Of a stretch of DNA of 32,173 nucleotides, positions 1-32,173 are shown one piece after another; position 1 is the stretch's first letter; the number at the start of each line of letters is the position of its first letter. The position numbers and the translations under genes were made by a program. Origin of the DNA: Flavobacteriales bacterium (GTDB lineage Bacteria > Bacteroidota > Bacteroidia > Flavobacteriales_G > JALEGO01); contig JALEGO010000756.1 in assembly GCA_022763165.1 (NCBI GenBank), positions 1-32,173 of the forward strand, read 5' to 3'. The notes beneath the pieces were generated by a model. The model did not search any database. It had not been told where the DNA came from and saw nothing but the letters and a program-made list of their open reading frames with translations.

Positions 1-692
1 AGCTAAAATCTCGCTTCGTTTCCATGGCCTCTCATGAGTTTAGAACTCCCCTGAGTACTATTTTGTCTTCATCTACTTTGGCATTGAAATACAAGTTGAG
101 CGATCAAATTGATAAAAGAGAAAAACACCTTAATCGGATCCAAAGCTCTGTAAAGAATTTGACTTCAATTTTAAATGATTTTCTATCATTAAGCAGATTA
201 GAGGAAGGCAGGATACAATTGAATATTGCGGATGTTAATATTGAGGAGCTGGTAAAGGATTTGATCGATGAACTTCAAGAATTGAGGAAAGAAGGGCAAA
301 GCTTTGACTTTAAGTGCCGTATCAAAAATAAGATTGTTCGATCGGATGAGAATGTCATGAGAAATGTATTCAACAACTTAATATCAAATGCAATCAAATA
401 TTCCCCAGAAAACTCATTGATAAAAATAAATTGTGAAGATGAGAACGGGGATTATCTCATAAGTGTTTCCGATCAAGGAATAGGGATACCTGAAGATGAG
501 CAAATGCATCTATTTGATCGTTTTTTCAGAGCACAGAATGTTACAAACATCCAAGGGACAGGATTGGGTTTGAATATCGTTAAACGGTATGTCAATCTTT
601 TAAAAGGAGAGATCAGTTTCACTAGTAAGGAAAATGAAGGAACCACATTTTACATAAAACTGCCAAAATTTGTAGGAAATGAAGAAGGATAA
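1..692 (+). CDS. Sensor histidine kinase, C-terminal part (5' end outside window)
   Basis: The frame is open from base 3, before the first ATG at 24, and reads LKSRFVSMASHEFRTPLS, the usual approach to the phospho-acceptor helix, so this is the 3' part of a longer kinase and ATG 24 is not its start. Visible parts are the H-box (SHEFRTP), an N-box (NNLISNAIKYSP), the G1 box (DQGIGIP), an F-box (LFDRFFRAQN) and the G2 box (GTGLGLNIVKRYV). It should autophosphorylate on His and pass phosphate to a receiver domain. It overlaps the next gene, a receiver-Crp/Fnr fusion, by 14 bases, which strongly suggests a cognate pair. The sensing part, which would tell whether it is a heme, PAS or other redox sensor, is not in the window. 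Confidence 0.93.
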   Translation, partial: LKSRFVSMASHEFRTPLSTILSSSTLALKYKLSDQIDKREKHLNRIQSSVKNLTSILNDFLSLSRLEEGRIQLNIADVNIEELVKDLIDELQELRKEGQSFDFKCRIKNKIVRSDENVMRNVFNNLISNAIKYSPENSLIKINCEDENGDYLISVSDQGIGIPEDEQMHLFDRFFRAQNVTNIQGTGLGLNIVKRYVNLLKGEISFTSKENEGTTFYIKLPKFVGNEEG

Positions 693-1740
693 GATATTGT
701 TGATAGAGGATAACCTAGAAGTACGTGAGAATACTGCTGAACTCTTGGAGTTATCAAATTTTGATGTGACTACTGCCGAAAATGGTAAAGTAGGGATTCA
801 AAAAGCAAAGGAAGAACTACCAGACCTCATTATTTGTGATATCATGATGCCGGAATTAGATGGGTATGGTGTGCTTCAGTTTTTGAGTCGGGATCCTCAA
901 ACTGCCGGGATTCCTTTTGTCTTTTTGACGGCAAAGGCTGATAAAACGGATTTAAGAAAAGGGATGAATTTGGGTGCGGATGACTACTTGACAAAACCTT
1001 TTGAAGAAACTGAGCTGATCGATACAATTGAAATGCGTCTCAAGAAACATCGAAGACTTACCCAGGATTTTGAAAAGTCAAAAGGTGGTATTGAAGACTT
1101 CTTTGAGGAAGCAAAATCGCATGGAAGGTTGGAAGACTTGTTGGTTGACAAAAAGACCAGAAGCTTCAAGAAAAAGGAAAGCATTTACCGAGAAGGTGAC
1201 TATGCAAATTACTTGTACTTTTTAGAGTCAGGTAAAGTTAAGGGTTACAAAACTGATGATTATGGGAAAGAATTTGTAACAGAGTTATATGCAAAAGGTG
1301 ACTTTATTGGGTATTTCGATCTACTCAAAGGAGACGAGTACTCTGATTCTGCTGCCGCCTTGGAAGATTCACAATTACTGATTGTGCCAAGAAGAGATTT
1401 TGAAGATTTGGTATTTAAGAACAGAGATGTAGCGAGTCAATTCATTAAGCTCTTGGCCAACAATATTGGTGAACGGGAAGAAGAACTATTAAGGCTTGCT
1501 TTTTCTCCCGTAAGAGAAAGAGCCGCAGCCGCATTGTTGAAACTTCATAAAAAATATTCAAATGAAGATAACCCTAAAATCTCAATTTCTCGTGAAGATC
1601 TAGCAGGTATGGTGGGAACAGCCACCGAATCTATTATCAGAACCTTGAGCGACTTCAAAGAGGAGGGTCTTATTGAGATAAAATCCAGAGACATTTACCT
1701 TCGTGAAATTGAGAAACTCAAGGCTTTAGCTCAAGTCTGA
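679..1740 (+). CDS. Response regulator receiver fused to Crp/Fnr-type DNA-binding protein
   Basis: 353 aa. Residues 4-120 form a receiver domain with the acidic pair E10/D11, phospho-acceptor Asp54 (IICDIMMPE), Thr84 and Lys106 (DDYLTKPF). Residues about 150-265 are a cyclic-nucleotide-binding-like beta roll, followed by a dimer helix and a Crp-type helix-turn-helix at about 303-340. In the recognition helix, Glu317 and Arg321 match E209 and R213 of E. coli FNR, while Ile320 takes the place of Ser212. The only cysteine is Cys53 beside the phospho-Asp, so it cannot bind an FNR-type 4Fe-4S cluster. Control is therefore expected from the overlapping upstream kinase. It is the only Crp/Fnr protein in the window and the natural candidate to bind the TGA-N6-TCA palindromes found here. 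One such site overlaps its own stop codon. Confidence 0.93.
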   Translation: MKKDKILLIEDNLEVRENTAELLELSNFDVTTAENGKVGIQKAKEELPDLIICDIMMPELDGYGVLQFLSRDPQTAGIPFVFLTAKADKTDLRKGMNLGADDYLTKPFEETELIDTIEMRLKKHRRLTQDFEKSKGGIEDFFEEAKSHGRLEDLLVDKKTRSFKKKESIYREGDYANYLYFLESGKVKGYKTDDYGKEFVTELYAKGDFIGYFDLLKGDEYSDSAAALEDSQLLIVPRRDFEDLVFKNRDVASQFIKLLANNIGEREEELLRLAFSPVRERAAAALLKLHKKYSNEDNPKISISREDLAGMVGTATESIIRTLSDFKEEGLIEIKSRDIYLREIEKLKALAQV

Positions 1741-1750
1741 CACAGATCAT
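1737..1750. promoter_or_regulatory. Crp/Fnr-type operator, site 1 (CTGACACAGATCAT)
   Basis: Fits [AC]TGAY-N4-RTCA[TG]. It overlaps the stop codon of the regulator gene and ends 70 bases before the ATG at 1821. The octamer GATCTTTA at 1795-1802, a weak relative of TAnnTTTG, lies 55 bp from the site centre, the same spacing as at four other promoters here. The core N4 (ACAG) is less AT-rich than at the other sites, so it is the weakest of the six. Confidence 0.5.
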
Positions 1751-1820
1751 TTTTTCTACTGACCTATCACAGGTTAAATCATAGTATTTTCTCTGATCTT
1801 TATTTCATAATTAGATAGAA

Positions 1821-2147
1821 ATGAGATCTTTATTAGTGATTCTTGCGCTTACATTTACATTGAGTGCAAATGTTAAGGGACAAAATGATTGTCATGTAAT
1901 AGTTCAAATCTCGGAATCTCAGTCTAAGGAAATGGGAATTCGTTCGTATTTCAATACACACAAGAGTATCTCATTGGAATACTATTGTGGGGAAAGTGGC
2001 TTTGCTGTATTCACTATTAATGAATCTCCCTTGTCAGATGACGGGGATTTTAGAATGTTAATTACCAATGAACTTAAGAAGGCAGGTGTCTCAAGTCCTG
2101 TAATTGTTAAGGTTAAAATTATTGGAAGTTCATCAAATAAATGTTAA
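1821..2147 (+). CDS. Small exported protein of unknown function
   Basis: 108 aa with a signal peptide (MRSLLVILALTFTLSANVKGQ, cleavage likely near residue 20), then a mature part of about 87 aa containing three cysteines (NDC near the N-terminus, YYC in the middle, and the C-terminal residue Cys108). I do not recognise a family. It is the first gene of a likely operon with the coiled-coil/HMA protein (3-base gap) and the universal stress protein, downstream of a putative Crp/Fnr operator at 1737. Metal or redox handling in the periplasm would suit the cysteines and the HMA neighbour, but that is inference from context only. Confidence 0.75.
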   Translation: MRSLLVILALTFTLSANVKGQNDCHVIVQISESQSKEMGIRSYFNTHKSISLEYYCGESGFAVFTINESPLSDDGDFRMLITNELKKAGVSSPVIVKVKIIGSSSNKC

Positions 2148-2150
2148 CCC

Positions 2151-2846
2151 ATGCTAACGAATAAAATTGTACGATTACATCAAGCCGATGAACATAGGCT
2201 AGACGAATTATTGTTTTTGAAAGACGAAGTTCGCTTCTTTAAAAAGGCCATGAGCAACTATTTCCTCAAGCTACTTCATCAAAATGCTTTAGAAGAAGCG
2301 GAGCGTTTGTCAAGTGAAATTATTGAAGTAGAAAAGGTTATTCAATCTGTATTGCAAAGGTTAAACATCCTTGAAAAGGAGATCAGTTTCGTAGTGTGCG
2401 ATCCTAGTGATGAAGGAGAGGGACGCCTATTAAGTTTTGGGCAGGAGTTGGAAGTAGAACTAAGAGAGGTCGAAGAGCATGTCAGAGATCTGAAAAGAAG
2501 ACTTTTTATTTTTCTGGAACATACGAATGTTTCTGAAAGGGAATGGTTATCAAGAAAGGGAATCAAAAGACTCAGAGAGGTGAAGATTTACAACCTAAAA
2601 TGTGGAGGCTGCGCGAATACAATAATAAAAGAGTTATCAAGGATAAAAGGTGTAACATCCATCGAAGTGGAAGAACATGAATCGATCGTACGACTAGAAG
2701 CTTCTTCTGAAACCGTTATGGGGAAGGTAAAAACAAGACTAACCGAACTGGGCTATCCACCAATTGAAGGTAAAAACACAATGGGTCGTAAAGCAAAGTC
2801 CTATGTGAGCTGCATGAAGGGAAGAATTAATGAACCAACAACATAA
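2151..2846 (+). CDS. Coiled-coil protein with C-terminal heavy-metal-associated domain
   Basis: 231 aa. Residues about 5-130 are charged and helical with heptad-like stretches, including an acidic run around 90-115, and no membrane segment. Residues about 142-205 form an HMA/copper-chaperone fold: the metal loop is LKCGGCANT with Cys151 and Cys154, followed by the typical pattern GVTSIEVEEHESIVRLEA and TRLTELGYPP. HMA domains of this kind bind Cu(I) or other soft metals and hand them to P-type ATPases. A copper-transporting P-type ATPase for cbb3 oxidase is encoded 13 kb downstream. The protein sits 3 bases after the exported protein and 6 before the universal stress gene, so the three are probably co-transcribed. 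The long helical N-terminal extension is unusual for a chaperone that is normally about 70 aa. Confidence 0.82.
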   Translation: MLTNKIVRLHQADEHRLDELLFLKDEVRFFKKAMSNYFLKLLHQNALEEAERLSSEIIEVEKVIQSVLQRLNILEKEISFVVCDPSDEGEGRLLSFGQELEVELREVEEHVRDLKRRLFIFLEHTNVSEREWLSRKGIKRLREVKIYNLKCGGCANTIIKELSRIKGVTSIEVEEHESIVRLEASSETVMGKVKTRLTELGYPPIEGKNTMGRKAKSYVSCMKGRINEPTT

Positions 2847-2852
2847 ATTATT

Positions 2853-3674
2853 ATGAATACTAGAATATTGATACCCACTGACTTTTCTGAAACAGCAAAA
2901 GCTGCATTTGAATACGTGTACGAACTATTTGGCAAGGAAGCGCATTATGACATACTCAATTGTTATTATGATTTATCGGTTGAAGGTGTTGGTGAGCCAT
3001 ATATGGAGGTCTTAAAGTCAAGTTCAGAAAAGAGAATGCTCGAAGAGTTTGATCGCATCAAAGAAAAATATGACATTGCGGAAGGGAAATTGAGAGGATT
3101 ATCAAACTATGGTACTCCAATCTTTGGGATTAAAAGTGCAACCCAGGAAACGAAATACGACTTGGTTACTATGGGAACTCATGGCGCTTCTGGAATGAAG
3201 GAATTGTTTATTGGAAGCAATACAGCAGAAGCCTTGAAGAATTTGGAAGTTCCGCTGCTTGTTGTACCAGTTGGAGCAGAAGAGCCTAAAATTGAAAATA
3301 TAGTATTTGCTGCGGACTATCAGTTCTTAGATCAGGATAAATTGGACATTTTAAGAAGGATTGCCGAACCACAAAAGGCTAAACTATGGGCCTTGCACAT
3401 TGAACAGCCGGTCTTAAGCATTGATGATAGAACGGAACAGCGTGTTGAGCAAATTATTTTAAAGAGAGCAATATCCGATTTTGAGCATCAATTTGTGGAT
3501 CTGCCCCAAGGAAATATAGAAAAGAGCATTACACAGTTTGTCGAAAGGCATGATGGCGATTTATTGGTTATGGTAAGAAGAGAGTATTCCTTCGTAGAAA
3601 ACTTGATTAAAACGAGCCAGACCAAGAAGATGGCAATGCACACCAAGGTACCTTTATTGGTTTTACCAGAATAG
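2853..3674 (+). CDS. Tandem universal stress protein (two Usp domains)
   Basis: 273 aa, made of two Usp domains in the arrangement common in Bacteroidota: residues 1-143 begin RILIPTDFSETAKAAFEYV and contain the nucleotide-binding loop pattern (MGTHGASGMKELFIGSNTAEAL), and the second, more degenerate half begins near IENIVFAADYQFL and ends VPLLVLPE. Cytoplasmic; the first half should bind ATP, while the second lacks the glycine loop. It is the last gene of the group starting at 1821 and ends 9 bases before the convergent SulP gene. A paralogue with the same architecture lies at 24983-25798, also behind a putative Crp/Fnr operator, which supports a role in low-oxygen adaptation. Confidence 0.93.
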   Translation: MNTRILIPTDFSETAKAAFEYVYELFGKEAHYDILNCYYDLSVEGVGEPYMEVLKSSSEKRMLEEFDRIKEKYDIAEGKLRGLSNYGTPIFGIKSATQETKYDLVTMGTHGASGMKELFIGSNTAEALKNLEVPLLVVPVGAEEPKIENIVFAADYQFLDQDKLDILRRIAEPQKAKLWALHIEQPVLSIDDRTEQRVEQIILKRAISDFEHQFVDLPQGNIEKSITQFVERHDGDLLVMVRREYSFVENLIKTSQTKKMAMHTKVPLLVLPE

Positions 3675-3683
3675 CTAGACTTA

Positions 3684-5402
3684 CTATTCATTAGCTTGAC
3701 TTGCAATTTTTTGCAGATAGGCTTTTTGTTCTGGGTCGATATCACCCAAATGAGCCCTGATAGCTTCATGGACAGTATTATGAAAGCAATTCGCTGGAAG
3801 GACATCATCAATCCCAATCTTCTTGAAAATATCTCTTACTGGTCCAATAGCATTTGTAAAAATAACCTCAATACCTTGAGCGTGTAATTCTTTGATTAAT
3901 CTTCTAAGCATCTCTGCGGCTGAGGAATCGATAAAACTGATGCTTTCAGAACTGATAATTAATTTACAAAGTCCTTCGCGCTCTGAGATGAGTTGGTTGA
4001 TATTCTCTCTGAAAAACTTAGCATTGGCAAAGTATAATTGCGCATCAAATCGTAGGATTAACACTCCCTCTACCTCTAATGCTTCAGGGTATCGTTTGAT
4101 ATTTCTGTAAAGATCTGTTTTAGGAATCCTACCTAATATGGCTAAATGTGGCTTTGTTGTTCTGTAGATCAGCAACAATAGAGAAACAATGACTCCGTAA
4201 ACGATTCCCTCTTTGATGCCAATCGTTAGAGTTGTGATAAAAGTGAACAATAAAAGTCCAAACTCTTCTTTTCTATTTTTCCATAATCGTTTTGGGTATT
4301 TGATGTCAACTAAGCCCAAAACTGCCACAATAATAATAGACGCTAAGATAGCTTTTGGAAGATGATAGAACAGTGGAGTTAAGAAGAGTAATGTTAGACC
4401 TATGACTAATGCCGCAATGATAGATGCCGCACCTGTTTTGGCTCCTGCCTGGTCATTTACAGCAGTCCTTGAAAAACCGGCTGTTGTCGGGTAAGACTGA
4501 AATAAAGATCCGATTATATTGGCACTTCCTAGCGCAATAAGTTCCTGATTGGCATCAACTCTATAAGAGTGTTTTTGTTCTATTGCTTTTGCAATGGATA
4601 TCGCTTCCATAAAACCGATCAATGCCAATGTTAAAGCAATCGGGAATAACTCTTCTATGTTGATGAGGTCAAACTTAGGAAGTTCAAATACCGGTAAGCC
4701 TTTTGGAATATCCCCAATGATTGAGACACCTTTTTCATTGAATTGAAAAGTGCTTGCTACCGCTATACCCAGAGTCACCACAATCAAAGATGCTGGTGCT
4801 CTCGGAATAAAACGCTTACAGATCATGAGAATAATAACACCAATGATTCCAATTAAGAGCGCAAGCCATTCAGTTGCACCTATGTTTTCGACAATACTCA
4901 ATACAACGGATTGTACTTGGTTGCTTCTTTCAACATTGATCCCCAGTAAGTGCTCTACTTGATTGACGCCTATTATAATCGCTGCTGCGGATGTAAAGCC
5001 ACTGATCACGGGTTTAGAAAGAAAATTCACTAAAAAACCCAGCTTAAAAACACCCATGAAAAGTTGAATCAAACCAATTATAAGAGCTAAGATTATTGCC
5101 AATAGCAAATATTGGTCAGTTCCAGAACTCGCAATAACAGACAAACCTGCCGCAACAAGGATAGAGTCCATGGCGGTTGGCCCAATGGCCAATTGCCTTG
5201 AAGTACCCATTAAGGCATATACGATTGGAGGTACTAGTGAAGCATACAATCCGTAGACGGGTGGAAGTCCGGCTATCATCGCATACGCCATACCTTGGGG
5301 AATAAGCATGATTCCCACAGTAAGTCCGGCAGGAAAATCATGAATAAAATCCCCCTTATTATAATTACGAATCCAATTCAAAAAAGGAAAGACTTTTTTC
5401 AT
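3684..5402 (-). CDS. SulP-family anion transporter with STAS domain
   Basis: 572 aa. It starts MKKVFPFLNWIRNYNKGDFIHDFPAGLTVGIMLIPQGMAYAMIAGLPPVYGLYASLVPP, the SulP signature region, then has about 12 membrane segments to residue about 415, including QSYPTTAGFSRTAVNDQAGAKTG. It ends with a cytoplasmic STAS domain at about 435-550 (LILRFDAQLYFANAKFF, SISFIDSSAAEMLRRLIKEL). Substrate may be sulfate or bicarbonate; cyanobacterial BicA belongs to this family, and a second bicarbonate-type permease (SbtA-like) occurs at 13655, but sequence alone does not settle the substrate. It is convergent with the Usp gene with a 9-base gap, and divergent from hemN. I saw no Crp/Fnr-type site near its own start. 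Confidence 0.93.
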   Translation of the reverse strand: MKKVFPFLNWIRNYNKGDFIHDFPAGLTVGIMLIPQGMAYAMIAGLPPVYGLYASLVPPIVYALMGTSRQLAIGPTAMDSILVAAGLSVIASSGTDQYLLLAIILALIIGLIQLFMGVFKLGFLVNFLSKPVISGFTSAAAIIIGVNQVEHLLGINVERSNQVQSVVLSIVENIGATEWLALLIGIIGVIILMICKRFIPRAPASLIVVTLGIAVASTFQFNEKGVSIIGDIPKGLPVFELPKFDLINIEELFPIALTLALIGFMEAISIAKAIEQKHSYRVDANQELIALGSANIIGSLFQSYPTTAGFSRTAVNDQAGAKTGAASIIAALVIGLTLLFLTPLFYHLPKAILASIIIVAVLGLVDIKYPKRLWKNRKEEFGLLLFTFITTLTIGIKEGIVYGVIVSLLLLIYRTTKPHLAILGRIPKTDLYRNIKRYPEALEVEGVLILRFDAQLYFANAKFFRENINQLISEREGLCKLIISSESISFIDSSAAEMLRRLIKELHAQGIEVIFTNAIGPVRDIFKKIGIDDVLPANCFHNTVHEAIRAHLGDIDPEQKAYLQKIASQANE

Positions 5403-5552
5403 GACGGCTCTATAGTATAAAAGAGTTTCCCCTACCTAACAAAACTATAACATGAAGTCGAAACCTAGTGTTACTTTAGTCACTCAATTCTTAAAATAAA
5501 CCTGTCGTCATTTGCTGAAAGGCAATAATCATGATAACTCTTTTAGGAACGG

Positions 5553-5566
5553 ATGACATTCATCAT
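5553..5566. promoter_or_regulatory. Crp/Fnr-type operator, site 2, hemN promoter (ATGACATTCATCAT)
   Basis: Fits the shared palindrome. The -7-like octamer TTTCTTTG at 5589-5596 (one base off TAnnTTTG) is centred 33 bp from the site centre, which places the operator near -41, the class II activator position, and predicts a start of transcription near 5600. The site lies inside the longest possible hemN reading frame, which argues that the real start codon is downstream at 5612. Confidence 0.7.
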
Positions 5567-5611
5567 TTTTTAAGTCTACAGCATGCTATTTCTTTGAGTC
5601 AGTTCAAAATT

Positions 5612-6955
5612 ATGACGCTAGATAACCGCCTTTACGATAAGTATAATCAATCTGTTCCCAGATATACTTCATATCCCGCATTACCAAATTGGCATCAAAC
5701 ACCAACAGAAGGGGAATGGAAAACACTTGTGCAGAACACGTTTAGAAAAAGCAATTCTGAAAAAGGAATAAGCCTTTATATTCATCTACCTTTTTGTGAG
5801 AGTTTGTGCACGTACTGCGCTTGTAATAAAAGAATTACAAAAAACCACAAAGTGGAAATTCCATATTTGAGGTCGTTACTCAAGGAATGGGAAATCTATA
5901 AAGGATTATTTGAAGAAAAACCGATCATCAAAGAATTGCATCTTGGTGGTGGTACACCGACATTTTTTAAAGCAAGAAATTTAGAATACTTTCTGTCTCA
6001 ACTTTTGGAGGATGCTGTTATTCCCGAAAACAAGGCCTTTAGTTTTGAAGGGCATCCAAGCAATACTACTTTGGACCATTTACAAGTTTTGGCAAAGTTT
6101 GGGTTTAATAGAATGAGCTTAGGCATCCAGGACATGGATCTAGAAGTTCAAAGGGCTATTAATCGCTTTCAAACGACTGAAGAAATTACAGAGGTTGTAA
6201 ATAGTGCAAGGGGCTTGGGGTTTAGTTCGATCAATTTCGACATCATTTATGGTTTGCCTTTTCAAAAGTTGTGTAGTCTGCCTAAAACCGTAGATCTTGT
6301 TAATCTTCTTAGGCCTGAAAGAATAGCCTTCTATGGCTACGCACATGTGCCATGGAAAAGCAAAGTACAGAGAAAATATTCAGATCATGATGTGCCTAAG
6401 GGGTCTAGCAAAAGACTACTTTATGAATTTGGAACAGCTCAGTTTAGGGAACTTGGATACAAGGACTTTGGTTTGGATCATTTTGCTTTGCCCAGCGATG
6501 AGTTATTTAAAGCTTATAAAAACAAAACCTTACACAGAAACTTCATGGGTTATACGATCCAAGATACGGACTTGTTAATTGGCTTAGGATGTTCAGCAAT
6601 AAGCGATTGTGGAAATGCAATGATTCAAAATGAGAAACTTGTTGAGCAATATCAATCTATAATAAATCAGGGAGAAATTCCACTAATAAAAGGACATGTG
6701 CTTTCTGATATGGACCTCAAAGTAAAAGATGCGATTTTGGAGCTTTTGTGTCAACATGAATTACCATTTAGACATGAATTGCCGCTGAGAAGTTTGAGTG
6801 ATATGAAGGCTTTTCTTCAAGATGAGCTAATAAGTTTCACCAAAGACAAATTAATCGTTACAAAAAAAGGAGAACCGTTTATCAGAACGATTTGTGCTGC
6901 TTTAGATCCTTACATGCGCAATAAAGTTGATGGTATGTTTTCTCGTGCAGTATAA
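5612..6955 (+). CDS. hemN: Oxygen-independent coproporphyrinogen III oxidase (radical SAM)
   Basis: 447 aa from ATG 5612. The frame is open back to an ATG at 5531, but HemN proteins begin just before the RYTSYP motif (here DKYNQSVPRYTSYPALPNW), and the extra 27 codons would contain a promoter and operator, so 5612 is chosen. The radical-SAM cluster ligands are Cys62, Cys66 and Cys69, with the HemN-specific Cys71 (CESLCTYCAC), and the SAM glycine motif follows (HLGGGTPTF). A C-terminal HemN domain is present (FMGYTIQDTDLLIGLGCSAIS). It decarboxylates coproporphyrinogen III to protoporphyrinogen IX without oxygen, using SAM, in the cytoplasm. Heme made this way would supply the cbb3 oxidase encoded downstream. 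The class II-like operator at 5553 suggests induction at low oxygen. Confidence 0.96.
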   Translation: MTLDNRLYDKYNQSVPRYTSYPALPNWHQTPTEGEWKTLVQNTFRKSNSEKGISLYIHLPFCESLCTYCACNKRITKNHKVEIPYLRSLLKEWEIYKGLFEEKPIIKELHLGGGTPTFFKARNLEYFLSQLLEDAVIPENKAFSFEGHPSNTTLDHLQVLAKFGFNRMSLGIQDMDLEVQRAINRFQTTEEITEVVNSARGLGFSSINFDIIYGLPFQKLCSLPKTVDLVNLLRPERIAFYGYAHVPWKSKVQRKYSDHDVPKGSSKRLLYEFGTAQFRELGYKDFGLDHFALPSDELFKAYKNKTLHRNFMGYTIQDTDLLIGLGCSAISDCGNAMIQNEKLVEQYQSIINQGEIPLIKGHVLSDMDLKVKDAILELLCQHELPFRHELPLRSLSDMKAFLQDELISFTKDKLIVTKKGEPFIRTICAALDPYMRNKVDGMFSRAV

Positions 6956-6967
6956 TCTGACTACAAG

Positions 6968-7153
6968 TCAATTGAATTCATTTGAAATTCGAATCTGATA
7001 ATTTCTTTCATAGTTTCTTCTGAAGTAATCTCTTGCAAACCTAATAGCTTTATTCAGTTCTGCGAACTGCCTTAAAGCCACTTTTTTATCTAAAACAACA
7101 ACCCATCCGTGTTTGTTTCTTGCTCTTTCAATATCAATACTGGAATTTCTCAT
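6968..7153 (-). CDS. Small basic protein, unknown
   Basis: 61 aa, rich in Arg, Lys and aromatic residues (MRNSSIDIERARNKHGWVVV, then a helical LRQFAELNKAIRFARDYFRRNYERNY part), without a signal peptide or membrane segment. I do not recognise a family. It fills an otherwise empty stretch between hemN (12-base convergent gap) and the CutA-like gene. The composition is protein-like rather than that of a shadow frame. A 17-base inverted repeat lies 2 bases upstream of its start codon. It may be co-transcribed with the CutA-like and TPR genes upstream, with a 72-base gap. Confidence 0.5.
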   Translation of the reverse strand: MRNSSIDIERARNKHGWVVVLDKKVALRQFAELNKAIRFARDYFRRNYERNYQIRISNEFN

Positions 7154-7155
7154 AA

Positions 7156-7172
7156 CTTGATTTTAAGTCAAG
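7156..7172. repeat. 17-bp inverted repeat before the small-protein gene
   Basis: Arms CTTGA and TCAAG are separated by 7 bases, ending 2 bases before the start codon of the minus-strand 61-aa gene. The arm spacing is TGA-N7-TCA, one more than the Crp/Fnr-type sites in this window, so I do not count it as one of them. It could be a hairpin in the leader that affects translation. Confidence 0.4.
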
Positions 7173-7225
7173 ATCGTGATGATATTTCTAAATGGGATAA
7201 GCTTGAAATTAAAATGAGATTAGAA

Positions 7226-7537
7226 TCACACCTTTTTCAATACTTTAACCATGGCATTTGCTTGATCCCAATCAATATTGACTATCGGAGTGGAGTAGAT
7301 TTCTGGAATCTCGTCATCAAAAAAGGACTTAACCTGCTGATCGATTTCCTCAAAAAGTAGGGATTTAGTTTTTGAAACAACTCTGAACCGTTGCTCACAA
7401 TGAAGTTCTTCCTTTTTTTGAAAATATTGTTCCAAAGGACTAATAGAAATATCAGTAGCGAGCTGGTTCTTAAGGAGAAATGTAATGATATCCTTGGCTT
7501 TTTCTTTCGTAGATACTACTATATTTAACTGTATCAT
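7226..7537 (-). CDS. CutA-like divalent-ion tolerance protein (remote)
   Basis: 103 aa, the length of CutA. The pattern follows the CutA fold: a first beta strand and helix (MIQLNIVVSTKEKAKDIITFLLKNQLATDISI), a middle strand (ELHCEQRFRVVSKT), then a helix and PEI motif (IDQQVKSFFDDEIPEIYSTPIVNID). The conserved CutA cysteine after LAA is replaced here by Thr/Asp (QLATDI), and the tyrosine/tryptophan positions are altered, so the match is distant. CutA proteins are trimeric and have been linked to copper tolerance, with an unclear mechanism. The start codon overlaps the stop of the TPR gene (ATGA), so the two are co-translated. Confidence 0.6.
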   Translation of the reverse strand: MIQLNIVVSTKEKAKDIITFLLKNQLATDISISPLEQYFQKKEELHCEQRFRVVSKTKSLLFEEIDQQVKSFFDDEIPEIYSTPIVNIDWDQANAMVKVLKKV

Positions 7538-8766
7538 GGCTCATTGCAAAATTGGTTAATAAACTCTGTGGCTTTTGTGCTTCCATAGGATTCGGCTGTT
7601 CGAAAATTATTACAGGCCCGGTTGTTTTGAAACTTAAGTAGCTGTGCTATGCCCTTGTTAAAAAGAGCTTCATGATAGTCTGAGTTAATGAAGAGAGCGC
7701 TATTGTAGTCGTTTATTGCCTCATCATAATGCCCGAATAACAAGTTTGAATTTCCGCGCATAAGAAAAACTTTGGGGTCTTTGGGGTGTGCTCTTATATA
7801 TTCATCATAGTAAGCCAGAGCACCGTTTATATCACCCAACATTTTTCGGGTCAAACCTCTGTTAAAAATAGCTGGATAAACTTCGTTCTTTTGATCTAAT
7901 ATTTCTTTATAATATGCATCAGCTCGTTCAAATTGACCGGTCTGTTTCAGCAGAACTGCTTTTTTAAACTTGGCAGACATGAGACTCTGGTCTAGCAAAA
8001 AGGCATATTCAAGATCAGCTATTGCGCTATCTCTTTGGTTTAACAACAAATAAGCCTCAGCTCTATTGAAATAGGTAATGGCAAAAAAGGGATTGATGTT
8101 GATGGCTTTGTTGAAATAGCTCAAAGCCTCCTGAGGTTGCTCGCTAAGCAAAGCAATAACCCCTTTGATGTCTTGTATGATGAACTTATTTTCGAATTTA
8201 TGAGCGTATTGCTCCAGCAAATCTTTGGCTTTGTTGAGATCATCAGATGCCATTAATGCAAAAACTTCCTTACAAAGAAGAATTGGGTCATTGTGATTGG
8301 AATCCAAATCTTCATAATATTGAATAGCCTTTTCATACATCCCGGCATCAATCTGAATTTTGGCTGATTTATCTAAGTATTCAATATCTTTTGTGATGTC
8401 ATATGCACTTTTTAAGTCTGCAATAGCACCAAAATAATCTTGCTCTAAATACTTAAGTGACGCACGTCTGTCATAATAAATATCAGACAAAGGGCTGATC
8501 TCTAGACTCTTGGAATAATCTTGTCTTGCCTCAGTAAATCGCTCGAGTCTAGCCAGTGCTTCAGCCCGCTTTGCATAATATGAAGCACTGTTTGGAGAGA
8601 TCAAAATAGCATCATTGTATTTCATCAAAGCTTGATCGTATAATGCTCGTCTATACAAATAGTCCCCTTCCTGAATGAGTCTAAAGCTTTCCTGATTGTC
8701 ATCTTGTGCTGTGACAGAGATGCCCAATGTGCAAAGAACCAATATAATAACCTTAGTAATATTCAT
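7534..8766 (-). CDS. Exported tetratricopeptide-repeat protein
   Basis: 410 aa with a signal peptide (MNITKVIILVLCTLGISVTAQ) followed by about eleven TPR units from residue about 28 to 400 (for example YLYRRALYDQALMKYNDAILISPNSASYYAKRAEALARLERFTEARQDYSKSLEISP). TPR arrays mediate protein-protein contacts; here in the periplasm or on the outer membrane. There is no catalytic domain and no second membrane segment. It is divergent from the OmpR-type response regulator at 8877, and the 110-bp gap holds a 33-bp palindrome ending 17 bases from this start codon. It overlaps the CutA-like gene by 4 bases. Its partner proteins cannot be told from the sequence. Confidence 0.88.
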   Translation of the reverse strand: MNITKVIILVLCTLGISVTAQDDNQESFRLIQEGDYLYRRALYDQALMKYNDAILISPNSASYYAKRAEALARLERFTEARQDYSKSLEISPLSDIYYDRRASLKYLEQDYFGAIADLKSAYDITKDIEYLDKSAKIQIDAGMYEKAIQYYEDLDSNHNDPILLCKEVFALMASDDLNKAKDLLEQYAHKFENKFIIQDIKGVIALLSEQPQEALSYFNKAININPFFAITYFNRAEAYLLLNQRDSAIADLEYAFLLDQSLMSAKFKKAVLLKQTGQFERADAYYKEILDQKNEVYPAIFNRGLTRKMLGDINGALAYYDEYIRAHPKDPKVFLMRGNSNLLFGHYDEAINDYNSALFINSDYHEALFNKGIAQLLKFQNNRACNNFRTAESYGSTKATEFINQFCNEP

Positions 8767-8782
8767 AAATTGTAGTTATATT

Positions 8783-8815
8783 TACAAAAACGATAGTATT
8801 ACTATTGTTTTTGTA
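8783..8815. promoter_or_regulatory. 33-bp near-perfect palindrome between divergent genes
   Basis: Centre at 8799. Sixteen bases on each side pair with one exception (G8792 opposite T8806). The outer arms begin TACAAAAAC and end GTTTTTGTA; the inner part reads ATAGTA-T-TACTAT. It lies in the gap between the TPR gene (minus) and the response regulator gene (plus). On each strand the right arm gives a GTTTTTG string close to a -7 element. It is probably a dimer-binding operator covering both promoters; a transcribed hairpin is the alternative. Confidence 0.6.
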
Positions 8816-8876
8816 TGCTCTTTAAACAAATCAAAAAGTAGATTGTTCACATAATAGACAATATAAAACTTTAAGT

Positions 8877-9545
8877 ATGAAAATTTTAGTTGTTGAGGAC
8901 GAAAAAAAAGTTTCTGATTTCATAAAAATGGGCTTGGAAGAAAATGGCTATGAAACCACTCAGGCGTTTGATGGAGAAATGGCTGTGAGGCTATGTGATC
9001 AAAATCATTATGACCTGATTGTACTTGATATCATTCTGCCAAAATTAAATGGGCTTGAGGTCTTAAAGATCATAAGAGAAAAGCTTGAAATTAAAACTCA
9101 TGTAATCGTACTCACAGCATTGGGTTCCACAGAGGATGTAGTTTCAGGATTAGATGCGGGAGCGGATGATTACCTGGTTAAACCGTTTAAGTTTCAAGAG
9201 TTGAATGCGAGAATCAGAGCATTGAGCAGGAGAAATAGTACGAACACATCTTCAAAGGTGATGGTTGAGGATCTTGAAATAAATATGGCTTCAAAAACGG
9301 TATTTCGAGATGGAAACGAAATTGAACTTACAGCCAAAGAATATCGGCTGTTGGAATATCTAATAAAGAATAAGGGCAGAGTGGTTTCTCGAGTTGATAT
9401 TCTTGAAAATGTTTGGGAAATGAATTTTGATCCAGGCACCAACGTGGTGGACGTTTATATGAATTATTTAAGGAAAAAAGTGGATCATGGTTTTTCTACG
9501 AAACTAATCAACACCAAAGTTGGGATGGGCTATGTAATCAAATAG
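8877..9545 (+). CDS. OmpR/PhoB-family response regulator
   Basis: 222 aa. The receiver domain (1-120) has E7/D8, phospho-acceptor Asp51 (LIVLDIILP), Thr80 and Lys102 (DDYLVKPF). The C-terminal winged helix, about 128-222, carries the family signatures LTAKEYRLLEYLIKNKGRVVSR, NVVDVYMNYLRKKVD and VGMGYVIK. It resembles the CusR/CopR type in length and sequence style, but this is not proof of metal sensing. The kinase gene starts 3 bases later. A direct repeat of the sort bound by OmpR-type proteins lies after the kinase gene at 10913-10932, and a palindrome lies upstream of this gene; either could be a target. Confidence 0.95.
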   Translation: MKILVVEDEKKVSDFIKMGLEENGYETTQAFDGEMAVRLCDQNHYDLIVLDIILPKLNGLEVLKIIREKLEIKTHVIVLTALGSTEDVVSGLDAGADDYLVKPFKFQELNARIRALSRRNSTNTSSKVMVEDLEINMASKTVFRDGNEIELTAKEYRLLEYLIKNKGRVVSRVDILENVWEMNFDPGTNVVDVYMNYLRKKVDHGFSTKLINTKVGMGYVIK

Positions 9546-9548
9546 GCG

Positions 9549-10907
9549 ATGAGACTCTCCATAAAACATTCTATTCTGTTAACGTTTTCGTTGCTATTTG
9601 CCATCATTTTCTTGATTCTCGGTTATAGCATGTATTCTTATATTTCGAATAACACAGAACAGAATTTTTTTGAACAACTAGAGAAAAGAACCGATATCTC
9701 TGAGCAGTTCTTTTTGGAATTGGGAGGACTGGATGAAGAGGAACAGAACCTCTTGAAAAACAAATTTATTCAGGCTCTTCCAGATGAGGAAGAGTATCTT
9801 TTTGAATATCAATCCGATCATCAACTGAAAGACAGTCTAAAAGATAATATATCGGTTACGCCTGAAGTATTTAGTAAAATACTGTCTCAACCTCAGTCAT
9901 CTTTTTTTACTGAAAAGAAACAGGGCTATGCAAAAAAATATAATCACGCAGGAAAACAATTCTTAGTTGTTGTACTGGCATTCGATGAAGAGGGACATAC
10001 CATAATGAATTTTCTGAAGAGGGCTCTTTTAATAACCTTTGTCTTAGGCGTAATGATTGTAACATTACTTACTAATATCTTATCTGGTAGAATTGTTTCT
10101 CCAATACAAAACTTAGCATGGCAACTGGAGCATTTAAATGAGGCGAATTTAGCGGAGATTGAAATAAACAAGGACACTTTTAGTGAGATTAAAACCCTCA
10201 AGAATACCTTTAATCTTCTTATAGCTAAACTGAATAAGGCATTCAGTATTCAAAAACAGTTTGTAGCGAACGCTTCACATGAACTTAGGAACCCATTGGC
10301 CTCAATGTTAGGGACCTCTGAGGTACTGCTAACAAAAGAGCGAACTCCCGAAGAATTGAAAAACGGACTATCAAGTATCATGCAGGAGACAGCAAGGTTG
10401 AGCAATTTGGTTAATGGATTACTGAAATTGACGAAACTTGGAAACAACATTTCCCAAGTGTGTCTTAAACCTCAAAGAGTTGACGAGATAATGGATCGCA
10501 TTATAGAATCACATGAACAAAAAGAACGCCTTAAATACTTAATTACGGACTTACCTAAAAATCCTGATGACTTGGTAATACAAGTTGATCCGGAGCTTTT
10601 TGAAGCGGCCATTATCAATGTGATTGACAATGCATTGAAATTTTCAGAGGATCATGTGGAAATTCGCTTAGATGCAGGTTCTGGAAAGAAAAAGATCTCA
10701 ATAAAAGACACTGGTCAAGGAATGCCCCCAGAAGAGCTGGAAAAAATATTTGACACCTTCTACAGAAGTGCAAAATCCAGGGAGGTTAAGGGCTTTGGCA
10801 TTGGCCTGGCTCTGACTAAACTCATCTTAGACCTCCATGGTGCGGATATAGAAGTCGACTCCAAATTGGGAGAAGGGTCCATGTTTAAAATCTCAATTTC
10901 AAGTTGA
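9549..10907 (+). CDS. Membrane sensor histidine kinase, partner of the OmpR-type regulator
   Basis: 452 aa. Membrane segments at about 8-30 and 158-178 enclose a periplasmic sensor of about 125 aa without recognised motifs. A HAMP linker follows (SGRIVSPIQNLAWQLEHL), then the H-box with phospho-acceptor His244 (NASHELRNPLASMLG). The ATPase domain has an N-box (NVIDNALKFSE), G1 (DTGQGMPPEE), F-box (IFDTFYRSA) and G2 (GFGIGLALTKLI). It would phosphorylate Asp51 of the regulator encoded 3 bases upstream. The overall layout is that of CusS/QseC-like kinases; the stimulus is unknown. Confidence 0.94.
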   Translation: MRLSIKHSILLTFSLLFAIIFLILGYSMYSYISNNTEQNFFEQLEKRTDISEQFFLELGGLDEEEQNLLKNKFIQALPDEEEYLFEYQSDHQLKDSLKDNISVTPEVFSKILSQPQSSFFTEKKQGYAKKYNHAGKQFLVVVLAFDEEGHTIMNFLKRALLITFVLGVMIVTLLTNILSGRIVSPIQNLAWQLEHLNEANLAEIEINKDTFSEIKTLKNTFNLLIAKLNKAFSIQKQFVANASHELRNPLASMLGTSEVLLTKERTPEELKNGLSSIMQETARLSNLVNGLLKLTKLGNNISQVCLKPQRVDEIMDRIIESHEQKERLKYLITDLPKNPDDLVIQVDPELFEAAIINVIDNALKFSEDHVEIRLDAGSGKKKISIKDTGQGMPPEELEKIFDTFYRSAKSREVKGFGIGLALTKLILDLHGADIEVDSKLGEGSMFKISISS

Positions 10908-10912
10908 TATCA

Positions 10913-10932
10913 GTTTCTAATGCGTTTCTAAT
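10913..10932 (+). promoter_or_regulatory. Direct repeat, candidate OmpR-type regulator box
   Basis: Two exact copies of GTTTCTAAT start 11 bp apart (10913-10921 and 10924-10932). Tandem half-sites repeating once per helical turn are the usual binding pattern of OmpR/PhoB regulators. The repeat lies just after the kinase gene and about 33 bp before a -7-like octamer (TATCTTGC, 10965-10972) that would drive the SPFH lipoprotein gene. The assignment is inference. Confidence 0.45.
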
Positions 10933-10970
10933 TTTCATTTTAGTCTAGCTCAATGCCCTCGTGCTATCTT

Positions 10971-10994
10971 GCCTAAGAACTTTAATACTTAGGC
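10971..10994 (+). promoter_or_regulatory. Inverted repeat directly before the SPFH gene start
   Basis: GCCTAAG and CTTAGGC pair perfectly (7 bp) across a 10-base loop and end 2 bases before the ATG at 10997. It also overlaps the expected transcription start. It could be an operator or a leader hairpin controlling translation. There is no T-run, so it is not a terminator. Confidence 0.45.
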
Positions 10995-10996
10995 TT

Positions 10997-11764
10997 ATGA
11001 AAACAAATGTGATAGTCATATTGATGGGTGCCTTACTTTCAAGTTGTGCCATCATCAGACCAGGAGAAGTTGGGGTGAAACGAACACTTGGGAAGTTGAA
11101 TAAAAAAGTTTTGAAGCAAGGTGCATATGGGTACAACCCATTTGTGACAACCATAATCAAAACACCAACAAGAACCGTCAATATTGAAGTGAAACTAGAC
11201 CTTCCCAGTAAGGAAGGCTTGAACATTCAATCAATCATCTCGATCCTTTACAAAATAGAAGAGCAAAAGGTGCCAGTGCTACTTGAAGATATAGGTGAGA
11301 ATTATGAACGGATTATTACTAGTGTGTTCAGATCGGCCTCAGCAGATGTCTGTGCACAGTTTCTTGCTAAAGATATGTATTCAGGTAAACGCGGTGAGAT
11401 TGAAGCTGCGATTGCCAAAAAGATGAATGAGATTTTAGCACAACAGGGCATTGTAATTGAAAATGTATTGATGAAAAATATACAATTACCTCCAGGTTTG
11501 GCAAGAGCTATAGAAGTCCGGCTTGAGGCAGAACAAGACGCCCTGAGAATGAAATTTGTTCTTGAACAAGAAAAATTGGAGGCAGAGCGGAAACGTATTG
11601 AAGCGGGAGGAACTAGAGACGCACAAAAGATTTTGTCAGAAGGTTTAACGAAAGAGATCATTCAATTAAGAAGCATTGAAGCATTTCAGCGGCTCTCAGA
11701 TTCTCCATCCAGTAAAGTAATCATTACTGATGGTGCAAGTCCATTTCTAATAGAAGATAATTAA
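10997..11764 (+). CDS. SPFH/prohibitin-domain lipoprotein
   Basis: 255 aa from ATG 10997; the in-frame ATG at 10961 would put 12 codons (MLSCLRTLILRL) before a good lipoprotein signal and would include the inverted repeat, so it is not used. Residues 1-17 are a lipobox signal (MKTNVIVILMGALLSSC), so the protein is probably anchored by a lipid on Cys17. Residues about 20-200 are an SPFH/Band-7 domain (RPGEVGVKRTLGKLNKKVLKQ; IRKVD-like strands; VFRSASADVCAQFLAKD; GIVIENVLMKNIQLPPGLARAIEVRLEAEQDALRMKFVLEQEKLEAERKRIEA), ending in a charged helix. Such proteins form ring-like scaffolds at membranes. It follows the two-component genes and a possible regulator box. Confidence 0.88.
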   Translation: MKTNVIVILMGALLSSCAIIRPGEVGVKRTLGKLNKKVLKQGAYGYNPFVTTIIKTPTRTVNIEVKLDLPSKEGLNIQSIISILYKIEEQKVPVLLEDIGENYERIITSVFRSASADVCAQFLAKDMYSGKRGEIEAAIAKKMNEILAQQGIVIENVLMKNIQLPPGLARAIEVRLEAEQDALRMKFVLEQEKLEAERKRIEAGGTRDAQKILSEGLTKEIIQLRSIEAFQRLSDSPSSKVIITDGASPFLIEDN

Positions 11765-11781
11765 CATTTAAATCCAAGATT

Positions 11782-12150
11782 ATGAGTAACAAAGAAAATA
11801 TCATTCAAACGGTTATAGTTATAATGCTTTTCGGCATGCTGTTTACGGCCACAAAAGTATTCGGTTGTAATACATTTGTAGGGCTCTATCCTAATGAGAA
11901 CAACTCTGTTCTAAAACACACTGATGACGTCAAAGATTGTTATGGAATTCTTTGCAAGATTGATCAAAGTGCGTCAGATGTTAAAGATCATAAGGAACAT
12001 CCACCTAAAGTAAAATATGAGAGAATTCAAGCTGTACATGAACTCAATCATACGGTGATCCCTACTAATGTGCAAGAAGGACATTTTAACTTTTTGACAA
12101 TACCTGGAGTGGTTACTTCAGTTTATAAAGAATTAAGAAAGAAAAAATAA
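11782..12150 (+). CDS. Small exported or membrane-anchored protein, unknown
   Basis: 122 aa. One hydrophobic segment near the N-terminus (IIQTVIVIMLFGMLFTATKVFG) can be a signal peptide or anchor. The rest is polar with His and Cys residues (GCNTF, VKDCYGILCKID, DHKEHPP). I do not recognise a family. It follows the SPFH gene by 17 bases and is probably in the same transcript, ending at the terminator hairpin at 12169. The Cys/His content might suggest metal binding, but no defined motif is present. Confidence 0.65.
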   Translation: MSNKENIIQTVIVIMLFGMLFTATKVFGCNTFVGLYPNENNSVLKHTDDVKDCYGILCKIDQSASDVKDHKEHPPKVKYERIQAVHELNHTVIPTNVQEGHFNFLTIPGVVTSVYKELRKKK

Positions 12151-12168
12151 ATCATGCTTTCTTTTAAG

Positions 12169-12199
12169 ATGGTGGCCATTAATTTGGTCACCATTCTTT
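12169..12199. terminator. Hairpin between convergent genes, probable bidirectional terminator
   Basis: ATGGTGGCC (12169-12177) pairs with GGTCACCAT (12186-12194), 9 bp with one G-U pair and an 8-base loop, followed on plus by a moderately T-rich tail. It sits between the stop of the 122-aa gene (12150) and the stop of the LysR gene (12209). Confidence 0.65.
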
Positions 12200-12208
12200 A
12201 TTATGTTA

Positions 12209-13111
12209 TTATTCTAAAACGAAGCGCTGTTTCGAAATCCTTTCTTTTTCTTGATGCAGAAAATCAATATACGCATTAGCAGCAGGACTCAGTTCTTTGT
12301 TGCTTAACCAAACTAAGTTCCATTGTGTAACAATAGGTAGATTCTTCAATTCATAAATCTCCAAAAGCCCTAGTTTGATTTCATTTCGAATACCAATTAC
12401 AGGCATAATCGATAGACCAATTCCAGCCATTACAGACTGTTTTACGGCTTCATTTGATGTTAACTCATAGGTTTTAGTTGGTTGAATATCATGCTTCTTA
12501 ATATAAGTTTCCATACTTACTCTGGTAGCAGAACCTTTTTCCCTAAAGATCAAAGGAAAGTTGTTAAGTTCTCGTTTGTTTTTGATTTTGTAACCGGGGG
12601 CACCAACTAAATATAATTTATTGGACATCAAGTCAATACGGTTTAACTTCAAATGGTCTGGTAAAACCGAAACTAATGAAAAGTCTACTGTGTTTTCCTC
12701 TAGACTTTGCACTACTTTTTGTTTATTGGTTACATCAACTGTAAGGTCGAGAGCTGGATATTGTTTGATAAAATCGGTTAGAAAGAAAGGCATTACGTAT
12801 TTTCCCGTGGATACAATTGATATTTTAATGCTGCCTACTAAAAAGCCTTTATATGCAAGGCTCTTCTCCTTCATAATCTGAACTTCATTCAATATAATTT
12901 GAGATTGTTTGCAGATCTCTTTGCCGAAATCAGTAAAGTGGACTCTTTTATTAATGATCTCATAAAGAGGGACATCAAACTGCTCTTGTAATTTTTTTAA
13001 TTGTATCGAAACGGCAGGCTGGGTCAAAAAGAGCGCTTCTGCTGTTTTAGTTATGCTGTTCATTTCGAAGAGCTTAACTAGTATTCTGAGCTGATTTAAA
13101 GTATAGTTCAT
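12209..13111 (-). CDS. LysR-family transcriptional regulator
   Basis: 300 aa. The N-terminal winged HTH occupies residues 3-62 (LNQLRILVKLFEMNSITKTAEALFLTQPAVSIQLKKLQEQF). The effector domain follows from about 90 (LVGSIKISIVSTGKYVMPFFLTDFIKQYP; AGIGLSIMPVIGIRNEI). It resembles the CbbR/CysB-like branch, in which members control carbon fixation or inorganic carbon uptake. It is divergent from a group ending in an SbtA-type bicarbonate permease, with 78 bp between the start codons, the usual LysR layout, so it probably controls that group and itself. The co-inducer is unknown. Confidence 0.94.
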   Translation of the reverse strand: MNYTLNQLRILVKLFEMNSITKTAEALFLTQPAVSIQLKKLQEQFDVPLYEIINKRVHFTDFGKEICKQSQIILNEVQIMKEKSLAYKGFLVGSIKISIVSTGKYVMPFFLTDFIKQYPALDLTVDVTNKQKVVQSLEENTVDFSLVSVLPDHLKLNRIDLMSNKLYLVGAPGYKIKNKRELNNFPLIFREKGSATRVSMETYIKKHDIQPTKTYELTSNEAVKQSVMAGIGLSIMPVIGIRNEIKLGLLEIYELKNLPIVTQWNLVWLSNKELSPAANAYIDFLHQEKERISKQRFVLE

Positions 13112-13120
13112 AAATTTTGG

Positions 13121-13177
13121 TTATGAATAATATAAATATAATAAATTTTTATTTATGAAAAATACTAAAGACATTTG
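13121..13177 (+). promoter_or_regulatory. LysR/permease divergent promoter region
   Basis: An interrupted dyad, ATAAATA (13132-13138) and TATTTAT (13150-13156) with 11 bases between, has the arm spacing of LysR-type boxes. Two copies of TTATGAA (13121-13127, 13153-13159) lie 32 bp apart, three helical turns. A -7-like GACATTTG (13170-13177) precedes the ATG at 13190. The region is very AT-rich, so chance repeats are likely and confidence in each element is modest. Confidence 0.4.
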
Positions 13178-13189
13178 TAAAAAACAATT

Positions 13190-13447
13190 ATGAAAATATA
13201 CAGTAAGCAATCAGTAGTTCAAAAATGCGCCAAAACTAGCGCTGAGGATGTTGATGTTAAGGCATTAATTATGCAATATCTTAACGAGCAAAAAGTTGAC
13301 GATGATGCTGAGCTAGCCTGGGAAGACAATGAAACGGCCATGCTAAAGTCAAAATCAGGAATGACGCTTCATGGGTTGGTCTTATTGGCTGAAAAGCAAG
13401 GCATCAACGTTACGATAGAAAAGCAGACGGTAGTAAGATTTCAATAG
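13190..13447 (+). CDS. Small soluble protein, unknown, first gene of permease group
   Basis: 85 aa with no signal peptide or membrane segment. It contains an acidic middle (VDDDAELAWEDNETAML) and a C-terminal part rich in hydrophobic and beta residues (MTLHGLVLLAEKQGINVTIEKQTVVRFQ). I do not recognise a family. It starts about 12 bases after a -7-like element. Its stop codon is immediately followed by the ATG of the next gene, so translation is tightly coupled. Cyanobacterial SbtA is controlled by the PII-like protein SbtB, but this 85-aa protein does not show a PII pattern, so it is not called SbtB. Confidence 0.75.
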   Translation: MKIYSKQSVVQKCAKTSAEDVDVKALIMQYLNEQKVDDDAELAWEDNETAMLKSKSGMTLHGLVLLAEKQGINVTIEKQTVVRFQ

Positions 13448-13645
13448 ATGTTAAAATTGATGATCAAAATAACTTTGGGAGCGCTGACTCTTTCCATTCT
13501 GTTTTGGATGTTCCCAATTCTTATTAGACATCATTTGACTAAGGATGTTTTGAATTACTATTTGGCTGGGGCGGTCATATTAATTTTAGGGTTTTTGATG
13601 CGAAAACTCGTCACCATCTTGAACCTGGACATAGACAAGCATTGA
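13448..13645 (+). CDS. Small two-helix membrane protein, unknown
   Basis: 65 aa with two predicted membrane helices (about 5-25 LMIKITLGALTLSILFWMFPILI and about 36-53 NYYLAGAVILILGFLMRKLV) and a short charged tail. It begins at the base after the stop codon of the 85-aa gene and ends 9 bases before the SbtA-like gene, so the three form one operon. It may be an accessory subunit of the permease; that is inference from spacing only. Confidence 0.7.
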   Translation: MLKLMIKITLGALTLSILFWMFPILIRHHLTKDVLNYYLAGAVILILGFLMRKLVTILNLDIDKH

Positions 13646-13654
13646 GATTAAATT

Positions 13655-14617
13655 ATGGACTCCGATTGTTTAATCAACAATTTGACTAATCCAGCCCTGC
13701 TTTTTTTCATTCTTGGCGTATTAGCGGTGCAATTCAAAAGTGATCTGCAAATACCCAAGACTTCATCACAATTCATATCTCTTTATTTACTCTTTTCAAT
13801 TGGTTTTAAAGGAGGGCAAGAACTTGCTCATGGAGGATTGACCCTTGAGGTACTCACTGCGGTGGTGCTAGGCGTGGTTCTAGCAGCACTAATCCCATTG
13901 TATGTATTCTTCATTACTAGGAAACGTCTTGGTGCGCAAAATGCAGGGGCTGTTGCGGCAGCATACGGTTCAATCAGCGCAATAACCTTTATCACCGGAA
14001 TTTCTTTCTTGGAACATCTCGACATCGAGTTCCACAGTCATATGATCGCGGTGATGACCTTTATGGAGGCTCCAGCTATTGTGGTAGGCATGTTCTTGAT
14101 GAAAAAGTTTGCTCCAGATAGTCAAACTGCCTCAATTAAAGATGTCTTAAAGCACGCCTTGACCAACGGGAGCGTATTTCTAATCGCTGGGAGCTTGATT
14201 ATCGGATTTGTGACTTCAGAAGAAAACGCTCAAGGAATAGCCCCCTTCGTTACAGATATTTTTAAAGGCTTCTTAGTCATTTTTTTACTGGACATGGGAA
14301 TAGAAAGCGGCAAAAGGTTGAAGTCATTGAAAGCATCTAAGTTTTACGCATTTGGCTTGGCGCTATTATTTCCATTGTTTAATGGAACTCTAGTGGCCAT
14401 TTTGACCAAAATGTTCATTCAATCTCCGGGCGATAGATTTCTATTTGCAATACTGGCAGCAAGTGCTTCTTATATTGCTGTGCCCGCTGCTATGCGCATT
14501 GCGGCTCCAAAGGCCAACCCTGGTATTTATATTACCATGGCCCTTGCCATTACCTTTCCCTTGAATATCACTTTAGGTTTTCCAGTGTATTATTCATTAA
14601 TTGAATACTTCCAATAG
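13655..14617 (+). CDS. sbtA: SbtA-type sodium-dependent bicarbonate permease
   Basis: 320 aa with about ten membrane helices. The N-terminus (NNLTNPALLFFILGVLAVQFKSDLQIPKTSSQFISLYLLFSIGFKGG) matches the SbtA/DUF897 family, and the discontinuous-helix regions typical of the fold are recognisable (AAYGSISAITFITGISFLE; ASASYIAVPAAMRIAAPKANPGIYITMALAITFPLNI), including the inverted-repeat architecture. It should import bicarbonate with sodium across the inner membrane, supplying anaplerotic carboxylases or carbonic anhydrase. It is the last gene of a LysR-divergent group. In cyanobacteria SbtA is part of the CO2-concentrating mechanism; here no RuBisCO or carboxysome gene is seen, so the role must differ. 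Confidence 0.88.
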   Translation: MDSDCLINNLTNPALLFFILGVLAVQFKSDLQIPKTSSQFISLYLLFSIGFKGGQELAHGGLTLEVLTAVVLGVVLAALIPLYVFFITRKRLGAQNAGAVAAAYGSISAITFITGISFLEHLDIEFHSHMIAVMTFMEAPAIVVGMFLMKKFAPDSQTASIKDVLKHALTNGSVFLIAGSLIIGFVTSEENAQGIAPFVTDIFKGFLVIFLLDMGIESGKRLKSLKASKFYAFGLALLFPLFNGTLVAILTKMFIQSPGDRFLFAILAASASYIAVPAAMRIAAPKANPGIYITMALAITFPLNITLGFPVYYSLIEYFQ

Positions 14618-14710
14618 CTAAAATTAGCCTAATTTATTTCAAGGTCTAAGTAAATTCAGAATGACATCAATGGGACTTTAGCAGCCCATCAATGCCATCT
14701 GAACTTATTA

Positions 14711-15133
14711 TTAATACTGATCAATAAGATAATTGACGAGATCAGTTGTGGTAACGATCCCTTCTAAGGAACCATTCTCATTCGTAACAGGCAAAGCATG
14801 AAATTCTTCTACGGCAAGTTGTTCCGCTACTTCTTTAATGGTATCATTGGCTTTGACTGTTCTTAGATCACTTTTCATGACTTGGCTAACAGAAAGCATG
14901 TCAAAAATCGCTGCGTCTACTTCCTTTTCTTGGTCAAAATTACCTCCAAAACTTATTCTATGAATATCCGTCAGACTTAACATTCCAACCAGCTTTTCTC
15001 CTGATACAACAGGGACGTGTCTGATTTTATTCTTTTCCATTAAATCTTTTGCCTCAACGAGCGTTCCATCGTTAATATTGATAGTTTTTACCTCTTTCGT
15101 CATAATGTGACTTACGGGCTCTCTTTTCTTCAT
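14711..15133 (-). CDS. CBS-domain-pair protein
   Basis: 140 aa, made of two CBS domains only: VSHIMTKEVKTININDGTLVEAKDLMEKNKIRHVPVVSGEKLVGMLSLTDI at about 7-60 and VSQVMKSDLRTVKANDTIKEVAEQLAVEEFHALPVTNENGSLEGIVTTTDLVNYL at about 82-136. CBS pairs bind adenosine nucleotides and act as energy sensors or regulators of a partner; no catalytic domain is present. It is paralogous to the gene at 24555, with the same insertion between domains and the same VTTTD ending. A Crp/Fnr-type operator lies 75 bases upstream at 15209-15222. The two paralogues thus bracket the cbb3 gene block. Confidence 0.92.
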   Translation of the reverse strand: MKKREPVSHIMTKEVKTININDGTLVEAKDLMEKNKIRHVPVVSGEKLVGMLSLTDIHRISFGGNFDQEKEVDAAIFDMLSVSQVMKSDLRTVKANDTIKEVAEQLAVEEFHALPVTNENGSLEGIVTTTDLVNYLIDQY

Positions 15134-15208
15134 GATTTATCGTTTAAATGTTGACTTAAAGGTCCAAAAATCATCTGTCAATGAACATCAGGCTAGTCAT
15201 TTGAAAAC

Positions 15209-15222
15209 CTGATTTATATCAT
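15209..15222. promoter_or_regulatory. Crp/Fnr-type operator, site 3 (CTGATTTATATCAT)
   Basis: Fits the shared palindrome and lies 75 bases before the minus-strand CBS start at 15133. The minus-strand octamer GACCTTTA (15157-15164) is 55 bp from the site centre, nearly the same octamer as at site 1; GATTTTTG at 15165-15172 is a better -7 match but at 47 bp. Confidence 0.68.
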
Positions 15223-15231
15223 AGTAAAAAC

Positions 15232-15261
15232 AAAAAAGTGGGCCTCATTTCTGAAACCCAC
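15232..15261 (-). terminator. Rho-independent terminator of the 113-aa membrane protein gene
   Basis: Read on minus, GTGGGTTTCA (15261-15252) pairs with TGAGGCCCAC (15247-15238), 10 bp with two G-U pairs, around the tetraloop GAAA, followed by six T. It starts about 36 bases after the stop codon at 15297. It separates this gene from the CBS gene promoter, so the CBS gene depends on its own operator site 3. Confidence 0.88.
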
Positions 15262-15296
15262 CTCAAGTATACGAACTCGTTACTTTGGAATCTGTC

Positions 15297-15638
15297 TTAT
15301 AGCAATAAGTTTATTGCGATGATAATAGTATCTACAATAATTGCGACTATACTCCATCGGACAATAGTCTTCATTGGAGCAACAGCCAAGAGCATTGATA
15401 GCGTTCCCATAGTTGGAATTACGACTGCGATCAACTGCCATAATACTGTTACGGCACCGGACCATACTGCCACCCCGCCATAACATCCAACAACTAAGAG
15501 CGCCATCGAGATGATTGCAAAGCGGTTAAACTCTAGTTTTTCTTCCCAACTCACTTTTTGAGGTTGTGTCTCAACTGCAGGTGCAGTAGTTGTTGATTTT
15601 ATTCTTGCTCCTTGTCCAACTGATATTGTAGATTCCAT
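15297..15638 (-). CDS. Small membrane protein linked to the cbb3 cluster, unknown
   Basis: 113 aa. A polar N-terminal part of about 38 residues rich in Thr, Ala and Gln is followed by three hydrophobic segments (RFAIISMALLVVGCYGGVAV; LWQLIAVVIPTMGTLSMLLAVA; WSIVAIIVDTIIIAINLLL). I do not recognise a named family. It is divergent from ccoI and shares with it operator site 4, which sits 73 bases upstream of this start. The minus-strand octamer TAATTTAG (15660-15667) is 55 bp from the site centre. A strong terminator follows, so it is a single-gene transcript. Co-regulation suggests a role in microaerobic respiration or copper delivery; the activity is unknown. Confidence 0.8.
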   Translation of the reverse strand: MESTISVGQGARIKSTTTAPAVETQPQKVSWEEKLEFNRFAIISMALLVVGCYGGVAVWSGAVTVLWQLIAVVIPTMGTLSMLLAVAPMKTIVRWSIVAIIVDTIIIAINLLL

Positions 15639-15711
15639 AATTATTCAATTTTATTGGAACTAAATTACCTGGATTTCAAACCATATTGAATTGCATTTGT
15701 CATATGAAAGC

Positions 15712-15725
15712 ATGACATATATCAT
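15712..15725. promoter_or_regulatory. Crp/Fnr-type operator, site 4, shared by divergent genes (ATGACATATATCAT)
   Basis: Part of the 16-bp palindrome CATGACATATATCATG (15711-15726). On plus, TACTTTTA (15748-15755, one base off TAnnTTTG) is 33 bp from the site centre, placing it near -41 for ccoI, with a very short leader before ATG 15761. On minus, TAATTTAG (15660-15667) is 55 bp away, placing it near -62 for the 113-aa gene. One site can thus serve both promoters in the two activator positions. A second inverted pair, TGTCAT-N8-ATGACA, overlaps its left side. Confidence 0.72.
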
Positions 15726-15760
15726 GTTACTAAAAAGCTGAGCCTAATACTTTTATAAAT

Positions 15761-18163
15761 ATGTCTTTGATCAAAGAAAAGGTTGAGTGTTTCCATTGTT
15801 CGGATGAATGTGTGACTACGATTGAATATGATGACAAAATGTTTTGTTGCCAAGGTTGCAAAGGGGTGTATCAGTTGTTTTCTGACAATGGAATGATCGA
15901 TTATTATGATCTTGATGAAAAAGCGGGCATTAAACCAGGAGAGAATGATTTAGACGCATTTTTTTATCTCGATCAACCAGAGATAAAGCAGGACCTGCTC
16001 AGTTTTTACGATGAGGCCTCGAAATACGAGAAGGTCAATTTACACCTACCAATGATTCATTGTAGTGCATGCATTTGGTTACTAGAAAATCTTCCGAAAA
16101 TCAATTCTGGCGTTGTTAATGTCAGGGTCAATTTTGCTCAAAGAAAAGCGGATATAACATACAACAAAGAGAAGTTGAGCCTAAGACAACTGGCTCTTTT
16201 TTTAAAAAGCATTGGTTATGAGCCCAGAATTCAATTAGAGGCCTTGCGTTCGTCAAATCCGAAATCACAAACGGACAGAAATCTATTGTATAAACTTGGT
16301 TTGGCAGGCTTTGCCTTTGGTAACGTGATGTTACTCAGCTTTCCTTCCTATTTTGGTGATCAGAGTTTTCAATTCAGTAAATATCAGAGCACCTTTTCTT
16401 TCGTTAGTTTTTTGCTTTCCATTCCTGTAATTCTTTACTCAGCATCTGATTATATTAAGGCGGCCTATTATGCGGTCAAAAGAAAATCCCTAGGGATAGA
16501 TATTCCCATTACAATTGGTCTTTTTGCGATTTTTTTTCAAAGTGTTTGGGAAATAACTTCTCATACTGGTCATGGTTATTTTGATTCTTTAACTGGTTTG
16601 GTATTCTTTCTCTTAATTGGAAAGTGGTTTCAAGGAAGAGTATACAAAAGACTATCGTTTGATAACGACTATTCATCATTTTTTCCTGCCGCAGTAAGAT
16701 ATATAGTTGGTGATAGAGTTGACTCCAAAAAGGTTGATGACTTGAAAACGGGCGATATTATTGAAGTGAGGAGTAATGAAATTATCCCGGTTGATTGCAA
16801 ACTTCTTTCTTCAACATCACAGATTGATTACAGTTTTGTTACTGGTGAATCAGAGCCCACCAGTAAACTTAAGGGCAACATTTTATTTGCAGGGGGCAGA
16901 GTAATTGGTAAATCTGTTAGGTTGGAGGTTCTAAAAGAGTTGAAGGAAAGTCAATTATTGCGTTTGTGGAAGTCAGACAACCATAAAAAACAAGAAAAGC
17001 CAATGATAAAACTTACACAGAGCATTGCAAAAGTCTTTACGATAACCGTATTGATCCTTGCAGTTTCTGGTTTCTTTTTTTGGTTAGATCAGGGCTTAAG
17101 TAAAGCTATTTTTGTGTTTTCTTCGGTATTAATTATTGCTTGTCCATGTGCTCTTGCCTTGGCCGCCCCATTTGGTTTGGGCAACAGTTTAAGACTTTTG
17201 GCAAAGAGAGGATTTTATTTGAAAGATATCGCCACGCTTGAACGTCTCACTAAGATTAAACATATAGTCTTTGATAAGACCGGGACCATCACGTCCAACA
17301 AAGACTTTAGAGTACATTATACTGGAGATTCTTTTTCAGATTCAGAATGGAGAATCATTAAAGGGACAACAAGGCATTCCCTCCATCCTTTGAGCATCGC
17401 AATAACGAATAGTATTGATCAACCTCCCTTAGAAATTGATAATTTTCAAGAAATTCCGGGCAAAGGTTTAAAAGCAGAATATTCAGGAAAACCTGTTGCT
17501 TTAGGTTCTGAAGAATTCATTCGAGAAAGATCAAACAAGGAATACGTTTTGAATGGTGAGAATCATGTAATGATAGCCTTAAATGAAAAAATAGGGGCAT
17601 TTACTGTACGCAAAAGCTTGCGGCAGAACATAAAACAAAGTCTTGGTAAACTCTATGAAATCTGTGAAATCTCATTGTTATCTGGGGATTCCGATAGAGA
17701 GGAGGAAAGAATGAAAGATGTTTTTCCTGATGGAGTGGCACTCAATTTTGACCAATCCCCAGAACAAAAACGTGATTACATCGACAAACTTCAAAAGCAC
17801 ACTCCGTGTATGATGATAGGAGATGGATTGAATGATTCGGGCGCTCTTCAGGCAAGTTATGTAGGGATGGCAGTGTCAGATGATCATCAGAATTTCACTC
17901 CTGCTTGCGACATCATTACAGAGGGAAGAGTTTTGAATAGCATTCACATTCTACTTAAAATAGCAAAGAACTCTATGTTAGCTGTGCGCTTAAGTGTGGT
18001 TTTTTCATTATTGTATAATGTCATTGGCTTGTACTTTGCTTTGTCCGGTAACTTGGCGCCTATAGTTGCCGCCATTTTGATGCCTTTGAGCTCTATAAGT
18101 GTAGTTGTTTTTGTGTTTATTTTAACCCAAATGATTCACAAAAGAACCAAAAACAGCATCTAA
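15761..18163 (+). CDS. ccoI: Copper-exporting P-type ATPase for cbb3 oxidase assembly
   Basis: 800 aa. The N-terminal Cys-rich metal domain (CFHCSDEC, CCQGCKGV; residues 10-33) is typical of FixI/CcoI ATPases. The HMA domain follows with Cys101 and Cys104 (IHCSACIW). Eight membrane helices are expected, with the ion-channel motif CPC at 461-463 (IIACPCALA). The actuator loop has TGES (361-364), phosphorylation occurs at Asp505 (DKTGT), the HP motif is present (SLHPLS), and the hinge is GDGLNDSGAL. It moves Cu(I) across the inner membrane for the CuB centre of the cbb3 oxidase encoded immediately downstream. ATG 15761 lies only a few bases after the predicted transcription start. It has its own promoter and operator, and ccoS has another. 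Confidence 0.96.
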   Translation: MSLIKEKVECFHCSDECVTTIEYDDKMFCCQGCKGVYQLFSDNGMIDYYDLDEKAGIKPGENDLDAFFYLDQPEIKQDLLSFYDEASKYEKVNLHLPMIHCSACIWLLENLPKINSGVVNVRVNFAQRKADITYNKEKLSLRQLALFLKSIGYEPRIQLEALRSSNPKSQTDRNLLYKLGLAGFAFGNVMLLSFPSYFGDQSFQFSKYQSTFSFVSFLLSIPVILYSASDYIKAAYYAVKRKSLGIDIPITIGLFAIFFQSVWEITSHTGHGYFDSLTGLVFFLLIGKWFQGRVYKRLSFDNDYSSFFPAAVRYIVGDRVDSKKVDDLKTGDIIEVRSNEIIPVDCKLLSSTSQIDYSFVTGESEPTSKLKGNILFAGGRVIGKSVRLEVLKELKESQLLRLWKSDNHKKQEKPMIKLTQSIAKVFTITVLILAVSGFFFWLDQGLSKAIFVFSSVLIIACPCALALAAPFGLGNSLRLLAKRGFYLKDIATLERLTKIKHIVFDKTGTITSNKDFRVHYTGDSFSDSEWRIIKGTTRHSLHPLSIAITNSIDQPPLEIDNFQEIPGKGLKAEYSGKPVALGSEEFIRERSNKEYVLNGENHVMIALNEKIGAFTVRKSLRQNIKQSLGKLYEICEISLLSGDSDREEERMKDVFPDGVALNFDQSPEQKRDYIDKLQKHTPCMMIGDGLNDSGALQASYVGMAVSDDHQNFTPACDIITEGRVLNSIHILLKIAKNSMLAVRLSVVFSLLYNVIGLYFALSGNLAPIVAAILMPLSSISVVVFVFILTQMIHKRTKNSI

Positions 18164-18228
18164 GGATTACGCCTAAAACCCTTCATTTGACTTACAATCA
18201 AACACCTAGAAAATAATGGTCGAGTTAC

Positions 18229-18242
18229 ATGATTTATGTCAT
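18229..18242. promoter_or_regulatory. Crp/Fnr-type operator, site 5, ccoS-ccoNOQP promoter (ATGATTTATGTCAT)
   Basis: Part of the 16-bp palindrome CATGATTTATGTCATG (18228-18243). It ends 75 bases before the ccoS start. The -7-like TTCCTTTG at 18288-18295 (one base off TAnnTTTG) is 56 bp from the site centre. It is expected to activate the whole ccoS-to-SafE operon. Confidence 0.75.
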
Positions 18243-18317
18243 GGATTTGCACAAACCAATGTCATTTTAATCCTTTCAATATAGCCATTCCTTTGACATT
18301 AATAATTGAACGAATTT

Positions 18318-18476
18318 ATGAGTGTCATATTCTTATTGCTGATCTGTAGTCTGGTTTTGGCCATTACCTTTTTGTTGGCTTTCATATGGACTATTAAGAA
18401 CAAGCAATACGATGATGATTACTCAGCATCTGTAAGAATGCTTTTTGAGCATAAACCAAAAGAGAAATCAGAATAA
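18318..18476 (+). CDS. ccoS: cbb3-type oxidase assembly protein CcoS
   Basis: 52 aa (MSVIFLLLICSLVLAITFLL then AFIWTIKNKQYDDD and a short polar tail). One membrane helix followed by the WTIKNKQYDDD motif is the CcoS/FixS signature (usual form W.hk.gQFdD). CcoS is needed to load cofactors into cbb3 oxidase, acting with the CcoI copper ATPase. It lies between ccoI (155 bases upstream) and ccoNO (7 bases downstream) and is the first gene after operator site 5. Length is normal for the family. Confidence 0.93.
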   Translation: MSVIFLLLICSLVLAITFLLAFIWTIKNKQYDDDYSASVRMLFEHKPKEKSE

Positions 18477-18483
18477 TTGAATC

Positions 18484-20592
18484 ATGGGATTAGTTAAGTA
18501 TCATTATGATAATAAGATTGTTAGGAACTTCTTAGTTGCTACATCTGTTTGGGGACTTGTGGGAATGTTGGGAGGCCTTTTGGTCGCATTACAGCTTGTT
18601 TTTCCTGAAGCCAACTTCGCTGAATATTTCACATTTGGGCGGTTACGGCCAGTTCACACAAATGCAGTCATTTTTGCCTTTGTGGGGAATGGAATTTTCG
18701 CTGGGGTTTACTACTCTCTTCAGCGATTATTGAAAACGAGAATGTGGAGTGATGCTCTGAGTAATATAAACTTTTGGGGGTGGCAATTGATTATTGTGGC
18801 AGCAGCTCTAACCTTGCCTCTGGGATATACAACAGGTAAGGAGTATGCGGAATTAGAATGGCCTATTGATATTGCAATTACTTTGATGTGGGTGGTTTTT
18901 GGACTGAATATGTTTATGACCATTATCAAAAGAAGAGAGCGTCATTTATATGTTGCGGTGTGGTTTTACATTGCAACCTTCGTGACTGTAGCAATGTTGC
19001 ACATTGTAAATAGTTTTGAGTTGCCAATCAGCTTCTTAAAGAGTTACTCATGGTATGCTGGAGTACAAGACGCTTTGGTACAATGGTGGTACGGTCATAA
19101 TGCGGTTGCATTTTTCTTAACTACCCCCTACTTGGGACTGATGTATTATTTCATTCCCAAAGCATCAAACAGACCAGTATACTCATATAAGCTCTCAATC
19201 ATTCACTTTTGGGCTCTGATTTTTATATACATCTGGGCTGGTCCGCATCACCTTCTGTATTCTGCTCTTCCTGATTGGGCGCAATCTTTAGGGGTTGTTT
19301 TTTCAGTAATGCTTATTGCTCCATCCTGGGGAGGTATGCTCAATGGACTACTGACCTTAAGAGGAGCCTGGGACAAAGTTAGAGAAAGCGCAACTCTTAA
19401 ATTTATGGTAGTTGCCGTTACTTGCTATGGAATGGCGACTTTCGAAGGACCTTTGATGTCACTTAAAAATGTAAACGCCATTAGCCACTTCACCGATTGG
19501 ACAATTGCTCACGTGCATGTTGGGGGTTTAGGTTGGAATGGGTTTTTGACTTTTGGAATGCTCTATTGGTTAATCCCAAAAATCTTCCAAACCAAGCTCT
19601 TTTCGAAAAGTGCTGCAAACTTCCATTTCTGGATTGGAACCCTTGGGATACTCTTTTATGCAATACCAATGTATTTCGCTGGCTTTACTCAGAGTTTAAT
19701 GTGGAAGGAATTTACTGCAGCTGGCTTTCTCAGATATCCTAACTTCCTTGAGACTGTCCTGGAGATAAAATGGGCATATGCTCTAAGAGCTTTTGGTGGA
19801 GCGCTATACATTGTAGGAGCTGTTGCCATGGTCTGGAACTTGTGGAAAACAGCTAAATCAGGAAGTCTTTTAGCGAATGAACCAGCAGAGGCTTACGAGT
19901 TAGAGAAGAACGTGACTCATAAAGGAGGCCATTGGCACCGTTGGATTGAAAGAAGACCGGTTCAAATGTTAGTCCTATCATTAGTTTTAGTGGCTATCGG
20001 AGGCATTATTGAGATTGTGCCAACATTCTTGGTGAGCTCAAATATTCCAACAATTGAAAATGTAAAGCCTTATACCCCTCTCGAATTACACGGCAGAGAC
20101 TTATACATCAAAGAAGGATGCTACACATGTCACTCTCAGATGATCCGTCCATTTCGTTCCGAAACGGAGCGTTATGGAGAGTATTCCAAAGCAGGAGAAT
20201 TTGTTTATGACCACCCCTTTCAATGGGGCTCCAAGAGAAATGGACCTGATCTTCACAGAATCGGAGGAAAATATCCTGACTCATGGCATTATCACCACAT
20301 GATAGATCCAACATCAATGTCGCCTGGATCAATTATGCCAACATATGAACATATGGAAACGAATACCATAGACACATCAATGACAGACGAGAAAATACGC
20401 GCCATGCAAACCCTTGGTGTGCCATATCCAGAAGGATATGATTTAATGGCAAATCGAGATTTAGTTACACAAGCAGATAGCATTGTAAACAATCTAAAAA
20501 AGGATAACATTCAGATTACCTCAGATGCTGAGCTCGTTGCACTTATTGCCTATTTACAGAGATTAGGGACTGATATCAAAGGAAAAAAATAA
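18484..20592 (+). CDS. ccoNO: Fused cbb3-type cytochrome c oxidase subunits I and II (CcoN-CcoO)
   Basis: 702 aa. Residues about 1-460 are CcoN with 12 membrane helices and the metal ligands: His58 (RPVHTNA), the CuB histidine and crosslinked tyrosine region (QWWYGHNAVAFFLTTPYLGLMYYFIP), the His pair (GPHHLLYSALP), and the heme histidines (TDWTIAHVHVGGLGWNGF). A linker of about 30 residues (NEPAEAYELEKNVTHKGGHWHRWIERRP) leads into CcoO with one membrane anchor and heme c site CYTCH at 546-550, and an axial Met region (PGSIMPTYEHM). The N-O fusion is the Bacteroidota form. The enzyme reduces oxygen to water with high affinity and pumps protons in the inner membrane. Genes ccoQ and ccoP follow. 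Confidence 0.97.
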   Translation: MGLVKYHYDNKIVRNFLVATSVWGLVGMLGGLLVALQLVFPEANFAEYFTFGRLRPVHTNAVIFAFVGNGIFAGVYYSLQRLLKTRMWSDALSNINFWGWQLIIVAAALTLPLGYTTGKEYAELEWPIDIAITLMWVVFGLNMFMTIIKRRERHLYVAVWFYIATFVTVAMLHIVNSFELPISFLKSYSWYAGVQDALVQWWYGHNAVAFFLTTPYLGLMYYFIPKASNRPVYSYKLSIIHFWALIFIYIWAGPHHLLYSALPDWAQSLGVVFSVMLIAPSWGGMLNGLLTLRGAWDKVRESATLKFMVVAVTCYGMATFEGPLMSLKNVNAISHFTDWTIAHVHVGGLGWNGFLTFGMLYWLIPKIFQTKLFSKSAANFHFWIGTLGILFYAIPMYFAGFTQSLMWKEFTAAGFLRYPNFLETVLEIKWAYALRAFGGALYIVGAVAMVWNLWKTAKSGSLLANEPAEAYELEKNVTHKGGHWHRWIERRPVQMLVLSLVLVAIGGIIEIVPTFLVSSNIPTIENVKPYTPLELHGRDLYIKEGCYTCHSQMIRPFRSETERYGEYSKAGEFVYDHPFQWGSKRNGPDLHRIGGKYPDSWHYHHMIDPTSMSPGSIMPTYEHMETNTIDTSMTDEKIRAMQTLGVPYPEGYDLMANRDLVTQADSIVNNLKKDNIQITSDAELVALIAYLQRLGTDIKGKK

Positions 20593-20597
20593 AGAAC

Positions 20598-20762
20598 ATG
20601 TTAAAGTACATTAAACATCATATGGAATTGATTACAGGAATTGAAATCTTTCCAATTATATCGTTTCTCATATTCTTTCTATTCTTTATTGTAGTTGGGA
20701 TTTGGGTGTTTACAGCTAGGAAGAGCTATATCGATGAAATGAAGAATATACCACTGGATTGA
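20598..20762 (+). CDS. ccoQ: cbb3-type oxidase small subunit CcoQ
   Basis: 54 aa: a short N-terminal segment (MLKYIKHHMELITGIEIFP), one membrane helix (IISFLIFFLFFIVVGIWVFT) and a charged tail (ARKSYIDEMKNIPLD) ending in the IPLD motif common in CcoQ of this phylum. It lies 5 bases after ccoNO and 15 before ccoP. CcoQ stabilises the assembled oxidase. Recognition rests on position, size and topology as much as on sequence. Confidence 0.88.
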   Translation: MLKYIKHHMELITGIEIFPIISFLIFFLFFIVVGIWVFTARKSYIDEMKNIPLD

Positions 20763-20777
20763 TCTTAGAAGTTTTGA

Positions 20778-21929
20778 ATGAAATTGAGTAATATGAAAAG
20801 GATTTTCTCACTTGTTTTAGGAACACTATTCAGCGCTCCTCTATTCGCTGAAACACAACAAACAGCAGTTACGAATGATGACACAATCCTCTATATTCTA
20901 GGAGGGATAATGGTGATACTATTATTCCTAATTATTGGAGTGGGCTCCACAATAAGCAATCTTGCCGGGAACAAGGATTTTTGGAAAAACTATTCAAAAG
21001 AGAAGACAAACTCGAATCTAAAGACAATAATCATTTTCATAGCACTCTGGGGCATAAGTAATTCGGGTTTTTCGCTATCAGTTTCACCTCCTGCTGAACA
21101 AGCTGAAATGGCTGGTGAAGGTCAATTCATATTTTGGCTGCTTTTTATAACTGATATCATTCTTGCAATTGTGCTTTACACGATGATTAAGATCCTCAAT
21201 GGCATGACCAAAACGCTTGCTGGCAAAGATGAGGAAGAAAAGGAAGATGTGTTGGAAAAAGTGGCTGCAAGTTTGACAAGCGCTGTGCCAATTGAGAATG
21301 AGGAAACAATAATGATGGACCATGAATATGATGGTATTAGAGAATTGGACAATGTATTACCACCATGGTGGGTAGGGATGTTCTATGCTACGATAATCTT
21401 TGGTTTAATCTATGTTCCATATTACCATTTTGGTTCAGGTCAACTACAGGCAGAGGAATACGAAAGTGAAGTCGTTTTGGCTGAAGAGCAAAAGGCCGCA
21501 TATATGGCCAAAATGGCAAATTCGGTAAACGAGAGTAACGTCAAACTTATAACTGATGAGGTACGCCTAGAAAATGGTCGAAAGCTGTATATGAATAATT
21601 GCATCGCTTGCCACGGTGTGCAGGGTGAAGGAGGAGTAGGACCCAATTTGACAGATGAATACTGGATTCATGGAGGAGGAATTAAGAATGTCTTCAAAAC
21701 CATTAAATATGGAATTCCAGAAAAAGGAATGATTGCTTGGCAAGCACAAATGACTCCGGCACAACTCAATGAAGTTGCAAGTTATATTCTGAACAAATTC
21801 CAAGGAACAAATCCAAGCAACGGAAAAGAACCTCAAGGGGACCTTTATAAGGAAGCTCAATCAGCTCAAGAATCCGATACTATTTCGACTTTAAGTGATA
21901 CACTGGAGGTTGATACATTAAAAGAATGA
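20778..21929 (+). CDS. ccoP: cbb3-type oxidase subunit III (CcoP), single heme c
   Basis: 383 aa from ATG 20778; ATG 20793 (MKRIFSLVLGTLFSAPLFA) is equally good as a signal-peptide start. After the signal come two further hydrophobic pairs (TILYILGGIMVILLFLIIGVG; TIIIFIALWGISNSGF and FIFWLLFITDIILAIVLYTMI), then the CcoP anchor motif (YDGIRELDNVLPPWWVGMFYATIIFGLIYVPYYH). A cytochrome c domain follows at about 265-345 with heme site CIACH (275-279) and the Met region near KGMIAW. Proteobacterial CcoP has two heme c domains; only one is present here, with a long acidic tail. It passes electrons to CcoO/CcoN. The last codon overlaps the start of ccoG. Confidence 0.95.
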   Translation: MKLSNMKRIFSLVLGTLFSAPLFAETQQTAVTNDDTILYILGGIMVILLFLIIGVGSTISNLAGNKDFWKNYSKEKTNSNLKTIIIFIALWGISNSGFSLSVSPPAEQAEMAGEGQFIFWLLFITDIILAIVLYTMIKILNGMTKTLAGKDEEEKEDVLEKVAASLTSAVPIENEETIMMDHEYDGIRELDNVLPPWWVGMFYATIIFGLIYVPYYHFGSGQLQAEEYESEVVLAEEQKAAYMAKMANSVNESNVKLITDEVRLENGRKLYMNNCIACHGVQGEGGVGPNLTDEYWIHGGGIKNVFKTIKYGIPEKGMIAWQAQMTPAQLNEVASYILNKFQGTNPSNGKEPQGDLYKEAQSAQESDTISTLSDTLEVDTLKE

Positions 21930-23338
21930 GCCAAAACAGCACGAATACTGATCAATCATATCGCGATAAAATAGCAACCGTAGATGGTTCAGGAAAAAGA
22001 CTTTGGATTTTCCCTAAAAAACCATTTGGGAAATTCTATAACTGGAGAAAAATTACCAGCTACTTTCTGATTGCTATTTTATTAGGAGGACCTTTTATCA
22101 CAGTACAAGGCCAACCATTGCTTATGCTTAACATCCTTGAAAGGAAGTTTGTGATTTTTGGTAAAATCTTCTGGCCACAGGACATTCATCTTTTTGCATT
22201 ATTAGTAATCACAGGTGTGGTGTTTATTATTCTTTTCACTGTGATATTCGGCAGATTGTTCTGCGGATGGGTTTGCCCTCAGACCATTTTTATGGAAATG
22301 CTTTTCAGGCGTATCGAATATTGGTTTGAAGGAGATTGGAAACACCAGCAAAAACTTTCTAAAATGCCATGGAATTTTGAGAAGATTCGAAAAAGGGGTG
22401 GGAAATGGCTGGCGTTTTGGGTCGTGTCATTTGTGATAGCCAACGTATTTCTTGCTTATATTATTGGAAGTAAGTCGCTCATCAGTATTATTACAGACCC
22501 CATTTCTGCTCATATTGGAGGCCTAAGTTCATTGATGATTTTTACAACTATTTTTTTTCTGGTGTTTGCATGGTTTAGAGAGCAGGTTTGTACGGTTGTT
22601 TGCCCCTATGGTCGACTACAAGGAGTTCTTTTAGATAGAAACTCGGTAGTCGTAGCATATGATCACAAAAGAGGAGAATCTAGGGGGAAATACAGAAAAG
22701 GGGAAGATCGAACTTCCAATGGGAAAGGGGATTGTATAGATTGTTCTCAATGCGTGCATGTTTGTCCCACTGGAATTGATATTCGGAATGGCACCCAGCT
22801 AGAGTGTGTGAATTGCACAGCCTGCATTGATGCCTGCGATTTTATGATGGAAAAGACCGGTCTGGAAAAAGGTCTTATTAGATACGCGAGTGAAAACCAA
22901 ATTGAGACAGGCACAAAGTTCCAATTCACCACCAGAATGATCGCCTCATCGGCAGTTCTTGGAATTTTGATGGTGATTTTTACAGTGTTGTTAATTACCA
23001 GAACCGATGTGGAACTCTCATTATTAAGAGCTCCTGGAATGCTTTATCAAGAAAAGAGCGACAACCACTATTCTAATCTGTATACTTTCAAGTTGATTAA
23101 TAAAACAAACAAAGACTTTGATGTAACATTCAAAGTGGAAAACAAAATCGGGGAAGTTGAATTAGTAGGAGATTCTCTATCACATATCAAAAGAGAAGCT
23201 ATTTCGGAAGGGGCTCTTTTTATACTGCTCAAAAACACTGAACTGGAGGGAAAGAAGACTCCTTTAGTAATAGGCGTTTACAAAGATGAAAAGCGCATTG
23301 ATAAAATTAAAACGACTTTCATAGGTCCAAAAATTTAA
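21926..23338 (+). CDS. ccoG: cbb3 oxidase accessory protein CcoG (4Fe-4S, copper handling)
   Basis: 470 aa, overlapping ccoP by ATGA. Membrane segments occur near 40-60, 90-115, 160-180, 195-215 and 340-360. Motifs: the first Cys pair (FCGWVCPQTIFMEMLFRRIEYW), a second pair (CTVVCPYGRLQGVLLD), then two 4Fe-4S ferredoxin sets (CIDCSQCVHVCPTGIDIRNG and CVNCTACIDACDFMMEK). A periplasmic immunoglobulin-like C-terminal domain (about 370-470) completes the family layout (FixG/CcoG, RdxA). CcoG is thought to reduce Cu(II) to Cu(I) for the CcoI/CcoA copper route. Gene order ccoNO-Q-P-G-H is standard. Confidence 0.96.
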   Translation: MSQNSTNTDQSYRDKIATVDGSGKRLWIFPKKPFGKFYNWRKITSYFLIAILLGGPFITVQGQPLLMLNILERKFVIFGKIFWPQDIHLFALLVITGVVFIILFTVIFGRLFCGWVCPQTIFMEMLFRRIEYWFEGDWKHQQKLSKMPWNFEKIRKRGGKWLAFWVVSFVIANVFLAYIIGSKSLISIITDPISAHIGGLSSLMIFTTIFFLVFAWFREQVCTVVCPYGRLQGVLLDRNSVVVAYDHKRGESRGKYRKGEDRTSNGKGDCIDCSQCVHVCPTGIDIRNGTQLECVNCTACIDACDFMMEKTGLEKGLIRYASENQIETGTKFQFTTRMIASSAVLGILMVIFTVLLITRTDVELSLLRAPGMLYQEKSDNHYSNLYTFKLINKTNKDFDVTFKVENKIGEVELVGDSLSHIKREAISEGALFILLKNTELEGKKTPLVIGVYKDEKRIDKIKTTFIGPKI

Positions 23339-23341
23339 ATT

Positions 23342-23770
23342 ATGAGTTGGGGAAACGGAATTACGGTAGCTATAGTTTTATTCATAAGCTTCATTCTATA
23401 TTTTGTCTTTAGGATGATTAACCATGATGTGGATCTGGTGGCTGAAGACTACTATGCTCAAGAACTGGCCTATCAAGATCAGATTCATAAAATTCAGAAT
23501 GCTGAACAAAGAGGAGTAACCACTAAAGTCATTATGTTGAATGATTCCCTAAAGATAGAATTCGATAATGTTGAAGGCTTTGAAAATGGCGAATTAACCA
23601 TGTACAGACCATCAAACCCAAGTAAAGATTTAAAAGTACCATTAATCCTAAGAGATAAGGCATTCACATTGGCAACAAAAGATCTCAATACTGGTAAGTA
23701 TGTCGCAAAGTTGAACTTTGATTTGCAAGGCACCCCTTGCTACGCTGAAAACATCGTTGTCATCCCATGA
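23342..23770 (+). CDS. ccoH: cbb3 oxidase assembly protein CcoH (FixH)
   Basis: 142 aa: one N-terminal membrane helix (GNGITVAIVLFISFILYFVFRM) followed by the FixH motif (DVDLVAEDYYAQELAYQDQIHKIQNAE), then a beta-rich periplasmic domain. It starts 3 bases after ccoG and overlaps the next gene by ATGA. FixH helps in late assembly of the oxidase. Confidence 0.93.
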   Translation: MSWGNGITVAIVLFISFILYFVFRMINHDVDLVAEDYYAQELAYQDQIHKIQNAEQRGVTTKVIMLNDSLKIEFDNVEGFENGELTMYRPSNPSKDLKVPLILRDKAFTLATKDLNTGKYVAKLNFDLQGTPCYAENIVVIP

Positions 23771-24465
23771 TTTTTGTATCAGCTTTCATAATCGGTTTAC
23801 TGGGTAGCTGGCATTGCGTTGGTATGTGCGGACCCATCTTATCACTTACACCTGGAGGTTCATTGAAGCATCCGTCTAAGTTTTCTGGTTATCACTTTGG
23901 ACGAATTCTTTCTTATGTCATTATTGGTGCCACGGTTTTTACTTTGGGTCAGAGTTTTAATATGATTGGTGTTCAAAAGCAAATTAGTCTGGTAGTAGGA
24001 GGTCTATTGCTTACCGCATGCCTTATTTCAATGTTTCGAGGTGGTGCACGACTAAATAGTATTGAAAATAGACTGGGAGCTCCTGTTTTTAGCTTACTCA
24101 AAAGGTATTACGACCCCAAAAAAAGAAATAGCCTAGTCATGGGCTTGATCAATGGATTTTTACCATGTGGATTGGTTTATGTAACTGCTTTGGGGACTTT
24201 AATCTTAGAAGATGGCTTTTACATGACTCTTTATATGGTGGCATTTGGTCTTGGAACAGTTCCTATGTTGCTCCTATTCATTGCTTTCAAGGATAGATTA
24301 AAAAAGAACTTAAAGATTAACATTTCCAGAACTTCAGCACTGCAATTATCCTTTTTTATTGTTGGAACTTTTTTGATTCTCAGAGGACTTGAACTAGGCA
24401 TTCCTTTTATTAGCCCTGAACTTGACCCAGATTTGTTGACCTCTGGGAAACCTTCTTGTCATTGA
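23767..24465 (+). CDS. SafE/DsbD-like membrane protein, probable copper or assembly factor
   Basis: 232 aa with about six membrane helices and the family motif near the start (GLLGSWHCVGMCGPI), a second Cys-containing helix (LINGFLPCGLVYVTALGTLI), and a C-terminal PSCH. The paired proline-cysteine helices are those of the DsbD_2/sulfite-exporter-like family often placed at the end of Bacteroidota cbb3 operons. It may carry Cu or electrons across the inner membrane; the exact substrate is not settled. It overlaps ccoH by ATGA and is the last gene of the operon before operator site 6. Confidence 0.88.
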   Translation: MIFVSAFIIGLLGSWHCVGMCGPILSLTPGGSLKHPSKFSGYHFGRILSYVIIGATVFTLGQSFNMIGVQKQISLVVGGLLLTACLISMFRGGARLNSIENRLGAPVFSLLKRYYDPKKRNSLVMGLINGFLPCGLVYVTALGTLILEDGFYMTLYMVAFGLGTVPMLLLFIAFKDRLKKNLKINISRTSALQLSFFIVGTFLILRGLELGIPFISPELDPDLLTSGKPSCH

Positions 24466-24469
24466 TTTC

Positions 24470-24483
24470 ATGACATTAATCAG
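24470..24483. promoter_or_regulatory. Crp/Fnr-type operator, site 6 (ATGACATTAATCAG)
   Basis: Fits the shared palindrome and begins 4 bases after the last cbb3-operon stop codon, 71 bases before the CBS start at 24555. A perfect -7 element TAAATTTG (24528-24535) lies 55 bp from the site centre, the clearest promoter of the series. Confidence 0.75.
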
Positions 24484-24527
24484 TTTTCCATATGATGACT
24501 GTTAATGGATATTCATGGATTCCCCAA

Positions 24528-24535
24528 TAAATTTG
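24528..24535 (+). promoter_or_regulatory. Bacteroidota -7 element for the CBS-Usp pair
   Basis: TAAATTTG matches TAnnTTTG exactly. Expected start of transcription is near 24539, with a leader of about 16 bases. Confidence 0.6.
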
Positions 24536-24554
24536 GTATAGAAATCACTTAAAG

Positions 24555-24986
24555 ATGAATGTAATTGATAAACAGGGCATAGCGTCAATCATGACAACCA
24601 ATTTGATTCAATTGAATGCGACTGATACGCTGTACAAAGCCAAGGAGATTTTTAAAAAATACAATATTAGGCACTTACCTGTAATCAATGATGGTGAACT
24701 TGTTGGTATAGTGAGCCTCACAGATGTAGAGTCCCTTGAATATGGGGAAACCTTTGGAGGGGAAAATGATACGATTCCATTAGTAGATATGCTAAAGATC
24801 TATCAAATTATGAAGCCCGCTCCAAAAACTGTGACACCTAGAATGTCTATCAGGGAGGTTTCTGAGATGCTCATGAAATCATCTTTTCACGCGCTGCCTG
24901 TAGTTGATGGTGATGACCTTGTTGGAATTGTCACAACAACTGATATCATCAAATACTTCATTAATGAAACAAACGAAAAATTATGA
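24555..24986 (+). CDS. CBS-domain-pair protein, paralogue of 14711-15133
   Basis: 143 aa made of two CBS domains: IASIMTTNLIQLNATDTLYKAKEIFKKYNIRHLPVINDGELVGIVSLTDV (about 9-58) and IYQIMKPAPKTVTPRMSIREVSEMLMKSSFHALPVVDGDDLVGIVTTTDIIKYF (about 82-136). It likely binds adenine nucleotides. The end overlaps the Usp gene by ATGA, so the two proteins are co-translated and may work together as energy-responsive factors. It is under operator site 6. Confidence 0.92.
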   Translation: MNVIDKQGIASIMTTNLIQLNATDTLYKAKEIFKKYNIRHLPVINDGELVGIVSLTDVESLEYGETFGGENDTIPLVDMLKIYQIMKPAPKTVTPRMSIREVSEMLMKSSFHALPVVDGDDLVGIVTTTDIIKYFINETNEKL

Positions 24987-25798
24987 AAACGATCCTTTTA
25001 CCAACTGACTTTTCCAAAAATGCTTTCAAAGCAGCGGAGTATGCAATAAATGCATTCGGTAGTGAATATGAATACTTGATTCTAAACACGTATAAAGTTC
25101 CCTACCATAACGCAGGAACGCTTGTTTCAATAAAAGATATTCTAAAGAAAGAAGCAGACCAAAGTCTTGACAAGTTCAAAGAAGACCTGTTGGATAAATA
25201 CCCAAATATAAAAGTTAGAACCAAATCAGAATATAATTTACTGGTTGATGAAATCATCAGACTTCAGGAAGAGGAGGAAATCGCTTTTGTTATTATGGGA
25301 ACACAAGGCGAGAACCAGGTAGAAAAGAAATTTTTGGGAAGTAATACCACCAAAGTATTAAGAAAGGTAATTAGTCCTACGATAGTCGTGCCATATGATT
25401 ACCCAACAAACAAAGAATTGAAGCAAATCGTCTTTGCAGCCGACCTTAAAGACCTAGAACAAGAGGATTTAAAATCTTTAACCGACTTCGCACAGGAGAA
25501 GAACCTGAAAGTAAAGATTCTTAATGTTTTGAAAGAAAATGAGCCGGTCGTAAGTATGCAAGGGGCAGTAAATGGTCTTAAACTAAATGACTTTTTTGTT
25601 GGAATCGAGCATGATTTTTACGAAGCAAACAGCAATAACGTAGCCACCGCAATCACCGAGTTTGCAGAGAACCAAACTGTAGACCTAATTGCCACTGTCA
25701 AGAGAAAGTATGGACTGCTAGAAGGGTTATTCCATTCAAGCGTTACTAAAGATCTCGCACTTCACAGTCAAATACCTTTGTTGGTGATGCCAGGGTAG
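24983..25798 (+). CDS. Tandem universal stress protein, paralogue of 2853-3674
   Basis: 271 aa with two Usp domains: the first starts KTILLPTDFSKNAFKAAEYAINAFG and has the nucleotide loop MGTQGENQVEKKFLGSNTTKVL; the second starts KQIVFAADLKDLEQEDL and ends IPLLVMPG. In the loop the second glycine spacing is kept but the residues between differ from the paralogue. Cytoplasmic. It is translationally coupled to the CBS protein and is the last gene of the low-oxygen block. Confidence 0.93.
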   Translation: MKTILLPTDFSKNAFKAAEYAINAFGSEYEYLILNTYKVPYHNAGTLVSIKDILKKEADQSLDKFKEDLLDKYPNIKVRTKSEYNLLVDEIIRLQEEEEIAFVIMGTQGENQVEKKFLGSNTTKVLRKVISPTIVVPYDYPTNKELKQIVFAADLKDLEQEDLKSLTDFAQEKNLKVKILNVLKENEPVVSMQGAVNGLKLNDFFVGIEHDFYEANSNNVATAITEFAENQTVDLIATVKRKYGLLEGLFHSSVTKDLALHSQIPLLVMPG

Positions 25799-25839
25799 TG
25801 ATTTGGTTTCTTATTGAAAGAGCAACTTATTCGTTTCTA

Positions 25840-25864
25840 GCTCAGATATTCTTCCTTTCTGAGC
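25840..25864. repeat. Hairpin after the Usp gene
   Basis: GCTCAGA and TCTGAGC pair (7 bp) around an 11-base loop. No T-run follows on plus. It could be a factor-independent pause site or an operator; weak evidence for termination. The rest of the gap to 25988 shows only a -7-like octamer. Confidence 0.35.
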
Positions 25865-25956
25865 AAGGCGTCTTCAAAATAGTTGATGGACCATTTTGGA
25901 ACTTTTTAAAAGCTGAAATGTGTTTATGCAGTTTTTCAGCAGTTAAAGATAAACCG

Positions 25957-25964
25957 TAACTTCG
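25957..25964 (+). promoter_or_regulatory. -7-like element of the orphan sensor kinase gene
   Basis: TAACTTCG, one base off TAnnTTTG, 23 bases before ATG 25988. No Crp/Fnr-type site was found in this gap. Confidence 0.35.
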
Positions 25965-25987
25965 CTGCTCAATTCAATGTCTACATC

Positions 25988-27832
25988 ATGCTGAAGTGGT
26001 TTGTTCTTTTGCTCTCCTGTATTCCGTTTTATACACAAAGCTGTCAAGTTTACCTGGACTCTATTGATTCCTACTACTATACAAAAGAAGATCGAATATA
26101 TGGATGGTGCGTTGAAGGATTAGCTTGTGCTCAAAACAATAATGATAGTAACCTGCAAATGATGTTTTTAGGTGTCATGGCGGGTTCTGTCAGTGATATT
26201 GATACCTCTATCTTATTATTAAATCAAACACTTGAGCTTGCAATTAAACTAAAAGATTTCAGCAGAATCAACAGAATATATGGCAACCTTGGTTATTATT
26301 ATTCTTTAAAAGGCGATGATCAGAAAAGCCTGGAATTGTATCAAAAGCAAATCGAGAATGCCAGGGTGAACGAGGATTTTGTAGGTGAGGCTAAAGCTTA
26401 TGCAAATCAGTCCTTTGTTTACATTGAAGCTTTTGGAGATACCGCTAAAGCTATTTCTTTAATTTCAAAGGGAATAGAATGCGCAAACAAAGACACAAAT
26501 CAAATCAACCGAGGGAGAAGAATAGATGTTTTGGCTCAGATGCATGCTAACCTTGGCCTGCTTTACATGGAGACTGATCGCGATGAGGCGCTTAGACAAT
26601 TCTACAAATCCGTTTACTATGGGAACGAAATAGATCATGAACTTTACTTGTCCACTGCGTATTTCAACCTTGCTGAGATGTTTCCAAAGAAAAGTGATTC
26701 CTCACAGTATTATGCAAGAATGAGCCTTCAGTCAGCTCAAAAAACGAATAACCTAAGGGCTCTTGCTGTGGCTTGGGGTGCAATCGCCAGAAGCGGAACG
26801 ACTATGGGGTTGGAACCAAACCAAATAATAGATAGCCTTGAAAAGTATTTACCAATACATGATTTATGGCAACAAACAAAGCTAATGGCTATACTTATTG
26901 AAAAGTACAAGGGGATTGAAAATTGGCGTAAAGCACTAAGCTGGACGGAACAGCTCAATGTAATTGAAGACAGTTTGTTTACACTCGAAAAGATCAAAAA
27001 TTTAAAAGATGTCGAAGAAAAGTATCTTAATCAAAAAGTGATTTCCGAAAACTTGGCACTGGAGAAGAAGGAAGCTGAACAATCCAATACAATTTTGATG
27101 TTATTCGTGGCGATCCTCATTGTTTCAATCCTAGCCATTGTGTTCATAATTAGAGCACGTCTAAAAAGACAAAAACTGGAAAGGGAAAAAGCGAATATGA
27201 AAATTGCTTTAAAAGAGCTGGAATTTAACGCACTCAATACTCAAATCAACACACACTTTTTGTTTAACGTTGTGGATATTGTCAGAAAGTATATCAACGA
27301 CCATCAAATTGAATTGGCTCAGCAATATCTTATCTCTATTTCCAAACTTATACGCACAACCCTTGACAATGGCTCCAATTCTATAGTAAGCTTGGAAGAT
27401 GAAATTAATTGTCTGAAATTGTATTTGGAAGTTTGTAACATATTGTACAACAATAATTTGAACTTCAATTTTGATGTTGATACATCTCTAGATGTTGAGC
27501 GTATTGGTATTCCACCTATGTTATTACAACCATACTTGGAAAACTCTATTATTCATGGGCTTAAAACAATTGAACAACCAAAACTCGAAGTTCAGTTCAG
27601 GTCTAATGAGGATAAAGTTCTGTGTAAAATTTTGGATAACGGAGTTGGCTTTGACCCTGCAAAGGCAAAACAAAAATTAAAGGAAACACCTCATGGCACG
27701 GATATTACTCAGCAGCGGTTAGTTCTTAATAATGCTGAATTTGGTCATCCTGGGGAAGTTCAGATGAATAATAGGCATGAGGCTCAAGGAGCTGAGGTTC
27801 AGTTTTCTATATGCTACACTGACCTCTATTGA
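25988..27832 (+). CDS. LytS/YehU-type sensor histidine kinase with TPR sensor, orphan
   Basis: 614 aa. A signal peptide (MLKWFVLLLSCIPFYTQSCQ) leads to a periplasmic region of about 345 aa with TPR-like helix pairs (INRIYGNLGYYYSLKGDDQKSLELYQKQIENA), a coiled coil before one membrane helix (about 369-388), and a His_kinase domain with the NxHFLFN motif at His423 (INTHFLFNVVDIVRKY; the usual Pro is Thr), then an ATPase domain with PPMLLQPYLENSIIHGLK and DNGVGFDPAKA. Such kinases normally pair with a LytTR response regulator, but the next genes are an unrelated minus-strand group, so its partner is elsewhere. Confidence 0.93.
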   Translation: MLKWFVLLLSCIPFYTQSCQVYLDSIDSYYYTKEDRIYGWCVEGLACAQNNNDSNLQMMFLGVMAGSVSDIDTSILLLNQTLELAIKLKDFSRINRIYGNLGYYYSLKGDDQKSLELYQKQIENARVNEDFVGEAKAYANQSFVYIEAFGDTAKAISLISKGIECANKDTNQINRGRRIDVLAQMHANLGLLYMETDRDEALRQFYKSVYYGNEIDHELYLSTAYFNLAEMFPKKSDSSQYYARMSLQSAQKTNNLRALAVAWGAIARSGTTMGLEPNQIIDSLEKYLPIHDLWQQTKLMAILIEKYKGIENWRKALSWTEQLNVIEDSLFTLEKIKNLKDVEEKYLNQKVISENLALEKKEAEQSNTILMLFVAILIVSILAIVFIIRARLKRQKLEREKANMKIALKELEFNALNTQINTHFLFNVVDIVRKYINDHQIELAQQYLISISKLIRTTLDNGSNSIVSLEDEINCLKLYLEVCNILYNNNLNFNFDVDTSLDVERIGIPPMLLQPYLENSIIHGLKTIEQPKLEVQFRSNEDKVLCKILDNGVGFDPAKAKQKLKETPHGTDITQQRLVLNNAEFGHPGEVQMNNRHEAQGAEVQFSICYTDLY

Positions 27833-27879
27833 TGTGAGCTGAGTTTCGAGTGAGATCGAGCTAAATCAAGTTAATGAAA

Positions 27880-28299
27880 CTATTCTTCAAATGGCTTTAG
27901 CTTATATTCTAGCTTGCGGTCTTCATCAAAATAGTAAGCCTCTGGGAAATGTGCTATGAGCTTGTTAATGCCTTTTTTGTAATTAGAAAGTCCAAAGTCT
28001 TCCGAGTGCTTGACTAAATATTCTGCCAGAGCGTGTGGATCAGTATCCTTGAAATAAATACCAACCCCTTCATAAACGTCTTTTTCAACGCTAAGGTCTG
28101 TAATGCCATCTTCAAATGAAAACTCAAATAGGAGCTTGCTATTCTTCATGCTAAGTTCCATACAAATTTCACGATCTGCCCAAAGGTCTTCGTCAAACCA
28201 ATTGTTTTCAGTAAGGTCTACCCAACCATGATTCTTCATCAGTTCGACTATAACAACTCTAAAATTGAGTTGATCTTCGTTCATTTCACTTTTTCTCAT
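27880..28299 (-). CDS. Uncharacterised acidic protein
   Basis: 139 aa from ATG 28299, 1 base after the stop of the pseudouridine synthase gene; an in-frame ATG at 28323 would overlap that gene by 23 bases and is less likely. There is no signal peptide or membrane segment, and the protein is rich in Asp, Glu and aromatic residues (WVDLTENNWFDEDLWADREICMELSMKNSKLLFEFSFEDGITDLSVEKDVYEGVGIYFKD). I do not recognise the family. It is probably co-transcribed with the synthase and YraN genes. Confidence 0.75.
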   Translation of the reverse strand: MRKSEMNEDQLNFRVVIVELMKNHGWVDLTENNWFDEDLWADREICMELSMKNSKLLFEFSFEDGITDLSVEKDVYEGVGIYFKDTDPHALAEYLVKHSEDFGLSNYKKGINKLIAHFPEAYYFDEDRKLEYKLKPFEE

Positions 28300-28300
28300 G

Positions 28301-29203
28301 TCAAAGAATTTGTAAGTATCCAATTTCTTTCTCAGTTAACTTTCTCCATTTACCTCTTGGAATACCTTTCTTGGATATGCCAGCAAAGAGGACACGATCA
28401 AGTTTCACCACTTTATAACCCAAAGCCTCCATCATTCTACGAATGACCCGATTCTTCCCAGAATGCAATTCGATACCTATCGCCTTTTTGCTATCCGCTC
28501 CTTGAACATATTCAACCCGATCGGCTTGTGAAATACCATCATCCAATTTTACACCTTTAACCAGTTCTTCCATGTGGACTTTGGTGATTTTCTTGTCCAG
28601 AATCACATGATATACTTTTCGAACATTGGAGCTCGGATGAGTAAGTTTACGAGCCATTTCACCATCATTAGTAAAAAGCAAAAGGCCAGTGCTCATTCTG
28701 TCTAATCTCCCAACTGGATAGACCCGCTCTTTGCAAGCGCCCCTTAAAAGCTGAACAACAGTGCGTCTGCCTTGTGGATCAGAGACTGTGGTGATATAAT
28801 CCTTTGGTTTGTTTAGTAGAATATAGACCTTTTTTTGACCAGCAAGTGTTTCTTCTCCTAATTGAACTGTGTCTCCAGGCTTTACCTTGGTACCAAGCTG
28901 AGTAACAACCTTACCATTGATTTTCACAGCTCCAGCCTCAATTAATTTATCAGCTTCCCTTCTCGAACAAATTCCAGCATTTGCAATGTATTTATTCAGC
29001 CTAACTTCATCACTTGTTTTTAGCGATTTTTTGGGCTTTGATTTCGAGTGACTAAAGTTGCGTTTATCCGCGACTTTTTTTCCTCCCCTCTTAGGCTTGG
29101 TGTCACGAGAATCACTCCTAGATTTAGCGTCTCGAGTATCACGCTTATCCTCAGATTTACCCTTTTTGATTTTATTCCTGTTGAATTTACCTTTCTGCTC
29201 CAT
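28301..29203 (-). CDS. rluB: Ribosomal pseudouridine synthase, RsuA/RluB family
   Basis: 300 aa. Residues 1-65 are a very basic, low-complexity Lys/Arg/Ser extension, common in this family in Bacteroidota. An S4 RNA-binding domain follows (VRLNKYIANAGICSRREADKLIEAGAVKINGKVV), then the catalytic domain with the RsuA-type motif containing the catalytic Asp (PVGRLDRMSTGLLLFTNDGE) and GKNRVIRRMMEALGYKVVKLDRVLFAGI near the end. It converts a uridine of 23S (RluB) or 16S (RsuA) rRNA to pseudouridine; the extension and S4 domain favour RluB. It starts 2 bases after the YraN stop codon. Confidence 0.93.
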   Translation of the reverse strand: MEQKGKFNRNKIKKGKSEDKRDTRDAKSRSDSRDTKPKRGGKKVADKRNFSHSKSKPKKSLKTSDEVRLNKYIANAGICSRREADKLIEAGAVKINGKVVTQLGTKVKPGDTVQLGEETLAGQKKVYILLNKPKDYITTVSDPQGRRTVVQLLRGACKERVYPVGRLDRMSTGLLLFTNDGEMARKLTHPSSNVRKVYHVILDKKITKVHMEELVKGVKLDDGISQADRVEYVQGADSKKAIGIELHSGKNRVIRRMMEALGYKVVKLDRVLFAGISKKGIPRGKWRKLTEKEIGYLQIL

Positions 29204-29205
29204 AG

Positions 29206-29580
29206 CTAAACATAAAATGCCCCTTCAATATGATTCAGTTTTTCAGCGTTCTCAGAAATTGAAATAATATCAAACCTCGACTCTACAGCGAACTGAATTT
29301 GATTCAAGTATTCATTGGCACATTGAATCAAAATAGTTCTCTTTTTTTGATTTACCGCCATTTCAGGGGCTGCAAAGATACTGCTCTTTCTGTACTTTAC
29401 CTCAACAAAAACAATAAGTTCATCTTTTTTTGTAATGATGTCTATTTCGCCACGCGATCCAGTCCAATTCGTCTCAAGAATATCATAACCTAAACTGTGT
29501 AAAAAATCACATGCTTTTTGCTCCCAAAACCGCCCTATTTCCCTGGAATTTGGATCGATCTTTTTATCTTCTGGGTCCAT
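29206..29580 (-). CDS. YraN-family (UPF0102) nuclease-fold protein
   Basis: 124 aa. The family signature is complete: ACDFLHSLGYDILETNWTGSRGEIDIITKKDELIVFVEVKYRKSS, with the E-D-ExK arrangement of Holliday-junction-resolvase-like nucleases (Glu and Asp of GEIDII, Glu and Lys of FVEVKYR). Actual nuclease activity is not established for most members. It is first in a minus-strand group with the pseudouridine synthase (2-base gap). Confidence 0.94.
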   Translation of the reverse strand: MDPEDKKIDPNSREIGRFWEQKACDFLHSLGYDILETNWTGSRGEIDIITKKDELIVFVEVKYRKSSIFAAPEMAVNQKKRTILIQCANEYLNQIQFAVESRFDIISISENAEKLNHIEGAFYV

Positions 29581-29677
29581 TTGGCAGGGTTATTGATATT
29601 AAAACTGTAACAAAACTTTGTTATAAAAGTATACACATTCTTTGCATTAGGTAAAATTTAATATTTTAGTTGACACA

Positions 29678-29685
29678 TATATTTG
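29678..29685 (+). promoter_or_regulatory. -7 element of the DUF4412 gene
   Basis: TATATTTG matches TAnnTTTG exactly and ends 4 bases before ATG 29690, so the transcript is expected to be leaderless or nearly so. A perfect 16-bp hairpin sequence (TAACAAA-AC-TTTGTTA) occurs upstream in the same gap, near 29607-29623. Confidence 0.5.
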
Positions 29686-29689
29686 GAAA

Positions 29690-30325
29690 ATGAAAAAGTT
29701 AGGACTAATTATAGCTGTATTTGCGATCTTGATTTCCTCAATATCAAGCTCTTACGGGCAATTTGAAGGAGAAATCAGATTTAAGAAGCAAAAAAACTCA
29801 ATCACGGAATACTCTTATTTCGTTAAAGGTGATCGCGTTAGAGTTGAAGAATACGGCACGGATGGCTCTACAAAAGGAGTAATGCTAGTTGATTTAAAGT
29901 CTGGTACTGTTACAGCCTTGAGTCCTGATAGAAAGCTTTTTATGGATGCGACCAATGACAAGGTTCCTTCAAAGGCACACCCGCAATTGACAAAAACTGG
30001 TAACTCCAAGACTATCAATGGCATGAAGTGTTCTGAATGGACTGCTAGAAGTGAAAAAGAGCAGACTCAAGTAGTTTATTGGGTCATTGATGATGCTAAA
30101 TATCCATTTTTTGAAAAACTATTGAGAACATTGAACAGAAAAGACAGACTTTCAAAGTATTGGTTGGAACTTCCTGGAATCGAAAATCAATTTACAATGG
30201 TTGGTATTGAAAAAACTTTAGAAGGTGCTCAAAGAACAAAATTGGAAGTTATCAAAATGTCTGAAGAGACTATTTCCGAATCTATGTTTTCCATTCCAAA
30301 GGATTACGTGAAATTTGAAAAATAA
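29690..30325 (+). CDS. Exported DUF4412-type protein
   Basis: 211 aa with signal peptide (MKKLGLIIAVFAILISSISSSYGQ) and a beta-rich body with the DUF4412 pattern: FEGEIRFKKQ, YFVKGDRVRVEE, GVMLVDLKSGTVTALSPDRKLFMDA, KTGNSKTINGMKCSEWTA, and VVYWVIDDAKYPFF. The fold is related to LolA/LolB-like lipid-binding proteins in some annotations; the function is unknown. It is a single-gene transcript, ended by the strong hairpin at 30350. Confidence 0.85.
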   Translation: MKKLGLIIAVFAILISSISSSYGQFEGEIRFKKQKNSITEYSYFVKGDRVRVEEYGTDGSTKGVMLVDLKSGTVTALSPDRKLFMDATNDKVPSKAHPQLTKTGNSKTINGMKCSEWTARSEKEQTQVVYWVIDDAKYPFFEKLLRTLNRKDRLSKYWLELPGIENQFTMVGIEKTLEGAQRTKLEVIKMSEETISESMFSIPKDYVKFEK

Positions 30326-30349
30326 GAAGTATCCAAAAAACATTATTAG

Positions 30350-30380
30350 AAAATAGGGTTACTTAAACCCTATTTTTTTT
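30350..30380. terminator. Strong bidirectional terminator
   Basis: AAAATAGGGTT (30350-30360) pairs perfectly with AACCCTATTTT (30366-30376) around a 5-base loop, followed on plus by further T. On minus it is flanked by T as well. The stop codon of the LD-carboxypeptidase gene (30359-30361) lies inside the hairpin. It ends both convergent genes. Confidence 0.9.
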
Positions 30381-31225
30381 GGGCTTATTTGAACTTCAAT
30401 TCCAAATGGCAGTGCGTGGTTATCAGTTATATGTCCAGAAGGATAATCATAGACAATTGGCCTATTGGGGCATACTTCTTTTGCAATATCTTGAATGCTC
30501 TTATCAAAGGGTGTATCATTGTCTTTGATGTCTGTAAAACCACCCAACACAAGACCCTTTATAGTCTCAAAAATCCCTGCTCTTTTCAAGCTGAAAAACA
30601 TCCTCTCAATGTGATATAAATATTCATCAATTTCCTCTAAAAAGAGGATTTTGTTTCTTAACCGCTCAGGAGTAATAGTGCTGCCTAACATGCTGTGAAC
30701 TATTGACAAATTCCCACCTACAATGCTACCTTCGACAGTTTCGTTGAGTTGAACTTCTGAAGACCATTTCCCTTGAAACAAATAAGTTTTGAGGGTTTCC
30801 AAAGCTCCAGGGGTATTATCCACAAAGCTGGCAGGCATGGGACCGTGAATGGTAGGAACATTGAGTTCTAGGTTTATATAATTGTGAAGTACAGTTATAT
30901 CACTAAAACCAATAATCCATTTTGGCTTTCGTAAAAAATTCGAAAAGTCCAGTTGGTCTATGATTCGTATGCTTCCATATCCTCCCCTAGCACAAAAAAT
31001 GGCCTTAATCTTCTCATCATCCAATGCTTCCTGAAAATCTGCTAGGCGCTGCGCATCGGTTCCTGAGAATTTGTGGTGTCCCACATTTAAGTTTTTGGCA
31101 AGAGAAACCTGCAGCCCCCATGCTTTAAGAGTTTCGATCCCAAAAGTGATTTTATCGGGGTCAAACCTTCCTGCAGGTGCGACAATCGCAACATGGTCAT
31201 TCTGATTCAAAAACGGGATCTGCAT
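30359..31225 (-). CDS. LD-carboxypeptidase (peptidase S66)
   Basis: 288 aa. Family motifs: N-terminal VAIVAPAG; CARGGYGSIRIIDQLDF before the nucleophile Ser108 (GFSDITVLHNYIN); the catalytic Glu region (LFLEEIDEYLYHIERMF); and the catalytic His region near the C-terminus (YPSGHITDNHALPFG, His265). Members remove the terminal D-Ala from murein tetrapeptides during cell-wall recycling, or cleave related peptides such as microcin C7 self-immunity substrates. There is no signal peptide, so it is cytoplasmic. A -7 element in the upstream gap (31269-31276 on minus) may drive it. Confidence 0.92.
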   Translation of the reverse strand: MQIPFLNQNDHVAIVAPAGRFDPDKITFGIETLKAWGLQVSLAKNLNVGHHKFSGTDAQRLADFQEALDDEKIKAIFCARGGYGSIRIIDQLDFSNFLRKPKWIIGFSDITVLHNYINLELNVPTIHGPMPASFVDNTPGALETLKTYLFQGKWSSEVQLNETVEGSIVGGNLSIVHSMLGSTITPERLRNKILFLEEIDEYLYHIERMFFSLKRAGIFETIKGLVLGGFTDIKDNDTPFDKSIQDIAKEVCPNRPIVYDYPSGHITDNHALPFGIEVQISPKKIGFK

Positions 31226-31245
31226 AGACGAATTTAGTTTTATTT

Positions 31246-31291
31246 GGGCACCTCCAATAAATTTATTTCAAATTTATTGGACCAGGTGCTC
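31246..31291. repeat. Long stable hairpin between the carboxypeptidase and metG genes
   Basis: The inner stem CCAATAAATTT (31254-31264) pairs perfectly with AAATTTATTGG (31270-31280), 11 bp around a 5-base loop. It is extended by GGGCACCT (31246-31253) pairing with AGGTGCTC (31284-31291, one G-U pair) across a 3-base bulge, 19 paired positions in total. On minus the inner region also contains a perfect -7 element TAAATTTG (31269-31276). It is not followed by a T-run. Confidence 0.6.
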
Positions 31292-31300
31292 CCTGCAATT

Positions 31301-31383
31301 CACATTTTGAAATGAATTCAAAATTGTGAGATTTCCGAGCCGCCCCTTGGTGCGGACAAAAATGCCTTTAGCAGCTGCATTTT
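31301..31383. other. Further hairpins in the metG upstream region
   Basis: CACA-TTTTGAA (31301-31311) pairs with TTCAAAA-t-TGTG (31317-31328), 11 bp with one bulge. CCGC/GCGG (31340-31343/31352-31355) is a short GC stem. AAAATGC (31359-31365) pairs with GCATTTT (31377-31383), 7 bp. All lie upstream of the metG -7 element, so they are not in the metG leader. The region could hold a small RNA, or be the remains of a palindromic repeat element. Confidence 0.4.
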
Positions 31384-31428
31384 GGCATCTTTTAACATCA
31401 AACTCAAGTACTATTCAATATCTTTGCA

Positions 31429-31436
31429 AAAAAGAA
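31429..31436 (+). promoter_or_regulatory. -7 element of metG
   Basis: TATCTTTG matches TAnnTTTG exactly, 10 bases before ATG 31447. The leader is therefore only a few bases, leaving no room for a riboswitch in the metG transcript from this promoter. Confidence 0.55.
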
Positions 31437-31446
31437 GCTTTTGTAA

Positions 31447-32173
31447 ATGAATAAGCCAAAACGTCACTTGATTACGGCAGCCTTGCCATACGCTAATGGA
31501 CCTTTACACATTGGTCACATTGCAGGAGCCTATTTGCCCGCTGATATTTACGTTCGCTACCTCAGATTAAAAGGAGAAGATGTCGTTTTTGTTTGTGGTT
31601 CTGATGAACATGGCGCAGCGATCACAATAAGAGCAAAAAAGGATGGTGTTTCACCACAAGAAATTGTGGACAAGTATCACAATATCAATAAAGAAGTATT
31701 TGAGCAATTTGGAATTGGCTTTGACATTTATCACAGAACCTCTGAAACAATTCACCACGAAACAGCTCAGGAGTTTTTTAAAACACTATTCGAAGAGGGC
31801 CGATTTAAAGAAGAAGTGAGCAATCAGTTCTACGATGAAAAAAACAACCAGTTCCTTGCAGACCGTTACATTACAGGAACTTGCCCTAAATGTAACCACC
31901 CTGCAGCATATGGAGATCAGTGTGAAAATTGTGGTTCGTCATTGAGCCCATTAGAGCTTATTGATCCGAAATCTACATTAAGTGGAGAAACACCTGTATT
32001 AAAGGAAACCAAACATTGGTATCTTCCAATGAATGAATATGAACCCTGGTTAAAGGATTGGATCGTCACAGGCCACAAAGATGATTGGAAGTCTAATGTG
32101 TACGGGCAATGCAAATCTTGGCTAGATGGAGGCCTACTACCTCGAGCAATGACAAGAGACCTAGAATGGGGTG
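31447..32173 (+). CDS. metG: Methionyl-tRNA synthetase, N-terminal part (runs off the window)
   Basis: 242 codons visible from ATG 31447, frame open to the window end. The class I motif HIGH is at residues 21-24 ([31 protein letters not shown]). The zinc-binding loop has four cysteines: 146, 149, 159 and 162 (CPKC, CENC), followed by the family stretch [19 protein letters not shown]. The KMSKS loop and anticodon-binding domain would lie beyond the window. It charges tRNA-Met with methionine in the cytoplasm. Confidence 0.95.

Follow-up and report, generated by a model that had tools for sequence, protein, structure and literature searches.

A receiver-fused Crp/Fnr regulator and its FixL-like partner kinase as a predicted microaerobic switch in Bacteroidota

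The regulator and its locus

The window analysed here is a stretch of 32,173 nucleotides that makes up contig C480 of a draft genome (5.5 Mb, 809 contigs, 86% complete) whose nearest relatives and homologues are Bacteroidota. It opens with the C-terminal part of a histidine kinase (DHp and ATPase regions, matched by HisKA and HATPase_c; positions 3-692, forward strand), the N-terminus of which lies beyond the contig. The kinase frame ends at 692 and overlaps by 14 bp with the gene of a 353-aa protein (679-1740, forward strand), as the original prediction had it. This protein, which we call REC-Crp, is a predicted activator that combines a receiver with a Crp/Fnr-type DNA-binding part (Pfam). 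The receiver (694-1029; Response_reg, aa 6-117, 3e-27) carries the phospho-acceptor Asp54 together with Thr84 and Lys106, the residues by which response regulators are recognised, all of them as claimed for it earlier. A cNMP-binding-type sensory domain (1159-1419; cNMP_binding, aa 161-247, 2e-21) and an HTH_Crp_2 DNA-binding domain (1516-1728; Pfam aa 280-350, 1e-15) follow on the same strand. Matches to PF00027, PF13545 and PF00325 exceed the cut-offs and the predicted secondary structure agrees, placing the protein in the Crp/Fnr superfamily. Among the best 60 PDB matches, no chain spans both the receiver and the Crp halves.

FNR is normally its own oxygen sensor. Alignment of REC-Crp with E. 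coli FNR and CRP places it outside the [4Fe-4S] FNR family, since the four cluster cysteines (FNR C20, C23, C29 and C122) are absent. The equivalent of Cys122 is Leu, the N-terminal cysteine region is missing, and the only cysteine found in the protein is Cys53, next to the phospho-Asp, so that the predicted lack of cluster cysteines was borne out. The same alignment shows Tyr at both CRP cAMP-ligand positions, Glu72 and Arg82; REC-Crp thus also falls outside the cAMP-binding CRPs by its residues, and a cAMP input is not expected. Cys53 itself (window 835-837) is invariant in 76/76 REC-Crp homologues, and a redox role is possible. The predicted recognition helix (aa 316-328, about 1624-1662, forward strand) includes Thr316, Glu317, Ile320 and Arg321. 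Glu317 and Arg321 correspond to Glu209 and Arg213 of FNR and Ile320 takes the place of Ser212, in agreement with what had been read from the sequence, while residue 316 corresponds to FNR Val208 and CRP Arg180. Pfam detected no second Crp/Fnr protein in the window, which confirms that REC-Crp is the only one of this block; LysR and OmpR-type regulators are present.

Several putative targets of REC-Crp in the window are encoded on the forward strand. Directly downstream of the regulator lie a small protein, an HMA-domain protein and a UspA (1821-3674; open reading frames, with Pfam support for the last two). Further along are a copper-type P-type ATPase (CopA, 15761-18163; E1-E2_ATPase, Hydrolase, ATPase-cat_bd) and, beside it, a cbb3 oxidase operon that encodes CcoNO (COX1 and FixO), CcoP, CcoG, CcoH and a DsbD_2-type protein (18484-24465, Pfam), followed by a CBS protein and a UspA (24555-25798, Pfam). 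CcoN and CcoO form one fused protein of 702 aa (COX1 and FixO, 18484-20592), and CcoNO of related genomes is likewise a single frame of about 700 aa. A LysR gene stands beside an SbtA-type bicarbonate transporter at 12209-14617, with about 540 bp between them that possibly hold small unannotated genes.

REC-Crp matches were found in 27/60 relatives at the threshold used, 2 of the 27 being partial or devoid of the receiver, and in about 125/296 sampled genomes of the class, as judged by best E-values of at most 1e-47 and open frames of REC-Crp length where listed. Asp54, Lys106, Glu317 and Arg321 are invariant in 76/76 full homologues, Thr84 is present in 74 of them and is otherwise Ser, and the Crp half is free of cysteine in 48/76. 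A kinase lies directly upstream of REC-Crp in 69 of the 71 loci with a readable upstream gene, and genes for CcoNO, CcoP, CcoG, CopA, HemN and Usp are found repeatedly in the flanking DNA. Six genomes (G055, G076, G084, G157, G183 and G230) contain five or six Crp-half relatives each, at least two of them frames of REC-Crp length, and paralogues have therefore diverged there. Our literature search, outside of which lay Galperin's 2006 and 2010 response-regulator censuses, found no description of a receiver-Crp regulator family.

Operator sites and promoter layout

The pattern MTGAYN4RTCAK, which was formed after seeing the window sites, occurs at five intergenic positions of the window (1737, 15209, 15712, 18229 and 24470) against 0.08 expected under a dinucleotide model. 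It occurs once inside genes, and other spacers gave 0 or 1 intergenic match. All ten half-sites start with A or C, as the pattern demands, and a search of the window's intergenic DNA for the FNR-like TTGAYN4RTCAA found none. These counts uphold the claim of real sites with a constant TGA core and A or C instead of T in first position.

Site 1 (CTGACACAGATCAT, 1737-1750, forward) overlaps the TGA stop of REC-Crp and has a tandem partner, CTGACCTATCACAG, at 1759-1772 and a weak -7-like box, GATCTTTA, at 1795. The site lies ahead of the genes for the small protein, the HMA protein and UspA. Site 2 (15209-15222, reverse strand, read as ATGATATAAATCAG) points toward a CBS-domain gene (14711-15133), with its partner at 15187-15200 and a weak -7-like box, GACCTTTA. 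Site 3 (ATGACATATATCAT, 15712-15725, forward; partner 15690-15703) lies upstream of CopA (15761); its possible -7 box, TACTTTTA, at 15748 would leave hardly any leader ahead of the annotated copA start. Site 4 (ATGATTTATGTCAT, 18229-18242, forward) precedes ccoNO (18484), with a partner at 18252-18265, 23 bp away, and a -7 box, TTCCTTTG, at 18288. Finally, site 5 (ATGACATTAATCAG, 24470-24483, forward; partner 24492-24505) is found upstream of the CBS/UspA pair (24555) and is followed by a perfect -7 box, TAAATTTG, at 24528-24535. All five window sites, as well as the site on contig C697 described below, have a partner scoring 8/10 at 22 or 23 bp.

An unbiased search was then run in 80 other genomes: the intergenic DNA near REC-Crp homologues, 154 kb in total, was screened for palindromes of all 5-mers with spacers of 0-12. 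The top entries were ATGAC-N4-GTCAT, ACTGA-N6, TGATA-N2 and ATGAT-N4, with CTGAC-N4 next, beneath some GC-rich repeats from two loci each. The top palindromes are one motif in different registers, (A/C)TGAY-N4-RTCA(T/G). NTGAY-N4-RTCAN yielded 237 intergenic sites in the 80 loci, against 5-21 at other spacers and about 12 expected from second-order simulations, and 75/80 loci contain one or more. In first position, A has a frequency of 0.45, C of 0.35, T of 0.12 and G of 0.08 (background 0.35, 0.23, 0.29 and 0.13). Sites thus cluster around REC-Crp genes across the phylum, in keeping with the proposed tie between sites and regulator.

The sites share a promoter layout. Among 48 site pairs closer than 150 bp, 34 are spaced at exactly 22 or 23 bp; when degenerate partners are counted, 139/237 sites (about 59%) have one at this distance, and near-sites at the tandem offsets number 67, 49, 15 and 10 versus about 1 per other offset. 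Gene-ward of the site, TAnnTTTG recurs at +36 and +58, counted from the start of the site, with at most one mismatch in 191/326 site-direction pairs against 15-20 at control offsets, which puts the -7 box 29.5 bp from the proximal site centre. The sigma-A box TAnnTTTG of Flavobacterium psychrophilum occupies -12 to -5 (PMC9723704); from this and the measured spacing, the proximal centre falls at -41.5 and the distal one at -63.5, suggesting that the operators occupy the class II activator position, -41.5. This amounts to a promoter code open to testing: two boxes of 14 bp set 22 bp apart, plus a -7 box at 29.5 bp from the centre of the nearer one. Where a site is accompanied by a well-placed -7 box, the genes that follow include the kinase, CcoNO, Usp, HemN and CopA, and further a HemA-type glutamyl-tRNA reductase (GlutR), HSP20, cytochrome c, YceI and ScdA/hemerythrin. 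For 41/68 kinase operons, there is a site in the 320 bp ahead of the operon.

Whole-genome counts of N4 versus N6 motifs in 60 relatives showed no difference with and without REC-Crp (P=0.68), the coding background being dominant. One genome, G057, has no Crp-half relative at 1e-6, yet 43 N4 versus 17 N6 motifs (2.5 times), and may possess another reader of the N4 motif.

The partner kinase, the cysteine-bearing Fnr and the recognition helix

According to the original prediction, oxygen information reaches REC-Crp from the overlapping kinase, and the type of its N-terminus was to be determined. The window fragment (3-692) is 55% identical to the kinase that precedes REC-Crp in a related locus, L078, and this second kinase, used as a probe of the source genome, recovered the window and contig C697 (PAS match, 2.6e-27). 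C697 (3477 bp; L264:1-2297) holds an operator-type site, ATGACTTAAATCAT, 81 bp ahead of an operon of UspA, a protein that we take to be TerB-like by resemblance, and a kinase (L264:1471-2295) with two PAS-like regions that runs off the contig end. The last residues of this kinase, VVEQDITKQKRAEKEMKKALE, match VVEQNVTKQKNAENEIRKSLE in the kinase of locus L070, which continues there into KEKELNELKSRFV, and the window begins at LKSRFV, where that continuation leads. The ends of C697 and C480 have no overlap of 8 bases or more, and a join would leave about 17 bases missing. Very probably, C697 holds the missing start of the window kinase and adjoins the window on its left, a physical link that we infer from homology.

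The first PAS of C697 has a FixL heme-PAS as its best match (2cmn, 4e-16), with FixL and DosP as the nearest solved structures, and the PAS of the L078 kinase is also closest to a FixL heme-PAS (1dp6, 1e-12). His and Arg are kept in the C697 PAS at the positions of FixL H200 and R220; provided that C697 and C480 join, the window kinase would have the proximal heme His and the regulatory Arg of a FixL-type kinase. Together with the kinase found upstream in 69/71 loci, this likely FixL-like heme-PAS N-terminus supports the predicted route of oxygen information. Among partner kinases, the FixL-type His is found in 59/74 matched PAS stretches (61/66 kinase rows in that column), although the other PAS domains near REC-Crp loci, which serve as comparison set, are mostly FixL-like too. 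Of the 59 PAS domains bearing the His, only 27 also have Arg where FixL has Arg220.

Some lineages have other sensor parts in the partner kinase. In Pontibacter-like loci (L061, L063, L066, L067, L068, L073, L107 and L115), the adjacent kinase is of receiver-HisKA type, with a receiver instead of the PAS, and upstream lies a second kinase that bears two FixL-type PAS, which suggests a longer relay to REC-Crp, likely of four parts. Beside the double-FixL-PAS kinase there is mostly a gene for a response regulator or a receiver.

Heme binding by the partner-kinase PAS and oxygen as the signal are thus predicted from homology. Heme-PAS proteins can bind NO and CO. Hence, the same pathway could be driven by a kinase that senses NO or CO, or redox by means of a different PAS cofactor, a reading in keeping with the incomplete conservation of the Arg220 position and the other sensor parts of some loci. 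We regard it as doubtful, for C697 has both His and Arg, its nearest structures are FixL and DosP, and the targets are typical of microaerobic regulators; in F. psychrophilum, cbb3 and heme synthesis go up on oxygen limitation (PMC9723704).

Meanwhile, relatives without REC-Crp often carry a free-standing Fnr that is 35-40% identical to the Crp half. These proteins have the helix GTATE..IR and cysteines at FNR C20, C23 and C122 in 20-21 of 21. Around cbb3 or fnr genes of Fnr genomes, 52 loci yielded 89 sites versus 1-9 at other spacers; the set was searched together with 30 nested short loci, which gave no sites, and is not perfectly pure, as one locus, L229, shows a REC-Crp relative. The A/C first base, the 22-bp partner (45/89) and the -7 offsets are identical to those of REC-Crp loci. 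By these sequence comparisons, the DNA grammar is common to both regulator families and only the sensor differs. The receiver had been considered as the cause of the 22-bp tandem and was rejected, as the tandem is also found in Fnr-only genomes.

The sites alone do not single out REC-Crp, because Fnr-only genomes have the same ones. They could be read by a cysteine Fnr in the unassembled part of the genome, with REC-Crp controlling something else or merely tuning. Related genomes do have a cysteine Fnr with the same helix and the same operator, and one could be missing from an assembly that is 86% complete. We find this unlikely, given that neither an HTH_Crp_2 scan nor a search with the REC-Crp protein found an FNR-type cysteine protein in the source genome at this completeness; the two other HTH_Crp matches that were read as proteins are without the GTATE..IR helix, so the better-fitting homologue that would have spoken against the original prediction did not appear. 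Moreover, 73/125 REC-Crp genomes have a single match at 1e-25, and many of them therefore run such sites without a detectable Fnr.

When the Crp halves were placed in a tree, one branch separated 70 REC-Crp from 21 Fnr proteins (support 68/100, unrooted), which is consistent with one fusion. We lean slightly toward a scenario in which a single fusion made a two-component regulator out of a one-component Fe-S Fnr (or of its ancestor) and left operators, tandem spacing, promoter position and targets unchanged. If true, this would amount to an exchange of sensors throughout the phylum while the cis-regulatory code stayed frozen, with related species running one microaerobic regulon from an Fe-S cluster or from a heme kinase. 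Two oxygen-sensing chemistries on the same operators would constitute a natural experiment, heme sensing being a prediction here.

Some receivers act without phosphorylation, and that of REC-Crp might similarly be a degenerate dimerisation module, with no phospho-switch and a constitutively active Crp half. This is very improbable in view of the conservation of Asp54 and Lys106 (76/76) and Thr84 (74/76) and of the adjacent kinase (69/71 loci); nor is a receiver needed for the 22-bp tandem, which is present in Fnr-only genomes.

It had also been proposed that residue 320 covaries with the first base of the half-site, as a sign that REC-Crp is matched to its own operator. When the alignment was checked, Ile320 proved near-invariant, being present in 74/76 REC-Crp and 21/21 cysteine Fnr, and covariation within the family is therefore impossible. 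Between families the reasoning fits (Ser with T first in FNR, Ile with A or C here). Judged from the sites of both families, the A/C-first half-site is a dialect common to Bacteroidota Fnr-type regulators with or without a receiver, which leaves no operator that is REC-Crp's own. From the earlier interpretation, the receiver, the kinase and the sites at regulator genes were retained, and the covariation and the private operator match were given up. Of the 76 REC-Crp, just those of L128 and L080 have Val or Thr at 320. They have two and three sites; three of six half-sites at L080 begin with T, too few to judge.

An association was seen with residue 316 instead: C is the first base at 0.42 versus 0.15 and G at 0.04 versus 0.17 in non-Lys316 versus Lys316 loci, a difference reached by 0/5000 locus-label permutations in statistics that ignore phylogeny. 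The Lys316 group consists largely of Pontibacter-like and Saprospiraceae loci, and the association is therefore a lead and not proof. The sister groups of L095 and L079, inspected informally, revealed no clear contrast. Although Ile stands where FNR has Ser and the half-sites are A/C-first, we give almost no credence to Ile320 having evolved with the first base as a private match, considering its presence in nearly all REC-Crp and in every cysteine Fnr, all from A/C-first genomes, the association with residue 316 instead, and the two departing members with their two and three sites.

Proposed switch and comparison with known systems

Based on these findings, we consider it probable that REC-Crp serves as the output component of a microaerobic switch made up of two proteins, in which a FixL-like kinase acts on a receiver-Crp/Fnr activator. 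A cytoplasmic kinase with a FixL-like heme-PAS would sense the drop in oxygen and, by analogy with FixL, become active and phosphorylate Asp54. Phosphorylated REC-Crp, needing neither an Fe-S cluster nor cAMP, would then bind tandem (A/C)TGAY-N4-RTCA(T/G) operators whose centres, 22 bp apart, lie near -41.5 and -63.5. Bound in this position, it would activate TAnnTTTG sigma-A promoters of the cbb3 oxidase, CopA, HemN/HemA, UspA and often its own kinase operon. Phosphotransfer, activation by phosphorylation and DNA binding by REC-Crp are what we infer from domains, conserved residues and sites. Many Bacteroidota possess an FNR-like protein of this kind, without its own sensor and fused to a receiver, which most likely obtains its oxygen information from a FixL-like heme kinase encoded next to it. 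REC-Crp is a candidate master regulator for a phylum where low-oxygen control is little worked out.

The closest parallel is the FixL-FixJ-FixK cascade of Alphaproteobacteria, which likewise comprises a FixL-type heme-PAS kinase (predicted here), a receiver and a cluster-free Crp/Fnr activator, with cbb3 oxidase as main target and an Fnr-like N4 palindrome, there TTGAT-N4-ATCAA (PMC7888657). Unlike in that cascade, REC-Crp joins the FixJ receiver and the FixK DNA-binding part in one polypeptide, and the signal would act on REC-Crp itself and not via transcription of fixK. Its half-sites are A/C-first, in tandem and at Bacteroidota promoters. Pfam found no NarL-type FixJ in the window, which sets the locus apart from a FixLJ-FixK cascade. 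FixK2 of Bradyrhizobium is also a cluster-free Crp/Fnr activator downstream of FixL, but it has no receiver. Its DNA-binding domain contains a redox-active Cys183 (PMC12937710), whereas 48/76 REC-Crp have no cysteine in the Crp half. The hFixL-FxkR-FixK system of Rhizobium resembles REC-Crp in that its FixL-type sensor works with another kind of response regulator; there, FxkR is a regulator by itself and induces fixK via a K-box (PMC7888657).

With FNR and FnrN, including the cysteine Fnr of Bacteroidota, REC-Crp shares a Crp half of 35-40% identity, the Glu-Ile-Arg helix, operator, tandem spacing and -7 position. It differs in that the receiver replaces the cysteine region, the Cys122 position is not conserved and the input probably comes from a kinase. 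With E. coli CRP it has in common the overall Crp fold and the class II position, but has Tyr in place of both Glu72 and Arg82 in the cAMP pocket. By the definition of a 2026 review (PMC12937710), Crp/Fnr proteins signal as one-component systems that contain neither kinase nor response-regulator domains, a rule that the widespread REC-Crp family breaks. Functionally, REC-Crp and its kinase are likely equivalent to FixL-FixJ-FixK compressed into two proteins, a variant that is probably undescribed.

Follow-up and report, generated by a model that had tools for sequence, protein, structure and literature searches.

The 32,173-nucleotide stretch of Flavobacteriales DNA analysed here (the window) carries six palindromic sites that are real and conserved, each of them one half of a larger operator. 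The block they occupy is likely to be an island for microoxic respiration under the control of a compressed, two-protein form of the FixL-FixJ-FixK pathway, in which a fused two-component regulator probably turns on promoters with paired sites when oxygen is scarce. As judged by sequence comparison, the tandem operator and a -7 box at fixed distance are conserved across Bacteroidota around the module of PAS kinase and REC-Crp regulator. The induction of high-affinity respiration in Bacteroidota has so far been poorly described, and we supply a regulator, a kinase, a two-site operator with its base-pair spacing and a list of targets, which takes in genes without a known role (a 108-aa exported protein, a 231-aa HMA protein, a 113-aa membrane protein and the CBS pairs). 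A search of open-access literature found no paper dealing directly with a Bacteroidota operator of this kind or with a REC-Crp/FixL pair.

Paired sites and the -7 box

All six 14-mers that the initial annotation had placed at 1737, 5553, 15209, 15712, 18229 and 24470 were confirmed; they are the only matches to [AC]TGAY-N4-RTCA[GT] in the window, and all lie at the expected promoter positions, at the starts of genes or operons, with the site at 1737 sharing bases with the stop codon of the regulator gene (679-1740). The earlier estimate was about 0.5 chance matches in 32 kb; dinucleotide shuffling gave 0.77 expected (6 found, 1/100 shuffles reaching 6). A further core match, at 31722, was discarded because it falls within a gene, that beginning at 31447.

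Because the pattern was derived from the six sites themselves, the fair test lies in other genomes, for which we used the DNA within 10 kb on either side of 80 genes orthologous to that regulator (1.39 Mb). The N4 spacing gave 177 matches in this DNA, against 15-43 at other spacings, and 142/183 sites were intergenic, in 9% of the DNA (control spacings, 0-5). With N4 the outer base was A in 69 cases, C in 33, G in 6 and T in 22, so the described replacement of the first T by A or C is a real preference. The canonical TTGAY-N4-RTCAA was set aside as the motif, since it was not clearly enriched around the orthologues (outer T in 22 with N4 and 19 with the N3 control), and the outer T of the FNR anaerobox TTGAT-N4-ATCAA is not the preferred base at these sites.

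While the six sites had been described correctly, the second member of each pair had been overlooked. Outside the window, a second palindrome with at least 5/6 of the core lies exactly 22 bp off at 87/143 sites (other offsets average 1.7), and one with a 6/6 core at 59/143 (other offsets, 0.2); just 2/28 coding-region sites have a second palindrome at that distance. A TAnnTTTG element, the -7 box of Bacteroidota promoters, begins 29.5 bp beyond the centre of the proximal site, with 52 and 66 boxes (at least 5/6) at 29.5 or 51.5 bp and about 3.7 per other offset. Since this box spans -12 to -5 in Flavobacterium psychrophilum according to the main text of PMC9723704, the site centres would fall at about -41.5 and -63.5, the former being, as a predicted position, that of a class II Crp/Fnr site. 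Transcription start sites (TSSs) predicted by extrapolating this Flavobacterium rule (PMC9723704, main text) lie 11-19 nt upstream of the start codon in 6/7 window promoters (Table 1).

A matrix (PWM) trained on other genomes alone and then run over the window recovered seven promoters with scores of 23-31, the best of 300 shuffles scoring 19.3. These precede exp108-HMA-Usp, hemN, both CBS genes, the 113-aa membrane gene, ccoI and ccoS-ccoNO. The proposed six-site regulon is supported, with its count amended to seven promoters with tandem pairs spaced by 22 bp, or 23 bp at ccoS-ccoNO, one pair being common to the divergent ccoI and 113-aa genes. Relatives of the 113-aa membrane protein carry a site in other loci.

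The operator also makes gene and transcription starts predictable. For hemN, the open reading frame begins at 5531, ahead of the site at 5553; the HemN family model TIGR00538 aligns only from residue 29 of this frame, which makes the ATG at 5612 the probable true start. The ccoI transcript is predicted to be nearly leaderless (TSS 15760, gene from 15761), and ccoS was found. The initial annotation had overlooked ccoS.

Table 1. Operator sites, -7 boxes and genes in the window (fractions, matching core or box positions; PWM, score of the held-out matrix)
Feature	Position	Strand	Sequence	Remarks
Partner histidine kinase, C-terminal half (HisKA-HATPase)	24..692	+		Frame open from base 3
Regulator: receiver (REC), cNMP-fold, Crp HTH	679..1740	+		Pfam: Response_reg 3e-27, cNMP_binding 1.7e-21, HTH_Crp_2 1.1e-15
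Distal site, exp108-HMA-Usp promoter (1821-3674)	1737..1750	+	CTGACACAGATCAT	
Proximal site, exp108-HMA-Usp	1759..1772	+	CTGACCTATCACAG	22 bp on; 5/6 core; PWM 31.1
-7 box, exp108-HMA-Usp	1795..1802	+	GATCTTTA	4/6; predicted TSS 1807, ATG 1821
exp108, 108-aa exported protein	1821..2147	+		First in operon; no Pfam match
231-aa protein, C-terminal heavy-metal-associated (HMA) domain	2151..2846	+		PF00403 4.9e-8
Universal stress protein (Usp1)	2853..3674	+		PF00582 2.9e-26
Distal site, hemN promoter	5531..5544	+	ATGATAACTCTTTT	4/6
Proximal site, hemN promoter	5553..5566	+	ATGACATTCATCAT	PWM 29.9
-7 box, hemN	5589..5596	+	TTTCTTTG	5/6; predicted TSS 5601
hemN, oxygen-independent coproporphyrinogen III oxidase	5612..6955	+		Probable start; TIGR00538 2.1e-116
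CBS-pair protein 1 (CBS1)	14711..15133	-		PF00571 3.8e-28
-7 box, CBS1	15157..15164	-	GACCTTTA	4/6; predicted TSS 15152
Proximal site, CBS1	15187..15200	-	ATGACTAGCCTGAT	5/6; PWM 28.7
Distal site, CBS1	15209..15222	-	ATGATATAAATCAG	
113-aa membrane protein	15297..15638	-		No Pfam match
-7 box, 113-aa gene	15660..15667	-	TAATTTAG	5/6; predicted TSS 15655
Shared divergent operator, second site	15690..15703	.	ATTGCATTTGTCAT (distal for ccoI); ATGACAAATGCAAT (proximal for 113-aa gene)	4/6; PWM 29.7 on - strand
Shared operator, consensus site	15712..15725	.		Proximal for ccoI, distal for 113-aa gene; PWM 23.0 on + strand
-7 box, ccoI	15748..15755	+	TACTTTTA	5/6; predicted TSS 15760
ccoI, copper P-type ATPase	15761..18163	+		ATPase-cat_bd, E1-E2_ATPase; heavy-metal P-type ATPase models
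Distal site, ccoS-ccoNO promoter	18229..18242	+	ATGATTTATGTCAT	
Proximal site, ccoS-ccoNO	18252..18265	+	CAAACCAATGTCAT	23 bp on; 4/6; PWM 26.0 with 23-bp spacing
-7 box, ccoS-ccoNO	18288..18295	+	TTCCTTTG	5/6; predicted TSS 18300
ccoS, 52 aa	18318..18476	+		First gene of cbb3 operon; FixS PF03597 8.2e-19
ccoNO, fused cbb3 oxidase subunits I/II	18484..20592	+		PRK14485 family, E reported as 0
Remainder of cbb3 operon: ccoQ-like, ccoP, ccoG, ccoH, DsbD_2 membrane protein	20598..24465	+		FixH, DsbD_2 and ccoG matched; FixQ (Pfam; weak) and ccoP below cut-off
Distal site, CBS2-Usp2	24470..24483	+	ATGACATTAATCAG	
Proximal site, CBS2-Usp2	24492..24505	+	ATGATGACTGTTAA	22 bp on; 5/6; PWM 29.0
-7 box, CBS2-Usp2	24528..24535	+	TAAATTTG	6/6; predicted TSS 24540
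CBS2 and Usp2	24555..25798	+		PF00571 4.3e-31, PF00582 2.4e-25

A fused regulator and its partner kinase

The Pfam matches of the regulator to the cNMP-binding fold and the Crp HTH, both above cut-off, assign it to the Crp/Fnr superfamily, and these domains take the place of the LuxR/GerE output of FixJ; by its domain content, the protein is a response regulator and not a FixJ. Its phosphoacceptor receiver is intact (E10, D11, D54 and K106 in 76/76 orthologues, T84 in 73/76), and E317/R321 of the recognition helix are present in 76/76. The N-terminal cysteine cluster of Fe-S FNR proteins is absent, the sole conserved cysteine being C53, beside the receiver aspartate, and a by-eye alignment with E. 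coli CRP puts Y212 and variable residues at 222-223 where CRP has the Arg/Glu that contact cAMP. Because the Crp/Fnr part is devoid of both cAMP and Fe-S ligands, oxygen sensing would have to come from the kinase; the Crp/Fnr-type microaerobic regulon that had been proposed is supported, with a regulator that would not itself sense oxygen.

The N-terminal, FixL-like PAS half of the kinase would be a PAS protein (L318:2651-3475) that runs off the end of another contig of this genome, C697; the continuity of the protein and the order Usp-kinase-regulator elsewhere suggest that the two contigs lie side by side. The best PDB matches of this protein are FixL (1.7e-15) and DosP, the haem-ligand histidine is present in 69/69 kinases, and in sequence alone the domain has the character of the FixL-FixJ haem-binding PAS, so we regard it as a FixL-like haem PAS domain with predicted haem binding.

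In the mechanism we propose, oxygen would leave the haem PAS domain, upon which the kinase would phosphorylate the regulator at D54. Two dimers of the regulator would then sit on one face of the helix, near -63.5 and -41.5, with the dimer at the proximal site serving as a class II activator in place of the -33 box. Induction would extend to the cbb3 oxidase genes, the assembly and copper genes that go with them, hemN for anaerobic haem synthesis, the genes for CBS and universal stress proteins, and the operon of the kinase and regulator. Direct tests are possible in cultured relatives (Dyadobacter, Runella, Reichenbachiella).

Conservation and the reader of the operators

Near regulator orthologues, hemN has a site upstream in 12/15 cases, and hemN, ccoI, ccoN, ccoS, Usp and kinase-regulator operons recur as targets in many families, which bears out the expected conservation in orthologous promoters. 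The expected genome-wide enrichment, for which sampled stretches were also drawn on, held in part: the raw 14-mer pattern occurred at chance over whole genomes (145 vs 154 for the N7 control in the own genome), and raw counts were discarded as support for a regulon, while the intergenic share was raised (5/50 vs 1/51 in the own genome, 15/25 vs 3/18 in G053). Tandem-plus-box matches numbered 463 against 289 at shifted spacing in genomes with the regulator (p=0.0013), and 392 against 438 in those without it. Tandem-pattern counts in the own genome were not above control, and tandem-plus-box matching (at most 3 mismatches) was rejected as a target finder there, since matches outside the window are mostly background; 4/24 of those examined are intergenic, 2 of these preceding Usp genes. 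The operator signal is local and intergenic. A post hoc pattern without regulatory role, which the equality of genome-wide raw counts with spacing controls might suggest, is scarcely credible as an account of the six matches in view of the promoters recovered by the held-out matrix, the intergenic enrichment and, in other genomes, the pairing at precisely 22 bp and the constant distance to the -7 box.

We infer from sequence that the protein binding these operators is the REC-Crp regulator. Another Crp/Fnr protein can probably read the same operator in genomes without it, because 11/12 of their ccoN promoters share the tandem operator. Such genomes encode stand-alone Crp/Fnr proteins with the same recognition-helix consensus (GTATExxIR) and, in 19/21 examined, an N-terminal CxxC, and a stand-alone cysteine-bearing FNR is the probable reader of those ccoN operators. 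We think it unlikely that a stand-alone Fe-S FNR-type protein reads the operators generally, leaving REC-Crp to control something else or merely to modulate: genome-wide tandem enrichment is confined to genomes with the REC-Crp protein, the sites cluster at its own operon, and the own genome (86% complete) has, among the top matches listed, no stand-alone relative as strong as those of other genomes. The regulon could also be real with a kinase that senses another cue (redox, nitric oxide, light or a metal), making it a general stress regulon with cbb3 as one target. The many stress-type targets (Usp, Hsp20, CBS, TerB-like) would fit this, as would a relative of the same family (G003) that has regulator and operators without a cbb3 oxidase match; such a cue is nevertheless decidedly improbable given the FixL/DosP-type haem PAS with its invariant ligand histidine, the presence of hemN and cbb3, both classic low-oxygen genes, and the low-oxygen induction of cbb3 and haem genes in F. 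psychrophilum (main text of PMC9723704).

More broadly, we see an even chance that there is a phylum-wide code, in which REC-Crp would bind as two phosphorylation-dependent dimers at palindromes 22 bp apart, upstream of a Bacteroidota -7 promoter, and an Fe-S FNR would read the same operators in other lineages, evolution having exchanged the sensor (haem kinase or iron-sulphur) while operator and recognition helix were conserved.

Comparison with known systems

FNR and Anr of E. coli and Pseudomonas share with this system the site geometry, the predicted class II position at -41.5, and hemN and cbb3 as targets, whereas the regulator lacks their Fe-S cysteines; its isoleucine presumably sits where E. 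coli FNR has the serine contacting the first T. CRP is alike in its cNMP-fold and HTH domains, but residues at the cAMP-contact positions are unconserved here, where activation would be by phosphorylation. Flavobacterium psychrophilum shows the same low-oxygen induction of cbb3 and haem genes and the same TAnnTTTG at -12 to -5, in a report whose main text mentions no Crp and, in the passages concerned, describes no operator or regulator (PMC9723704).

Another close counterpart is the rhizobial FixL-FixJ-FixK cascade, together with hFixL-FxkR-FixK and FnrN (PMC7888657), which is alike in its FixL-type PAS kinase, its Crp/Fnr output protein, its TGAY-N4-RTCA palindromes, its targets (the cbb3 oxidase, fixNOQP, and assembly genes), and in one operator common to FixL-driven and Fe-S (FnrN) proteins. 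Here receiver and Crp/Fnr output are fused, and since they form one protein the step of fixK transcription is absent. The outer base is A or C here and T in rhizobia, and two sites 22 bp apart stand against a single activating anaerobox at -32 to -34 (PMC7888657). A Bacteroidota -7 box, and a regulon that extends to Usp and CBS genes, further set the present system apart.

Paired palindromes ahead of the -7 box

The initial annotation had proposed that six sites fitting [AC]TGAY-N4-RTCA[TG], at 1737, 5553, 15209, 15712, 18229 and 24470, define a Crp/Fnr-type regulon. All six 14-mers lie at these positions, and the window contains no further match (6 vs 0.77 expected from shuffles). Since the pattern was derived from these same sites, it was tested on DNA elsewhere, in 80 named loci (1.39 Mb in total) fetched around orthologues of the regulator (51–61% identity). 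Here the N4 pattern had 177 matches, against 15–43 for each of N0–N3 or N5–N8, and the proposed preference for A or C at the outer base held (A 69, C 33, G 6, T 22). With the window counted in, 142 of 183 sites were intergenic, though intergenic DNA makes up 9% of bases; control spacings of 1, 3, 5 and 7 gave 0–5 intergenic matches. The enrichment anticipated from a genome scan appeared in the intergenic fraction and not in the raw count: the window's own genome, a bin of 86% completeness, assigned to Bacteroidota from related loci, in which the window is a complete contig (C480), holds 145 matches vs 154 for N7, which is chance level, with 5/50 intergenic in a sample vs 1/51 for the control, and in genome G053 15/25 were intergenic vs 3/18 for the control, and two of the three control matches themselves overlap N4 sites. 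A genome-wide regulon is thus marked out by the intergenic share of the matches and not by the 14-mer alone.

Without being searched for, a second palindrome (TGA-N6-TCA) emerged exactly 22 bp, centre to centre, from the known sites, and a TAnnTTTG box, the Bacteroidota -7 element, begins 29.5 bp or 51.5 bp (29.5 + 22) downstream. Among 143 unique sites outside the window, 87 have a 22-bp partner with at least 5/6 core bases (other offsets: mean 1.7, maximum 5) and 59 a perfect one (0.2 at other offsets), while such a partner accompanies 2 of 28 coding-region sites. As read from sequence, the operator is a pair of palindromes and not a single site. Class II Crp/Fnr activators are positioned at -41.5. 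Because the box occupies -12 to -5 in Flavobacterium psychrophilum (PMC9723704), the 29.5-bp distance predicts centres at -41.5 (proximal) and -63.5 (distal).

Promoters of the window

A held-out matrix covering the pair and the box was built from 124 promoters of other genomes, chosen because their box matched at 4/6 or better. It gave six top window matches (scores 23.0–31.1; best score across 300 shuffles, 19.3), and the ccoN promoter became the seventh (26.0) once a 23-bp spacing was permitted. The six listed sites all belong to predicted promoters, which number seven, each with paired sites. Predicted targets are 1821–3674, hemN, CBS1, the 113-aa membrane gene, ccoI, ccoS-ccoNO and CBS2-Usp2. 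The predicted transcription start lies 11–19 nt ahead of the start codon in six promoters and 1 nt ahead of it at ccoI; these distances require hemN to start at 5612, not 5531, and the HemN family model also points to 5612. They also bring out the previously unlisted ccoS, which accounts for the long leader ahead of ccoN. Elsewhere in this genome, contigs C697 and C305 provide two more tandem promoters, both in front of Usp genes. The matrix scan found no tandem promoter for the SbtA-type transporter, which is accompanied by a LysR-type gene, or for the SulP permease.

Features of the window and of related loci
Feature	Coordinates	Description
Regulator (REC-Crp)	679–1740	receiver, cNMP-fold, Crp HTH
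SulP permease	3684–5402	inside island
LysR-type gene	12209–13111	
SbtA-type transporter	13655–14617	inside island; Na+-dependent, bicarbonate
Common operator pair	15690–15725	divergent ccoI and 113-aa gene; own -7 box per strand
ccoS (FixS match)	18318–18476	52 aa; between ccoN promoter and ccoN
L318	G000:C697:1-3477	tandem promoter, Usp, 129-aa protein, FixL-like PAS kinase cut at contig end
L322	G003:C73:1-20000	tandem promoters: Hsp20; TerB-like/HMA/TauE operon; CBS-Usp operon; kinase-regulator operon
DoxX-family membrane gene	L078:9539-9961	
L320	G000:C45:6500-16053	second cbb3 cluster, own hemN
L323	G000:C433	ccoN-ccoI fragment

Regulator, kinase and proposed mechanism

Across 76 regulator orthologues E10, D11, D54 and K106 are invariant, as are E317 and R321 of the recognition helix (I320 in 75/76), and neither a cysteine cluster nor conserved Arg/Glu at cAMP-contact positions was found among them. 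The regulator's helix consensus, GTATExxIR, recurs in stand-alone Crp/Fnr proteins of relatives, 19/21 of which carry an N-terminal CxxC. Three loci from genomes without REC-Crp (L028, L029, L030) encode a degenerate kinase-like domain fused to a receiver 52–57% identical to that of the regulator; in G033, G037 and G040 a stand-alone Crp/Fnr gene is located ~8 kb away from this fusion gene.

In nearly all loci a PAS histidine kinase is encoded upstream of the regulator. For its PAS domain, FixL gives a match of 5e-32 in L083 and of about 1e-12 in L070, and DosP is matched as well. At the position aligned with the FixL haem-ligand histidine, 69/69 kinases have His. The window holds the C-terminal half only; the PAS protein at the end of C697, whose best matches agree with those above (FixL, 1.7e-15), breaks off where the window kinase starts and follows a Usp gene that has a tandem promoter to itself. 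We infer that C697 is probably the left neighbour of the window. The 129-aa protein there has no Pfam match.

Upon an anatomy, conservation and geometry demonstrated at the sequence level, we propose a mechanism in which low oxygen would be the signal that turns the haem PAS kinase active, the kinase would phosphorylate D54, and phosphorylated REC-Crp, as the putative binding protein, would occupy the two palindromes on one DNA face, presumably cooperatively, and act as a class II activator for the cbb3, copper and haem genes, for CBS and Usp proteins and for the operon of kinase and regulator.

In rhizobia, one anaerobox is common to FixK and FnrN (PMC7888657). The system proposed here resembles the FixL-FixJ-FixK cascade with FnrN in how it would work, but its output domain is not FixJ-type, its operator is a pair whereas rhizobia have one site only, at -32 to -34, and its outer bases are unlike the anaerobox; it is therefore not a member of that class. 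Among the open-access main texts searched, none was found to describe either the operator or the regulon of the fused regulator.

Conservation and reach

Conservation, proposed as a check of the regulon, is borne out at ccoN, where pair and box (summed core matches at least 9/12, box at least 4/6) occur in 28/29 upstream regions from Bacteroidia genomes: 17/17 with the regulator and 11/12 without. Genome-wide, genomes with the regulator hold 463 pair-plus-box matches vs 289 at a spacing shifted by 5 bp (excess in 19/26), and those without it 392 vs 438, with no excess. In the same-family genome G003, which encodes the regulator, L322 contains four tandem promoters, but no ccoN match was found in that genome, so the regulon extends beyond cbb3. 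The DoxX-family gene and its relatives have the site in 9/10 loci carrying the gene. The extra cbb3 copies of the window's own bin, L320 and L323, could be paralogues or contamination (bin 5.7%); both have CTGACAAAAGTCAT and a -7 box.
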